A stretch of DNA of 64,000 nt from Cafeteria roenbergensis (taxonomy: Eukaryota; Sar; Bigyra; Bicosoecida; Cafeteriaceae). The notes below the pieces were generated by a model, which saw only the letters and a list, made by a program, of their open reading frames with translations, searched no databases and was not told the DNA's origin. A program made the position numbers and the translations under genes. Position 1 is the stretch's first letter, and the number at the start of each line of letters is the position of its first letter. Below are positions 1 to 64,000 of this stretch, piece by piece. Where the stretch lies: NCBI GenBank assembly GCA_008330645.1, contig VLTN01000036.1:248001-312000 (forward strand), in the 5' to 3' direction.

Positions 1-332
1 TCACGGAGCCGTCGCTGCTCGTGCGCGGCAGCGAGCACGTCTTTGCCCTGGGAGACTGCGCCGAGACGGGGGCGTCCAAGACTGCGTACATGGTGGGTGC
101 GCAGGCGCCAGTCGTTGCCGGCAACGTCAAGGCCCTCGCCGATGGCAAGCCCGCGACAGGCCTCAAAGCCTTCACCTGCGGCACCCCAGCTATGGTCGTG
201 CCCGTGGGGGCAGCGTATGGCCGCGGAGTCCTTCCATTTTGCGGAGGCATTCAGATCGGAAACTCCATGGTTTCGTCTGCCAAGGGCAAGACACTCTTCC
301 TGGACAAGACGCGAGCCGACCTGGGCTACTGA
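1..332 (+). CDS. AIFM2/FSP1-like NAD(P)H oxidoreductase, C-terminal end (partial)
   Basis: Open from the left edge (first full codon at base 3) to TGA at 330-332, leaving about 109 residues. The piece starts in the FAD-binding motif 'VFALGDCAE', followed by 'KTAYMVGAQAPVVAGNV', the usual C-terminal part of two-dinucleotide-binding-domain flavoproteins, where the Asp contacts FAD and the next helix closes the FAD site. Spacing and wording fit the AIFM2/FSP1 (AMID) and NDH-2-like family, which passes electrons from NAD(P)H to quinones. It ends in an interface-like tail without the extra membrane helix of some NDH-2 enzymes. N-myristoylation and substrate cannot be judged because the N-terminus lies outside the window. 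The next gene downstream is convergent. Family assignment is fairly secure; the exact subfamily is inferred. Confidence 0.75.
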   Translation, partial: TEPSLLVRGSEHVFALGDCAETGASKTAYMVGAQAPVVAGNVKALADGKPATGLKAFTCGTPAMVVPVGAAYGRGVLPFCGGIQIGNSMVSSAKGKTLFLDKTRADLGY

Positions 333-1061
333 GGCCGTGCTTTGTGCTTCTTGTGCTTGGCGCGTGGTCGGCGTCTTGGTGCATCTGATTGTGTGCGGTT
401 GGATCGTTGGGCCCTGGCGCCATCACGCCATGGCCTGCTGAACGAAGCTTGCAGCTCCAGACTGGGCCACGTTGTGCTTTTGCTTGCTTCTTCGCCATGG
501 TGCGGTGCCATTCGCACGAGTCTCAGAACAACACTGCGCTAGGGAGGAGCCATAAAAACAAAGCCACTGCACAGCGTGCTATTCAAGTCTCACACTTTGC
601 TGGTTGAGAGCGTCATCTGGGGCACGGCAAGATTGTGAAAGCTTATCTGAGGCCGAAAATTCGTGGCGTATCGGCACGGCTTCGCCAGCAGCGAGCAAAG
701 CCCCACCAAAAGACTCGGGGTGTGCAAAACATGTTCGCAATTGCCGGTGCGACGATTGCAAAGCGCAGACAGTTGTGCTGTGAGGAATGCTTGATCCATT
801 TGGCCCCACTGCCAGAGGGAGAGCCATTCGCTCGAAAGGCTGGCTGCCTTGGCGTTGCGCGCGCTTCGCACTGGGCTCAATCTGCAACGCGGCCAGCATC
901 CTCACCAACAGCGTCGAAACGCACACAATCAAATCCTGCTCCAGACATATTCAAACTGCCTTTGCGCGCGTCTCTCCCTGTTGCGCCTCCACGCAAAACG
1001 CGGCAAGCACCCAGGCCCAGCGGGCCCACCAGCGCCCTGCCATTTGCGCACCAACACTCTC
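333..1061. other. Convergent intergenic region, no gene seen
   Basis: These 729 bases separate the stop of the oxidoreductase from the stop of the phosphatase on the other strand. Open frames here have no recognisable domain and are explained by high GC. I see no tRNA, terminator or repeat. It presumably carries both 3' UTRs. It is somewhat less GC-rich than the coding DNA around it. Confidence 0.5.
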
Positions 1062-3113
1062 TCAGCCCAGGTCAAGGGCGAGCGAAGCCCCGCCAGGGCC
1101 CGCCACGAGCCTTGGCCTTGACTTCCCTGCCGGCGAGGAGTCCATGCTGTCCGGCGTGTCGGCGCGGAAGCTTGGTCGCGCGCCCATTGCCTCGTCCAAG
1201 CTCTGCCCCGCAGAGGACGACGTGGACGGCCGAGGAGGGCGCGAGGCGCTGTCCTCCTCGTCGGCAGAGCTTGACGGAAGCCTTGACCCGCGCTGCCGCT
1301 TCGAGGCAGGCGATGCCTCGAGCGTGATGCCCAAGCGATCGGCCACTCGCCTGGCCATGCGGTCAGCGGCGGCGTCGCTGTACCGAAGGTTGTGCGGCAG
1401 CGACGCCGATGACGGCCGTTGGACCGACATCCGACGCGACTTGGACCCGGAACCGGAACCTGACCCGAATGCACCTGCCTCCTGCGGGCCGGGCCCGGCT
1501 TCTGATGCAGACAGCTCTGCCGCACTGGCCACCTCTTCCCGGCCCAAAGCATCTCCCCGCGGCTCTGCCGCACGCGGGGCCGGGCCCGCCTGCGCAAAAC
1601 CCGCCACTCCGGCGTCCCCGCCGTAGCCACCCGCACCCTCCACACCGAGGCTCTGCCTCTTGGCTCTGCCGGAAGCGACGCCAGTGGCTGTCACGTCACC
1701 CATGGCTCCAGCGGTTTCACCCGCCCCGCCGGCGGAAGTCTCCGCGAACCCGCTGAGTCGTGGCATCAGGGGTCGCGGCCGGATTGCCATGCCAGCGCCG
1801 GATCCGGCTCCGGTCAGGGCGCGGCTGTCGCCACTGGTTGCGGCTGACGACGCCTCCGTCGCCTCTGCCCAGCGCAGGAGCGACGCCCAGAAGCCGTAGT
1901 TCGGAAGAACTTGAGGCCGAGCGCTGCGAACCCGCGAAACCGCGTCCTCGAAGAGGAGTCCCTGCCGCAGCATCCACGCCACCACCACGGCGGGGCTTCG
2001 GCTCACACCGGCCCGGCAGTGTACCAGGGCGGTTTCACCGCGCTGCTTGCACCTGTCAATGGCGTCGCACGCAACGCGGAACACTTGCAGCATTGCGCCC
2101 CGCGCGTCGTCGCAGTCTCGGAGGTCGAAGCAGAGGTGGTGCGTAACCGACGGGCACTCGGCGATCGCGCGACGCAGCAGCGTCATATCCGAGTCAAAAG
2201 CCGGCCCTGAGGCAGTCTTGGCGCCATCAGCGACTCGCTGGCCACTCCCGGCACCGCTGCTGCCGCGTGCCAAGCTCTCGCCAGCACCGCCACCTGCAGC
2301 TGCTGCGGCCGCCGCGACCTCTCCCGGGGCCGTCTGGTCGTCGAGGATGGAAACCACGAGAGAGACGCGGTTTCGCTCCAGCCAGCCGACGTCCTGGGCG
2401 GCGCGTAGCGTTGAAATCAGGATGCGGAACCCCGAGCCAGCATGGGCGGCGTCTGCCGTGGGCGGGGGCGGGGCGGCGGCCGTGCCCGCAGAGGCGTCTG
2501 TGGGGCAGCCCTCCGCCGCGGCTGCTGCGGAGGCGTGGCCCTCGCCCTCGCCCCCGCTGCCGCCGCCGTCAGCGACGCCAGCGGCCTGGGACCCGACACC
2601 TGGGCCACAGCCAGCTGCATCCGCTGCGTCTGCTGTTGCTGCTGCTGCCCCGCCCGTGGCGGGCGCCTCCCAAACCACCGATGTTTCGGGCGACTCAAAC
2701 GGCGCATCGGCCCCCCGCAGGAGGAACAGCTCCCTATGCAGGCCAACGACGGACGCGGGTGGCTGCCACACGTGCAGGGTCAGCCCCGCCTCATCCTCTC
2801 CCTCGCCAAACGGGTGGGCCGGGTCCACTGCGCCCGCTAGCGATAGCACAGGCCGCGCGCTGCTCGCCACCGTGCCTCGCCCACCCGCTGCCGTTGCCCG
2901 AGCTCGCGGCGCAGTGGCGGGCGACGGCGAGTCAAGCTCGATACCGTCCGCTGAATCGTCCTCCGAAAGCACGTCGGGGACGCCTCTCGCTGGGGGTGCA
3001 GCACCGCGGCGCGGGCTGTGGGCGCGAGCGTTTCTGGAACCCAATGCGGTGCCAGCTCCGAAGCCAGCGGCGCCGGTCTCGCCGCCGGGAAGAGGCGTGC
3101 GTTTAGACGACAT
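1062..3113 (-). CDS. Dual-specificity protein phosphatase with long disordered flanks
   Basis: A single-exon frame of 683 residues. The catalytic domain lies about at residues 225-415: 'FRILISTLRAAQDVGWLERN' opens it, the acidic stretch 'CFDLRDCDDA' supplies the candidate general acid, and the P-loop HCRAGVSRS has nucleophile Cys366 and phosphate-binding Arg372 (H365 to S373). It ends with the usual 'RPQVLPNYGFWASLLRWAE' helix. This is the DSPc/MKP-like fold, which removes phosphate from Tyr and Ser/Thr of protein substrates. A 40-residue Ala/Gly insertion splits the domain before the acid loop. The N-terminal 220 and C-terminal 270 residues are Ser/Gly/Ala-rich with no docking domain I recognise, so the substrate is unknown. 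The start is the first Met of the frame. The LYRM2-like gene lies 295 bases upstream on the same strand. Confidence 0.85.
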   Translation of the reverse strand: MSSKRTPLPGGETGAAGFGAGTALGSRNARAHSPRRGAAPPARGVPDVLSEDDSADGIELDSPSPATAPRARATAAGGRGTVASSARPVLSLAGAVDPAHPFGEGEDEAGLTLHVWQPPASVVGLHRELFLLRGADAPFESPETSVVWEAPATGGAAAATADAADAAGCGPGVGSQAAGVADGGGSGGEGEGHASAAAAAEGCPTDASAGTAAAPPPPTADAAHAGSGFRILISTLRAAQDVGWLERNRVSLVVSILDDQTAPGEVAAAAAAAGGGAGESLARGSSGAGSGQRVADGAKTASGPAFDSDMTLLRRAIAECPSVTHHLCFDLRDCDDARGAMLQVFRVACDAIDRCKQRGETALVHCRAGVSRSPAVVVAWMLRQGLLFEDAVSRVRSARPQVLPNYGFWASLLRWAEATEASSAATSGDSRALTGAGSGAGMAIRPRPLMPRLSGFAETSAGGAGETAGAMGDVTATGVASGRAKRQSLGVEGAGGYGGDAGVAGFAQAGPAPRAAEPRGDALGREEVASAAELSASEAGPGPQEAGAFGSGSGSGSKSRRMSVQRPSSASLPHNLRYSDAAADRMARRVADRLGITLEASPASKRQRGSRLPSSSADEEDSASRPPRPSTSSSAGQSLDEAMGARPSFRADTPDSMDSSPAGKSRPRLVAGPGGASLALDLG

Positions 3114-3408
3114 GGTGCGCGGTTGCCAGAGCGCGCGCCTGGTCCCGGGCGCCGCACGCTGAGTGGGAGCAGCCGGCCGGGGCGGGCGTTTGCGCTGGCT
3201 GTTCCGACGGCTCTGCAGGCTGCGCGTGCGATTCGTCTGTGGGCGAGGGAATGTTGGAAGGCGGCTTGGGCTCCGCTATTCGGGGCCGAAACGAGGCGGC
3301 CGGCGAGGCTCGCTCGCGGAAGCAACACATACACGCACGCTTAGCGGAAGCGACACACGAACACAGAGGGGGCAGGCTGGCAGCCCAAGGCGGGCGTGCG
3401 CGGCTTCG

Positions 3409-3846
3409 TCAGCGGTCGAGGCTCGTGCGTGGCACACGGGCGCCCGACACAGGCCTGCGGCCGTCTGAGGCTGCCCATGGCCACCCTGCCTCTTCCGCCC
3501 GCGCCGAGCTCGCCCAGGGCGACTCGTCCTCGTCAGCCGCCGCCGCTTGCGACGGGGCTGCGGAATGTGTGCCTCCCGTTCCGTCCGGAACCACGACCAC
3601 GGCCGACAGCAGGTCTCGGAGCTGGTCGAGCTGCCTCGCGCCCTCCACCATCAGCGTGCGGACCTGGCCCGGGTCCGTCTCGTTCTTGTGTCGCCTGTAC
3701 TCTGCCTTGATGTGGCTCCGCGTGTGGCTTCGCTGAGGCTCCTCGAGGCCTGCCGCGGCGCGCAGAAACTCGCGGTACTGCGCGAGCACCTTGGCTTTCT
3801 GCATGAACTGCCGCAGCGAAGGCAGCTGCGCCGGGAGCTTGGGCAT
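3409..3846 (-). CDS. LYRM2: LYRM2-like mitochondrial LYR-motif protein
   Basis: 145 residues, one exon. Residues 7-75 match the Complex1_LYR family in the LYRM2 version: 'LPSLRQFMQKAKVLAQYREFLRAA', then 'RSHTRSHIKAEYRRHKNETDPGQVRTLMVEGARQL', with the arginine/phenylalanine core of the three-helix LYR bundle. The signature tripeptide is QYR rather than LYR. LYR proteins bind acyl carrier protein in the mitochondrial matrix and help Fe-S or respiratory-complex assembly; LYRM2 is linked to complex I. The last 60 residues are an Ala/Ser-rich tail absent from the roughly 88-residue animal protein and may be disordered. It is followed downstream, on the same strand, by the phosphatase gene. The family call is strong; the subfamily is inferred from the N-terminal wording. 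Confidence 0.8.
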   Translation of the reverse strand: MPKLPAQLPSLRQFMQKAKVLAQYREFLRAAAGLEEPQRSHTRSHIKAEYRRHKNETDPGQVRTLMVEGARQLDQLRDLLSAVVVVPDGTGGTHSAAPSQAAAADEDESPWASSARAEEAGWPWAASDGRRPVSGARVPRTSLDR

Positions 3847-4204
3847 GTCTCGAAGGGGCGCTCAGGCCCAGGGGCGCAGCTTGGCTGTGTTTGGCTGGCA
3901 GAGTGGCGAGACGGAGCGGCCAGCTCTGTCGCTCGTGGCACGGTTCGCGAGTGGGCATGGCGAGCGCTCCCGCCGAAGCGATTGCCGCTCGAAGACGGGC
4001 GGCTTTCTAGCCGGACCCCAGGGGCAACTGCAACACAGCCACGTGACGACTTCGCGCGGCAGACCGAGGCGCGCGCAAACTGCGCTGCTCGGCACAAGCC
4101 ATGCCCGTCAAGCGCCCATCAGCTGGGGCACGCACGTCCCTCAAACCACCATGCGGCACCCGGCCCGTCTCGCCCATCCGCTGCGCGCACCGCGTGGCTC
4201 CAAG
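3847..4204. other. Intergenic gap between LYRM2 and the PP2C gene
   Basis: 358 bases between the LYRM2 start and the stop codon of the upstream, same-strand PP2C gene. It should hold the LYRM2 promoter and the PP2C 3' UTR. I see no TATA box, RNA gene or repeat. Confidence 0.4.
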
Positions 4205-7200
4205 CTAGGGGTCCGGCGCCGGCTTTGGGCCCAGCACCGTGTCAATCGTCCGCTGTCCCTTTCCCGGCACAGGCGCCAGCAGCGACCTTCTGCTTCCTGG
4301 GAGGAACACCACGACCGCAGTGACGTCGTCGTGGATGTCGCGGCGCGAGCCCGGGGCTCTGGACAGCATCGCCATCGGGTCGTACTTGGATCGCAGGGCC
4401 ATCGAGCGAAGCGCCCCCCACACGACGCGCTCGGCGGCGGAGCTGCCTGGTGGGTTCGGCGGCAGCGCCGCTGTCCCCACGGCCTCGCGGGTCCATCGCA
4501 CGCCTCCCCAGTGCATCGGAGCGCCGTCATGCAGCAGCGTTCGCGCCCGCTCGCGAAGCGGCGCCGCCGTGCCGGTCACCAACGACCCCGGAGCGGCGTC
4601 GAGGCCGCCAGCACCCGCAGCAGGATCGCCATCGCGGGCCCGCTTCGCTGCTCTGCCGCTCAAGCCTCCAGACGACCCAGCCCCTCCGCTCCTTCCCACG
4701 CCACCGTTGGCAGAGCCACAATCAGCAGAGCCACTTTCATCGAGCTCTGCACGGATCCTCCAATCCTGCCACTGCTGCATGGTGCGGGCTGCTTCGGCCG
4801 CGGTTGGCCAGACCCTGGCACCGACCGCCGAGGCCGCCGGAGCCGCCGCAGACAGCTTGCCAGCGCCTCTGCCGCGCCTCCTGGCCGTGGTGTAGCGGTT
4901 TCGCGCCGCGCAGAGCTCCCGCATCTGCTTGCAGGACTCAGGCATAACGCACTTCCGACCCGGGTCGCTGCCCCACGCCAAGCTTCGGGCGTCTATCGCC
5001 GTCGGGTCGCTCGCGGCGGACGAACCATCCCCACCAAGACCAGAGGAATCGAAGCCGGCCCCGGCAGAGCCAGAGCGCGATCGGCGGCCCGATCCACTTC
5101 CGCCTCCAGCTCTGCTGAGCGACCGCGACGCCGGCAGAGCCGACCGCTGGGCCCGGCCTCCCGCCGCTGCCCCCAGCAACGGGTCCGCCATGGCCCGGCG
5201 GCGACGGCGAGTCGCGGCGCGATCGTCCTTGGCGCTGTCTCGGGGCGAGGCAGCGGCGCTGGGGGGGTACCCTGTCCCTGCTGCTGCCGAGTCAGCTGAC
5301 GAGCGGGCCCGCTTAGCCGGCGGCTCCAGGGCGATGTCGGACCAAGCCGCAAGCTCTTCAGGGTGGACCACGACTCCGGCTTCCGCGAGCGCGACTGACG
5401 CCCAGTCAGCTGACGATGCCTGCCCTGCGGCCAGACGCTCCGCCGCCGCCGCAAGAGCCAAGGCTGCCGCCGCCTCCACCGGGTCGATCGCAGGCAGCGC
5501 GGCGCCTCTGAGCGGGGCGGCGACTGGGCCCGCCCCCAGCACGGCCTGGATGACGTCAGCATTGGGGCAGGCCTCCCAGACGCCGTCAGACCCCAGCACG
5601 AGGAACAGGTCCCACGCCCGCAGCCGGCGCTGCCACACCTCTGGGTCGGCTCGCACATAGGGAGCGTACCTTCGGTGGGGCTCCATGGACAGTTCTGGTC
5701 GCTTCAGGAAGGCGTCCCCGAGGGTACGCGTGATAAGCAGCGTGCCTCCGACGCGGAGTGGTCGGCGCCGGTACTGCTCTGGAACCGACGAAACCGCAAC
5801 GGTTTCGCCGCTTGCGGTGACGATGGCGCCGGCATCGCGCCACGCCGAGTCGCTCCGCGACAGAGCTTTAGCTGAGAGCGCGGCACACTTCCCGGAAGGC
5901 GTGGATGACGCGGCCCCTCCTGCTGGCGTGGACGGGGCGCGGCTGCTCGCAGAGCGTCCTGCTAAGCGGGAAGGGCCCCGCGATGTGCGGGTGCCGCTAC
6001 CGCCCGCCTCGTCCTCCTGCTCCTCCTCGTCGTCGCCGTCGTCGCCGTCGTCGTCCCCGCCTCCCGACGCCACGGACGGGTCGGTCAGCCCGAGCGGGTG
6101 TGGCCCTCCAGAAACCGTCGGCGGAACGATTTCCCGAGGAAGCACGCGCACTGGGGCCCCCCGGATGCTGTCCCGAATGGGCAGCGGGTCGGTCGTGGTC
6201 GCTTCAACAAAGAGTCGCTCCGCGGCGTTCCGCACGCAGTGGTCCGTTGAAAGCGGCAGGGCGACCAGGTGCCGCGGACGAACGATGGTCAGGAGCGGTC
6301 CAGCAGCGGCAGAGCCGCTGGAGGCCGCGGAGCTAGCGTTGCTCGTGGCCCGGGCAGGCCAGCCCGGCGCATGCAAGGCAGAGGCGCCGGGCCGCGACTG
6401 GCCAAGCCCGAGCGGGGACGGGGGCGCGGCGGGGCCCTTGGGGGTGCCTGGCCATGCCACCGAGGAGGCTCTGCTGGGCGGATTCGAGGAGGCTCTGCCG
6501 GGGTGGGCGGCGGGAGTGTGCCAGCGGACGACGCTGGAGGGGGGCAGCGGGTGGCAGGGCGGGAGGGGCGTGCCGTCGACGTCGAACGCCAGTTGGTGGG
6601 GCTCTGCAGGACTGCCGTGACGGTGACGTCGGCGAGGGGTGCGGTGGGCGGACGCTGGTGTGCGCGGGGAGGCGCTCGACGATGCGGCAGGCTGGGGTGC
6701 TGACGCCGGGGCCGCTTCCGGCGGCGAGGCCCCTGCAACTGCCGGGGAGGGCTTGGACGGGCCACGGGCACCAGCGGAGGGCGGTATGGCCGCGTCGGGT
6801 GCCGGCGCCTTGGTTGCTGACGAGCTGGAAGGGATCTTGACGCGATGGGGGGAGGGCCTCGGAGCCGACGCGTCCGTTGCGGTGGGCAGACCGCGCTCTC
6901 CCGCCGTGGCCAGAACGCACCTGCAATCGCCAGTGTTGGCCACGGTGAGCGTCCCGTCCTTCACCACCGCCACAATGGCGCACGCCCCCGCCAGCACGTT
7001 GGAGGCTTGCTGCGCTGCGCGGGACGGGGGGCGACCGCCGGGGACGCGTGGCCGCGACAGCCTGTTCAGCCACGCCTCGTCCACCTCGCGAAACACATCG
7101 GAGAGTACCTCGTCGCGGATCGTGCTGGGAGCGGTAAACCTGTCCAGGCGCTGCGGGGGCGGCGGGCCGGTGACGGGCGGGGCACACGGAACGGGAGGCA

Positions 7201-8366
7201 CGACGAGGTGTTGCGATGGCCACAGCGGTCGGACGGATACGGCAAGAGGGACACGCTGACCAGCTCAGCAGGCACGAGCAGTGGGCTGCGGCCTGCCAAA
7301 TCGTCGCGGCGCACGCATCACGGCCCCAAGACTGGCTTGCTTGCTCGCAGCAAGCAGCGGAATGAATCCGTGCGGCGGGAAGCGACGCCACGGACAGGCA
7401 ATTGGCTGGCGCGCGAAGCGCGATGCCGGTGCGCGCGGAACTCACGCGGACGATGCGCTTGGGAATTTCGCGTGTGAAAAACTCCGCTGCCGCCACGCCC
7501 CCGTGGCCGTCGAGCACGCCGAACACGGCTGCCCCGCTGGGCTCGTGCAAAACAGCAAAGTGATGGTCCTCGCAAGGCTTGTTGGAGGGGTAGAACGCCG
7601 CGCTAAAGGTTGGCGGCTCCGTTGGCTCTGCCACGCTCCCGCTGTCCCGAATGGCCGCACGCACGGACCGGCCAGCGCTTCGAGAAGGGCTCGCAAGCCG
7701 GCGGGCAGGCCCGAGGGACGATGCCATCGCGGCCTCGCGGCTGGAGGCTGCAGCAGCCGCTGCGGGGGCTGCAGGCGTGGTCGTCGGTGTGCCGCCACCG
7801 GAGGACAGCGTCGCCTGGCGGACGGGCGTCGCGTCCACAGCGCGTTGGTGTGAAGCAGCAGCCGTCGCAGGGACGGCGGCGGCGGCAGCGGCAGCGGCGG
7901 CGGCCAGCGGGATGCTGGTGTGCCCTGTGGTCGCCGCGGCTCCAGCTCTAGCCGCCACAAGCCCGGCCGCCGCTCCTGCCGTGGCGGGGCGCGCGGAAGC
8001 GTCGCCGCTGCCCGGCAGAGCCGGTGAAGTGGCGGCCGCTGACGACGCCGAGCTGGAGGTCGCCCTCCGCACAGCGCTGGCACCACGTCGAAGAGTGCTG
8101 GGACGGGCCGCGGTTTCGGCCCGATACTGGCCTCCTGGCGTAGGCGCTGTGACGCCGCGCAGGGCGTCGCCACCCCCTCGTGCTCCGGCCGCCGCCGAAG
8201 CCGAGGGGCGTGGGCCAGGGTGCCCAGCCCCGCCCCTCGAGGCTGCGAGCGGCGTCGCATTCGAGGCAGCCAGTGGCGGACCTGACAGCAGGCCCGCTGC
8301 TGGCAGGGCGGAGGCCGTCGAACCCGCTGGCGTTGCGCTTGAAGCCGCTGCCGGTGGCCGCGCCGC

Positions 8367-8403
<37 letters not shown>

Positions 8404-9752
8404 ATTGACGGTTCCGCTCTTGAAGCGACCGGCAGCGCCGGCGGTTTCACTGCGTTGCGCTGAGCCTGCGCAGGGCTGGCGAGCGGCTCTGCCTGCGGCG
8501 GTGCCCTGGGCAGAGCCGAAGCAGTGCGCGAGCGGAGCGACGGCTCTGCCGCCTCTACGAGCGCCGCTGCCAGCTGGCCCCGGGACAAGCGGGCGCCCGT
8601 GGCACCTGCCGCGTATCCGATCGAGAATGCGCCGCTGACGCGGCGCCTGTCGCCGTCAGTGTCCGCGGTTCCGCTGCTCGTCCGGCTCTGCCTGCGGTTT
8701 CGCCTGTGTGTCGTGGAAGAGGGGCCCTCGGCCGCTGCGGCCTGCCGAGGTACCGGAGCCAGCTTCGTATCGCCTCGTGACGCACCGGCCCCGCCAGCTG
8801 CGGCATCGTGCCCGCCCTCCCCGCCCCACGCTCGAAGCGGGCTGTCTGGAGCTTCCGCCCCTGTCTCTGCTGGCGGCCCTACCGACCGTGCCGGGCTGTC
8901 CCAGTCCTGGGGCGGCTCTGCTGGGTGCCGTGCCCACGCGACGCACGGCGGAAGGCCTTTCTCGGTGGAGACCTCGAACTCAGCAGAGCCACTTCGTGAA
9001 GTCGTCACGAATCCCGCCAGTTCGACAGTCGCCTCGCCGCTCGCCTTTCGCAGGCCTGGCAGAGCCACTTCGGAAACCAACGAAGCCTGGGAGGCCGTGG
9101 GAGCCACCACCACAAGGCGCAACTCGGAAGCGGCGGCTGCACCAGCTGCCACCAGCGCGGAGCAGCTGCCAGGCGACGCCGCCTCAGCAGCCGCTGAGTC
9201 GCGCGAGCCTGTGGGCAAGCTGCCTAGCGCCCGTTCCGCAGAGCTCGGCGCCAGCGCTGACCGAGCGGCCCTCAGGAACGCCGCAGCGGCGGGCGTTGCC
9301 TCGTCTGCGCACGCGGACCCCCCTGTCGATGCACCTGCACTTGCAGCAGAGGATGGCAGCGACGGCTCGTGCCCGTTCGCCGCATCCGCTGCCGCTGCTG
9401 ACGCGGCGGCAGCGTGTCGCGTCCTCGGCCGCGGAGGATCAGCAATGGCCCCCCCATCCACCGACGCGCCGCCGCCTTTGGCGTTGGCGCTCTCGCTGCC
9501 TGCGCGGCGTGCGCACATTGCAACCGGCAGCGCGAGGGCAACTGCCTGATCCCGCCCGGGGGCGCTGCTTGCCGCTCGCTCAAGGGCCCGGGCAACTGCC
9601 CACGCCGCGCGGTCTGCATCTGATGCTAGAAATATCCACGTTCGACACGTCGTCGCGTTTCCGGCGCTGGGCAGCGGGGCGGTGTGCAAGCCGAGCTTCG
9701 CGAGCACGCGCGAGGCGGCACCGCCTGCCGAAGAGCCCGCAGGGAGGGACAT
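4205..9752 (-). CDS. PP2C-type phosphatase, pyruvate dehydrogenase phosphatase-like, with giant insertions
   Basis: Two exons: 9752-7446 and 7150-4205, joined in phase 0 (donor GTGAGT, acceptor CCGCAG), giving about 1,750 residues. The catalytic domain is split by the 295-base intron. Exon 1 ends with 'GVLDGHGG' (metal-binding Asp748) and 'REIPKRIVR'. Exon 2 continues 'RLDRFTAPSTIRDEVLSDVFREVDEAWL', then 'VANTGDCRCVLA', 'LSTDHCVRN', 'ITRTLGDAFLKRPEL', 'YVRADPEVWQRRL', 'LVLGSDGVWEA' and 'RDIHDDVTAVVVFLP'. The order and the 'AEPEV-like' and long pre-DDV insertion resemble mitochondrial pyruvate dehydrogenase phosphatase rather than plant ABI-type PP2C. Roughly 700 N-terminal residues and inserts between motifs are Ala/Ser/Pro low complexity. 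Mn/Mg-dependent Ser/Thr dephosphorylation is expected; mitochondrial location is plausible but no clear presequence is seen. The start is the first Met and is uncertain. Confidence 0.8.
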
Positions 9753-10597
9753 GTGTGCCTGTGCCAGGAAGCTGTGGCGGGCTGCGGGTAGGGCGCGGCG
9801 GGGAGGTTCGCATGCCGAAGCGGGGACTGGGAGTGGGGACGGAGGTTCAAAGGCAGCCGCACGAGTTCCAATTCAAGCGGCTCGCTTGCTGACTGAGGCG
9901 GCTCGCTTCACCCTTTGCCAGGGCCACGGGCCGGTCGCCACCAGGCAGCGGAGCTCAAGGTGTGCCGCTTGCCGCGCCCGGGGTGACCGATCGTCTCACC
10001 AGCGGCTGGGTGGGCCGGTTGCCGATTTTGGGCGAGTTTGGTGGCCGGCCGCCGGAGCGCGGCGCTGCTGCCCTGGCTTCCCCTCGCGACGGCAGGCTCT
10101 CGACGATGGCTTCAGGCGGCAACCTTCCCCCCCCGAGAAGGGCGCCGTTCGTGTCCAGCGAGGGGGCAGTGCGGCGGCTGCTGGGTCAGAGGCCGGCTCG
10201 GCAGTAAGTTTTTGCAGGTCTCCCGCCAATTCGGTGGCTCTGCCACGCGCGGCCGAGGCAGTTGCGCTTGAGTCGCATGCGGCACGACTGCGTACGGCTG
10301 GCCCAATCGTGTGTGAAGGCGTTCGCACGCACCGCGGGTCACGAGATCCGGCGCTGATGGCGCTGTCGCGCTTCCGCGGGCATGCCGGCGCGAACGCGGG
10401 CAACGGGAGGCAAATGGGGGCAGTGACCGGGGGCAAAACACAAGCTCGCACCGCCAATCCGCGTGCTGGCAGTGGCAGCAGCGCTCGAGGGCCGGGACTG
10501 GAATTCCCCAGTCAGACAGTTCTGTGCTTGCGCAGTGACGGCGCACGCTGCCAAGGATTCGGAGGCAGCGGTTGTTGGCAGCTCGTGCCGGAGCCGC
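9753..10597. other. Intergenic region upstream of the PP2C gene
   Basis: 845 bases between the ACADM stop and the PP2C start, both on the minus strand. It should carry the PP2C promoter and ACADM 3' UTR. One GGCTCTGCC motif lies at 10236-10244. No further coding region or RNA gene was recognised. Confidence 0.4.
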
Positions 10598-12847
10598 TCA
10601 CGGGGTCACGAGGTCGTGGTTGCCGAAGATGAGGCGGCTGATGATCAGGCGCTGGATCTCAGAGGTGCCCTCGTAGATGGCGTAGATGCTGCGGAGCGGG
10701 CGGGGCGATTGGCGACAGGCGGGCATGCAAGCAAGTCAACATCGATCGCGAGGCGGGCGCTGCGGCGCGAGAACGTCGCTTGCAATGCTGCGCGCAGAAG
10801 CGCCCACATTCAATTGCAGGCGGCTTGGGCAAACTCACCGAGCGTCTGAGGCAGCCGGGAGGGGCGACAGCGGGTCCATGCGGGGGCGGCGGGCGAGGGG
10901 AGCGAGGGGCGGGCGAAGCGTGCTTGCGAGTCACGAGGCCGGTGCAGCCGGGCGCAGAACGCGTCTCGCAAGGCGCGCGGCGGAGGGGGCAGCGCTGTCG
11001 TTCAAGGTCCTGTCCCCCCCCAAACATCGGTGGGGGGTTCACAACGGCGGCCTACGCTTGACTCTGCGTTCAACTCTGCGTTCAACTCACCGCGCATCAG
11101 CTTCTCAACGGGGTACTCGGTGTTGAAGCCGGCGCCGCCAAAGACCTGCACGGCCTCGTAGGTGACCTGCTGGCAGTGGTCCGCGGCGAAGCGCTTGGCC
11201 ATGGACGCCACGTGGGTGTTGGGCAAGCCCTGGTCGGCGAGCCACGCGGACTTGTAGGCGAGCATGCGCCCGGCCTCGATGCCGGTTGCCATGTCCGCGA
11301 TCTTGAAGGCAACAGCCTGCGAGCGGGGAGCGCAGGGGCGGGAGGCTTGTTGGTGTGAGGCGCGGGCGGGGCGGGGCGGGGCAGGGCAGGGTGGCTGGTG
11401 CGCGCGTCTGTGCCGAGAGGCTGAGGGGGATAGCTCAGCGCCAGGCTCCATCTACCTCGCTCAGGGGGGGCTTCCAGGGGGGGGAGAGGGGAGGTCGCGA
11501 GGTCGCGTGGCCGCGCGAGCTGCCGCGGGGCGCGGCGCGGCCTCACCTGGTGCTGGGCGATGGGCACGCCGAAGGTCTTGCGCTCCATGCTGTACTTCAT
11601 AGCCTCGTCCATGGCGCGGCGGGCGAGGCCCACGGCGCCGGCGGCCACGGGGGGCCGGGTGAAGTCGAAGGCCTTCATGGCGATCTTGAAGCCGTAGCCC
11701 TCCTCGCCGAGGCGGTACTTGTCGGGCACGACGACGTCCTCGAAGGAAATGCCACGCGTGTCGGAGCAGCGCTGGCCCATGTTGATCTCCTTGCGGCCAA
11801 CGGTGATGCCCGGGGTGTCGCGGGGCACGAGGAAGCCGGTGAAGGCCTTGCCGGCAGCGGCGGTGTCGTCCGTCTTGGCGAGCACGAAGAACCAGTCGGC
11901 CACGCCGCCGTTGGTGATCCACATCTTGTTTCCGTTGATGACCCAATCGTCGCCCTTCTTGACGGCCTTGGTCTTGGCGCCAGACACGTCCGAGCCGGCT
12001 CCCGGCTCGGTCACGCCGTAGGCGGCCTTGAGCGGCTCCTCGGTCATGGGGGCGAGGAAGCGCTTCTTCTGCTCGTCGTTGCCGGCCACAAGCACGGGCG
12101 CCTGCGCGAGCGAGTTGGCCTCCATGGCGGTCATGACACCGGTGCAGCCGTATGCGAGCTCCTCGGCGATGATAACGCCGTCGAGGGCGTGCAGGCCGAG
12201 GCCGCCGTACTCCTGCGGGATGTGGCTGTTCACCAGGCCGAGCTCCCAGGCCTGCGCACAGCCGCCAGTTGAGCCGGGGGGGCGGAGCACGCTCGGCGAA
12301 CAGGGCGTGAGGGGGCGCACGCGTGCGGCTCAAGAACGAAAAGGCGCAGGCTAGCGCGGTCCCGGGCCGGGGAGCGGCGGCTAGGGGCGCGCGCGTTCGT
12401 CATTGGTTCAAGTTCCACCCCGCCGGCGGCGGATTGACCGCAGCGCCGACTCCCCCCGCTTCCGCCGCTGTGGGACGCCATCGCCGTCGCGCGCGCCCCC
12501 ACGAAGCTCCGCTGATCGGCGCGCGGCGCATGGGGCGCGGAAGCGCCGGCGTGGTGACCACCGTGACGTGCGTGGCGGCAGCAAGGCCCGCGCGCCGCGT
12601 CTCCTGCCGCCCGGCCAGCGCCCCGCAGCTGCGCCCTCACCTTCTTGAAGAGGTCCTCGGGGTACTCCATGGTGCGGTCGAGCTCCGCGGCCTTGGGCAT
12701 CACCTCGTTCACGGCAAAGTCGCGCGCGAGCTTCTGCATGGCCTTCTGGTCGTCCGTGAGGGCGAAGGAAATCGACCGGGTGCCGGCGGGAGCCATGCTC
12801 AGCGCCGAGGCGCGAGCGGCGGTGGTGCGGGCGGCGCGGGCAAGCAT
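10598..12847 (-). CDS. ACADM: Medium-chain acyl-CoA dehydrogenase, mitochondrial
   Basis: Five exons: 12847-12641, 12251-11547, 11316-11091, 10845-10839 (a 7-base microexon) and 10688-10598. The joined protein has 411 residues, close to the 421 of human MCAD. Residues 1-28 are a typical mitochondrial presequence (Arg/Ala/Ser, no acids). Family landmarks follow: '[20 protein letters not shown]', '[12 protein letters not shown]', 'WITNGG', '[11 protein letters not shown]', '[13 protein letters not shown]', '[18 protein letters not shown]' and '[18 protein letters not shown]'. The catalytic base is Glu388 in 'YEGT', encoded in the last exon. The enzyme is an FAD-dependent matrix flavoprotein that starts beta-oxidation of medium-chain acyl-CoAs and feeds electrons to ETF. 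All donors are GTGAG. I chose the second Met because it starts the presequence; the frame extends 24 codons further upstream. It is divergent from TOR, with 272 bases between starts. Confidence 0.93.
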
Positions 12848-13119
12848 GCTGCGAGGCGCGGGGCTGGTTCGCGCGGGGCGATCCACAGAGTGGCCCGCCG
12901 CCTCACGGCCGCCGAGCAACGCCGCGCCGCCAAAGCAGGGCCGCGGAGCCGACGATGGGTGCCGACGATTTCGCGGGCGGCTCTGCCCGCCGGTGCTGCG
13001 GCCGACAGGCGCGGGTGCACCGCCCCGGCAGCGGCCCAGGGACCGCTGCTCGGCGCAACTCCCGGCTCAGGGGCGCGCTCGCCCGCAAGCTTGGCCCGCG
13101 GCGGAGCGGCGTTGTCGCA
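12848..13119. promoter_or_regulatory. Shared divergent promoter region, ACADM and TOR
   Basis: The 272 bases between the two start codons must contain both 5' UTRs and promoters. It is GC-rich with no TATA box. A GGCTCTGCC motif lies at 12979-12987. The bidirectional role is inferred from geometry only. Confidence 0.5.
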
Positions 13120-15974
13120 ATGGCCAGCGGCGCCAGCCCGGTGGCGACAATGGTCGAGGAACTGCGCCTCGCGGGAGACGATGAGGTGAGCACGCCCGCG
13201 CACGCGGGCCCGCCGCGTGGGAACGGCTTCGGCGCATCGCGCGCCAGCGACGGGGCGCCCGGGGCGGCGGGCTTGAGCTCGCCGGCGCTCGCGGGGGCGC
13301 CCAACCATTGTTGCAGCACGCCGCTCGCCTCAAGATTGGAGCCCGGCGCCCCGCGCCATTGCGCGAACCTGCACCCCCGGCACCTCGTTCCCGGCACGAC
13401 GTTCGTGCCTGCTCCAGCAGCCCCTGTCCAGCGGGCCCGTGTGCCGCGCTCGTGGTCGTCCTGGCGCCGAATCGCTGCCGCACCCCGCCCCCGCATCGTT
13501 GTCGCGTCCGCCGCCTCCCACAGCGTCCCTGCCCCGCGCCCCTGCGCCCCTGCGCCCCCCTATCCTCCCGTGGCCGTCTCCGTGACCGCCTTTGCGCTGT
13601 GCCCCCCCCCCCCCGCCCGCCTCCCCCCTTGCAGGAGCGCCTTCGCATCGCTCGCCGCATGCGAGACACCGTGCGCGCGCTGGTGCGAGACCTCTCCACA
13701 GAGCTGGTCAGCCAGCTACTCAGAGACCTCAACCGCGCCCTGAGCTCCCTCTGCTCCAGCCAGAACCAACACGAGCGCTTAGGGGCGGTGTTGGTCATCT
13801 ACGAACTCGCCGACGTGCAGCTGAGAGATGCCAGCGAGCAGCTGATCCGATCAGCCAACTATCTGCGGTGAGTCAGCGACACCACCGCCCCCGCAGTCCG
13901 TACCATCCGCCGGGCCACGAATTGCGTGGCGAGTGGCGGCGGCATCGCCGGAAGCGGTGCCTCATCCAACCCAGCCTCGGCTACGAACGCCCCCCTCTCC
14001 CGCCCCCCATGCCCACACCCCCGGCCTGCCCGGGCGCGGTTCCCAGTGCCAATGGGTCGGGCGGCAAGACCCGCCATAGTGACCTCCCCCGCCCTATCTC
14101 TCCCGCCCTAACCCCCGCGGCATCGCGCGCCGCTCTGCAAGCCGCTCTGCAAGCCGCTCCGCAAGCCGCTCACTCCCCCCCCCCCCCCCCCCCCTCCCCA
14201 CCCAATCGCCCCCGCGTCACCCGCCCATCACCGCGCAGTCGTGTGTTCGAGGACGAGGCGTCCTCAGAGCTCTGCCTGCGGCTAGCGGCGCGAGCGTTCG
14301 GCCGCCTGGTTCGCACCCCCACCGCCGCCGACGCCTCAGCCAAGGCCGCGGAGTCGGAGCTCGTCCAGGGAATCGAGTGGCTCCGCGGCTCTGCCAGACT
14401 CACTTCGCGGCGGCTGCCCGCGGCCCTGGTGCTGCGGGAGATCGCAGAGGCGCTGCCAGACCTCTTCGTCACTCGGGCGCCGGAATTTTTCCGGGATATT
14501 CACTGCGCCCTGCTTGACGGCAACCTGCAAGTGAGGGAGGCGGGGGCAAAGGTGCTTGCGAGCGCACTGACTGCGGTGACTCGCCCGCGATGCCGGCCTG
14601 ACTACGTCGAGGGCTTGTTCCGCACCGTGTGGGACAAGTCTCGGGAAGTGCTCACGGGCGGCTCTGCCGCGACGACGGGCGGCGGGGGCGGCGGCTTCGG
14701 CGCCTTCTTCGGGGGGGGCGGCCGCGCCTCGGGAAGCAGCGGGTCGAACAACGCCGCAATGCAGCACGGCGCCCTGCTGGCGGTGGGGGAGCTGCTGCTT
14801 CGCTCGGAAGGGTTCCTGGGCGAGGGGGCGGAGGAGGACGATGTGATGGCAGGGTCCTCGCGACGCAGACCGGGCCACCGGAGCGGAGAGCAGAGCCGGG
14901 GCAGTGACTTCGACGTCGGCGGGGGTGGCTCTGCTGGCCGCGGCTCGGGCGGTGCCGGCGAGGGCGCCGACGGCGGCGGCGGCGGCGGCGGTAGCGGTAG
15001 CGGCAGCAGCAGCAGCAGCGGCGGCCGGTTCGCCGAGGTGGCCCGGCTTGTGTTCAAGTACAGCGACAGCAGCGACCCCCTGCTTCGCCGAACGGTCGTG
15101 GCGCTCCTGCCGCGGCTGGCAGCCTTCGCCCCCCGGACGTTCACCCGGACGCTAGGCGAGCGTGCCATCCGCCACCTCGTCGCCTCCATCGAGACGGGAC
15201 ACGACCCCGGACCGGCCTTCACTTCCCTCGGAAGGGTCGCTGTGGCGCTCTCGGCGCAACGTTCCGCCGCCTCCCTCATGCGCGCGTTGCTGCCCCGCAT
15301 TGTTGACCTCATCCGCGAGGCGGTGCTGACCGCTGACCCGAGCGTTCATGCCCCGTCGCTGGCCTGCGCCGCCACGCTGGCACGGGCGCTCGGACACGCC
15401 ATGGCGCCTCACCTGCACCGCCTCATCGGCCCAATGTTTAGCCGGGGCCTGTCCGCCACGCTCGTCGACGCATTGGCGGCACTGGCGGCCTATCTCCCAT
15501 CGATGACATCGCTCATTCAGGAGCGACTCTTGCACGAGGTGTCTGCCGTGCTGAGTGGCCGGCCGTTTTCCGTGCCACAGGGCCCCCAGCTGATCCCCGG
15601 AACCACTCTTCCCGGCCCCATGGCCGCGGCCTCCGGCACAGTGCAGGGGGGGGGCGGCCACGGCCCCACAGCCGCCGGGGCAGCCGCAGGGGCGTCCGGC
15701 GCCGCCGGCGGCCCAGCGGGCGGACAGGCGCTTCCCAGAGAGTTTTACGGCTCTGCCAACGTCACAGTGGCGATTCATGGAGTCGGGGGCGGCGGGTCGC
15801 CCTTCACTCTCACGGCAGCGGCAGCGGCCGCGGCCGGCCGGGCCGCCGCTGCCGCAGCCGCCGCAGCAGCCGCCGCCACGGCCGACGGCGATGCCGACGC
15901 CTTCGCTGCAGCAGAGGAAATTTCCGCGAATCTTCCCCCCCTCTACCTGAGCACGGCCGGTGTTGGATACGTGT

Positions 15975-16017
<43 letters not shown>

Positions 16018-18475
16018 CGGCTCTGCCGGTGGTGGAATGGGCTCTGCTGGTGGTGGCTCTGCCGGTGCGCTGCTGGAGCAGCGGCGGCAGATCGGGAGGG
16101 TGGGGGTGGTGGCCAGCGGCCTCGCGTCGCCATCGCTCGTGGGGCCGGCGTCGGCCGCGGGGCCTGCGGGCTGGTGGCTCGCTGGCGGGGGGGGCGGTGC
16201 CGGTGGCGGGGGCGGCGGCGGCGGTGGCGGGGGCGGCGGTGGCGGTGGATGGCGCCGCGATGCTGTGGCCAGCGCTGCCTTCGGTGACTGGGGGGTCCAG
16301 GAAACGTGGGCACGCCACCTTGTGGCTGGCGCCGAGGGCATGGGTGGCGACGTCGGGTCAGCTGACGCGTCGCAGGCTGCTGGAGGCGGCGCCGGGGCCG
16401 ACTCGGCGGTTGCAGTTGCAATGTCGCTGGCGACCGGAGCTGCTGGCGGTGGTGCTGGCGGCGGCGTCGGCGGCATCGGCGGCATTGGCGGCGGCGGCGG
16501 CGGAGGAGGAGGAGGAGGAGGAGGCGGTGGAGGCGGAGGCGGCGGAGGTGGCCGCGGCGGGGCAGCGGGAAGTGGCACGTCGCTGGGGGGCTCTGCCAGC
16601 GGCAGAGCCGTCTCCGCATCGCTCATCCGAGTGTGTCTCGCTCTCCGCACCCTGCGGAGTTTCGATTTCTCGGGCGTTCCGCTCCTGCCTTTCGTCCGGT
16701 CGAGAGTGTTGGTCCTTCTCGACGACCCGACGGAGCCAGTGCGGCTTGAGGCGGTTGAGACGTGCGCGCGGCTGCTGCTGCGGCCGGCGGAGGAGGAGGC
16801 CTCTGTCGCGGCTCGGCTGCGTATGGCGGCGCGATCCTCCCCCGCCGGCGCTGCCAGCCTCTTCGGGGTGATGGGCCCGCCTCCCGACGACGTCCTTTCC
16901 ACGGCCATGGCGACGCCGGCTCTGCCGCCCACTTCGGACTCTGGGCTTGCCGCGGCGGCCGCACGAGGTGCCGCTGCGTCGGCGCTTCCGGGAAACGCGA
17001 CGGCCGCCGTGACCCGCGCGGTGGCTCTGCCCGCCGACGTCGGTGTCTCTCACCTGTCGTCGCAGAACCGCACCAAGAGCGACGTCGGCAGAGCCACTGT
17101 GGCCGACCTGGTGGCGGCGGCCGGCGCCTCCGCCCGGGGCTTTGGTGGCTTGCGCGGGGCGGGCTCTGCCGGCGGCCCTGCCGCCTCGCTGGTGTCGGCT
17201 CTGCAGCCGCCCACCCTGGACGCGTATCCGACGCTTCGGCCGCTCTTCGTGGTCGGCGCCGCCGGCTCCAGCATCGGGGCGGTGAGCGATGTGGTTGCGA
17301 GGCTGGTGATGGCTGCTGCTGTCGACCCGTCGCCGGCGGTGCGGCACCTGGTGCTGAGGCTGATGGACCCGCGACTGGATGCTGTGCTGGCCCGACCACC
17401 CTTGTCAACCACTCTTACGGCCTGCCTCCGTGACGACAGTCCCGCGGTGAGAGACGCCGCCGTCTCTCTCCTGGCCCGTCTCTCTCCGCGCAGTCCGGCG
17501 CTGCTGATGCCGCCTCTGCGGCGGTTGCTGGTGGACAGTCTCAGCGCCATCCCCCTCGCATCAGGGGACGGTCACCGCAGCGACCTCCTCTCCGTCGTGG
17601 CCGCCGTCGCAGCGGCCTCCCCCCGCATCGCCGCAGCCCACAGCAGCAACCTCGCCGCTGTGCTCCTGCCCGCCGTCTCGGACCCCCACCCCGGTATCGC
17701 CAGCATCGCCCTCAGGGCCCTGTGCGGCCTCTCGGTGGCGGCTGCTGACGTCATCCAGCCCCACGTGAACCGCCTCCTCCCGACCATCACCTCCTTTGTC
17801 GGAGACGTGTCGAGCGCGGCGAGACGTGTCGCGGCCCTCGAGGCCCTGAGCCAGCTGACCGTGAACACCGGCACCGTGGCCACGCCCCAGCTCCTCGTTC
17901 CGCCCCTCATTCCGCTGCTCCTTGCCTGCGTGGTGGCGCCCGGCGGCCGGGGCGGGGCTGCCGCCACGTGGGAGGTGCGCCGCGAAGCCCTCAGGGCGCT
18001 GGGCAGCCTGGGCGCCATGGACCCAGCTCGGCTCGCCTCTGCCGGCGTGGCCCTGCGGCGCCGGCGCAAGGGGGCTGCGAGTCGAGCCAGGTCGGCGGCG
18101 GTGGCCGCGGCCACCGTGCGTGTGGGCGGTCGCTTCGCCGCCGCCGCCGACGTCCTTCGCCTGGGGCCGCTCTTTGCGGCGGCGGCCAACGACGGAAGCG
18201 ACACCGCCTCGAGCGACGAGGCGGCCGCTGCCGCCGCGGCTGCCGCCGCTGCCGCGATGACGGCGTTCATCGGCGGCGGGGACGACGGCTACGGCTACGG
18301 CTACGGGTATCCCAGCGGGGATGGCGGCGGAGGCGCTGGCGGCTACGGCCAAGGCTACGGCTACGGTGCCGGAGGGGCGTACGGCGCCGGGGGCGGAGGA
18401 GGAGGAGGCGGTTTCGGCGGCGGCGGCTTCGGCGGTTTCGGCGGCGGAGGCGTTGGCGGTCGCGGCGGCGGCGGC

Positions 18476-18507
<32 letters not shown>

Positions 18508-21500
18508 CGGAGGCGGTGGCGGCAGTTCCGTTGGGCTCGCAGCTGCCGCGCGCGCCGGGTCGGACCTGGGTGTCCTGGTGGCGGCGGGGCTTCGAGGGTG
18601 GGGGGCGCCGGGCGTGGGGTCGCGCCGGCCAGACCTGCCCGCGATTGAGGTCACGGCGCTAGCCGCCGTGACGGCGCTGCGAAGGGGCGCGTCAGCCGGG
18701 AGCGGCATCGGCGAGGCGGGCATGCTTGGGCTGCTGGGGTCCGGCGTGGGGCTGGGGTGGAGGCATGCCACTGCAGGGGGGGAGGAGGAGGAGGACGAGG
18801 CCTCGGCGGAGGTGCTGGTGCCGGGCGGGGTCGCAGGGGTGGATGCCGACGGCGCCGGCGGAGGGGGCGCCGCTGGCGGCGTGGGTGCCGACGCCGCGAA
18901 CGATGGCGGTGGCAGGGGCGGCGGGCGCGATGGCGCTGGCGGGCCACACGCCGGCAGCGAGGGTTACACCTCTGCCGCCGCAGACGCCGCCCGCGCCGCC
19001 GCCGACGCAGGCATCGGCCTCGCGGCCGGCGCCGCGGCCTGGCGCCTCCTTCCTGCGTCTCTCATCGTGCCGTCGATGACGGAAGCCGTCGGCTTCTACC
19101 CGTCCGTGGCCATCGCGTCTCTCATGCGCGTGCTGGACACGCCCTCGCTCGCCAGCCACCACCAGTCCACGCTCGAAGCCGTGGCCCGAGTGCTGGGCGC
19201 GCTGGGCGAGCAGGGCGTGCCCTTCGTCCCCGTCGTCCTACCGGCTCTGCTGGAGCTTGTGAGCCGCTCCGGCACCGCGTCAGCCCTTCGCAAGCACGCC
19301 CTCCGCAACATTGGCGTCCTCGTCGCGGTCACCAGGCAGCACACGCGACCCTTCCTCCCCGCGGTCATCGTCTGCGTGTGGCGCCTCTGGCTGGGCCTCA
19401 AGCCCTCGGAGGCTGTGGCCGCCACCGGCCTCCGCTCCGTCGTGGCCACCTCGCCCGGAGCCGCCGTGGGCTCCAGCAGGCCCGTGGACAGCGGGGGCCT
19501 GGGCGTGGCCGCGTCGCTCGCTGCCTCCGCCCTCGCCTCACCGTCGGTTGCAGTTGCGGCAGCGACATCTCCGCTCCGAAAGGAGTCGCTCAATCTCATC
19601 GCGTCGCTCGCCACGGCTCTGCAGGGCGAGTTTTCGCCGTACATTCCCTCGGTGCTGGGGCCGCTGCTGGCGCTGTTCCGCTTCCCGCTGTCAGGCGCGG
19701 GGGGCGTGGTCCAGGGCGGCACCACCGCCTTTCTGTCTGCGACGGCCGCAGCAGCCGCGGCAACAGCGACGTCGTCGGCGCGGCGCGCGGCCGCGGCCGC
19801 TGCTGCGGCGGCCGCGGCCGCGGGCGGGGCGGGGGGCGGAGCGGGCGGCGGCGGCGCTGCCGGCGCTGGAGGGTCCTGGGCGGTTGCTGGCGTCACGGCG
19901 GCGGGTCCGTCAGCAACGGCGTTGCAGCGGGACATTGCTGCTGCTGCGGCCCTGAGAGACGCTGCAACTGCACCAGTGAGAGACGCTTTGGCGTGCCTCC
20001 GCATCCTGCTGCCGCTGCTGGGCGACCACGTCCACGTCGTGGCGCCCGCAGTGGCCGCGCTCACTGAGAGGCCGGACGTCGGGTCCAGCACCCGCGCCTA
20101 CGCCGCGCTGCTGCTGGCGGCCATGGCGCGCCGTCTGCCCATTGCTGACGTCATCGGACCGGTGATGCACTCGCTCTGCCGCGCCGTGGAGGACACTGGC
20201 ACTGCGGGAACCGGCTTCGCGGGCGGCAGCGGCTTCGGCACCGGGAACGGTTTCGGCGTGTGGTCGCAGGGCTTCTCGCGGTACGGGTCCAACCTGCTGG
20301 CTGGCGGAGTGAGCGGCGGCGGCGGCGGCGGAGGTGGTGGTGGAGGCGGCGGAGGCGGCGGGGGCGGCGGCGGCGGTGCTGGAGCCGTGGGCGGCGGCGG
20401 CGCGGGCGGTGACGGTGGCGGCGGCGGAGGAGGAGGGGGCGGCGGTGCCGGAGGCGGCGGCGGTGGCGGCCGGCGTGGCGGGGGCGGCAGCGGCGGAGGA
20501 GCTGGCGGAGGCGGAGGCGGAGCGGGCGGCGGCGGGGGCGGAGGCGGCGGTGGCGGGGGCGCCGGTGGGGGCGGCGCTGGCGGTTTCAAGGACGGCTCTG
20601 CTGGGGTTGGCGGCATTGAGGCCGCCGCCCGCGGCGGCGTGCTGGCCATGCTGCCGTTGCCCCAAGGCCCGGCGCCGTGGCCTGTCAAGGCCGCTTGCCT
20701 CGACGCGCTGGCCGCAATATGTTTGCAAATGCGCGAAGATTTCGTGCCGTACGTGCCTCGGGTGCGGCGTGCGATTCTCTCAGCGGCGGCCTCGGCGGTG
20801 GCCAGCGGCGTGGCGGTGGGTATGGGTGCTGGCAGCAGCAGCGGCAGCGGCGGCAGCGGGCTGTCGGCCACGTCGCCGGGCAGGCATCCCGTGCTGGAGT
20901 CACTGCTTGCCACTCTTCTCGCGGGGGGCAGCCTCCCGCTTCACGACGCAGAGGCCAGGCTGGGGGCGGGGCTGTCGTCCTTTGCCCCGGCCTTTGCAAG
21001 CGACTGCCAGACCGCTGCGGCGGCGGCGGCTGCGCCGTCCACGGCGGCTGGGGAGGGCGCCGAAGGCGGAGGCGGCGGAGGCGGCGGAGGCGGCGGGGCC
21101 GGCGGGTCTGGCGGTGGCGTGGGAGGCGGCGCAGGTGGCGCCCCCGGCGCCGCTGCTGCTGCCGACAGCATCGGCGGTGAGTCCCGCCGCTACGATATTG
21201 ACGTCGCCGAGGTCGCTCGGGCATGGAGTGTCGAGCGACGCGAAACCAGCGACGACTGGCGACGGTGGAGAAGCGGCCTCGCCATCCAGCTCCTCAGGCA
21301 GAGCCCATCCCCCTCACTTCGCAACTGCTCTGCCCTTGGGAAGGAGCTGGACTCCCTGGCGAGCGACACCTTCCACGCCGCGTTCCTGTCGGTGTGGGAG
21401 ACGCTGGATGACGTGTCACGGGAGAGCTTCACGGAGGCGCTGAAGCGAGCGCTGTCGTCGGAGCGCTGCCCGACTGACGTCATCCGGCCCATCCTGGAGC

Positions 21501-24500
21501 TGGTGGCGTTTGCGCAGCGTGCGGAGGCGGAGCTGCCGATCGACGCAGCCACGCTTGCGCACCACGCCGCCCGCTGCCGCATGCCCGAAGCGTCCCTCTA
21601 CTTCCGGGAGCGAGTGTGGCGCTCGGCGCCCATGGCGGCCGTGGACGGCCTCATCTCCGCCAACAAGCGGCTCAACCTGCCGGACGCAGCCGTCGGCGTG
21701 CTGACGCTGCTGGCGAAGCGGGCGGCTCTCCAGCGCGCGGGGCAGCTAGTGCCGGCGCAGCACACGGTGGAGGGGCCCGGCCCAGCGATGGCGGCGCTGC
21801 TGGCCGGCTCCGCGGGCGGCGGGAGCGTGGGCGCGGACGGCGGCAGAGGCTGGGGCTGGTCCGGCGGCCTCGCAACGGGCGTGGGACGCTCGGCGCAAGC
21901 CGGGTCGCTGCTGGCATCGGCGGCCGCGGCGGCTGCGGCGGCGGCAGAGGCGTCGGTTCCCAAGGGCCTGCGCGCGGGCTCTGCCAGCAACTTTGCAGGA
22001 GGCGTTGGGGGCGGCGGCGCGGCAGGTGCTGGGGGCGGCGGAGGCGGCGGCGTTGGTGGCGTCGCCGTATCTTCCACCGCCCGCTGGCTGGAGCGGCTGG
22101 GTCGCTGGCAGGCGTCATACGCTGCCCACGCCGTGAGTTTCGGCCGCGACCCCAGCGACGCCGACAGCGCTCTCGGCATGATGCGATGCCTGCAGCAACT
22201 CAGCGAGTGGTCGGCTCTGCTGGACGTGGCACGGGTGGCCTGGCCTGCGCTGGTCAGCTCTGGCCGCGGCGGCGGCGGCGGAGGCGGCAGTGGCGCCGGG
22301 GGCGCTGGCGGCGTGAGCGCGGCTCTGCTGGAGGCTGCCCCAATGACCACACGCGCAGCCTGGGCCGTGGGCAACTGGAGCGACATGCAAGCCTACTCGC
22401 AGCACCTCCCGCGCGACCAGCTGGCCGGATGCCTCTTCAGGGCGGTGCTGCGGGTGCACGCCGGCAGCTTCGGCAGAGCCCAGGGGTACATTGACGCCGC
22501 ACGGCAGCACCTGGCAGCCGGGGTCCAGTCCTTCGCCGGCCAAACGTACAGCCGGGTGTACCGGAGAGTGGTCGTGGCGCAGCAGCTGACGGAGCTGGAG
22601 GAGGCAGCCACCCTGCTCCGCCTGCGCGCCATGGGCGAAACCGCAGCGGCGGAGACGTTCGCGACCACGCTGCGCCGCGTGTGGCGCCGCAGGCTCCTGG
22701 CCATGCGCCGCGACGCCGCCACGTGGCACAGCGTCCTCAGCGTGAGGGCGGTGGTCCCCTACCGCTACGGCGACGCAACCTCGTGGCTGGAGTTTGCGGC
22801 GCTCGCGCGTCGGTCCGGCCGCTTCAACCTGGCCAGAAGGGTGCTCTTGGGGCTGGGCGTGGACGGCCGAGGCGGCATGGCCCGATCGGGGGCGGAGTAC
22901 CTGTCCGGCCTGGGCTCCATGCACGCTCGGGCCATTGAGGCCAGGTCACCATGGTCCGCCCTCCTGGCCTCGCCAGACCCCGCCGCCGTGCTTGAGGCTG
23001 GCGTCATCATCACCGGGGAGGGCGGACCGGCCGACGAGGCGTGGGCCGAGGCGCGCGGGGCAGAGCCGCCGATTCTGGAAGGATCCGTCGGTGGCTCTGC
23101 CGGCCCTGCGCCAGGCGACGCCCGGATCCCGCCGCTCCTGCCCTCGGGCGCCGGACTGCCGCCGCACCCCGCCGTGGTGGTGGAGTACCTCTGTCTCATC
23201 TGGGACTGCGGGTTCCACCGCGCTGCCGTGCACTGGATGACTCGCCTCGCGGCCGTGCTGGACAGGCACGCCCTCGACAGAGCCGCGCTGCGCACCGGCC
23301 AGCCCCTCCCCTCCGTCCTGGATGACGTGGCAGCCATGGCGGAGGAGGAGGCCGCGGAGATGGAAGAGGCGCGCCTGGCAGAGCTGGAAGAGCTGCGTGC
23401 GGCAGAGCTGGAGCGACAGCGGCGACGGGAAACCGCCGACGCCGCGGCGGCCAGTGCCGCTGCCGAAGCGGCCTCTGCTGGCACCCGCGCCCGGCGCGGC
23501 GGAGGTCACACCGCTGGAGGGACTGTGGGTCGCAGGGGTGACTCCGGGGTGATGGATGCAGAGGACGAGCTCGACCTCAGCGTCGACGTCGACGATGCCT
23601 CCGCCATGGCCGGAAGGATCGATCCTTCCGGTCTTGGCGTCATGGCTGCGATGGAGGAGGACGCCGACGCCGCGCTGGTGACGAGCCAGTCGGGGTCCCA
23701 CGGCGCAACGTATGGCCGGCGCCGGCGCCGCTCGCAGACCCGCAACGACACTTCCGGCGCTGTCGTCGCCTGCCTTCCCACGGTATCTGAGCACCACGGT
23801 GGAACAGACGATGAGGAGGACGAGGACGAGGAGGACGAGGAGGATGAGGACGAGGCTGCCGACGGCGCAGCTCGCACGCCGGAAGCCTCCTCCTCCTCCT
23901 CCTTCTCCGCCGGACACGCACACGAGGCGCCCAGCTCTGCCAGCGAGGCAGATTCGCCCCTGCCAGCTGAGGCCTCGACCGTCGCCTGCAGCGTCAGCCC
24001 CGACTCTGCAACTGCAACTGCAACTGCAGCTGCTCCTCTGGCGGTTTCGGCTGCGTCTCCGCCCCAGCCTCCGCGCCCGCCTCCGCGACCCTCCCGGCCC
24101 ATCACGGCCCCATCAGCCACTGCATCGACCGACGCGCCGCCGTCTCAGCCCGCAAGCGCTGATGCCGAGGCCGGCGAGGATGCAACCGGCGAAACCGCCG
24201 AGGACAGCTCCCCTGTGTTCCGAGCCCCGGCCCGCGACGATGAGGCCGCGCTGCTCGAACTGGCAGCCGCCGCAGGGATCGACGTCTATTCGCCGCCCTC
24301 CGGGGTGGTCGGGTACCGCTTCGGCGCCGGGGACGTCGCCTCCGCCGCCGCGGAGCGCGTGCTCAGGGCGCGGGTACACCTGCAGCTGGGTACGTGGCTG
24401 CGCGCCGACGCCGACGACGCCGCCGGGGCGGTGCTGGGCCCGACCGCCGGGGAAGGTGTGGACGTCGGGGGGAAGCCGTTTGCGAGCGACGACTTTGAGG

Positions 24501-27500
24501 GGATTGCCGGCACCGCGGCCGCGGGAACCCACACACAGCAGCAGCAGCAGCAGCAGCAACAGCAACAGCAGCAACAGCCGGCTGCATCGGCGGGTGCTGC
24601 TGGCGGCGCGAGTGGTGGCACGGGCCACCACAGCGCTTCAAGCAACGGCTCTGCCGGGCACGCCGGCGCACCTGCCGCCGCAACTGGCGCTGCCGCGGCG
24701 GCCGCTGCTGCCAGCGCCGCTGCTGCGGCCGCCGCATCTGCAGCGAGCGCCGCGTCCTCCGGGGGGGGCGCTTCTGCCGGCGCTGCCGCCTTCAGGCGCA
24801 CCTCTATCAGCGCCGGTCTGTCCTTCGGAACGCCGCTCGTGATTCCCGGCGGGGCGGAACAAAGTTCCCCCGCAGAGAGGGCGGCTCTGCTGGCCCGGGT
24901 GTCGGGACCGGTGCTGAAACACCTGCGTCTGGCCGTGGAGGAGGCGCCGGCGCTGCGAGAGGCCTGGCACACGTGGGCGCTGGCGTCGTTTGAGGCGGCG
25001 CAGCGTCTGCGCGCGGTGAGGGCTCCCAGATCGGCTGTCAGCCGTCGCGTGCGCGCGGCGGTGACTGGCTTCGCGATGGCCATCAGACTGGCTCGCGATG
25101 CCGGCCTGGGCGGTGCCGCGGTGCAGCAGGACCTGCTGAGACTGCTCACGCTGTGGTTCGACTTCGATGGCGGCGGCGCGGGAGGGGGCGGGGGCGGAGG
25201 CGGCGGCGGTGCTGGTGGCGGCGGGGGCGGGGCCGGGGGCGGTGGGGCACTGGACGATTTTGGTTCCGGGGGCGGAATGGGCGGCGGCGGCGGCGGCGAT
25301 GCCGCCGGCGGCCGCTCCAGCCTTCGTGCAGCTGTGCTGGGCATCGACGCCTCCACGTGGCTCGCAGTCGTGCCGCAACTCATCGCCCGCATCCACACGC
25401 GCCACCAGGCGACGTCGGCGCTCCTGGAGGCGCTGCTGGCGCGCGTGGGCGGGGCCCACCCCCAGGCCCTAGTGTATCCGCTGACAGTCGCGGCTAAGTC
25501 AACATCCGTTCGCCGGCAGGCGGCGGCGCGCAGCCTGCTCCAGCAGCTCCGCAGGCGCTACAGGCAGCTGGTGTCTGAGGCCGGCACGGTCAGCAACGAG
25601 CTGATGCGCGTGGCCGTGCTGTGGGAGGAGGCCTGGCACGCCGGGCTGGAGGAGGCGAGTCGCCAGCACTTTGGGGAGAACGACACGGCTGGCATGGTGG
25701 AGACGATGCGCGAGCTTCACAGGCGCGTCGAGGCGGGGGCCACCACGCCCCTCGAACGGGAGTTCCTTCGCAAGTACGGCGACAGCATCCGCACGGCGGG
25801 CCAGTACCTGCGGCGCTACGCGGGGCACGGCTCTGCCGCCGACATCACCAGGGCTTGGGAGGAGTACTTTGAGATCTACAACGCCATGTCCAAGCGCCTC
25901 GAGTCGCTCACTTCGCTGGCTTTGCACCAGGTGAGTCCGGCTCTGCTGGCGGCGCGAAACCTCGTGCTGGCAGTGCCCGGCACGTACGCCTCAGCCATGT
26001 CTGGGGGCATCGGCGATGGCGAGCACCTCTGGCGCGGTAACGAGGCGGCGGCAGTGGCGGCAGCGCAGCGCATCGTGACCGGGTCGGGGCAGGGCGTGGT
26101 GGCCGAGGCATCCTCCAGGGGGGGCTCGGGCATGGGTGCGGGGGGGGCAATCGCCGCCCTCCCCGGCATCGCCGGCGGCCTGGTCGGGGTGACTGGCGAC
26201 CCGCTGGGCTCTGCAGGAGGCGCGGCCGGCGGGGCGGGCGCGGCCGGCGGGGCCGGGCGGGCCCCGTGGTGGTGGGGCGGCGGCGCGGGGGGCGGGGCTG
26301 ACGGCGGGTCTGGGGCCAGCAGCAGCAGCGGCGTGGTCTCGTCCGCCGCCGTGCCGGGCGCCGTCTGGGGCGCCACCGGCGGGTGGCTTGGCGGACCCCC
26401 CATGGAGCCGGGAGGCCCCGAAAGTGGCTCTGCCGGCTCTGCGGAGGATATTGCCGGGTTTGGAAGCGAGGGATCCGGCCACTGGTGGATGCGCCCGCAG
26501 CTCACGGGAGGCGCTGAGGGCCGCTGGGCCGGGCTCTACCGGCAGAGCTTGAACGAGTCGACGACGATGTCGTTGTCGCTGTCGCTGGGGAGTTCCCCGG
26601 AGATGGCTGGGGCTGCCTTTGCTTCAGCTGCCGGCTCTGCCGGCGGCGACGAGGACGCTGACGACGCCGACGCCGCAGGCGGTGGTGGCGGCGGCGGTGG
26701 CGGCGGCGGAGGCGGTGGTGCGTCGCTGGCGCCCGTGTCGAGAATCCTGGCGTTCAACGCGGATGTGAGCGTGATTGCTTCTAAGCAGAAGCCTCGAAGG
26801 ATCGCGGTGGGCGGCTCCGACGGCCGTCAGTACGCCTTCCTGCTCAAGGGCCGTGAGGACCTCCGGCAGGATGAGCGCGTGATGCAGCTGTTCGGGCTGG
26901 TGAACAACCTCCTCAGTGCTGAGAGCCTCACGGCAGGCAGGGGCCTCCGCATCCGTCGCTACGCCGTCACCCCGCTCTCTCACGACGCCGGCGTGGTGGG
27001 GTGGCTTCCCTCCTGTGACACGCTTCACCAGCTCATCCGGCAGCACAGAGAGTCGCGAAACGTCGCCGTGGACATTGAGCGGCGCGTTATGCAGCGCGCG
27101 TGCCCGCGCTCAGAGCTGCTCCCAGCCATTCACCAGGTGGCCGTGTTTGAGGCCGCGCTCGCCGCCACAAACGGGAGGGATCTCGAGCGGGTCCTCTGGC
27201 TCCGCGCGGTTTCGCCGCAGGAGTGGCTGCGCCGCCGCACGGCGCTGAGTCGCTCCCTTGCCGTGATGAGCGTGGTCGGCTACGTGCTCGGCCTCGGCGA
27301 CCGTCACCCTTCCAACCTGATGATGGATCGCGTCACCGGCCGCGTGGTTCACATCGACTTCGGGGACTGTTTCGAGGTGGCCACCACCCGGGAAAAGTTC
27401 CCGGAAAAGGTGCCGTTCCGCCTGACCCGTATGCTGAGCAACGCGATGGAGGTGGCGGGCATCGAGGGCCACTTCCGGTCGACGGCAGAGCGGACCATGA

Positions 27501-28054
27501 CGGTGGTTCGCAGCCACCGAGACAGCCTGATGGCCATGCTGGAGGCGTTCGTCCACGACCCGCTCATCAACTGGAGGCTGGTCAGCGGCGCGGCGGACGA
27601 CGCCCGCACCGACGAGGAGGAGGCGGAGGCGGAGGCCAGGGCTGCGGCCTCCACCTCTGGGGCGGCGCGGGTGCTGCTGGCGGCGCAGGCTGCGAACCGG
27701 CGCGGGGCATCGCTCGCAGGAACTTTCCGGGGAGTTTCCGCGTCCAGCTCCCGATCGCTCGTCCGCTCAGCCCACGCCGCCGCGGCTGCTGCCGCCAGGC
27801 GTGACCGCGTGTCCGGCGGCACAGGCGCCGACGCAGACGACCCCGACAGGGGCGGGGGCGACGCCGCCGGCCGCGAGGCGCTCAACGCGCGCGCCCTCGC
27901 AGTCGTGCTCAGGGTGAGGGCGAAGCTGTCGGGCCGCGATTTCGCCGCCACAGGCAGCCTCAGCCCTGAAGATCAGGTTAGCCGCCTGGTCGAGCAGGCC
28001 ACCTCACACGAGAACCTGGCAGTGCTGTACATGGGCTGGTGCCCGTGGTGGTAG
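13120..28054 (+). CDS. TOR: TOR serine/threonine kinase (PIKK), about twice the usual length
   Basis: Three exons: 13120-13185, 13635-13867 and 14239-28054, phases 0 and 2, donors GTGAGC and GTGAGT. The product is 4,704 residues against about 2,500 in yeast and animals. HEAT repeats fill the first half; the N-terminus aligns with human mTOR ('ELVSQLLRDLNRAL', 'SANYLR', 'LLPRLAAFAPRTFT'). FAT region precedes FRB at about 3885-3990 ('MRVAVLWEEAWHAGLEEASR'). The kinase domain begins near 4285 with ATP-site Lys4303 ('LLKGREDLRQDERV'), catalytic Asp4454 ('GLGDRHPSN') and metal-binding Asp4473 ('HIDFGD'). FATC ends in 'VLYMGWCPWW'. The extra length is low-complexity inserts, chiefly poly-Gly, plus poly-Ala, poly-Gln (24537-24578) and an acidic run near 23810. 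Exon 3 is 13.8 kb with no stop; small in-frame introns cannot be excluded. TOR couples nutrients to growth in TORC1/TORC2. Confidence 0.95.
16589..16609. repeat. Inverted pair of the GGCTCTGCC motif in TOR
   Basis: GGCTCTGCC at 16589-16597 and GGCAGAGCC at 16601-16609 form 9-bp arms around a 3-base loop (AGC), within the coding sequence. Confidence 0.85.
20311..20590 (+). repeat. Largest GGC-rich poly-Gly tract in TOR
   Basis: About 280 bases of mixed GGC/GGT/GGA/GGG codons give roughly 90 residues that are almost all Gly, with a few Ala, Arg and Asp. Similar tracts lie near 15979-16026, 16187-16249, 16488-16564, 18390-18525, 21064-21130, 25173-25250 and 26680-26722. Mixed codons argue against pure recent trinucleotide slippage. 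Confidence 0.85.
23610..23631. repeat. 22-bp perfect palindrome inside TOR
   Basis: The arms read CCGGAAGGATC and its reverse complement with no spacer, in the codons for 'GRIDPSG'. A related hairpin with the same GGAAGGATC core lies at 45810-45835. Confidence 0.8.
24537..24578 (+). repeat. CAG/CAA microsatellite encoding poly-Gln in TOR
   Basis: A run of CAG codons interrupted by CAA gives about 14 glutamines between the HEAT/FAT blocks. It is followed by an Ala-rich segment. Confidence 0.85.
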
Positions 28055-28912
28055 AGTTGCCGCGGTCCACCCGGGCGCGGCACGGCGCTCCAGCGCTTCC
28101 TGGCGCCGAATTTTCGTGGTTTGCGTGGCAGCATGTGCCCGTCTTCATCCCGCAGCTTGCACGCCCGGCAGCACCCACTCTAGGCAGCGCCCACGCATCC
28201 AACGCTCGAACGCATCCAACGCTCGGCAGCGCCCACGTTCGGCCGGACAGCGCCGCGAGTTTGGCAAGAGCGGGACGAACGGGCGGGCGTCTGGCGCACG
28301 CGCGGGGGTGTGGTCCTCATAGTTGAGCGATACGAAGTTGCACTCACAGCACTCGATGCAGGCAAGGGTATCAGACGATCGACTAAGCTGAACCTGGCTG
28401 GGAAGCGCCCACGCCACGGCGCCCGCCCCTCGCCCCGCCCAACGCAACGCCAAAGCTTCCAATCACGCGTTTCCAGTCCACTCGCCTCGCGGCCAGCCGC
28501 GGCGTGCCAGCCGCAGCGGCTCCGCAACGCCCACCCCATCCAGCGCGCAGGAGTCGCTCGCACGTGGCGACACCCTCTGCCCCGAGGAAGGACACGCCCC
28601 CCCCCTCCTCTCCACCCCTCAACGGCTCTGTCGCGGCAGCTTGTGGCGCTGCTCCCTCCGCCACAGCTGGGCGACACGCCGGGGCCGGTTCGGGGCAGCG
28701 CCACGGCTGGCCGGACCCGCTGCAAGAGCGCGCTGAGCCCGAGGAAGATACCCCCGTGCCGCACGAGGGTCCAACAGGGGTCTCGTCGCCCGTTCGCGCC
28801 GCGGGGGCAGGCACAGCTGACTGGCCGGTCTGCAGAGCGCCTGGCTCCAAACACGCCTCCTGGAACCACGGCGCCTGTCCGGGCAGGGCGGGTTCACAAG
28901 ACGAGGCGCCTC
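28055..28912. other. Convergent intergenic region after TOR
   Basis: 858 bases between the TOR stop and the TM2-gene stop on the other strand. It contains a short tandem duplication around 28190-28235 (units with 'GCATCCAACGCTCG' and 'GGCAGCGCCCACG'). No gene was recognised; open frames have no family wording. Confidence 0.45.
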
Positions 28913-29960
28913 TCAGTAGGCTTGGGAGGCGGCGCCTTGCGGGAAGTCGTAGCCGCCTCCTCCGCCGTCAAGGCCGGTGTCGCCCCACGCGCCAGGCACG
29001 CCGGCGTTGCTGCCCCGGCCGGGCCCGCCGTAGCCGGGGCCGCCGTCGAGCACCTCGAACGTGTCATCGAGCTCAAAATCGCCCCCGTCCATCAGCGTCT
29101 GGAAATGGTTGTCCCATGCCTCCCTGTTGTGCTCGTTGACCAGGTCGGGAATGCGCCAGGCGTCGGTGATCCAGCCGACGAGGAAGAGCCCGCAAGTGCA
29201 CATCCACAACAAACCCGTGCGCCAGTGGCCCAGGTAGAAGCGATGGCCGCCAAAGATGCCTGCGGGTGGCGTGCGCGGGCAGGAGGGTGAGGGGGTGATA
29301 CCAGTTGTGGGGTCGGTCACGGGCGGAGCGCCGCGGGGCGAGACCTGTTGCGAGGGATTGGGGGCAGCAGAGGCGGCCGGATGATGCTCGAGGCGCGGGG
29401 ACGGCAGGCAATGCAGCCGCAGCGGGGCCGCCCCAGAAGCCCGGACAGGGGCTCTGGCGGGATACTCCAGACGCGGCCGGACGACCCCAGGCCGGCGGCG
29501 GGCCCGGGCGGCGAAGATGCGCGGCAGCGCAAGCTTGGTTCTGCGGCCAGCTCTCGCAAGCAGCGGTGCTTTCGGGCCGCCCCGCCGCGCCGCAGCAGCC
29601 AGGCACTGCCCGCCTCGGCCACGGCACCGCCGCCAAGGCACGCGCAGCCGCGGGACTGGTCCTGGCGGGGCGGGACCAGCGGAGCAAGGCGCAGCTCACC
29701 GAGGACGAGCCAGAGCGCGTACGCCCTGCGAGTGGCGACAGAGGGGGGCGGACGCAGCGGCGATGGGCAGCCGCGCCAGCAGCAAAACGCGGAGCCCCGC
29801 GCGCTGGCATTGGCAATGGGGGCACACTGCCGGCCTCGGGGCAGGGGGCGGCCGTGCGCGGGACGATGCGTGCTGGCCGGCGACTTCCGCGAACTGCGGG
29901 GTGCAACATGCTGCAGCATCGCCTGGGCGCGCCTCACGTCGTGGTGTTGGCGATGCGCAT
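28913..29960 (-). CDS. TM2-domain membrane protein
   Basis: Three exons: 29960-29938 (23 bases), 29725-29700 (26 bases) and 29259-28913, giving 131 residues. Phases match only with this arrangement (donors GTGAGG and GTGAGC, acceptors CGCAG). The joined N-terminus has 'AYALWLVLG' running into 'IFGGHRFYLGHWRTG', the core of the TM2 domain: two hydrophobic helices linked by a short loop with the conserved G-x-HRFYLG. The second helix is 'LLWMCTCGLFLVGWITDAW', followed by 'RIPDLVNEHN'. The remaining 65 residues are an acidic, then Gly-rich cytosolic tail. TM2 proteins are small multipass proteins of mostly unknown role; animal TM2D proteins are tied to endolysosomes and Notch signalling. The start in the 23-base exon is the nearest in-frame Met and could lie further upstream. 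Confidence 0.75.
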
Positions 29961-30270
29961 GACGCCACAGGGCCGCGGCGCGGGGGTAGCAGCAGTGGTG
30001 CGCGCTCGGAGTCGGAGCCTGCTGGGCTGGGGGCCGCCGGCAGCCGAGTGTCCAGCGGGTGGCGCCGGGCCTTGCGCGCAGATTTTTGGCCAGCAGGCGG
30101 CTCTGCCGGTCTCGCGAGGCCGGAGCTGCAGCGTGGCAGCGTCCCAGGCGGACGCGGAGGCGTCAGCTTCCAGTGCGCCCTCGGCGTGTGCATTGTGTGG
30201 CCCGTGCGGACCGAGCAGCGGGCGCCTGTGTGTGGGTTGAAGAGTGCCCCGGGCCGCCGCGCCTGCAGCG
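29961..30270. other. Short same-strand intergenic gap
   Basis: 310 bases between the TM2 start and the stop of the next minus-strand gene. It contains a GGCTCTGCC-type motif near 30099. I saw no other feature. Confidence 0.4.
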
Positions 30271-30972
30271 CTACGCTCGAGTTTCTGCAATGTCAGCGCT
30301 GCGCGCCGCCGCTTGCTCCCACTCAGCCTCGTCGTCGCCCGGACCTTCGCTGTCGGAGTCGCCGCATGTTGCGGCGTCTGCAGTCGCGCGCAAGTCCTCG
30401 GGCCGCACGGCGAGGTCGTCCATCGCAATGCCGGCCTTCCCCTCGGCTTTTGCGATTTCGGCGCGCAGCTGCATCCGGCGCACCTCTAGGTCCAGCAGCG
30501 CGCGCTCGTCCGACGGCCTGGCGCGAGCCTTGTTGGCAGCAACCTGCGCCGCTCAGAGGACCAGTGCGGGGGCGAGGCGAGGAGGAGCGCGGCTCGGGCA
30601 GCGTCGGCCGGCCTGCAAAGGCAGAATGCGGGCTGCCATCAGTGCGCCGGCCGCGCTCGGGCGGCAAGCGCGGGCCATGCTTGGCCAGCGCGCCGGGCTT
30701 CGGGGCATTCCGCGGGGCGCTCCAGCCAGCACGAGGCCGGCCGCGCGCGCCAGGCAGCGCCTGCTCACGCTCAGCAGCCAGTGCTCATACTCAACGCGGC
30801 TCATCCACTTCCACACGCCGTTCTCGTCCATGTGAATGCGGACCGGGTTTCCTGCCAGCCGCGCCAGGCTGTAGCCGCCAAGTCCCGCCGCTCCGAGCAG
30901 CAGCATCGCGTTGACAAAAGGCCCCGAAATGGACGACGGAACGCCAAAGCGCCGGCCCCACAGGAAGGGCAT
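30271..30972 (-). CDS. Small single-pass membrane protein, unknown function
   Basis: Two exons, 30972-30769 and 30543-30271, joined in phase 0 (donor GTGAGC, acceptor GCGCAG), give 158 residues. Residues 20-41 form one hydrophobic helix ('VNAMLLLGAAGLGGYSLARL'). The segment after it, 'NPVRIHMDENGVWKWMSRVEYEHWLLS', is charged and aromatic. A predicted helix or coiled coil follows ('ALLDLEVRRMQLRAEIAKAEGK'), then an acidic tail. There is no cleavable signal peptide; the N-terminus 'MPFLWGRRFGVPSSISGP' is short and basic, compatible with a mitochondrial inner-membrane or ER signal anchor. I do not recognise the family. The consistent splice signals and the clean phase support a real gene. It is divergent from the saposin-like gene, with 225 bases between starts. 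Confidence 0.65.
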
Positions 30973-31197
30973 TCCCGGACCCAGCTAGCGCCCCCCGGGC
31001 TGGAGGCGGCAACAGGGCTACGCCTCTCTCCCCACTGGTCAGCTTGCGCAAGCCCACACCTGGCGCGCTGGGCGCGCCCCTGTGCGTGCGACGCGCAGCG
31101 CCGGCTTGTGGCAGAGCTGTTGCGGAGCCCGGCGATGGAGACCCGACACTCTTGCTCGCGCGCCGACGCCCAGCCCCTGCCCCCCACCCCTGCAAGC
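30973..31197. promoter_or_regulatory. Divergent promoter region, small membrane protein and saposin-like gene
   Basis: 225 bases between opposing start codons. GC-rich, no TATA box seen. The role is inferred from geometry. Confidence 0.45.
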
Positions 31198-31852
31198 ATG
31201 GCGAGAGCTTCCTGGCGGGCTGCCCTCGTCGGCCTTGCAGTGGCAGCGCTGAGCCTTGGCCCCGCGGCCGGGCAGAACATGCGGGAGTCGATTCAGCCCA
31301 TGATGCGCGTGAGCCACGTTGCCTTGTGCGGCCGCCTCGCCAGCGCGCCCGCAGCGCCATTCCCCCGCCCCCGCCACCACAAGCAGGTCCAACACACTGG
31401 CCGTTGCGCTGCCACCCTTGTGCGTCCGCTGCTGCTGCCCCTGTCGCCTGTGCCGCGCGCAGTGCACTGCTTGCGAGCGCGTCATCGGCAAGGCAGCCCC
31501 GTTCGTGAACCGTCTCGTCCTCAAGGAGCGAATCTGGAGCAAGGAGCTGGCGCGCGAGATCATGGACCACGTGTCGAGCCACTCGTGCTCCGACGACGAG
31601 CTGTTCGGGTCCAACAGCGGCGAGCTGTTGCAGGGCTGCTTGTCCTTCATGACCGACAGCTTCCCTCGCATCCGGGAGGGCCTCCGCCGCCACCTGCATC
31701 CCCGATATGAGGAGTTCGGCGAGGACGTCTCGGCGACCGAGTTCTGCGTGGACATTGGCGTGTGCTCTCAGGGCCTGGGCCACTCGCTCGACCGGTCGCT
31801 GCAGCGCAGCCAGCTGCTGGAGGAGCATCGCAAGCGCATGCAAGATCTCTAG
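31198..31852 (+). CDS. Secreted saposin-like (SapB-type) cysteine-rich protein
   Basis: Two exons, 31198-31308 and 31463-31852, phase 0 (donor GTGAGC, acceptor GCGCAG), give 166 residues. The first exon encodes a clear signal peptide ('ASWRAALVGLAVAALSLGPAAG') and a short linker. The second has exactly six cysteines in a saposin-B-like arrangement: C-x2-C at the start ('CTACERVIG'), two central cysteines, and a C-x5-C pair ('FCVDIGVC') near the end. The central pair is spaced 16 rather than about 10 residues, so this is a divergent member. Saposin-fold proteins bind lipids or help lysosomal lipid breakdown, and some are membrane-active. The chain ends with a charged helix and has no ER-retention signal. 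Location in the secretory or lysosomal route is expected; the ligand is unknown. Confidence 0.65.
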
Positions 31853-32315
31853 AGCGGGGGCCCTGTGCCCCGAGCCCGCCCTTGGCTTGCTGGCGTACGG
31901 CGTGCCATGCGGGCGGCGCCTCTGTTGTGCTTCCTCTCTGCTGCGAGTGCTGTGCTGAGCGCGTGTTGGTTCGTGATTGCGGGTGTGTGGGTGTGTGGGT
32001 GGGCTTGCGTGGAGGGGGCTGGGTGTGGGGAGGCCGAGTGCGCGCGCACAGCCCAGCCTGGAGCGGTGCAGGGCGAGCAAACCGGCCCATTGACGACTTG
32101 AGCGCGCAGCTGGCCACACAGCCCGCAGCCGCCCGTCTGCCAATCGGTGAGCTGCATCGATGCGCCACGACGCGCGCGGCCACGGTAGCGATGCCGCCTG
32201 AGGGCCCCCCCAGGCCATACGGCGCCGCTCGGGGCGGTGAGCGCCCTGCGCCCGCGCCGCCGGGCCTGCCCCCACCGGCTCGCGCTTGCACGGCTCGCGC
32301 CCGTACGGCTCCGAA
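31853..32315. other. Convergent intergenic region
   Basis: 463 bases between the saposin-like stop and the IYD-like stop. It contains a GT-rich stretch near 31975-32030 ('GGGTGTGTGGGTGTGTGGGT'). Nothing else was recognised. Confidence 0.4.
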
Positions 32316-33507
32316 TCACACGATGATGGCCGCCTCCCCGGTGGGCTTGCGCTCCGCGCCGGGCGCCCGGAAGGGCACCGTGGCCTCTGCGGCCGGATAG
32401 CCGATCGGCATGAGCAGGAAGACGCGCTCGTTCGAGGGCCGGCCCAGGCTCGTTCGGATGATGGCCTCCGCCCCCATGGGGGTGCTCGTCAGCGTGAACA
32501 GCCCCGCGTTGGTCAGGGCGGCGATGAGGAATCCGGCGGCGAGGCCCACGCTCTCCCGCGGGTAATAGTGAGTGCGCCGGCTGCCATCCGCCTCCCGGCC
32601 GTACGGCTGCTCCATCACCACCACGAGCCCGGGGGCGTCCTCGATGTACGGCTTGGTGACGTCCCCGCCTGCGTGGAGGCCGCTGACGAGCGGCGCCACG
32701 TCATCCACCCAACCCTTCTTCATGCGCTTGGCATAGTTGAGACGCTCCTCCGCCTCCACGGCCGCCCGGATCTCGGCACGAACGGCTCTGTCGCGCACGA
32801 TGACAAAGGTCCAGGGCTGCAGGTGCGCCCCCGACGGCGCCGAGGCGGCCGTGGCCACGCACCGCTCGAGAACGCCCTCGGGAAGCGGCGTGGGCGCGAA
32901 GAAGCGGACTGAGCGACGCAGCTGCATCAGCGCCTGGAACTCGGCCGCGCGCTTTGCAGCCTCGGCCGCGGGCATGCCCGTGTACCGGAAGGCCACGTGG
33001 CCGTTGCTGTCCGGCTCGCCCACCTGGGTAGCGGCGAAGGGCGTGGCCACGCCGGCGACGGGTTGGTCGGGCATCCCCGCCCCCTTGGGTGCCGGGTCCC
33101 GGGCGGCCGAGGCGGAGGGCGGCGCGGCGGCGTCGCTCGTGGGCCTGAGGACCTCGCTGTCGTCGCCGCCGCTGCCGCCGCCGGGGGCGGAGGAGGAGGT
33201 CGACGACGACGAGGGCTGCTTGCGGGAGGGCGATGCAACTGCGGCAGGCTTGGCCGGCGCCTTCTGGCCCAGAAGCTGCGGCGCGACCCGGGGACAGCAC
33301 GGCAGTGGGGCAGCAGTGCGTCGGGACTGCGCGTCGCAGGCCGTGCCCCCGGCTGCGCCGGAGCTAGCAAGCCAGCCCCCGTTTGCAGCGCGCAGAGTGG
33401 CGACCGGCTGCCAGTCTCACATTCTGCAGAATCAGCCCCGCGACCACAGTGCACAAGGCCAGGAGCACCATGTCCAGCGAGGTCAGCGACCCGACGGCGC
33501 CCTCCAT
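32316..33507 (-). CDS. IYD: Iodotyrosine deiodinase-like membrane-anchored flavoprotein
   Basis: Two exons, 33507-33421 and 33275-32316, phase 0 (donor GTGAGA, acceptor CGCAG), give 348 residues; human IYD has 289. Exon 1 encodes one N-terminal transmembrane anchor ('LDMVLLALCTVVAGLIL'), as in animal IYD. A Ser/Gly/Pro linker follows, then the nitroreductase fold: 'LRRSVRFF' (FMN phosphate), 'TAASAPSGAHLQPWTFVIV' (FMN), the lid 'EERLNYAKRMKKGW' and 'VTKPYIEDAPGLVVV', 'RTHYYPRESVGLAAGFLIAAL', and 'MPIGYPAAEATVP' with 'RKP' near the end. The Glu, Tyr and Lys that clamp the amino acid zwitterion in IYD are all present (about residues 205, 210 and 238). The predicted reaction is FMN- and NADPH-supported reductive removal of halogen from halotyrosines. 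It is divergent from the TEX47-like gene. Confidence 0.88.
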
Positions 33508-33817
33508 CTCGTTCGCAGCGGCGGCCGACGAGGCCGTGCTGGGGTGCGGCCGGACACAGGCGGCGGGACCGAGCGTCCCCGTGGCACTCGCCGATATTTG
33601 CGCGCGGGGCAACAACGCCCGCCGGCCCAGCACCGTTGCGGCAACCAGCAGGGCCACTCTGCTGTTGAGGCGGCCTCGCCTCGCGACCGCGAGAGGCCCT
33701 TCGGCGCGCCGCAGCGACCGGCGCACCGCGCGCAGGAAGCGCGCCTCGCGGAGCGCCCCTGCCTCCCTGCCAGCCGCCCGCCGACGGACGCGCCGCGACT
33801 GAGTTGGGCGCAGCGCA
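33508..33817. promoter_or_regulatory. Divergent promoter region, IYD-like and TEX47-like genes
   Basis: 310 bases between opposing start codons. The minus frame is open across it, so an upstream IYD start cannot be fully excluded. No TATA box is visible. Confidence 0.45.
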
Positions 33818-34528
33818 ATGGACCTCGCGCGCAGCGGCTCGCTGCTCAAGACCGTGCTGGACCGCGTGCTGCACGACGACGCCGAGTTCGCAACCTTTAC
33901 GCGGCTCATCTACGTGGCGGAGCTGGCCGATGGCGCCGCAGGCGAGCGCATCGCCCCCTTTTTCAACGCCTTTGCCGCTGAGGAGTGGGCTCGCGACTCC
34001 AACATGACCGGCCTCGTCGTGGTGCAGCCCGAGACCTGCCTGCACATTGTCGAGTCGCAGCCCGAGACAGTGGTGGCACTGATGCAGTCGCTGGAGGCGA
34101 ACGCGGCCTCGGAGGAGCCGCTGTTCCGCTCGGGCTCGCTTCGAGTGCTCCACAGCACGGACGACGCGCAGCTTGCCCTGTTCGGGCAGTTCATGATGGT
34201 GCAGCACGCCTTCTCCGCCGGCAGCGCGCTGGACCTGAGCGCCGAGGCAGCGCCCGCGGCACTCTTCGGCGTGGTGTCGCGGCTGCTTCGGCTGGCAGAG
34301 GAGCTGCCCGGGCCGGGAGCGGAGCGCGAGCGGTTCGACGAAGCAAGGGCGCGCATCGTGAGGGAGCACGCGGCGCTGGTCCCCTCTGACGCGGTCGTCA
34401 AGTCAATCTGCGGCTGCGACCAGCTGCTGACCTTGCACGAGTGGCTTGCGGTCTTCGCTGCGCCAGTGGCCGTTGAAACGCACGACGCGGCCGCGCACCC
34501 CATGCCGCCGAGCCTGCTCACCTGCTGA
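33818..34528 (+). CDS. TEX47/BLUF-like domain protein
   Basis: Single exon, 236 residues. The core (residues 20-110) reads 'LDRVLHDDAEFATFTRLIYVAELAD', then 'EEWARDSNMTGLVVVQPETCLHIVESQPETVVALMQSLE'. This pattern, a first strand 'LIYVAEL', then 'MTGLLV-hydrophobic' and 'HxxE-S', is that of the BLUF-like ferredoxin fold in TEX47 (C7orf62) proteins of flagellated eukaryotes. The flavin-binding residues of true light-sensing BLUF domains are not evident, so photoreception is unlikely. The C-terminal half is helical and acidic ('LLRLAEELPGPGAERERFDEARARIVREH') and ends in Cys. TEX47 is testis- and cilium-associated in animals with unknown biochemistry; a flagellar role here is inference. The family match is by eye and moderate. 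Confidence 0.55.
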   Translation: MDLARSGSLLKTVLDRVLHDDAEFATFTRLIYVAELADGAAGERIAPFFNAFAAEEWARDSNMTGLVVVQPETCLHIVESQPETVVALMQSLEANAASEEPLFRSGSLRVLHSTDDAQLALFGQFMMVQHAFSAGSALDLSAEAAPAALFGVVSRLLRLAEELPGPGAERERFDEARARIVREHAALVPSDAVVKSICGCDQLLTLHEWLAVFAAPVAVETHDAAAHPMPPSLLTC

Positions 34529-34987
34529 CCGGTGGCGGGCGCGGGACCCGTGCGTTGTGTGCATGTCGGGGCACTGAGTGGGCTGGCCGGGCTTGGTGGA
34601 GCCAGAGCGTTGCGAGCAGGATCAGACTCGCAACTCCGGGCCTCATTGAAACCTGCCAAACCTGAATCGCGCCCCTGCAAGACAATAAACCACTCGGGCT
34701 GGGGACCTGGCTAGCACGAACCGAGACAACCAACTGGGATCTCAATCGCCGCCTGTCCTCGAAACGGGCACCAAATCAATCTCAAACAAACAAAAACACG
34801 TGGAACGGGGATGGCGCTGGGTTGAACGCATGCCAACCCAGACATAGAACTGCCGCAGGCGGTGCCGACCGCTGCGCGCACTGCAGCACGCGGAGAGGCA
34901 CCGGTGGCCACGCCGCTGAACTGGCACCCCATTGCTCGGCTGGGAGTGGGGCGACAGCCTGCGGAGACGCATGAGCCATTCGCCACG
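34529..34987. other. Convergent intergenic region with possible poly(A) signal
   Basis: 459 bases between the TEX47-like stop and the ankyrin-gene stop. It is less GC-rich than its surroundings. An AATAAA lies at 34684-34689, 156 bases after the plus-strand stop and in the right orientation for that gene; whether this organism uses AATAAA is not known. Confidence 0.4.
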
Positions 34988-36702
34988 TCAGAGCGCCTCC
35001 GCCCGCCGCGCCAACCACATGTGGATCGACTGGGCTCGACGGAGCCCGGCTTTCATTTCTTCGGACCTGGCCGCGCCCTCCACCGAGTGACCTCGCTGCG
35101 AATCACCACAGCGCATCGCCGAGACCAGCGTGACGTTCGGCCGGCGATTCGCGCTTCCCCCTCCCCAACCCCCCACTTATCCACACACGCCGGCTCGGAA
35201 CCTTCGATTCAGCCGCACCGCTCGCTTCGCTGCCTCGCTGCACTTCGCCGCTCACCGCGTCGGTGGCGTCCGGATCGGACCCGAGTTGCACGAGGCGCTC
35301 CGCGGCCGCCGCGTTGTCCGCTATGACCGCCCACATCAACGCTGTGCGGCCATACTGCACGCAGGGGGGCGGGGGCAACGGGGCAGCGGGGTTGGGCGTG
35401 CAGGCTGCGGGAGCTGCGGCAGCAGGATCACTCGTTGCGCGCGCTGCGACGGGCCCGCGCTGCGCCACGGGCATACGCACCTCCGGGTCCACGACATCCA
35501 GGTCCGCTCCGAGGTAGCCCAGCTGGGAAACGACCTCCTCGCTGCCGTGGATCGCGGCGTACATGAGGGCGGTCATGCCCGCCTGCGCGCGTGGCCAGGG
35601 GACTTGGAAACGGCTTGGATTGGCAGGCAGCGAAGCCGAGCCGCGCGCGCGTCGCGGCTCGGGCAGGGCGGCCGGGCCCACGCGAGCTCTACGGAGGGCA
35701 AGGCCGCGGGTCTGCCGGGAAGCCGGGCGAGGGGGCGCGCTGAGGACGCGGGGGCTTGCGAGCTGCTTGCGCTGGGGTTTTTGGTGTTTGAGCTCACCGA
35801 ATCGCAACGAGTGTCCAGGTCCGCGCCGTGCACCGCGAGCAGCTGCACCACAGCCGCGCTGTCTCCGGTCGATGCGAACATGAGGGCGGTCATGCCGTCC
35901 TGCGGGGGCAGGGGGAGAGGGGGCGGGGTCGGGCGCGCGAGCAAAAGCGCGTGGAGAAGGAGCGATGTGCAGTCGCGGTGCCGATGAGGAAAACTCACGC
36001 GAGCTGTGGGGCCTGCTCTCACCTTGGAGCCCTTGGCGTTGCAGCGCGCCCCCCCGCGAAGCAGCGCCTCCACTGCCTTGGCGTGGCCGTTCCCCACAGC
36101 GTACATCAGCGCGGTCATCCTGTCCTGCAGCCGCGCAGGAGGGGGAGCGGGCGGGGGCCGAGGGCGTCGAGATTTGACGTTGCGGGCTGTGGCTGTGGCG
36201 TGGCCCGCAATGCTTGCCAGCGGTTGGAGGGAAAGGCGCGAGCCAAGGGTGCCCCCCCCCCCCCCCTCGCCATCGCTCACCGCGTGGCACCTGCTCTCGA
36301 CCTTTGCGCCCGCTTTTATCAGGGCCGAGACCAAGCGGTGCTGCCCGAAGCCAGCGCTGAGCATGAGAGCGGTCATTCCATCCTGCGGACCTCAGAAGAG
36401 TCAAAGCAGCAACCAGCGCCCTCGCCCGAACCTGAGTCCTGGAGCGCGCGCGCGAAGCCAGGGGCGGCGAGAGCCCGATAACCGAGCTGGCGGGAGGCAC
36501 CACCAATGGTCTCCGGCAGGCGGCCGGGCGGCCGGGCCGAAGCCGCGAGGGCGTTCGACGCGCCAAGGAGCAGCTGCAAGCCGCCCTCGCTCACGTCGCC
36601 GAATCGACGATCGAGGTCGCCCCCTGAGCGCAGCAGCTCCAGAACAGTGTCCACCTGCCCGGCCTCCACTGCAGCCTCGACAGTCAAGTCGAATGCGTCC
36701 AT
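34988..36702 (-). CDS. Ankyrin-repeat protein, one repeat per exon
   Basis: Seven exons: 36702-36595, 36382-36281, 36124-36023, 35899-35798, 35582-35481, 35354-35256 and 35095-34988. All junctions are phase 0 and the product is 240 residues. Exon 1 is a capping helix pair ('LTVEAAVEAGQVDTVLELLRSGGDLDRRFGD'). Exons 2 to 5 are each exactly 102 bases (34 residues) and start with the same 'GMTALM' or 'RMTALM' helix, for example 'DGMTALMLSAGFGQHRLVSALIKAGA'. Exon 6 has 33 codons ('YGRTALMWAVIADNAAAAERLV'). Exon 7 is a basic C-terminal helix ('AQSIHMWLARRAEAL'). Five donors are GTGAG and the fifth is GTGCGT; acceptors end in GCAG. Ankyrin repeats mediate protein-protein binding; there is no catalytic or membrane segment, so the partner is unknown. 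WDR76 lies 280 bases upstream on the same strand. Confidence 0.85.
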
Positions 36703-36982
36703 GCGTGCGTTGCAATGCCGTGCGGAGACCCGCGAGAGTGGCCGAGGTCGTGCCCCCGCTGGTTGAGGCGTGCGGCTCTGTTCGTTGCCGCAGAGTGCTG
36801 GTCCGCGCTGGCAGTGCAGTGGGTGGCCCCCAAGCGTGTCCCGGGCTGGCTGGCGCGGAAGCTGGCTGGAGCGGGTCCGCGAACTGCGGCAGCAAGCCGC
36901 AGACTCGTGGTGGCGTTTGCGGCCGCTGAGGGCGGGCGTTCGGCATGCATTTTGGATTCGGCACATGCAAAGCATCGCTCGC

Positions 36983-39111
36983 TCATGACCACAGGTGCGC
37001 GCGGCCAGAGGCAGTCGTGCTCAGGATCAGCGGGAGGGACGGGTGGAACGCGTTGATGGTCGGGACCGCCGTGAGTTGTTCCTCGTCGCCCACCTCGTGC
37101 AGCAGCTTGCCCGTGAAGGAGGAGAAGAACTGGATTCGCCGGGTGCCCATCGCACCGACGAGCACCACGTGTCCCCCCGACAGTGGCTCAAACACAGTCC
37201 GGAAGTTGCTCAGCCATCGCCCAGTGTGGTTGTTGTGCTTGATGGCGACCCCGGCTGGGTCCGCGAACCGCGACGTGGCATCGCTCATGCTCGCCACGGG
37301 CCCTGGCGCGCCACTACCGCCTCCCCACACCCGGATCAGGTCGTCGTTACCGGTGGACACGATGCGGTCTCCGTCGTGGCTGAAGAAGGCCGACGACGCG
37401 CCGCGTCCGTGGGCAAACACCGCGAGCGGGGTGGCCGACTGCGCCTTGCCGCCCGTTGCGCGCTTCCGCGTCCTCCCAAGCGCGCGAACATCCCACAGCT
37501 TGGCGGTGGTGTCATTCGAAGACGTCAGCACCAGCGGCAACGACGGGTGGTGGTCCACGGAGCATGCCTTGGCGTCGTGAGCGTCCCAGCACGCGGGAGG
37601 CGGCGGCTCGTCAGCGTCCGCGCCGGCAGGCCTCCCACCACTCGCACTGGAGGCGGCGGCCACGGACAGGCTGCCCCCTGCGGAGGGCGACGAACCCGCA
37701 TCGCCGCTGCCTGCGGCAGAGCGGCGCGCCCGCCTCGCGCGGCCGGCGCCCGGCGTAGCCGCCGCGCTCGTCGGCGATGCGGGAGCCTGGCGCGACACGC
37801 TTGCTGCCCCCGGGGTGTCGCTGCCCGGCCGAGGCCGCGGGGCCCGCAAGTCGGCCATCAGGAGCTCCCCGCTGTGCGACACGGCCCACACCACACACGG
37901 CCCGCCTCCCAGCGCGGAGCTCGGCGCGACCGTCGCGTAGCTGAGGTGCTCGCCCCACACGATGGTCTCCGAACTCCGCATGGCCGCCGCATCGAACACC
38001 CGGACGGACCCGTCGTACGACGAGCTGACAATGCGCTCAGGCGCGTCGGTGGGAGACATCACCGAGCCCACGGACCGCGTGTGTGGGGCAAAGAGCGTGA
38101 TTAGGTCCGACTCGTCCTCCTCCGTCGCCGTGGCAAGCGGCCGGAACGCGCCAACGCGGCCCCACTTGTCGCCGACCCAGCCCACCACCACATCACAGCG
38201 GCCTGTGAAGCAGCAGCTGTACGACCTGTCGGGAGTGACTTTGGCAACGTGCGACTCGTTCTGGATGCGCAGGTCTCTGTACCGGGCGACAGCATCGTCG
38301 GCAGGATCGGCCTTGCTCCCCCTTCGCCCAGAAGGCCCGGCAGCCACGCCGCGCCGGGGCTTTTTGGGGCTCGGGGTTGCTGGCGGCGCGACGATTTCGC
38401 GACAGAGCGTTTCCGCGTTGGAGAGGTCCTGATTGGAAACTCCCTCAATGAGCCGGCCGACGTCAACCGTGCCCTCCGGGCGCGTGCGCTCGGCGAAGGA
38501 CCGTGCGAGCGATGCGCTGGTGACGTACTCAAGCTGCGGGCGGGGTGGGCGTGACAGAGCATCACGCGGCGGGCGAGTGGCCGCACTGCCTGCTCGCGAT
38601 GCGCCTGTGGTCACCGCCTCTCCCCCGCGGTCTCGACCAGCATCCTGGCCATCGTCCGCAACACGTCAGTGGCTTGACAGCCGGCCATTTCTCCCCGCCG
38701 GCAGCGACGTGGCGAGCCCCCCGGGGCCCTACCGCACCGCAGTCGGTCTCGAGGCGGGTGTCTAGCGTGGCTGACGGGGCGGGCCCCGCTGGCGCCGGCG
38801 GAGGCGCGCTCCCGCGAGGCGCTCATGCCCGGCGCTCTCACCTCCTTGGGCAGGCCGGCCGCAGCCTCCGCCTCGCGGCCTGCGACGCGCCTCGAGCGAC
38901 GGGTCGGCTCCGCAAGCGCGGCGGCCCTTGCCGACGACCCCCGCGCCTTGGCCGAGCTCGCTCGGGGCCGCTTGGCGGCGCGCGCCCGCTGCTCCAAATT
39001 TGATTTCGTCTCGCCCATGCCAAGCTCCGCCAGCATCGTGGCCTTGGCCTCCATGGCCGCTTGCCGCATCGCCTCGTACGCGTCCGCGTCGCCTGCCGCG
39101 GCATCCGCCAT
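36983..39111 (-). CDS. WDR76: WDR76/CMR1-like WD40 protein
   Basis: Two exons, 39111-38842 and 38533-36983, phase 0 (donor GTGAGA, acceptor CGCAG), give 606 residues. The N-terminal exon has the CMR1/WDR76 pattern: a helix 'AYEAMRQAAMEAKATMLAEL', then a basic Arg/Ala stretch ending 'EPTRRSRRVAGREAE'. The rest forms a WD40 propeller: 'VAKVTPDRSYSCCFTG', 'VVVGWVGDKWGRVGAF', 'RIVSSSYDGSVRVFD', 'LVLTSSNDTTAKLWDVR', 'RIVSTGNDDLIRVWG', 'KHNNHTGRWLSNFRTVFEP' and 'FHPSLPLILSTTASGRAHLWS'. The 'NHTGRW' segment is typical of this family. WDR76/CMR1 binds DNA and chromatin, joins the DNA damage response and quality-control foci, and can serve with DDB1-CUL4. A Ser/Ala insertion sits between blades. It is divergent from MESD. 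Confidence 0.88.
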
Positions 39112-39318
39112 TGCTGCTTCGGCCGGTCGCCGTGGAAAGCTCCGGGTGGCCGGCCCGGTTGCGGTCGGAGCGCGTGCGTGTTTGCGGGCCGGCAGAGCCA
39201 GCAGCAACCATCAACGCCGACGCGCGTCGGGAGCGCGGGCCGCCACGCCACCGACCCCGCGCCGGAAGGAAGCATCGGGAGCGGCCTTCTGCCAGTGTCG
39301 CGTTCAGGCGCATACATC
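39112..39318. promoter_or_regulatory. Divergent promoter region, WDR76 and MESD
   Basis: 207 bases between opposing starts, the shortest of seven such gaps. A GGCAGAGCC motif lies at 39191-39199. No TATA box. Confidence 0.5.
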
Positions 39319-40118
39319 ATGCGGCAGACGGCTGCCGCGGTCGCGCTGCTGGCAGTGCTCGCGATGCTTGCAACTCAGAGCGCCGCCAAGCGCAAGACTG
39401 CGGCCCAATGGCAGGCAATGAAGGACGAGGACTGGGAAGAGGCGGAAGACGGTGAGCGCGCGCATTAGGATCGGGCCTGCCGCCGCGCGCGCCCCAGAGC
39501 CCGGCTTGGGGGGCCATGGCTGCGCGGCTTGCTGAGCCGTCGACGTGGCGGTCGTGACACGTGGTGCTGCCGCGCCGGGCCGCAGAGATGCGCCAAGGCG
39601 ACGAGGACGAGCTGCTGGTCAGCGAGGAGACGCTGCTCGCGCAGGAGTACGAGCGGCGCACCGCGACCGCCACCGTGGACATGGCGGGCCTTGCCAGCGG
39701 GTCGGCTGAGGCGATTGACGAGGCCTCGCACTCTCAGGCGATGCAGGGCCCCACGATGGTATTCGCGTCGCTGGGGCCCAATGTGCCCCCAGAGGTGCGC
39801 GACGGGGTCGGGGAGCTTCGCCGCCGGCGGCTGGCCGAGGGCAAGCTGAAGCCATCGGATCCGCTCCTCGCAGCGACCACAGACGAGGCTCTGACGACAT
39901 GGGGTATGGCCACCCTCGACTCGCTCAGCACGCTGTGGCAGGACAGGCTGTTTGCTGCTGGGATTGACGTCACGGTATACCACGTGGACGACCGCAAGGT
40001 CATGGTCGGGCTCACGCGCGGCTGGCACGGGGCCGAGGTGAAGCAGTTTTTGCTGGGCAGGCCCGAGGTGGAAAGCGTCACTTGGGACGGCAGGGACTAC
40101 ACGAAGACCAGCGAATGA
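39319..40118 (+). CDS. MESD: MESD-like ER chaperone
   Basis: Two exons, 39319-39451 and 39586-40118, phase 1 (donor GTGAGC, acceptor CGCAG), give 221 residues. Residues 1-22 are a signal peptide ('AAAVALLAVLAMLATQSAA'). 'WQAMKDEDWEEAEDE' then resembles the region before the MESD core. The core is residues about 95-175: 'GPTMVFASLGPNVP', 'TLDSLSTLWQDRLFAAGIDV', 'YHVDDRKVMVGLTRGWHGAEVKQFLL' and 'VESVTWDGRDYT', matching the beta-alpha-beta fold of human MESD ('SLWQGSLFNANYDV', 'EIKDFLVGQ'). MESD helps beta-propeller/EGF modules of LDL-receptor family proteins fold in the ER. The Lys-rich tail and REDL-type retention signal of animal MESD are absent (the end is 'YTKTSE'). The client in a protist is unknown. 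Confidence 0.82.
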
Positions 40119-40456
40119 CTGGCTGCGCCGGCTTGCGGTTGTGTGCGTGACGTGTGACCGAGCCACAGGCCAGCTTGCGACGACTGTTGCCACAGCGAGG
40201 GCGACAGGTCGGGCCGCTGTTTGTGCAGCGCGCACACTGCAGCGCGCACACTGCAACGCACGCGAACAGCGGAAGGGCTCACTGGCACCCGGCCGCATGC
40301 TACACGGAGCCGCAGCGCGTGCAGCAGCAGCAGCAGCACAAGCAGCACCAGCAGCACCAGCAGCATCAGCACCAGCAGCAGTTGCTTGCGTCGCTGGCAG
40401 CCGCCGACTGCGCCGGCAGACGGCTGAGCCGGCGCTCGTTCCACTCACTGGCAGCG
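40119..40456. other. Convergent intergenic region with a CAG-rich tract
   Basis: 338 bases between the MESD and HTATSF1 stops. From about 40318 to 40382 it is an imperfect CAG/CAC/CAA/CAT run. It lies in untranslated DNA on either strand. Short direct repeats 'GCGCACACTGCA' occur near 40229-40255. Confidence 0.55.
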
Positions 40457-42244
40457 TCACTTGGCATGTGCGGACGCGCTCCCCACACGCAGCGACCCGT
40501 CGTCAAACACGGCAACCGGGTCCCCATCCGGCGCGCAACCATCGGGCTGGAACGACCTCACACATGCCTCCGCAGCCGCAGCAGTCGCAAGCCGGGCCCT
40601 GGCCACGCCGAAGAGCACGCCGCGAGCGCCGGTGCGGGACGGCTGCGCTTCGAACTGGGCGGACGCAGCGACACCCTCCACCGCCCCAAACGGCTTCAGC
40701 AGCGCCCGCACGGCCATAGCTAAAGCGGCATCCGCCTCCGCGCGTGCGCTGCCCGTCAGCGCCGCCCCCCTCGCGTGTTCCTCCTCGCTACACACGCCGA
40801 ACAACAGCACGCTCTGAATGCCGTGCGACGGCTCTGCGGCGCCGCGCAGACCCGCGCCCGCGTCGCTCCAGCTCGCTCTGGCAGCCAGAGTGGCGTTGGC
40901 CGCCGCCGCCGCCCTGCGCTTCCGGGGCAGCTGATCGAACGGCACGTCGGCGTCGTCGCCAGCCCCGGCTCCCCCGTCTGCACCGCTGCCACTCCCGGCA
41001 GCGGTTTCGCCGCGGCCGCGCTTCGGGGCGCGCGCCGCCCCCGCCGCCACCGCTCCGGCAGTCCTGCCCTTCACAACGGACCCAGACTTGTCGCGAAACT
41101 CCGCCTGCGTCACTCGCAGCGGCCACCCCGCGGCCGCCCCTGCTGGTGCCGCCCGAGCACCGTCGACAACGCCGTGCGCGCCGCCATTCGTAGAGCCCGG
41201 CACTGCTGCCCCCGCTGCTGACCCTGCCGCGGCGGGGGCAGCAGATGGCTCTACCGGCTTGCCGCCCCCGCGGCTCTGCCGCACCGGCTCTCTGAGCGGC
41301 AGGCCGTCCAGAACATCCAGAGCCAGCGGCACCGACGCCTCATTAGCGAAGCAAATGCTCGCGTCCCCGTTCAGCTCGCCACTCCCGGCAGAGCCAGGAC
41401 ACTTCTTGCGGTAGAGCTTGATCATTGGGCGGCCGTTCCCGGGGTCGACCCTGACCGCGCCGACCCGCCTGAAGTGAGCTGAGAGCTCTGCCGCAGTGAC
41501 GTCGGGCGGGAGGCCCCGCACGAACACCCATGGGTTCCCCCCGGCAGGCGCGCTTGCCGATCGCTTCCGGTCGGGCGCGGTCGGGCGCGCGCCGGGCGCA
41601 GCAGCGCCTGCGCTCGCTGTTGCGGGAGCGGCGCCATTCGTGGCGTCTTGTGCTTGTCCTTGAGGCTGTTTCCGTTGCGCGGCGGCTTCTGCCGCTGCGG
41701 CCTTTCTGTCGGCGTCACGTTTGTCTAGCTCTGCCGTGAGGTCGGCTTGGAGGTTTCCGGTCATGGCCAGTGGCTGCCACCCCGGCAGCCCCTCCTGCCA
41801 CACAAGTGTGGTCGCAGAAACGGTGCCTGCCTCTGAGGCTGCCGCCAGCGCCCCCAGGCCAACCGGCCCGACGCTGCCAGCCGTGCCGCCGGCAGCGCCA
41901 GACGGCGCGTCCGGCACGAAGTACCACCCGCCCCCCGAAGGCTGCCCAGCTGCCGCCAGACAAGCTGACACAGCCGCACCCCCAACAGCGGCACCACCAG
42001 CAGCAGCGGCGCCAGCAGCGGCGGCGCCACCGGCATCGGCACTTTCCCCCTCCGACCCAAAGCCGGGGACGCTGGGCGGCGGGCACCACGATGATGTCAC
42101 TTGTGGATGCCAGACAAGAGTCTCGGAGCTCAAGGCAGCGGGCACAGCGCCGACGACTGCTCGTGCGTCCGCCAAAGAGAGCGGCCCTTGCTGAGCGCCT
42201 CCGGTAGCCACGAACCAGCCCTCGGCGGGCGCCGAAGCAGACAT
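40457..42244 (-). CDS. HTATSF1: Tat-SF1/CUS2-like splicing factor with two GYF-type domains
   Basis: Single exon, 595 residues. Two GYF_2-type modules open the protein: residues about 8-57 ('EGWFVATGGAQQGPLSLADARAVV' with 'LVWHP') and about 104-160 ('GGWYFVPDA', then 'VSATTLVWQEGLPGWQPL'). A charged linker 'LTAELDKRDADRKAAAAEAAAQRK' leads to an RRM at about 236-325 ('NPWVFVRGLPPDVTAAELSAHFRRVGAVRVD', 'GDASICFANEASVPLALDVLDGL'), which matches RRM1 of Tat-SF1 ('VYVSGLPPDIT'). A second RRM-like block near the end ('IQSVLLFGVCSEEEH', 'ALLKPFGAVEGV') is where Tat-SF1 carries its UHM, but no R-x-F ligand-binding motif is seen. Tat-SF1/Cus2 binds SF3B1 and acts in U2 snRNP assembly. It is divergent from DOLK. 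Confidence 0.8.
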   Translation of the reverse strand: MSASAPAEGWFVATGGAQQGPLSLADARAVVGAVPAALSSETLVWHPQVTSSWCPPPSVPGFGSEGESADAGGAAAAGAAAAGGAAVGGAAVSACLAAAGQPSGGGWYFVPDAPSGAAGGTAGSVGPVGLGALAAASEAGTVSATTLVWQEGLPGWQPLAMTGNLQADLTAELDKRDADRKAAAAEAAAQRKQPQGQAQDATNGAAPATASAGAAAPGARPTAPDRKRSASAPAGGNPWVFVRGLPPDVTAAELSAHFRRVGAVRVDPGNGRPMIKLYRKKCPGSAGSGELNGDASICFANEASVPLALDVLDGLPLREPVRQSRGGGKPVEPSAAPAAAGSAAGAAVPGSTNGGAHGVVDGARAAPAGAAAGWPLRVTQAEFRDKSGSVVKGRTAGAVAAGAARAPKRGRGETAAGSGSGADGGAGAGDDADVPFDQLPRKRRAAAAANATLAARASWSDAGAGLRGAAEPSHGIQSVLLFGVCSEEEHARGAALTGSARAEADAALAMAVRALLKPFGAVEGVAASAQFEAQPSRTGARGVLFGVARARLATAAAAEACVRSFQPDGCAPDGDPVAVFDDGSLRVGSASAHAK

Positions 42245-42465
42245 GGCGCTCCGCGGGGCTACCCCCGTGCCGAACCGGCGCCGGCCGGAGTGTGCTTAGG
42301 GTGCGTGCGGGCCTGCATCGGCCAGCCCCGCTGAACGGCAGAGCCGCACTCTCGCCGGGAATTTTTGCCGAGGGCCGCTCCCCGCACCCGAGCCGAGCCA
42401 TCCAAGGCGACGCCAGAGCAGCCTGCTCTTGGTGCTGGCGTCCGATTCGGGTCGGGGGCGTGCAG
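42245..42465. promoter_or_regulatory. Divergent promoter region, HTATSF1 and DOLK
   Basis: 221 bases between starts. A GGCAGAGCC motif lies at 42337-42345. The plus frame is open across it, so a longer DOLK N-terminus is possible. Confidence 0.45.
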
Positions 42466-44904
42466 ATGCGCGAGCTGTGGGATCTGGGCCTGCTGCTCTC
42501 GGCCGCAGGAGTCGCCGCCTGGGCCGGTGCGGCCGCGATGGACGCCCTGGCCACGGGCTTGCTGCTTGTGGTCGCCATCGTGCTCATGGAATCGCACCCA
42601 AGCGCTGCCGCTGTGGGGCCCCTCGTCGCAGCACTGCCCATGGTGGCCCTTGAACGTGAGTCTGCCGCATTCGCGCGGCCGCCCCTCAGACATGCCAGCT
42701 GGGCGCGCGATGCAAACTACAGCGCGGGTTGCCATTCGTTTGACGCGAGTCTCAGCACCTGCGTGTACGCTCCTGCCCGGTGGTGCGGACTCGCAGACTG
42801 GTCGGGGGGCGCGCTAATTCACTGCGCAATCGTGTCGCTGGCCCTCGGCACGCTGACTGGTGGCTGCGCCCCGCGATGCAGCGGCGGGTCCGCTCCAGCC
42901 GGCTGCTGCCATAGCCACTGCGGCAGTCGACCGACCGGGGGGCCGCTGGCATCGACAGGGGCTGCCCGCGGCGGCAGCGGCCGCACCCCCACTGTCGCAG
43001 CCAGCCTTGCAGAGCCGGCACTGGCTGTTGCGGCGTGGGGGCTGGGCTCTGCAGGGGCCGTGGTCCTGTTTGGGTGGCAGTCGCAGTTCGGGGTCGGGTG
43101 GGCATCAGTGTTGGCATCCGCGGCCGTTGCCTGGGTACAGGTCGCAGCGCGACCGCTCGGCGTGGGAGCTGCCGCCCGTTCGGGCAGCGACACCCGCCCG
43201 GCCGAAGTGTCAGCGCGGTCCGGAGAGGCCACGCTTGCTGTGTCGGTTGGCACGCTTCTCGTGGCGTCCGTGGCTGCTGCGGCGGCCGCAGCGCCGGGCC
43301 AATCCGCCAGCGTGGCAGCAGGTTGGGCGCCCCCGGCTGTTGCGGCTGGCATCAACGGCGGCGCGTTCGCCACGGCAGCCATGCTGCTGGCAGGAGCGGC
43401 GCTTGCTGTGGCAACGGCCGCTCCGGCGCTCGCAGCGGGCGCGCACACGGTGCCGGGTGAAGGCACTCCCAGCGCGGGGAGCGGCGGTGTGGCCCGTGGC
43501 CGCGCGGGTGGCGGGGCCCATGGGCGGGCCGAAGCAGCAACAGCCCCGGCCGAAGCTGCAAGCCCGCTGGGGCGACAGTCACTCGAGTCAAGGGGGGCAG
43601 CGGCGATGGGCACGGCCGGCAGCGCAAACGCCTCATTTGGCCAGTTGCCTCGGCGTCGCCAACACACCGGCGACGCGGGGGGAAGCGTGCTGGACGCCGC
43701 CGCCACTTCCGGCACCAGCACCACAGCACCTGCTGCTGCACTTGCCGCAGGCGATCCCAGCCCAGCCTCGAGGCGCGCCGACTCCCGCGGCACTGCGCCG
43801 CGCAAAGTGGGTGTTCCCGTGCTGGCACGGGCGCTGCGAATTTGCGGTGTAGACCCGTCGCCGATGGGCAGGCGCGCGGCGCCCATAGCCATCGCCACCA
43901 CCCTGGCGCTGCCCCTCGTCTGGGAGCTTGGCGTGGGCTGGCTGCTGCTTCGCGAAAACCCAGTGTCGTGGCTGCTTCGATTCCTGGCAGAACCGGCAGC
44001 GAGGGTCCCAGTGGCTGTGCACATGCTGGAGGCTGCTGCCGCGCCGCTCGTGCCTGCCCAGGCAGCGATGCGGTGGCTCGCGTCGTCGCTGGACGTTGGC
44101 GCGAGCGGCGCTCCCACTGGTGCTGCCGGGGGGCCGCCAGTCAGGCTCGTGGTGGTGGCGGCGTGGGCACTGGCAGTGCCAGTCATGACTGCCCTGGCCG
44201 GCGCCGCATCCCGGGCAGGAGTGCCGCGCATCGTTGTCCGCAAGCTCTTCCACGTGGGGGCTGCAGCCATGCTTGCCCCGGTGGTCGCTCTGGACCCGGC
44301 CCTTGTGGCGGTTGCTGCGGCTGGCGCGATGCGCCTGTTCGCGGCGGCAGAGGTGCTCAGGGCGGCTGACGTTCCCGTGCTGGGCCGTGCCATTGCGACG
44401 GCAGTGGCCCCGTTCGTGGACCAACGCGACGGCGGCGGCCTGGTCGCCACGCACGCTTACTTGCTGGCAGGGTGCGCGCTGCCCGTGTGGCTGCTCCCGC
44501 TGGCGGCGGCTGGGCAGGCGGAAGGCGCGCACACAGGCGCATGGTCCCGGTGGGTTCTGCTGCCGCAGGCGGGCATTATTGCAGTGGCGCTGGCTGACGC
44601 CGCCTCGGCAGCTGTCGGGTCGCAGTGGGGTCGAGTCGCATGGCCGCACGCATCGCCAAAAACCGTCGAGGGGACGCTCGCTGGTGCCATGGCGGGAATA
44701 GCGGCCGTGGCAGTGTTGGCAGCCACGCAGGCCGCGCCTGGGATGCCCCTGGAGGCGGGACAGCCCAGCATGGCGGAGGTTGTAGTCGCCATGACCGCAT
44801 TCGCATGGACTGCTGCCCACGAAACGTTTACAGGACTCATCGACAACGCAGCAACGCCGGCATTCGCCACCGCGCTGGTGGCTGGCGCGGCTCTTTGCGT
44901 GTGA
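42466..44904 (+). CDS. DOLK: Dolichol kinase, multipass ER membrane enzyme
   Basis: Two exons, 42466-42655 and 43001-44904, phase 1 (donor GTGAGT, acceptor CGCAG), give 697 residues. Many hydrophobic segments are visible, starting with 'LWDLGLLLSAAGVAAWAGAA'. The C-terminal 250 residues match DOLK/Sec59: 'VVRKLFHVGAAAMLAPVV' (animal 'RKFFHLIAV'), 'PFVDQRDGGGLVATHAYLLAGCALPVWLLP' (animal '[20 protein letters not shown]'), 'VALADAASAAVGSQWGRVAWP' and 'KTVEGTLAGAMAG', then 'FTGLIDNAATP'. These residues form the CTP-binding loops. The enzyme uses CTP to phosphorylate dolichol to dolichyl phosphate, the sugar carrier for N-glycosylation, O-mannosylation and GPI anchors. A central 200-residue Ala/Gly/Ser insert is not conserved. 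I chose the Met just before the first membrane helix; the frame stays open upstream to 42292. Confidence 0.9.
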   Translation: MRELWDLGLLLSAAGVAAWAGAAAMDALATGLLLVVAIVLMESHPSAAAVGPLVAALPMVALERESAAFARPPLRHASWARDANYSAGCHSFDASLSTCVYAPARWCGLADWSGGALIHCAIVSLALGTLTGGCAPRCSGGSAPAGCCHSHCGSRPTGGPLASTGAARGGSGRTPTVAASLAEPALAVAAWGLGSAGAVVLFGWQSQFGVGWASVLASAAVAWVQVAARPLGVGAAARSGSDTRPAEVSARSGEATLAVSVGTLLVASVAAAAAAAPGQSASVAAGWAPPAVAAGINGGAFATAAMLLAGAALAVATAAPALAAGAHTVPGEGTPSAGSGGVARGRAGGGAHGRAEAATAPAEAASPLGRQSLESRGAAAMGTAGSANASFGQLPRRRQHTGDAGGSVLDAAATSGTSTTAPAAALAAGDPSPASRRADSRGTAPRKVGVPVLARALRICGVDPSPMGRRAAPIAIATTLALPLVWELGVGWLLLRENPVSWLLRFLAEPAARVPVAVHMLEAAAAPLVPAQAAMRWLASSLDVGASGAPTGAAGGPPVRLVVVAAWALAVPVMTALAGAASRAGVPRIVVRKLFHVGAAAMLAPVVALDPALVAVAAAGAMRLFAAAEVLRAADVPVLGRAIATAVAPFVDQRDGGGLVATHAYLLAGCALPVWLLPLAAAGQAEGAHTGAWSRWVLLPQAGIIAVALADAASAAVGSQWGRVAWPHASPKTVEGTLAGAMAGIAAVAVLAATQAAPGMPLEAGQPSMAEVVVAMTAFAWTAAHETFTGLIDNAATPAFATALVAGAALCV

Positions 44905-45221
44905 AGCGTCAAGGGAGAGCGCGTACTTTGCCAGCACGCGCGGAACGGCGCAATGGTGCGCGGCGCGTGGGCCGGACCCTGCAGGAAGCGCTTGTTCAAC
45001 CCACAAGGGTGCCCAGCACGGCAACATGCCGCGCGCACATGGAGCCAGGCGTCAGGTTCAGGGCCGCATGCAGCAGCGCTGACCCAACTGCGTGTCAGAG
45101 TGTCAGCATTGGCCTTCCGATTGTCAGCTTGCCCAGAAGGCTCGCAGCTAGCTACCCACGCCCCGATTGGGGCGCTCGACTCCACGCAAACGGCTCGGCC
45201 CGCGTGCAACACATCCGCGCA
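44905..45221. other. Convergent intergenic region
   Basis: 317 bases between the DOLK stop and the stop of the large minus-strand gene. It should hold both 3' UTRs. I see nothing specific in it. Confidence 0.4.
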
Positions 45222-48200
45222 TCACGCAAGCGCCCCGGCTTTGGTCTGCACCAGATAGAACCGGCCGGTGCCCACGGAGCCCGCCAGCCGCTCGGCTCGC
45301 GAGCCCAGGAACCGCAAGAGGCGCGCCCGTCTCGCGTCCGCGCCGTAGCTGCCAACCCACCCCACAGGGCGATCCCACGGTGCAAGCGGTCGCGGCACGT
45401 GCACCAGCAGCGACCGCAGCGGGTCCAGCACGATGGGCAGGGGGTCGGGCCCGCGCAGCGCGGCCGCGCGCCTCGCCGCCTCCGCCGCCCGCTGCCTCTC
45501 AGCGTCAATGTCATCCCGCACCAGAATTGCCAGCCGAATGGAGGTGACCAGCACGTGATCCTGAACAGCGCCTGGCACGCTGGCGCCGCCGCCTGCACTG
45601 CCGCCGGTAGAGCCGAAACGGATCCTGCCGTCCGCGTCCCTCCCGACGCCAAACACGGTTCGAGAGGCGCTGGCGTCGTCGGGATGCGCAGCGCTGTGCT
45701 GAGCACCCCGGCTTGTGCCCACGGCTCCAGCACCGCCTCCGCCAACGCCCCGCCCAGCCCCGACGCCAGTGACGTCGTCGCCGCCGCCCACGCTGCTCGC
45801 CATGCTGTCGATCCTTCCACCCACGTGGAAGGATCTGCTTCCGAAGGCAGCGTGGCTGGGCACACCGCCGGTGCCACCGCCGCCGCCGTGCCCGCCGGCG
45901 CCACGACCCAGCGGCACGCCCCCTCCCATCAGCGCGGCCATGGACAGCCCACCGCCGCCCGGCGCTGAACCCGCCAGCACCGCCTCGTCAGCGCCGGTCG
46001 AATCGAACGACAGGCCGCCGCGCAGCCTGCCGACGGAGCCGCCGCTCCCGCCGCCAGCCCCGCCTGCCCCCCCTGGCCTGAGCAACGCGCCGCTGCCGCT
46101 GCCCCCGGCGTCGCCAGCGTCCCCGCCGACGTCATCGGCGCCGCCAAGGCTGCCTCTAGCCCACGCCCCGAACGAGGCGGAGGCGCCGCCAATGCTGTCC
46201 AACCGGGTTCCAGACCGCGACCGCTTCCTAGCGCGGCCCCCACTGGCGCCCTGGCCAGGCTCTGCGGGCAGAGCCGACGCGGAGTAACCCCCGTCCTTGC
46301 GTGGGGAGTGGTGGTCACCGCCCCCTGCAGGCGCAAGCACCAGCGCGGACGGGCCCTCCGACACGGAGCCCGACCGCAGAGACAGGTCCCCGCCGACTGA
46401 CGAAACCGCCGAGAGGTTTCGCGGGCGGGTCACGCCTGCAGAGCCGCCCCGCTCGCTGGTCGCGGAGTGCCCCTCCCCCCCGGCGCCGCCGCGGCCCCGG
46501 GGCCCGGCAGCGGGCCCGCCCGACGGGGAGGAGGTCCCTAGCACGATGACGTTGCCGTCCCGCCGGCCGTACCGCAGCAGGCGCCCCTGCAGGCTCGCCT
46601 CGTCGGGCGCCTCAACGAAGGTGTTGCTGAGCAACTCTTGCATCGAGCCGCTCCGAAGCGGGTGACGCGGCGGGCGGCTCGCACTGCCGCTGCCGCTGCC
46701 GCTGCCGCTGCCGCTGCCGCTGCCGCTGCCGCTGCCACCCTGTGCGGCGGGGGTGGAGGAGGCGCTAGTCATGCCCTCTGACGCCGGACGGATCCGCTTC
46801 GCCGCGGGCTCTGCCGCGGTTTCGTCAGCGTCCGCTCGCTTGGCGTTGAGCTGGGCTTCGAGCTCGTCCGCGCGTCTGAACTCCGCGTCCGCCTCCGCCT
46901 CCGCAGCCACGTCAGCTGCCTCGTCGCCGTCCTCCTCGTCCTCCTCGGCCAGCAACATCGCGTGCAGATCCTCGTCCTCCTCGCCCAGCGCGGACACGTC
47001 GCTGCTCGCGGCGCCGCTGCGAGACACGGCTCTGCCGTCGACGTCCTCGCTGTCAGGAGGACCATTGCCGTGGCTCTGCCGCGCGGCGCCGGCGGCTCCA
47101 TGTTCGCCGGTCGGGGCCGACGATCCCTCTCGCGGTTTCGCCGGCCCTGATGCGCCGGCGATGGCCTTCTCGTGAGGAGCAGTGTCCTCGATATCGGAGG
47201 CCGCCCCCGCGAAGTGACCGTCAAAGTCTCCGGTGGAGAATAGGCTCTGCTCAGTTCCCGCCCGCGACCGGCCCGAGCCCCCGCCAGCGCCCACGCCCAT
47301 TCGCCCACCGGCTGCAAGACTGGCACCCGCCCCGCCAACACTGCCCGTGCCCTCGTCACCGGCAGCCCCGCCGCCGCCGCCGCCGCCGCCGCCGCGGCCA
47401 TCGTCACCGCCGCTGTGGCCGCCCGCCTCCTCCCAGCCCGCAACGGACAGGCGGTGACCCTGGTCGCTCGCCAGCCCCAGGGATCCCATCCGGCCCCTTG
47501 TGTGGCCTATCATGGAAGCGTCGCTCGCTTCAGACGGGCGCCGGATGGCCGAGCCACGGTCGATCCGCCCGCCAGATGTGAGAGACGCTGCGTCGCCATG
47601 ACGATCCTGGTTGCTGAGATGTCCGCCGCTTCCAACGACCGAATCTGACATGCCCGTGACCGGGTGAAGACCGCCATGCGATGTACCCATGACAAGCCCC
47701 AGACCTTCCAGGGACGCACCGCTGGCATTGGACCCCATCCTGTTCCGACCGGCGCCCGCAGCGCCTGCGCCGCCGGACCGACCAGCGGCGCTGCCAGCGC
47801 CAGCAGCACGGCCAGCGGCACCCAGTGCTGCCGCCCCCGCCGATGCTGCTGAAGACGACGAAGACGACGACGCTGGCGCCGCCGCCGCCGAACTCGACTC
47901 CGCAGTTGCAGTTGCAGTCGCAGACGAAACCGCGCTTGGTAGCAGCGGCTCTGCGCCAAGGGCTCCCGCGCGAATCAGCCCAGCGGCCAATAGCTGGTGA
48001 GCCTTGCTGCTGGCGGAGCCCGGCAAAACGATTCCCCGACTGCCCCCGACGCCCACGGCAAGGTCGCCGCCGCCCCCGCTGGACGACAGCAGAGCTGGAA
48101 GCATGCCCCCGAACGAGTCGGCGGCGGGTCTGCCCTTGATCGATCGCAGCTCTGCCAGCTGGTCGCCCACTTCGAGCCACTCGTGCCATCCCCAGAGGTC

Positions 48201-51200
48201 GTCGACGGCGCTCCCCGCTGCCGCGGCTGCGCGGCTGAGCGCTGCCGTGACGATCTCTGCCGGCGGCTCCACCGCCCAGCCGATGGGAAGGCGTACCTGA
48301 AGGCCCGCCCGCACGGCAGAGCCACGAAGTGAGGCCTCCTCCCGCCGGCGCAGGGAGCGAAGGCGGTCGGCGAGACGCCTCTCCACCAGGCGCTGGCGCG
48401 CGCTCTGCTGCTGCCTGCGCAGCCGCGCCTCCTCTGACGTCATCCGGTCCGCCTCCTCGTCCTCCTCGTCGTAGTAGTAAAGACCACCACTCTCCGAGGC
48501 GGCCAGGTCCGCGTCCAGGTCGTCGTCGTCATCGGCCTCCAAGTCCTCCTTCTCGTCGTCGTCGTCGTCGTGCCCGGCACCGTCGTCATCGTCGTCGTCG
48601 CCATCGTCGTCGTGCCCGAAACCCCTTCGGCGGCTGGCGCCGCCAACCGTGCCGTCGGCGTCCCTGCGCCCCCCAGCGCCCCCACCATGGGCGCTGGCTG
48701 CCGACGCGCCTCCTGACCCGTGCGACGCTCCTGCACCGCCTCTGGAGACCACGCCCCCGCTGGCCTCCGACCCGTCCACGTCATCGAGCTGGGCAGAGCC
48801 GCTCGACGACTTGCGACCCTTCGTCTTGGCAGAGCCGGAACCCTTCCCTCCGCCCTTGGAACCTGACTTTGAGGCTGCAGAGCCCTTCGCGCCGCCCCTC
48901 TGGCCTGGGGTGCCCTTGGAAGCCTTGCCCCCAGCGGACCCCGCACCCTTGGCCGACTTGGGCGTGCCCGCTCCCGCCGACGATTTGGAGTCCTTTCCGC
49001 CTTTTGACTTGGTCGATCGCTTGCTACTCTTACCTGCAGAGCCGCCCTTCTTCTTTGCATCAGCTGACTTGCCAGCCGACTTGCCGCCTGCGCTGCCGCC
49101 ACCGCCGCCGCCGCCGCCGCCATCGCCGCCGGCTGCCGCCGCAGCAGCGGATGACGACGACGACGACGACGACGACGGCGCTGCCGCCACTGGTGTCCCG
49201 CCCCCGAACGACACGTGCCGACTCGCCGCCGCCGCCGCATCCGCGCCTGACTGCCTTCTGACCGCAGCCCCCAGCAGCGCAGCGGCCGCGGAGCCCATGC
49301 GGATGGGGGGCGAGTCACCGCCGCCCTGCATAGCCAGCACAGGCGCGGCCGCGGCGTCGGCCGCAGCCACCGTCTTGGCGTGATCGGGGTGGACGCGCGA
49401 GGCTTGGAGCCCGGGCGGCCGCGGCGACACCAGCGCGTACGACCCTGCAGAGCCGGCAGAGCCGGCAGAGCCACCCTGCCGCCGCAGCCGCAGGAGGAAG
49501 CCGTGTCGCTTCGACGGCGGCAGAGGCGCGGTGCCCGCCGCGCGCCCCGCGGCTGCAGAGCCGGGTTTGGAATGTGCTCTGCCCGCCCGCTGCCTGGCTG
49601 CGGCGGTGCCGGTGGTAGCGGTAGCGGCGCCGTGCGCCGAGGGCGAGGCGGCAGTCGCGACGGGGGCGTCTGTGTTGCTGCTGCTGGGGCGGCTGCGGCT
49701 GCGGCGGCTGCGGCGGCGGCGGAGTCCGTGGCCGCGAATCGATTCCTCCTCGTCATCGTCATCGTCGTCGTCGTCCTCATCGTCATCGTCGTCATCGTCC
49801 CCCACAGCAAGTCTGCCCAGCAACCGATGGTGAAGCCCGTTGTCGTCATCGTCGTCGTCGTCGTGCTGGCCGAACGTACCGGCAGAACGCCCTCCAAACG
49901 CGTCGGCGTGGTCGTCGGGGTGGGCTGTGGAGAGCGATCGCCGACCCCTCCCATGGACAATGCCTCCCAGCCCGCTGATCAGGCCGCCGCCGCCGCCACC
50001 GCCGGCTCTGCCACCAGAGGCAGGGCCGCTGCCCCCGTGGGCCGGCATCGGGCGACCAAGCAGCAGGTCGCCCACGCCCCCCGGTCCCTCCTCGTCGTCC
50101 TCGTCCTCGTCGTCCTCGTCGCCAACACGCAGCGCCCCCGCGTCCACCAGCCGCCCCACCACCCCGCTCGCCAGCAGCGAAGCGTCAATCTGCTGCGGCG
50201 GGAAGGGAAGTGCTCTGCCGGTTAGGTCACCGTCGCTCAGGAGGCGGTCGCGTCCGCCGGGGCCGTGCTGGTCGTCGTGTAGGGCCGCGTGGGGCGCAAA
50301 CATGTCCAGCAGGTGGCTGAGGCTCTGCTTGCGCGATGGTGGTCCATCAGCGGCAGAGCCGCCACCACCACCGCCGCCGCTGCCATCGCCACCCGCGCCG
50401 CCGCCGCTGCCGCCGCTGCCGACGCCGCCGCTGACGCCACCTGCGCTCAAGCCCCCGATGCTAAGCCCGTACAGGTGCGAATCAGGCAGGATGTCCAAGC
50501 TCTGCTGCCGAGAGTGCCGCCGCCCGGCCCTGGCTCCGGCCGCAGCCCTCGAGGAGGAGGAGGAGGAGGCGGAGGACGGCGCCGCTCCTGCCAGCGCGGA
50601 CGCCCCCCCAGCGAGGTATGCATCGCCGAAGGGCGCGGTGGTGGGTGGCCCGCCCGGCCCTGCCGCCGGCTCTGCCGAGGCGGGCAGTTGCGCGACAGCG
50701 ATGTCAGCTAGAGACCCCAGACGGCCGGAATCGGCCCGCCGGCCGCGGCTGCGGCGGCCGGATCGGGATTTCCCGCTGGAAGGATCGGCTCTGCCAGACG
50801 CACTTTGCCTCGGGGCCGACGCCGCCTCGGCTGGCGGCGCGGCCGCGCGTCTCCCAGCGACTCCGCCTGCGCCTGCGGGCGCCGCTGCCGCCGCCGCCAC
50901 CGCCGCGGAGGAGGAGGAGGACGAGGAGGAGGAGGAGGAAGCGGTTGGGCGGCTGGTGGTCACAGGAGGGATGCTGAACGAGGAGGAGGAGTTTGATGCC
51001 GACGATAGGCCAGAGACTGGCTGGTGATTGGCCGATGTTGGCCCCGCGTCGTCGTGCTGTGACTCGTTCCCGACCTCTGACCGGTGGCTGCTGCTGTCAG
51101 CTGACGACGCCGACATTCCAACGCCAATTCCCACGCCGCTGCCGGCGCCGCCCAGGCCGGGCAGGAAGGCAGACACGGAGTCCGCGGCGCTCAGCCCAGT

Positions 51201-52168
51201 TCCGGGCATGGGGAGGGCGCCAGCGTCGCTGAGCCCGGCTCCCGCGAGACTGAGCCCAACGTCGCTCAGGCCTGTCCCTCGAACGGCGTCTGACCCTGGC
51301 GCAACGGACAGGCCCCTTCCGGAGACCCCCGCACCGGCTCTTCCCGCGAGGCCTCGTCGGGCCTGCCTTGAGACAGTCTCGCCTGCGTGGGGGAAGTTAG
51401 CCCGATGCGACACCCCCACGGAGGCGGCTCGGCCGACGATCTGCGCCGTCCCGCTCTGGGCAGAGCCCGCTGGGGCCGCGAAGACATCCGCCTGGGAGGT
51501 CCCCTGCGAAGCGGGTTCCGAGGAGGGGCCCGGTCTGGAAGGAGCGGCTGCGGGGCGCGGCGAGGGGAGCGGTGCGGGGAGGGGCGGGGGGGACGGTGGG
51601 AAGGGAGGAGGGGGGCCGTGCGGGGAGGGGAATGGGGGTGGGGGAGGAGCAGCGCGTGTGCTTCAGGGCGCGAAAACGACGCGCGAGACGGGCGCCTTGC
51701 GGCCGCACGGGGACGGGGGAGAGAGGCCGCAGGCCGCAACCTGGGCGGGAGGGGTGCCGCAACATGCGTCCCGGGAGAGCCCGGGCGGGCCGTGCGGGGA
51801 GGGCGTGCGCCCGGACAGGGAGGGGGGGGGGGCGCGCGAAGCTGTGCAAGGCAGGTCCGGCAAAGGCCGATGGCGCCGCGCGAGGCTGCGTTGCCCTGGA
51901 CTCGTGACAGCGGGCTTGACTGGAGCAGAAGGGGGGTCCACCACCGCGACGAGCGCCGCTCGGGGCGCAGGCGGGGTCGCAGGGCGCGCGCGGTGAGCGC
52001 AGGGCGACTACTTGCTGTGCGCGCGGCAGCGACCGGGGGAGGGCGCTCACCCTCGGAGCTGTCAGCCCCTGAAGCCAGCGACGAGAGCGATGTCAGCCGC
52101 TTCCGCTTTTTGAGAAGGGCCGCGAGCTCCTCAGACCGCTGCGGTGAGCGGGGGGGCTGCTCAGACAT
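45222..52168 (-). CDS. 2,092-residue low-complexity protein, unknown function
   Basis: Two exons, 52168-52051 and 51382-45222, phase 1 (donor GTGAGC, acceptor CGCAG with a CTAAC branch-point candidate just upstream). Most of the protein is Ser/Gly/Ala low complexity with poly-Asp/Glu runs (codons near 48520-48610 and 49740-49800), a Lys/Ser/Gly-rich basic block ('KKKGGSAGKSSKRSTKSKGG') and an (SG)n hexanucleotide repeat. Better-defined islands are the N-terminus ('SEELAALLKKRKRLTSLSSLAS'), a helical block 'RQRLVERRLADRLRSLRRREE' with 'GWAVEPPAEIVTAALSRAA' and 'LWGWHEWLEVGDQL', a segment 'MQELLSNTFVEAPDEASLQGRLL', and a C-terminus with 'PLRSLLVHVPRPLAPWDRPVGW'. I recognise none of these. Basic and acidic runs suggest a nuclear protein, by inference only. 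It is divergent from the GTPase gene. Confidence 0.7.
45810..45835. repeat. Hairpin with 11-bp arms and 4-base loop in coding sequence
   Basis: GATCCTTCCAC, loop CCAC, then GTGGAAGGATC. It shares the GGAAGGATC core with the palindrome at 23610-23631. Confidence 0.8.
46680..46738 (-). repeat. GCTGCC hexanucleotide repeat encoding (Ser-Gly)n
   Basis: About nine near-perfect copies of the hexamer GCTGCC, read on the minus strand as Gly-Ser dipeptides, inside the large unknown gene. Confidence 0.85.
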
Positions 52169-52455
52169 GGTCCGCAGAGCCCGATTCCGAACGGCTGCTC
52201 CCTTGCACGGCCTGCCGCGCGCCCGGCCTGCGGGTGCGGCTCAGGGGCGGAGCCCTTGAGTGCCGTCGACCCCGGGAAGGGGGATAAGTTGCTGCAGGGG
52301 CAGGGGCCGCTGCAGCTGTTGGTCAAGTGCAGTCATCAAAAAATGGCTTCGCTCTCCGGCAGAGTCACCGTTGGCAATCGGCGAAAATCGGGCTCACTTG
52401 CGCTGCACGCACCCGTGCTTTGGCCACCAGTGTCGCGGGCGAGAGAGGCGAGGCC
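52169..52455. promoter_or_regulatory. Divergent promoter region, large unknown gene and GTPase gene
   Basis: 287 bases between starts. Less GC-rich at the right end, with an A6 run near 52338. The role is inferred from geometry. Confidence 0.45.
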
Positions 52456-54965
52456 ATGGCAACAAGGTCGTTCCCCGAGGTCGAGGACGAGTGAGCTTCG
52501 CGTGATGGCGCGCCCTCCGGTCCCCAGACGTTCCCGCTTGCCTCAAACGCAAGCGCAACCCGAGCGCCGTCCAGAGGCAGAGTCGGTCTCCCGCAGGGGC
52601 GCGCCTCAGCCCCCCGCCCGAGCGACGCAAGCGTGCGCGCCTCCCCTTGCACCGTGCGCGAAAGCTCGCTCCGCAGGATTCTGACCGCCGTTCAGGGCTG
52701 CTACGAAGGGGGCACCGCGCAAGTGAGCGGTCACTCTCGCGTCGCGGCGCGTGCGACTGAAACCCCTGGACGGCCCCTGCTGCAGCGTTGTTGTCCCCCC
52801 TTCACACACACCCTTCCCACCGGGCTTGCTGCCCGCCTCGGGGCTCGCTGGAGAGCGACTGGCGGTCACTGCTAGCCTGCTGCGTCTCGCAGGTCGGCGG
52901 GTTCGAGAGCCTCGGGCTTGAACGACTCGCCCAGACTGCAACTGCGGAGCAGCGCGCTGCCGGCCTCGGCGCTGAGTGGGGCATGCCCCCGCTGCGCCCA
53001 CGCAGGCGCGCCGCAGTCATGCTGGTCGGCAATCACTCGGCTGGGAAGAGCAGCCTTGCAAACTTCCTCGCTGGGGCACACGTGCAGGAGGAGAGCGCCC
53101 CGATCGAGACGCGGGGGTTCACGCTCATCACCGGCGCAAGCAGCGACTGGGGGGCTGCGCACACGCTGCTGCCTCAGGACCGTGGCCTTTGCGAGCAGTT
53201 CGCTGGTGTCGTCCGGGTGCAAGGGCGTCTTGCCCTCGAGCAGTGCCCTCACGTCGTCTCGGCATTGGCAGCCGCCCCGCGTGAGGTAGCCCGCGCAAGC
53301 CTGGCTCTCCAGCGCAACGATGCGAAGGCAGACTGCGACTGCGCTGCCGGACACTTTGCTCCGCGCGGGCCCAAACCGGGAGAGTGGTGGCGGCAGCATG
53401 CCGACTCCAGCCACTCCGGTAAGTGCTCCGCTCTCCCAGCAGCAGCTGCAGCGAGGCTGGCTGCTGTAGCTAGCAAGGCTCGGTGGTCCCGAGCGGACAA
53501 CAATGCGTTCCGCTCCCTCTTTGAAGTCGCCTTCGTCCGTTCTCGGTGCGGCGTGGAGTGCGGTGGTGCCTCTGCCTCCCTGCCAGCCGCCGCCAGTGAG
53601 AGTGCGCTGCAGCCCACTCATTTCGGGCACTTGGTCCGCCGAGGCGCCATCTCTGTCGGCGGCCCCCCTCTCGGAGGCGTGGACGTCATCGATACGCCGG
53701 GTCTGGTTGACGGCGACGTGCGCTACCCGTTCGACCCAGCAGCAGCCCTGCTGCGCATCGCGCTCTGTGTGGACATGATCATCGTCACGATGGACCCGGT
53801 GGGCCAGTCACTGTGCTCGCGGACTTTGGACGTCGTGCGCGCCCTGGACCGGGCGGGGCACGGCGAGAAGCTGGTGTTCACGCTCACTCGGGCTGACACG
53901 ATTCCCAGTGACGCGCAGCTCGCGAAGCTTACAGCTCAGATGTCTCCCCCGATCGTGCGAGCGCTCACTGACACACACGGATTCGGCATCCTCCCGGTTT
54001 GGTTGCCCGCTCCTGATCGGCCAGGAGCCTTGACCGTGCCCGGCTGGGACCCGGAGACGAGCAAGGCGGCGCCTGCCGCCGACGTCGGCAGAACTCCCCG
54101 CGAGCGCGAACCGAGCGGCCAGAGGGAGCCCATGCCAGGCCTTGCCCCGAGAGGCGTCTCCCCGGCTCACAATGAGCTTGGACGGCTGCTTGAGCGGATA
54201 TCGGCGGCCGTTGCTGGGCGAGCGCAAGCCGCGCTCCGGAAGCTGCAGCACGATGCGCGCCAAGTGGAGGCAGGCTTCTCGAGGGCTGCAGCGGCGCAGC
54301 GAGCTCGTCAGCATCGCGACCGCGAGCTGGCGGCGCTCCAGTGCCGGCTCGCAGCGGTGCTGCCGCTTGCCGCAAGCCTGGCGGTTGCGGCGCTCTTCGC
54401 CGTGGCTGCCCGGCTGGACGTGCTGCCGGCGTCGCTCTTGTTCCGCCCCGCCGATCGGCACGCACCAGGAAGCTCGCGGTGGTCAATCGCACCGTCCTGC
54501 GGCGTGTCGGCTGCGGAACCTGGTCCTGCTTGGAGGGCAGACGGCTTGCTGCTGCCGCATGCCCTTGAGCCTGCAACGGTTGCAGCTGCGGTTGCAGGGC
54601 CGCTCTGTCTTGCGGGACAGCTCGTCGCGGCCGCAGTGGGTTTGCTTGGCCTGGGGTGGGCTCCTGAGGTCGTCGCATTCGGCATCGTTGCTTGCGTGGT
54701 GGCGCTCCTCGGGCTTGCCATCCAGCTGCTGGGGTGGAAGCGGCGCAGCACCTCGGTGCTGCCTACGGGTGGCGTTGAGGCCCTTGAGGCCAAGGCAGCG
54801 CTCGCGAGTGGGATGCTGGCATCCGGCAGGGCAATGGCCCGCCGCCTCGTGCGCGCTGCGAGCAACGGCGGCGAGGCCGCCTTCTCTCGTGCCGCGAGCG
54901 CTGCGAGCGCATCGCAGGGCAAGGCCCTAGCAGCCGCATCAGTGACTGGGGGTGCGACCTCGTGA
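52456..54965 (+). CDS. Dynamin/EHD-like membrane GTPase
   Basis: Proposed exons: 52456-52490, 52677-52722 and 52893-54965, phases 2 and 0, both donors GTGAGC and acceptors CGCAG; 717 residues. The joined N-terminus reads 'VEDEILTAVQGCYEGGTAQ' into 'VGGFESLGLERLAQTA'. G1 is 'VGNHSAGKSSL' (about residue 72), followed by 'PIETRGFTLITG', which works like the switch I Thr region. G3 is 'DVIDTPGLVDGDVRYPFD' (about 294), and G4 'TRAD' (about 359) replaces N/TKxD. This wording matches a protist-wide family of dynamin-superfamily proteins with 'IETQGFTFVTSG' and 'DTPGLVDGDMKYPFD'. Three hydrophobic segments follow after 'RELAALQCRLAAVLPLAASLAVAALFAV', ending in 'LLGLAIQLLGW', so it is probably membrane-embedded and may shape or fuse membranes. 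A GTAAGT at 53420 could mark another small intron. The first two exons are inferred from phase. Confidence 0.78.
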
Positions 54966-55612
54966 CTGCAGCGGGGACTTGACGGGCACTGCGACAATCC
55001 CGCCTGTGGCAAGTCGGGCGGCGTCCCCTCTCGACGAGCAGCTGCAAGACACCGGCCGCGCAGCGGATGCCACTTCCGTCGAGGCAGCTGGCCGTCGTGG
55101 CCTGCTCGTGTTGCGCGCCGCATTCGGGCGCGTCTGCCTCATTCGAGCAACGACGTGCATCTCATATCTCGTCTTCCAGGCGCAGCCAGGCGATCGACGA
55201 GAGCTGCCCCTGCAGCCGAGCCGATGGCATTGCCCGCACCACTGCCTCGCGGCGCCTCTCGGCGCGAGTGGGTATGCGCACTTGTGGTCATTCGCGTGCG
55301 TTGTGCCATCTCTCGGGCGCGTTCTGTGTGCGGGGGAGGGGTCGGCGCCCAGGCCTGCAGCTGAAACGCTCTCCGGCTCCACGACGCATCTTGCAGTGCC
55401 CGTGCACACACTCGCACGACGGCCTGTCCAAACAATCGGCACGCATTCGATGTGCACGGATGGCTGGGGCGGGGGGCAAACACGGCGGCCGCCACGCGCG
55501 GAGGCGACAACCGGCAAGTCAGCGCCGATGATCCGTCGCGCACCGGCTGCCGAGCGAGCGACGCGACAGACGGCCCGCTCGTCCTGCCCGTCTTCAAAAA
55601 GGCGCTGTCGAC
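54966..55612. other. Convergent intergenic region
   Basis: 647 bases between the GTPase stop and the TRAPPC2 stop. Open frames on both strands lack family wording. I see no RNA gene or repeat in it. Confidence 0.4.
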
Positions 55613-56141
55613 CTACGAAAGCACCAGGCTCAGCCGCGCCCTGGCCAGTCGCTGGATGGCAGCGCGGAGGCACTTGGACCACAGCGCGCTTCCGGGGCGC
55701 TGCAGCGGGTTCATCCTGGCCTTGATCAGCAGCTCGTGGACCTCGTCGCAGAAGGTGCGGGTTTGGTCCTCCCTCCGCTCCGTGAGCACCACCGTGATGG
55801 TCGAGTCGAGCGTCCGGTGCGCAAAAGCGTGGAACTCGCTGAGCTTGTCCACGAGGCCGAGCCACGACCGGGACGTCGTGCTCGCAGCGTCGTCCGCCGC
55901 GTCCAGTGACGCATGCGCCAGCATTTCGGCAGCCCGGGCGGCCCTCTGCGTCGTGGTCGGGCTTGGCCGGCAAGCAGCAAGGTGGGCAAGGCGCTGCGGG
56001 CGGCGAGGGCAACCGGGACGTTCAGTCGCCCACTGCTCGAGAGCGGCCCCTTCCTGCCGCACCCCGGCGCGACTGGCTCACGGCATCCTCAATGTGCATG
56101 GTCAGCAGCGGGCCCGACTCGCCCGTGATGACAACCGCCAT
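55613..56141 (-). CDS. TRAPPC2: TRAPPC2 (sedlin)-like TRAPP complex subunit
   Basis: Two exons, 56141-56082 and 55945-55613, phase 0 (donor GTGAGC, acceptor CGCAG), give 130 residues; human sedlin has 140. Exon 1 is the first beta hairpin ('MAVVITGESGPLLTMHIEDA', compare 'FYFVIVGHHDNPVFEMEF'). Exon 2 continues 'MLAHASLDAADDAA' (compare 'FIAHAALDLVDE'), 'LGLVDKLSEFHAFAHRTLDSTITVVLTERREDQTRTFCDEVHELLIKARMNPLQRPGS', in which 'VDKF', 'FxxDVxxLyIKxxMNPF' and the final helix are the longin-fold landmarks of sedlin. TRAPPC2 is an adaptor subunit of the TRAPP complexes, which act as Rab GEFs and tethers in ER-Golgi traffic. The FYVE-like gene ends 179 bases upstream on the same strand. Strong family match. 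Confidence 0.88.
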
Positions 56142-56320
56142 GGCGCGCTGTGGCCGCGCTGCAAGAACGGCCGCAGCAGTCGAATATTGTGGCGCCAGAA
56201 AACATGTTGGCCGGCAGCTGCGTCGCGCGCTGCATTTGAGCTGTGCGACGCTCAGTTGCCGCGCTGCGCAGCCCAGCTGCCTGCCACACTCATGACCACA
56301 CGCACCCATTCGGGATCGCG

Positions 56321-57630
56321 TCACTGCGGCGCCCCGTGCATCGCCTCGATGCAGTCGCTGCAGTGGCAGCGAAAGCCGCACGGCACCCACGGCGGGTGCT
56401 TCACAACACCACACTTGCGGCAGAACGTGAGCCCACAGCGCTCACAGCGGTGCCTCACTCTGAACTTGCGAACGCTCACAAGCCCTAGCTGCTTGCCGCA
56501 CACGTGGCACCTGTCCGGGTCGTTGAACACCTCGTTCTCAAACTCGTCTCGAGTGTCGGCAACAGCTCGGACAATGCGGTCGAGCTCCGGAACATCGCCG
56601 CCAGCCGCGCCGTGGTGCTGCGGCGACCCGTTTGGGGACGCGACAGCCGGCGGGCCGGCCGCTGCTCCCCGCTCGGCGCCGCCCCGGCTGGACGCGATCA
56701 CGACGTCAGCAGCGCCGCGCGGCCTCCTGCGCCGCGCGCCATCGGCCCATCCGGCGCCCCGTGCCCCAGCCGGGCTGTCCCCCACCCCCGGCGACCCGTC
56801 GCGCGGCCCTGCACCGCCGCCGTTCCCCGCGCGCCTCCGAGGCACCACCATGAGGAACGGGTCGCCCGTGCCGTCGTCAAGCGACATGACGTCGCCCTCC
56901 TGCGTCGCCCCTGCCAGCACAGGCCGCGTCGCCCGCATCGACTGCCACCCCACAGACACTGCATACACGCCCCCCATCACCAGGCTGGCGCCCAGCGTCA
57001 GCACCATCACAACCCGCTCCAGCCGCTCCCACCGCGACCCCCCGCCCTCCGAGCCCGCTTCCGCCTGGGTCTGCGCCCCCTGCCCGCGGCCTCCGTCCGC
57101 GCCGTCGCCGCCCCCAGCGCCCTGCCGCACTGCTGCAGGGGGCGCTGCCGCCTCTGCTCGCCGCGCCTCAGCCATGACCTCAAGCGCCGACTTGACAAGC
57201 ACGGCAGTCTGGTGCAGCATCAGCCGCAGCTCGTCGACGCTGCCGGGCGTAGCCCCGCCTGTCTGCAGGGCGACGCTGTCGGGGGAGCCTGGCCCAGCCC
57301 CTGCGCCGGCTGCCGCAGCGTCGCGGAGGCTCAAGGCAAACGACGCGCTGCTGTGAGCCGCGGCCGAGCCCGGGGCTTGAGCGAGCGAACACTGGCGGCC
57401 ACCCACTACGGCTGGGGCAATGTCCCGGCGACTCGGCCGATGCACCTCCCCTGCGCCCACCCCCTCCTCCTCCTCCTCCTCCTCCTCCTCCTCCAGCTCC
57501 AGCTCCTCCTCCTCCGCCGGTGCCTCAGGCGACCCTGGCGCGACGGCTGCAGCCAGCACCGCAGCATCGCCCCCCCCCGCGGGCGAAACGACCGGCCCTG
57601 CCCTGGGCGCCGCCTCAGAGAACTGTGGCC

Positions 57631-57682
<52 letters not shown>

Positions 57683-59626
57683 ATGCTCGTCGACGTCCTG
57701 TGGTGAGCGCAGCTGCACGAGGTGGGCCACGACCTCGGCCATCACTGACCTGTCTACCAGGCCCGAGCTGGCCATCGCCTCTCGGCTCTTGTGAGCGACC
57801 AGGGTGTTCCCGTCAAGGGTACGTTGCGCCGCCGCTGAGCTCTGCCAGCCGTTGGCTCCTTCAGGCGAGGCAGCCAGCGATGCGCCCGTTGCGTCGACGA
57901 CACCTTGGGATGCACTTGACGCCCCGTTGACACGGCCATGATGTTCGTTTGATTCGATGCCGCCCTGCCCTGCCGGTCGGGAGCCCCGGAGCTTGTCGAG
58001 CGCCTCGACCACGCCTTCGGCCTGCTGGCCGGGCGCCTCAGAGCCGCACGCCGATGCGCCGATGCGCTCACTGAGCCGGCCACAGCCAGGCATTGGGCCC
58101 CCTGGGCGGACCACTCCGCCGGGTACGGCTCCGCCCGCCACTGGCGCCAAGTCCTCGGCCTCCAGGCCGGCGTGGCTTCCCGCCCCTGCCACCGGGATGA
58201 CGCCTGCGGCAGCGACCAAAGTGGCTGGCGACCACCTAGACCCACCGCCGGGACCCCAGGCTTGCACCCGAAAGGCCCACACCCCCGCACAGAGGAGCTT
58301 CCCTGCGTCGGTCGCCTGCCCGCCGCCGCTGCCGGGGCCTGGCATGCTGCTGAAACGGCTGCTGCTGCCGCTGCCGCCGCCGCCGCCACTGTTGCTGTTG
58401 TTGCTGTTGTTGCTGTTGTTGCTGTTGTTGCTGTTGTTGCTGCTACCGCTGCTACCGCTGCTATCGCCGCTGCTGTCAGTGCCGCCACCGCGGCCCTGCG
58501 AGGCCTCCCACTGGGCTAGGCATAGCCCCTTCACTTCGTCAGGCAGAGCTTGGGCCTGTCGGAAGGACATGTCCTGAGTCACTGCGACCGCCGTGTAACC
58601 GCTCGGCAGGGCGGGAGCGATCGAATCGTCTCCCAACCCAGTCGCCAACGCCTCCTCCCAAGCCCGAGCACCGTCGGCGACGTCGGCAATCGACGATTGG
58701 ATGCCGGACCCCGCCGGTGAGGCGGCTCTGACCCTGCCGCCAGCGCCCCCGCCGCCGACGTCGCCACTGACGTGCCCGCTCCCGTCACCAGCACTTCCGC
58801 CACCAACCACCGCCCCGTCGCTCGCGGCCTCCGCTGCTCCGCCCGTGGGCGCGGGCATCAGAGACGGCACGGGGTCCAGCCCGGAGGCATGCCGGCGGGC
58901 CATGCGCCCGAGCGACTCCACGGCGTCGGCGGATCGCCTGTCCGCCCATGCAAGGAGCAGGAGGCGGCTGGCGACCAAGAACGAAGTGGGCCCCTCGCTG
59001 GCAGAGCCTGAGCGCTCGCCCCTCCAAGCCAGCAGCAGTCGGCTTGCAGTGGGGGACCCCCGGGGCGCAGCCCGGCCAGCGGCGGTTTCGGCTGCTACGG
59101 CTGCGTTAAGCACCGCCGAGGCCGCAGGGTCCGTTGCCGGTGAGAGCACGACGGGCGGTTGGGGGGCCCCTGGAGGCACAAGCCCAGCGAGCCCCCTCGC
59201 CAGCAGGGCCGCCACTGCGGCCGCTACAGCTGCTGTGTCGACTTCGCCAACGCTGGGGGCCGCGGCGACAGCTGCAAGGAGCGGTGAGACCGCCGGGCCG
59301 GCCTCGTCGGCAGTCCCCTGCGCTGCCGGCAGGATGGAAGCGCCTGACAGCCCGGCCGAGGCGGCAGCCGCGGCAGCGGGCACAGACCCAACCGAATGGC
59401 GCAGCCACCGCACGAGGGCGTCCGGAGGAAGGGCAGCGTCGAGCGCCTCGGCCAGCAGCGGCTCGTTCGCAGCAGCCGGGCCGGGCGCTGCACCAGCGTC
59501 CCAAGACGCAGGTGCGGCGGCCGAAGCGACCTCAAACGGCGCGCCGGCTGCACGTACTTCCGCGAACGCGACCCAGGCCAGCCCGGCCACCGTCAGGTGC
59601 AGCAGCGCCGCATACGACAGTGGCAT
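56321..59626 (-). CDS. Membrane-anchored protein with C-terminal FYVE-like zinc finger
   Basis: Single exon, 1,101 residues. It begins with a signal-peptide-like helix ('YAALLHLTVAGLAWVAFAEV'). A long Ala/Ser/Gly region follows, with a possible fibronectin-III-like piece ('LCAGVWAFRVQAWGPGGGSRWSPATLV'), a poly-Asn/Ser run (58388-58446), poly-Gln (57637-57682) and poly-Glu (near 57470-57513). A transmembrane helix lies at about residue 875 ('VVMVLTLGASLVMGGVYAV'). From about 1037 a zinc finger reads 'RCHVCGKQLGLVSVRKFRVRHRCERCGLTFCRKCG', then 'CGFRCHCSDCIEAM': eight metal-ligand cysteines with the R-x-R-H-R-C-x-x-C-G core of FYVE domains, but without the N-terminal WxxD. Topology suggests a lumenal N-terminus and a cytosolic finger. 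FYVE domains bind phosphatidylinositol 3-phosphate on endosomes; binding is uncertain here. Confidence 0.75.
57637..57682 (-). repeat. CTG/CAG microsatellite encoding poly-Gln
   Basis: About 15 uninterrupted CTG units on the plus strand (CAG on the coding strand) in the FYVE-like gene. The purity suggests recent slippage. Confidence 0.85.
58388..58446 (-). repeat. TTGCTGTTG nonamer repeat encoding Asn/Ser
   Basis: About five to six copies of a 9-base unit, read on the coding strand as Asn-Asn-Ser or Asn-Ser-Asn repeats. It is lower in GC than the rest of the gene. Confidence 0.8.
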
Positions 59627-60023
59627 TCCGCCGCTTGGCGCCCCGAAAGCCTCCCTCCCGTCCGCCCGGCCTCTCGCGTCCCGAACAAGCGCTCACAGCG
59701 CCCCTCCTGCAGAACAGGGCTCAGAAGCTGTCCCCCGCTTGGTCGCGGAGCGAGGGGACGAATGTGACCATCGCTGCTCGCGTCCGCCCGCGGAGACTCG
59801 ACAGCTGGCAGAGCGGTCCGCATCGCAGCCGGGCTCCCTTGCCGCTCCGCTGGCGCACTGGTTCCCCGAGCCGGCCCTGCGGCTCGCTCAGCAAGCGCGG
59901 GCTACCTCAGGCTCGTGGCTTGGGCGGTTCCTGCTGGGCGGCGCGTCGCTGTGAGACAAACAGCTGCCGTGCCCTGGGCTGCGCGCACGCCAAGCTCCGG
60001 TCTGCGCCTCCGCGACGGCCAGC
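59627..60023. promoter_or_regulatory. Divergent promoter region, FYVE-like and Orai-like genes
   Basis: 397 bases between starts, the longest of the head-to-head gaps. No TATA box or other specific element was recognised. Confidence 0.45.
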
Positions 60024-61013
60024 ATGGAGCTCGTGTTCCAGACTTCCGAGGCGCGCCGCCGGCTCAAGGAGCGCCAGCAGGACCTGGCGTACCGCAAGAT
60101 CGAGCGCATTTGGCGGCGTGTCGACGACATGCGGCTGTCCGTGGAGAAGCAGTCGCGAGCGCTCGCAGCCGTGGCCAACCTTGCCGCCCTCGTGGGCGGG
60201 CTGGAGCTGGTGGTGCTCGTCGAGGCCCAATTCAACGTCCCCAACCCCAGCCAGCTGATGCTGGCGTGTTTTGCGCTGTTTTCGTCGCTGGCCGTGGGCG
60301 CAATGGTGATCGCGGCCGCCACTGCCCTCATGCTCATGGTGCGCATCAGCCACTTTGACGTGAAGCACGCGGTGATCCACCACCGAGCGCTGGACTTCGC
60401 GCGGTACTGGCAGCTGCGGTGCAAGGGCGAGTGGTGGCTCTGCCTCGCCTCCTTCGTGGTCGGGCTGCCGTGCCTGCTCGTCAGCCTGGCGCTGCTTGCG
60501 TGGCTGCGGTTCGAGGGCGGCGTGGCGGCGCCAGTCATCGTGAGCGTGGTGTCGGGGATGAGCCTGCTGCTGCTTGTGTGGGTGGCTGCGGGGTTCTGGG
60601 GCGCGACTGGCTTCTGGGGGTCAGAGGGGTACAGGTGCCCGCGCTGGTGCGGCGGGAGGGGCAACGGGAGGAGCAGGAGGGAGGTGGCGCATGCCGCCCC
60701 GGGCGGGGCTGCGGGCGCCCGTGGCTCCAGCAGACGCGCCTATGTTGCGGAGGAGGACGAGGCGGAGGACGGCTACGGCGAAGGCTCTGCCGCGGATGCG
60801 CGAGCCGTGGACGGCGCGTCTGCTCCAGAGGTTGCAGCTGGCACAGGGCAGGCGACTGCGACGCCGGCGAGCGGCGTGGACATGCAGCACGACGGCTATG
60901 ACGGCGATGACGTCGCGGTGTCAGGCTTCGAGCAGGATGGGGATGGCGACGACGACAAGCTCGACGACGCGCACTGGGCAGGGGCGATGCCGTCCGCGGG
61001 ACAGTTGGTGTGA
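60024..61013 (+). CDS. Orai-like calcium channel
   Basis: Single exon, 329 residues. Four hydrophobic segments follow an N-terminal basic helix ('ARRRLKERQQDLAYRKIERIWRRVDDM'). TM1 is 'ALAAVANLAALVGGLELVVLVEAQF', ending like Orai1 TM1 'SALLSGFAMVAMVEVQL', where the Glu of V-E-x-Q is the selectivity filter (Glu106 in human Orai1). TM2 is 'LMLACFALFSSLAVGAMVIAAATALMLMV', compare '[23 protein letters not shown]'. TM3 is 'GEWWLCLASFVVGLPCLLVSLALLAWLRF' and TM4 'VIVSVVSGMSLLLLVWVAAGFWG'. The loop 'HHRALDFARYWQLRCKGEWW' parallels Orai 'HERMHRHIELAWAFS'. Orai forms the plasma-membrane store-operated Ca2+ pore opened by STIM. The C-terminal 110 residues are an acidic tail with 'DGDDDKLDDA', lacking an evident STIM-binding coiled coil. 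The start is the first Met. Confidence 0.75.
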   Translation: MELVFQTSEARRRLKERQQDLAYRKIERIWRRVDDMRLSVEKQSRALAAVANLAALVGGLELVVLVEAQFNVPNPSQLMLACFALFSSLAVGAMVIAAATALMLMVRISHFDVKHAVIHHRALDFARYWQLRCKGEWWLCLASFVVGLPCLLVSLALLAWLRFEGGVAAPVIVSVVSGMSLLLLVWVAAGFWGATGFWGSEGYRCPRWCGGRGNGRSRREVAHAAPGGAAGARGSSRRAYVAEEDEAEDGYGEGSAADARAVDGASAPEVAAGTGQATATPASGVDMQHDGYDGDDVAVSGFEQDGDGDDDKLDDAHWAGAMPSAGQLV

Positions 61014-61653
61014 GTGCGAGAGCTAGCACCTTACAACCCGACACAGCAAACTCCCGCCTGAGCGCACGCCGGTTCGCGGTCAAATGCAGCTCGCGGCGAG
61101 AATTCACTCGAGTGAGGCAGGGGGTGAGACATTGCAGGAGGTTATGGAACAGCCAGTTGGCTGAAGCGTGCCCCCGATGGAAGCATCGGGAGACAGAATG
61201 TAAACGAATCAGTTGTGGATGAGCACGGCTGCGAAACCGCGTCTTCCTGCCGTTTCAACCATTGAGGCGGTCATGGCAACAAACATCATTTCCGTATATG
61301 GTAGTAATTATACTTGCATTGCAAGGTAGTAATTACACCTACTGAGAGTTACCTTTGAGAGAGGAGACTGGACGCTGCATGTATATGTGCTAGCAAGAAT
61401 AGTTTTCCAAACAAAGCAACTGTCTTTCATCAAGGTCAGCCGAATTTCAGCCAGGAGTTTGCGGCCTACGAGCTCCGCGCCGTGTTGGGCCAGTCCGCGC
61501 CGCACGCCGGCATCCCCCCCAGGCTTTCACTCCGTGCTGAGGCATGTGTGGCATTTTACGAGCGGATCTGGCACGTGTGGCGCGGCCAGGCGAGGCGACA
61601 AAGCGAATTCGGGACTCGCCCGCCACCCGCACACAAGCACACGCCCAGCGCGC
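61014..61653. other. Convergent intergenic region with an AT-rich island
   Basis: 640 bases between the Orai-like and CHCH-protein stops. From about 61195 to 61450 base composition falls sharply toward AT. Inside it GGTAGTAATTA is directly repeated about 30 bases apart (near 61299 and 61327). A CGAAACCGC motif sits at 61232-61240. No coding region or complete element was recognised. Confidence 0.55.
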
Positions 61654-62395
61654 CTAACCCAGGAGGCCAGACTTCTTTTGCTGGTGCTTCTTCTGCGGAC
61701 GGCACGGGAAGGGCGCGAGGCCTGGGTCTTGGGGCGCGGAAGCGGGGCGCTCGCGAGCGAAGGGGCGAGGCGGGGCAGCGCCCCACAGCCGCTGCAGGTG
61801 TGCAACGAGCGCCCCGGCTTGATGAGGCGTGGCGAGGGGAAGCGCTTGCGTTGCCGCCACGAACCCGGCACACGCTGCGTCGGCCCGGCGCGCTGGTGGC
61901 CCTTGCACGGTGAGGTGCGATTGGGCCACGACTTGCTCTCACCGCCTCCTTGATGCACATCTTGTAGTTCTCAAACTCGCGCATGCACATGGACTCCTTG
62001 TCGTTCGGGTACTTCACGCTGCATGCGAGGCTCGCCTTGCGGATGAACTCGCAGGGCTGCGGAGGCGGGACGCAAATCACAGCGCGGCCCAGGACAGCTG
62101 ACGTGCGCGGTCCGTCGCGAGCGCGGCGCCTCCCCGGCTGTGCCCTGGAGCCCTCGCGCGATGCTTCCGCCCCGCGACCTTCCCTCAAGCAGCCCCTCGT
62201 GGCGACCTGCCTCGCATGCGGGCTGGCTTCCCTGCTGCCGCCGGGGGCGGCTGTGCGGAAACGGGCGCTCGCACGGCCCCTGCTCACCTTGTCGAGGCTC
62301 CAGTCGATGCCAGCGAAGGCCGTCTTTCGCCTGTTCATGGGAGCAGGCCCTGCGGGGCGCGCTGGGGAGGCTGGTCCGGGCATCGCGTCAGCCAT
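61654..62395 (-). CDS. CHCHD7/COX23-like twin CX9C protein
   Basis: Three exons, 62395-62288, 62056-61943 and 61692-61654, all phase 0 with GTGAG donors and CGCAG acceptors; 86 residues, the usual size for CHCHD7/COX23. Exon 1 is a Pro/Ala-rich N-terminus ending 'FAGIDWSLDK'. Exon 2 carries the twin CX9C motif: 'CEFIRKASLAC' and 'CMREFENYKMC'. Exon 3 adds 'KKHQQKKSGLLG', which fits the basic tail of this family. Twin CX9C proteins are imported and oxidised by MIA40 in the mitochondrial intermembrane space, and COX23/CHCHD7 is linked to cytochrome oxidase assembly. The family (coiled-coil-helix twin CX9C) is certain from the cysteine spacing; the exact orthologue is inferred. Confidence 0.82.
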
Positions 62396-63481
62396 TGCCG
62401 TCTGCCTCGTGAGCCGGGGGTGGCGGGTGGAGCTCAGCTCGCCAATAGCGACTGGTGTTGCCTCTGCCGCGTCGCAGAGCAAGTGTGGAGCCCAGCCGCC
62501 GCCCGTCCGCCCACTTCCAGAGGGCTGCCCAGGGGTGGCGTGCGCTGGCGTGGCCCTCGTCACTCGAGAGGCAAGGGTCCCGCCTGGGCAGCGCGCCTTG
62601 CGATTCGGCTGGAGTGGGGAACCCACTCAGCACGACCATCTCCGCTCACACCGGGGCAGCCGAAGCTCGCACGGCTTCCGCAGGGGCGCTTCCGCGCGAG
62701 CGTACCTGCTGCTATTTGAGCGCCACATAGCAGACTTGCGGAAGCCAGCTGCGTCGGGCGACAGCACAACCTCCAAGCTGGCTGGCGTGGGTTCGCATCC
62801 GCGCGACTCGCGGCACACACAGGTGCAATAGAAGGCGAGGAGCAGTGAAAACCACCATGTCCAGTCGCCATGAGCAATGGGTCCCCCAACCGTCAGCATG
62901 GATCCGTCCTCGCGACATTCGGTTGGAAGTGGAAATTCCTTGCAAAGAATCTTTGCTCTTCGAGCAGCCTCCTCGCTTAAGTGAAAACTCAGTACGCATG
63001 ACACAATCTGGGACTTCTCAAAGCAGTCCATTCTATAGCTGTGGCTTGTTCCGCGTACCGCGATCATAGCAACGAGCAGCTTTGGCTGCAAGCAATGACG
63101 GAGCTATAATGATACAGGTCCAGAGTCTCACCGCTGACGGCGCGTCGGCTCGCTGTCGTGGACTGAGGGAGTCCCGGCCCAAAACCACAGGTCCAGGCAG
63201 GAATTCCGAAGTGAGATGCGGGTGAGCCCGCGGCAGCCAGCACTCGCGAGAAGCTACTGCCAGTGCAGTCCTTGCCAAACCCGGCATTCGCAGAACATGT
63301 TTCATCACGAAGCAGCGCCACTTGCTCCGCGGCCGGCCGCTGCCGTGCGGCGGGGCGCTCGTGCCTGCACCGTGCATGGCACAACCCCCCTCTCTCGCCA
63401 CTTGCCACCCAGTGCGTGATCATGCGCGAACAAAACGTGCGCGGTGAGGTCCCGAGTCAGTCTTTGGGAACGAGAAGGCAA
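62396..63481. other. Intergenic region with reduced GC
   Basis: 1,086 bases between the CHCH-protein start and the stop of the TPR gene, both minus strand. From about 62830 to 63130 it is clearly poorer in GC than the rest. A 154-residue minus-strand frame at 62627-63091 contains one hydrophobic stretch but no recognisable family. A GGTTCGCATCC near 62788 resembles a tRNA B box, but no tRNA fold surrounds it. Confidence 0.45.
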
Positions 63482-64000
63482 TCACTCGAAGCGGCTTTCG
63501 CCCTGGTCAAACTCCCCGCTGTGGCCTCCCATCGAGGCCGCAACGCCAGAGCGCAGCGATGCCCCCTTGGCAGCGACACCCCCCGCAGCAGGCGCCCGGC
63601 GCCCCAGCGCCCGCTCCGCCGCCGCGGCGCCCTCCTTGGCCTCCTCGGCCACCTGCGCTCTGCCGGCGCTCTTCAGCGCCTCCGTGAACGCAGCCGCAGC
63701 CATGGCAGCCTTGCCTGCCTCCAGCAAGACCTCTCCCAGCCGCACGCGAGTCGCGGCAGCCGCGCCCTCAACGGCCACCCCCGCCCCCACAAGCCCCACC
63801 GTGGCGCGCCGCAGCACCGCCTCCGCCGCGCCAAGCTTCCCCAGCGACCGGAACTGCGCGCCCAGCCGCCGCAGCAGGGAGTTGTGCCGACCCCCAGACA
63901 GCCCGTTGGCCAGTGCGCGCTCCAGCGAAGCCGCCGCCTCCTCCGCACGAGGCGGCTCTGCCGACAGGCACACCGAGCAGAGCCATCCCCAGGCAGTGGG
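63482..64000 (-). CDS. C-terminal part of a TPR-like protein (partial)
   Basis: Open from the right edge to TGA at 63482-63484; 172 residues remain. The piece is a series of Ala-rich helix pairs: 'AEEAAASLERALANGLSGGRHNSLLRRLGAQFRSLGKLGAAEAVLRRA', then 'TRVRLGEVLLEAGKAAMAAAAFTEALKSAGR', whose A/G-L-A-F/Y pattern at helix-helix spacing is that of tetratricopeptide repeats. After a charged helix 'EEAKEGAAAAERALGRR' the end is a flexible tail 'GHSGEFDQGESRFE'. TPRs are protein-interaction scaffolds. Nothing is known of the N-terminus, so no function is proposed. A GGCTCTGCC motif lies at about 63953-63961 within the coding sequence. Confidence 0.6.
   Translation of the reverse strand, partial: PTAWGWLCSVCLSAEPPRAEEAAASLERALANGLSGGRHNSLLRRLGAQFRSLGKLGAAEAVLRRATVGLVGAGVAVEGAAAATRVRLGEVLLEAGKAAMAAAAFTEALKSAGRAQVAEEAKEGAAAAERALGRRAPAAGGVAAKGASLRSGVAASMGGHSGEFDQGESRFE

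Follow-up and report, generated by a model that had tools for sequence, protein, structure and literature searches.

A nine-letter DNA word iterated throughout the nuclear genome of Cafeteria roenbergensis

In Neisseria and Pasteurellaceae, DNA uptake sequences are defined by the competence machinery that takes up external DNA, and the bacterial Chi and KOPS sites are oriented with replication. Bacteria are the setting in which PMC4390886 describes iterated genome words, among them HIP1, Chi and the uptake sequences; cyanobacterial HIP1 is given there as GCGATCGC, with alternate HIPs existing beside it, with a frequency of about once per 1,000 bases, and with one-off variants that gather at its first and last letters. 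Compared with HIP1 as portrayed there, the word described in this study (word A) is likewise a single short word that greatly exceeds expectation across the genome, its one-off variants likewise fall on the end letters, and its mean gap of 1,058 bases in the window (the whole stretch of 64,000 nucleotides analysed here) is near that of HIP1. However, word A sits in a eukaryotic nuclear genome, it has nine letters and is an imperfect palindrome with a TCT/AGA centre, it coexists with an unrelated word B, and its genome-wide density is three times below that of the window. Word A is therefore distributed like HIP1 yet is not a HIP: perfect palindromy is absent, while the genome-wide excess covers coding and noncoding DNA (though unequally in the window, see below) and the one-offs lie at the end letters apart from two core exceptions. 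It also resembles the uptake sequences in being short, iterated and present at the DNA level in coding and noncoding DNA, whereas those are defined by uptake; with Chi and KOPS, which a DNA machine reads, it shares shortness and iteration. The earlier note's likening of the word to HIP1 and uptake sequences is partly supported, namely in DNA-level nature, strand symmetry and end-letter variation, and a DNA-level role of the word would be a putative one.

Word A reads GGC-TCT-GCC and was searched on both strands as GGCTCTGCC and GGCAGAGCC. The window contains 36 copies of the former and 24 of the latter, 60 exact copies altogether (Table 1), and the word is present at all 15 positions which the earlier note had listed. 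Its estimate of about two copies by chance agrees with the 1.9 predicted from base composition; dinucleotide shuffles gave a mean of 2.85 with a largest value of 9 among 100, the third-order Markov model it had proposed as a check expects 3.8, and a fifth-order model, which itself holds much of word A, expects 28.5. Of the 1,260 words that share its letter composition, word A ranks first in the window (60 copies vs a median of 2) as well as in the 314 kb of window plus samples (159 vs a median of 10), and both runners-up are its own one-base shifts. In the 36.3-Mb nuclear genome, GGCTCTGCC has 10,998 copies vs 994 for the same word reversed, or about 1.3 per predicted gene (8,483 proteins), so that the word is by no means confined to this locus, and the copies are split about evenly between the strands (5,445/5,553). 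Word A is a real and large excess over chance and codon choice, and in the Cafeteria nuclear genome it is a genome-wide iterated DNA word, found in genes and between them. An assembly or sequencing artefact is thought unlikely, because one-off core words show no depletion. Among the literature matches listed for GGCTCTGCC, none is on such an iterated word, and a search pairing 'Cafeteria' with it found no paper with both.

Table 1. Positions of words A, B and C and of two host open reading frames (ORFs) in the window
Feature	Position	Strand	Remark
Word A	1561..1569	+	
Word A	1649..1657	+	
Word A	1662..1670	+	
Word A	4709..4717	-	
Word A	5063..5071	-	
Word A	5133..5141	-	
Word A	6308..6316	-	
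Word A	6491..6499	+	
Word A	7624..7632	+	
Word A	8014..8022	-	
Word A	8485..8493	+	
Word A	8509..8517	-	
Word A	8542..8550	+	
Word A	8684..8692	+	
Word A	9058..9066	-	
Word A	10236..10244	+	noncoding-like segment
Word A	12979..12987	+	
Word A	14387..14395	+	TOR ORF, GSA
Word A	14660..14668	+	TOR ORF, GSA
Word A	15749..15757	+	TOR ORF, GSA
Word A	16019..16027	+	TOR ORF, GSA
Word A	16055..16063	+	TOR ORF, GSA
Word A	16589..16597	+	TOR ORF, GSA
Word A	16601..16609	-	TOR ORF, GRA
Word A	16918..16926	+	TOR ORF, ALP phase
Word A	17023..17031	+	TOR ORF, ALP phase
Word A	17087..17095	-	TOR ORF, GRA
Word A	17162..17170	+	TOR ORF, GSA
Word A	21297..21305	-	TOR ORF, ungapped vs mTOR, RQSP vs KDSS
Word A	21977..21985	+	TOR ORF, GSA
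Word A	22472..22480	-	TOR ORF, ungapped vs mTOR, GRA vs SLA
Word A	23059..23067	-	TOR ORF, AEP phase
Word A	23093..23101	+	TOR ORF, GSA
Word A	24647..24655	+	TOR ORF, GSA
Word A	25829..25837	+	TOR FRB domain, ungapped vs mTOR, GSA vs GNV
Word A	26426..26434	+	TOR ORF, GSA
Word A	26633..26641	+	TOR ORF, GSA
Word A	30099..30107	+	noncoding-like segment
Word A	39191..39199	-	
Word A	41272..41280	+	
Word A	41387..41395	-	RRM loop, 5-residue gap vs FUS
Word A	42337..42345	-	
Word A	46267..46275	-	
Word A	46807..46815	+	word B copy directly after
Word A	47028..47036	+	
Word A	47072..47080	+	
Word A	48315..48323	-	
Word A	48792..48800	-	
Word A	48828..48836	-	
Word A pair	49455..49472	-	head to tail (49455-49463, 49464-49472)
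Word A	50004..50012	+	
Word A	50352..50360	-	
Word A	50668..50676	+	
Word A	50787..50795	+	
Word A	51459..51467	-	
Word A	59000..59008	-	
Word A	60436..60444	+	
Word A	60783..60791	+	
Word A	63954..63962	+	
TOR kinase ORF	13592..28054	+	one open frame, 4,820 aa; 20 word A copies inside
2,065-aa ORF	45222..51419	-	Gly/Ala/Ser-rich, no Pfam match; 13 word A copies inside
Word B, GCGGTTTCG	1935..61240	both	19 copies, 0.85 expected (dinucleotide shuffles); starts 1935-, 2367+, 4895+, 5789-, 8110+, 8694+, 18408+, 18432+, 22636-, 24041+, 24190-, 27206+, 41001+, 46401-, 46816+, 47132+, 47925-, 59082+, 61232-
Word C, TGACGTCA	5551..48442		6 copies, 0.57 expected (dinucleotide shuffles); starts 5551, 17746, 20146, 21475, 39965, 48435

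Since Gly-Ser-Ala is the commonest coding phase of word A (52/143 coding copies), and since the neighbourhoods of the word hold somewhat more Gly, Ala, Ser and Pro than random coding places (0.51 vs 0.46; outside the window 0.49, p 0.024), the word could be regarded as a mere consequence of codon usage and of Gly-Ser-Ala peptides. However, when the proteins were fixed and synonymous codons were permuted in 60 shuffles, the 143 observed coding copies stood against a mean of 17.2 and a maximum of 25, and the excess was found in all six codon phases, the antisense strand included, while the reversed control words showed none (6 vs 8.0 and 4 vs 5.4). Thus the excess persists under the codon and peptide modelling by which the earlier note had suggested it might vanish, and its remark that the word lies on both strands and in several frames, hence is not one peptide, is borne out. 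With the peptide held constant, the codons that spell the word are used 2.5- to 17-fold too often across the six phases. Moreover GGCTCTGCN encodes 18 of the 20 Gly-Ser-Ala tripeptides in the TOR ORF, and the tripeptide GSA is barely commoner than ASG (218 vs 180); TCT makes up 588 of 7,476 Ser codons in long open frames with Gly-Ser-Ala excluded, and is therefore indeed uncommon, as had been remarked. The origin from peptides and codon usage is refuted by the over-used codons and by the 143 vs 17.2 copies, and we leave it practically no probability.

The consensus of word A is Y-[G>A]-GCTCTGC-[C>T,A]-R, in which the variation falls on the end letters around a fairly sharp core, GCTCTGC. The A variant at position 1 has 54 copies vs 6.0 expected, and the A and T variants at position 9 have 42 vs 4.6 and 42 vs 6.4, giving a pooled 138 copies vs 17 expected. 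In the window, the last-base variants, of which the earlier note saw many more, do exist (T 16, A 12, G 5; for T and A combined, 4.4 are expected), but they are fewer than the 60 exact copies. The core one-off words over 20 neighbours, with GCCTCTGCC left out, number 236 vs 198 expected, to be set beside about 150 excess copies of the word; among the core one-offs, GCCTCTGCC (54 vs 16) and GGCTCTACC (9 vs 0.9) are themselves over-represented. Such a graded, position-specific tolerance of letters is what a recognition site would be expected to show. The palindromic arms flank an asymmetric centre, and among the GGCNNNGCC words the enrichment of TCT/AGA reaches 8.3-fold in the sample and 15.9-fold in the window, and that of the next-best words 4.3-fold and 3.7-fold with 3 copies each. 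Past about one base, where Y...R is preferred, the copies have no conserved flanks. Across 148 copies, the flank pairs 1 to 8 pair no better than shuffles (57 vs 55.6 at pair 1), and selection for a hairpin is ruled out by this lack of arm covariation beyond the word.

The density of word A is 303 per Mb genome-wide and 352 per Mb in a 230-kb sample from elsewhere, against 938 per Mb in the window, whose region is therefore about three times denser than the average. Outside the window (250-kb sample), the density is 396 per Mb in coding DNA (85 copies) and 395 in noncoding DNA (14 copies), while inside it the values are 1,108 per Mb in coding-like vs 171 in noncoding-like segments (2 copies in 11.7 kb); a cruder split of all 314 kb gives 557 per Mb in long open frames vs 248 per Mb, and coding-like segments hold 143 of the 159 copies in this DNA and about 85% of its bases too. 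The copies at 12979, 39191 and 42337, formerly labelled as promoter copies, are all placed in coding-like segments by the coding model, thus the label is unsupported; the copy at 10236, called intergenic, is the sole one of the 15 in a noncoding-like segment. In the window, the copies clump and their spacing is uneven (gap CV 1.6). The regional density may be in part compositional, because the control word, too, is rare where word A is sparse on contig C1. On this contig, neighbouring copies agree in orientation in 91 of 180 cases, where 91.0 would be expected (permutation p 0.50), which would set them apart from the oriented Chi and KOPS sites. For the 8-letter form, same-orientation neighbours number 87/145 in the samples and 61/92 in the window, where the tendency may come from gene sense; KOPS-like orientation domains appear improbable, as this tendency was not seen on contig C1.

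To examine the origin of copies, 16 of them, all in stretches matching a solved protein, were checked. Four lie in ungapped aligned blocks and therefore arose by substitution, three are at gaps and nine are unaligned; seven further copies in L022 had no solved-protein match. If each copy were a 9-bp insertion, mobile or templated, the three copies at gaps and a few head-to-tail copies (49455/49464) would be accounted for, but the gaps are of 2, 17 and 5 residues rather than 3, the flanks are not conserved, and the four copies in ungapped conserved blocks speak against it. This reading thus appears already weakened on sequence comparison, and we consider it very improbable; as a general route, insertion or transposition is ruled out by the ungapped alignments, though three copies do sit at gaps. 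A search for a second allele or paralogue of the ORF at 45222-51419 returned only itself and short matches, and a search of viral_contigs for relatives led nowhere. As a separate observation on viral_contigs, a rough comparison over at least 120 stretches, biased by having been selected by pattern, gave at least 36 further copies vs 16.1 expected.

Besides word A, word B mirrors its behaviour (3,668 vs 908), with 45 copies vs 4.6 under synonymous shuffle, and is also denser in the region where word A is dense. Word C is identical with the 8-letter palindrome of the textbook CRE/bZIP site; all of its 17 copies in 314 kb sit in coding-like segments, and it is over-represented within coding DNA as well.

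Considering the above, we suggest with a probability of about 0.5 that word A is iterated at the level of DNA and maintained by a reader specific for its sequence or by a repair bias. The reading is supported by an excess that is equal on the strands, present in coding and noncoding DNA and in six phases, and born by substitution at four places. A putative sequence-specific DNA-reading factor would create and maintain the copies; it might be a protein that binds the word, an enzyme that modifies it, or a repair or recombination complex favouring it in mismatch correction. Proteins would only tolerate the word, most readily in disordered Gly/Ser/Ala stretches and least readily where it would encode cysteine, and word B would be a second site of like kind, for the same machinery or a parallel one. 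Counting against a reader are the clumped copies, where a repair-tract model might want even spacing, the poverty of the noncoding-like segments of the window, and the excess of the core one-offs. As a possible further difference from HIP1, no associated methyltransferase was matched: the C5 DNA methylase profile PF00145 found no match here and matched 10 of 14 controls, all of which are prokaryotes, and the MT-A70 profile PF05063 matched in no genome, the controls included, a search with no eukaryotic positive control.

It is also conceivable, though we hold it rather unlikely, that the word is a side effect of mutation or of biased gene conversion, in which a context-dependent lesion, repair or recombination step creates the word more often than it removes it, with neither function nor dedicated reader. 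The equal coding and noncoding densities outside the window, the strand symmetry, the substitution origin at four places, the regional clumping and the density of the unrelated word B in the same regions all fit such a process, and the HIP1 paper itself puts forward a model of this type (PMC4390886). On the other hand, it has to explain a specificity of nine letters with a nearly clean core, and decayed core one-offs that are few beside the excess copies. The known mutational contexts are far less sharp. Still less probable to us is that the copies are sites of an abundant sequence-specific transcription or chromatin factor, selected for local binding, of an ordinary type but unusual in their number and intragenic position: the site-like degeneracy with its Y...R preference, and the CRE/bZIP site of word C in excess in coding DNA too, agree with it, whereas more than one copy per predicted gene, and a share of copies in coding-like segments that shows no preference for noncoding DNA, do not.

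Returning to the reader or repair bias, we tentatively entertain, at less than even odds, that at least two HIP-like words exist in a eukaryotic nucleus, born by substitution and held on both strands, within genes as well as outside them, by a DNA-reading system dedicated to them. The jobs of such a system might be marking self DNA, guiding mismatch repair or setting recombination domains. Cafeteria is a marine flagellate that feeds on bacteria and is itself a target of giant viruses and virophages. For one Cafeteria species, four sequenced strains and published reads are reported in PMC6972860. With a eukaryotic nuclear case for which four strains and reads exist, selection and biased repair become testable against each other through gains and losses of copies. 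Moreover, the case of word A suggests that DNA-level words can shape protein sequence, with Gly-Ser-Ala, Ala-Leu-Pro and Ala-Glu-Pro as candidate instances.

Across the 36,303,456 bases (167 contigs) searched of the Cafeteria roenbergensis genome, the nine-letter word GGCTCTGCN, hereafter word A, occurs in 5,445 copies on the forward and 5,553 on the reverse strand, against 485 and 509 for the same word read backwards, which is a genome-wide and strand-symmetric excess. The window (C36:248001-312000), whose GC content is 71% (70.1% for the published assembly of strain BVI, now C. burkhardae; PMC6972860), holds 60 exact copies, 36 on the plus and 24 on the minus strand, including all 15 coordinates listed in the earlier note; the expectation is 1.9 from base composition, 2.85 from a dinucleotide shuffle and 3.8 from a third-order Markov model, while a fifth-order model reaches 28.5 with much of the word already built into it. 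Of the 1,260 words that can be written with its nine letters, word A is the most frequent, both in the window and across the 314 kb formed by the window and 25 sampled loci (20 loci of 10 kb, each from position 100,001 of contigs C1-C20, and five more including both window flanks). These 250 kb of samples carry 99 copies, with none at three loci; leaving out the two flanks reduces the count to 81 copies over 230 kb (352 per Mb). The word is thus not limited to the window.

As for its shape, word A counts 159 copies in the 314 kb against 9.3 expected from a background trained there with the word masked. The end letters tolerate change best: A replaces the initial G in 54 copies vs 6.0 expected, and the final C gives way to A in 42 vs 4.6 and to T in 42 vs 6.4. 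The core is fairly sharp: words with one change among its seven letters, 21 in all, add up to 290 copies vs 214 expected. GCCTCTGCC (54 vs 16) makes up half of this excess, GGCTCTACC is raised as well (9 vs 0.9), and a handful of others reach 2- to 3-fold with low counts. Just before the word the preference is for C or T, and just after it for G or A; no pairing covariation was found in the flanks, and no shared sequence was seen further out than one flanking base.

In TOR, 18 of the 20 Gly-Ser-Ala tripeptides are encoded by GGCTCTGCN. The excess is independent of protein and codon usage, and the DNA-level nature proposed in the earlier note withstood codon and peptide modelling: in 60 synonymous-codon shuffles of the 314 kb, which keep every protein residue and take their coding segments from a home-made coding model, word A averaged 17.2 copies (maximum 25) vs 143 observed. 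The shuffle is fair, since the reversed words A and B gave 6 vs 8.0 and 4 vs 5.4, respectively. All six codon phases share the excess: the sense strand has 52, 5 and 26 copies vs 3.9, 1.8 and 3.7, the antisense strand 21, 18 and 21 vs 1.4, 2.7 and 3.7. For a given peptide, the codons of word A are over-used 14-fold for GSA, 17-fold for GRA, 7.8-fold for ALP, 5.3-fold for AEP, 5.5-fold for QS and 2.5-fold for LC (only 5 of 14); the phase whose reading includes cysteine is the least frequent. This pattern suggests a DNA-level word that would be filtered at the protein level.

The origin of the copies was explored by aligning translated stretches bearing the word to solved structures; the choice of stretches was not random but favoured those poor in Gly, Ala, Ser and Pro or with known domains. 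At four places the copies arose by substitution, because they fall inside ungapped aligned blocks; for others insertion may be the origin. Nine further copies of the compared stretches, six of them in TOR, lie outside aligned blocks, and a dense stretch with seven copies at sampled locus L022 found no match among solved structures. The TOR protein itself is swollen by Gly/Ala/Ser-rich inserts, one of which, of about 247 residues, separates the FRB and kinase domains.

Coordinates of word A copies compared with solved structures and of other features (window coordinates unless prefixed)
Feature	Position	Observation
Word A, TOR	21297	ungapped block; RQSP against KDSS
Word A, TOR	22472	ungapped block; GRA against SLA
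Word A, FRB domain of TOR	25829	ungapped block; GSA against GNV
Word A, HECT ligase	L010	ungapped block; PALP against PRLP of TRIP12
Word A (two copies), ubiquitin-activating enzyme	L032	at gaps or gap edges
Word A, RRM	41387	at gap or gap edge
TOR kinase ORF	13592-28054	single open frame, 4,820 aa; the compared mTOR chains, at 2,549 aa, are little more than half as long
GGAAGGATC, 6 of 13 copies in 314 kb	positions include 23077, 23612, 23621, 45810, 45827, 50778	some adjoin word A, some form inverted pairs
Predicted tRNA-Ser (CGA)	45949-46038, minus strand	inside long open frame 45222-51419
Word-poor stretches	C1:340000-650000, C1:790000-1050000	low in words A, B and control word
Tandem array	C1:1395549-1395641	12-base period; reversed control word eight times
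Sampled locus on contig C12	L020 (10 kb)	8-mers strongly repeated (distinct fraction 0.52 vs 0.78-0.91 at other loci); coding signal scant
Open frame, contig C167	L035:656-5590	1,644 aa, 29 UGA codons taken as Trp; may be a ribosomal protein gene of greatly increased size

At the 25 sampled loci word A is equally dense in coding-like (396 per Mb, 85 copies; observed/expected 8.2) and noncoding-like DNA (395 per Mb, 14 copies; 8.9), an equality to be taken as provisional, given a small noncoding set and a home-made coding model. In the window the densities are 1,108 (58 copies) vs 171 per Mb (2 copies), and therefore coding sequence is favoured there; splitting all 314 kb more crudely by long open frames gives 557 per Mb within these frames vs 248 elsewhere. 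The two 10-kb flanks of the window carry 8 and 10 copies, so the dense region covers at least 84 kb. Along the first 839 kb of contig C1, 181 copies were mapped, with a variance/mean in 20-kb bins of 3.6 vs 0.94 for the reversed word; the tandem array on C1, outside this stretch, was excluded from the control list. Word A correlates there with word B (Spearman 0.53, p 0.0003), and since the control word shows a correlation with it too (0.37, p 0.02), base composition or repeats may lie behind part of the pattern. The word-poor stretches of C1 perhaps differ in composition or repeat content. The copies are clumped without regularity (gap CV 1.6 in the window); neighbours are randomly oriented on C1, and same-orientation neighbours are commoner in the samples and window.

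Besides word A, a search in which its core and low-complexity DNA were masked revealed a second iterated word, GCGGTTTCG (word B, 46 copies vs 4.2), followed by GATGACGTCA (16 vs 0.6), GCGTCTCTCA (13 vs 0.5) and weaker ones. Word B has 19 copies in the window and 30 in the 250-kb sample; genome-wide it has 1,818 + 1,850 copies, its reversal 475 + 433, and its excess also survives the synonymous-codon shuffle (45 vs 4.6). The word TGACGTCA, the known CRE site, has 17 copies in the 314 kb. As the best among many words tested, TCACTTCG has 9 of its 11 copies no more than about 60 bases from a word A core.

Several observations concern the genome at large. Contig C167 (43,160 bases) is read from its sequence as the mitochondrial genome, because its last 15 kb are AT-rich, with a bacterial-type SSU rRNA, open frames read as atp1, atp9, nad1, nad3, nad11 and cob, and UGA as Trp, a mitochondrial usage also given for strain BVI (PMC6972860). 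The tRNA-Ser (CGA) prediction is doubtful, since Rfam at gathering threshold finds no tRNA across the window. A family search of this genome, such searches being here without a positive control, returned no light-harvesting proteins.

The closest known kind is HIP1, to which the earlier note had likened the word. In PMC4390886, HIP1 is described as a single word in excess whose deviations are largest at the first and last letters, and it is tied to methyltransferases, with a repair model under which its overabundance could arise incidentally. The likeness stands in distribution, as word A is also in excess with deviations greatest at its end letters; membership does not, because word A is not a perfect palindrome and its host is a eukaryote. 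The word goes unmentioned in the parts at hand of the Cafeteria papers PMC6972860, PMC8547959 and PMC10945749, and the open-licence literature holds no paper combining 'Cafeteria' with it, the broader literature being surveyed only in part.

Two other explanations should be weighed. A bias without function, with the incidental excess of the HIP1 repair model on one side and the sharp core on the other, is a tentative possibility. Ordinary regulatory sites, with the CRE word on one side and the similar density of word A in coding-like and noncoding-like samples on the other, appear rather improbable. We infer, with a probability of about 0.5, that word A is a recognised site or the product of a repair reader, so that a DNA-reading factor or a repair bias would stand behind it in this organism.
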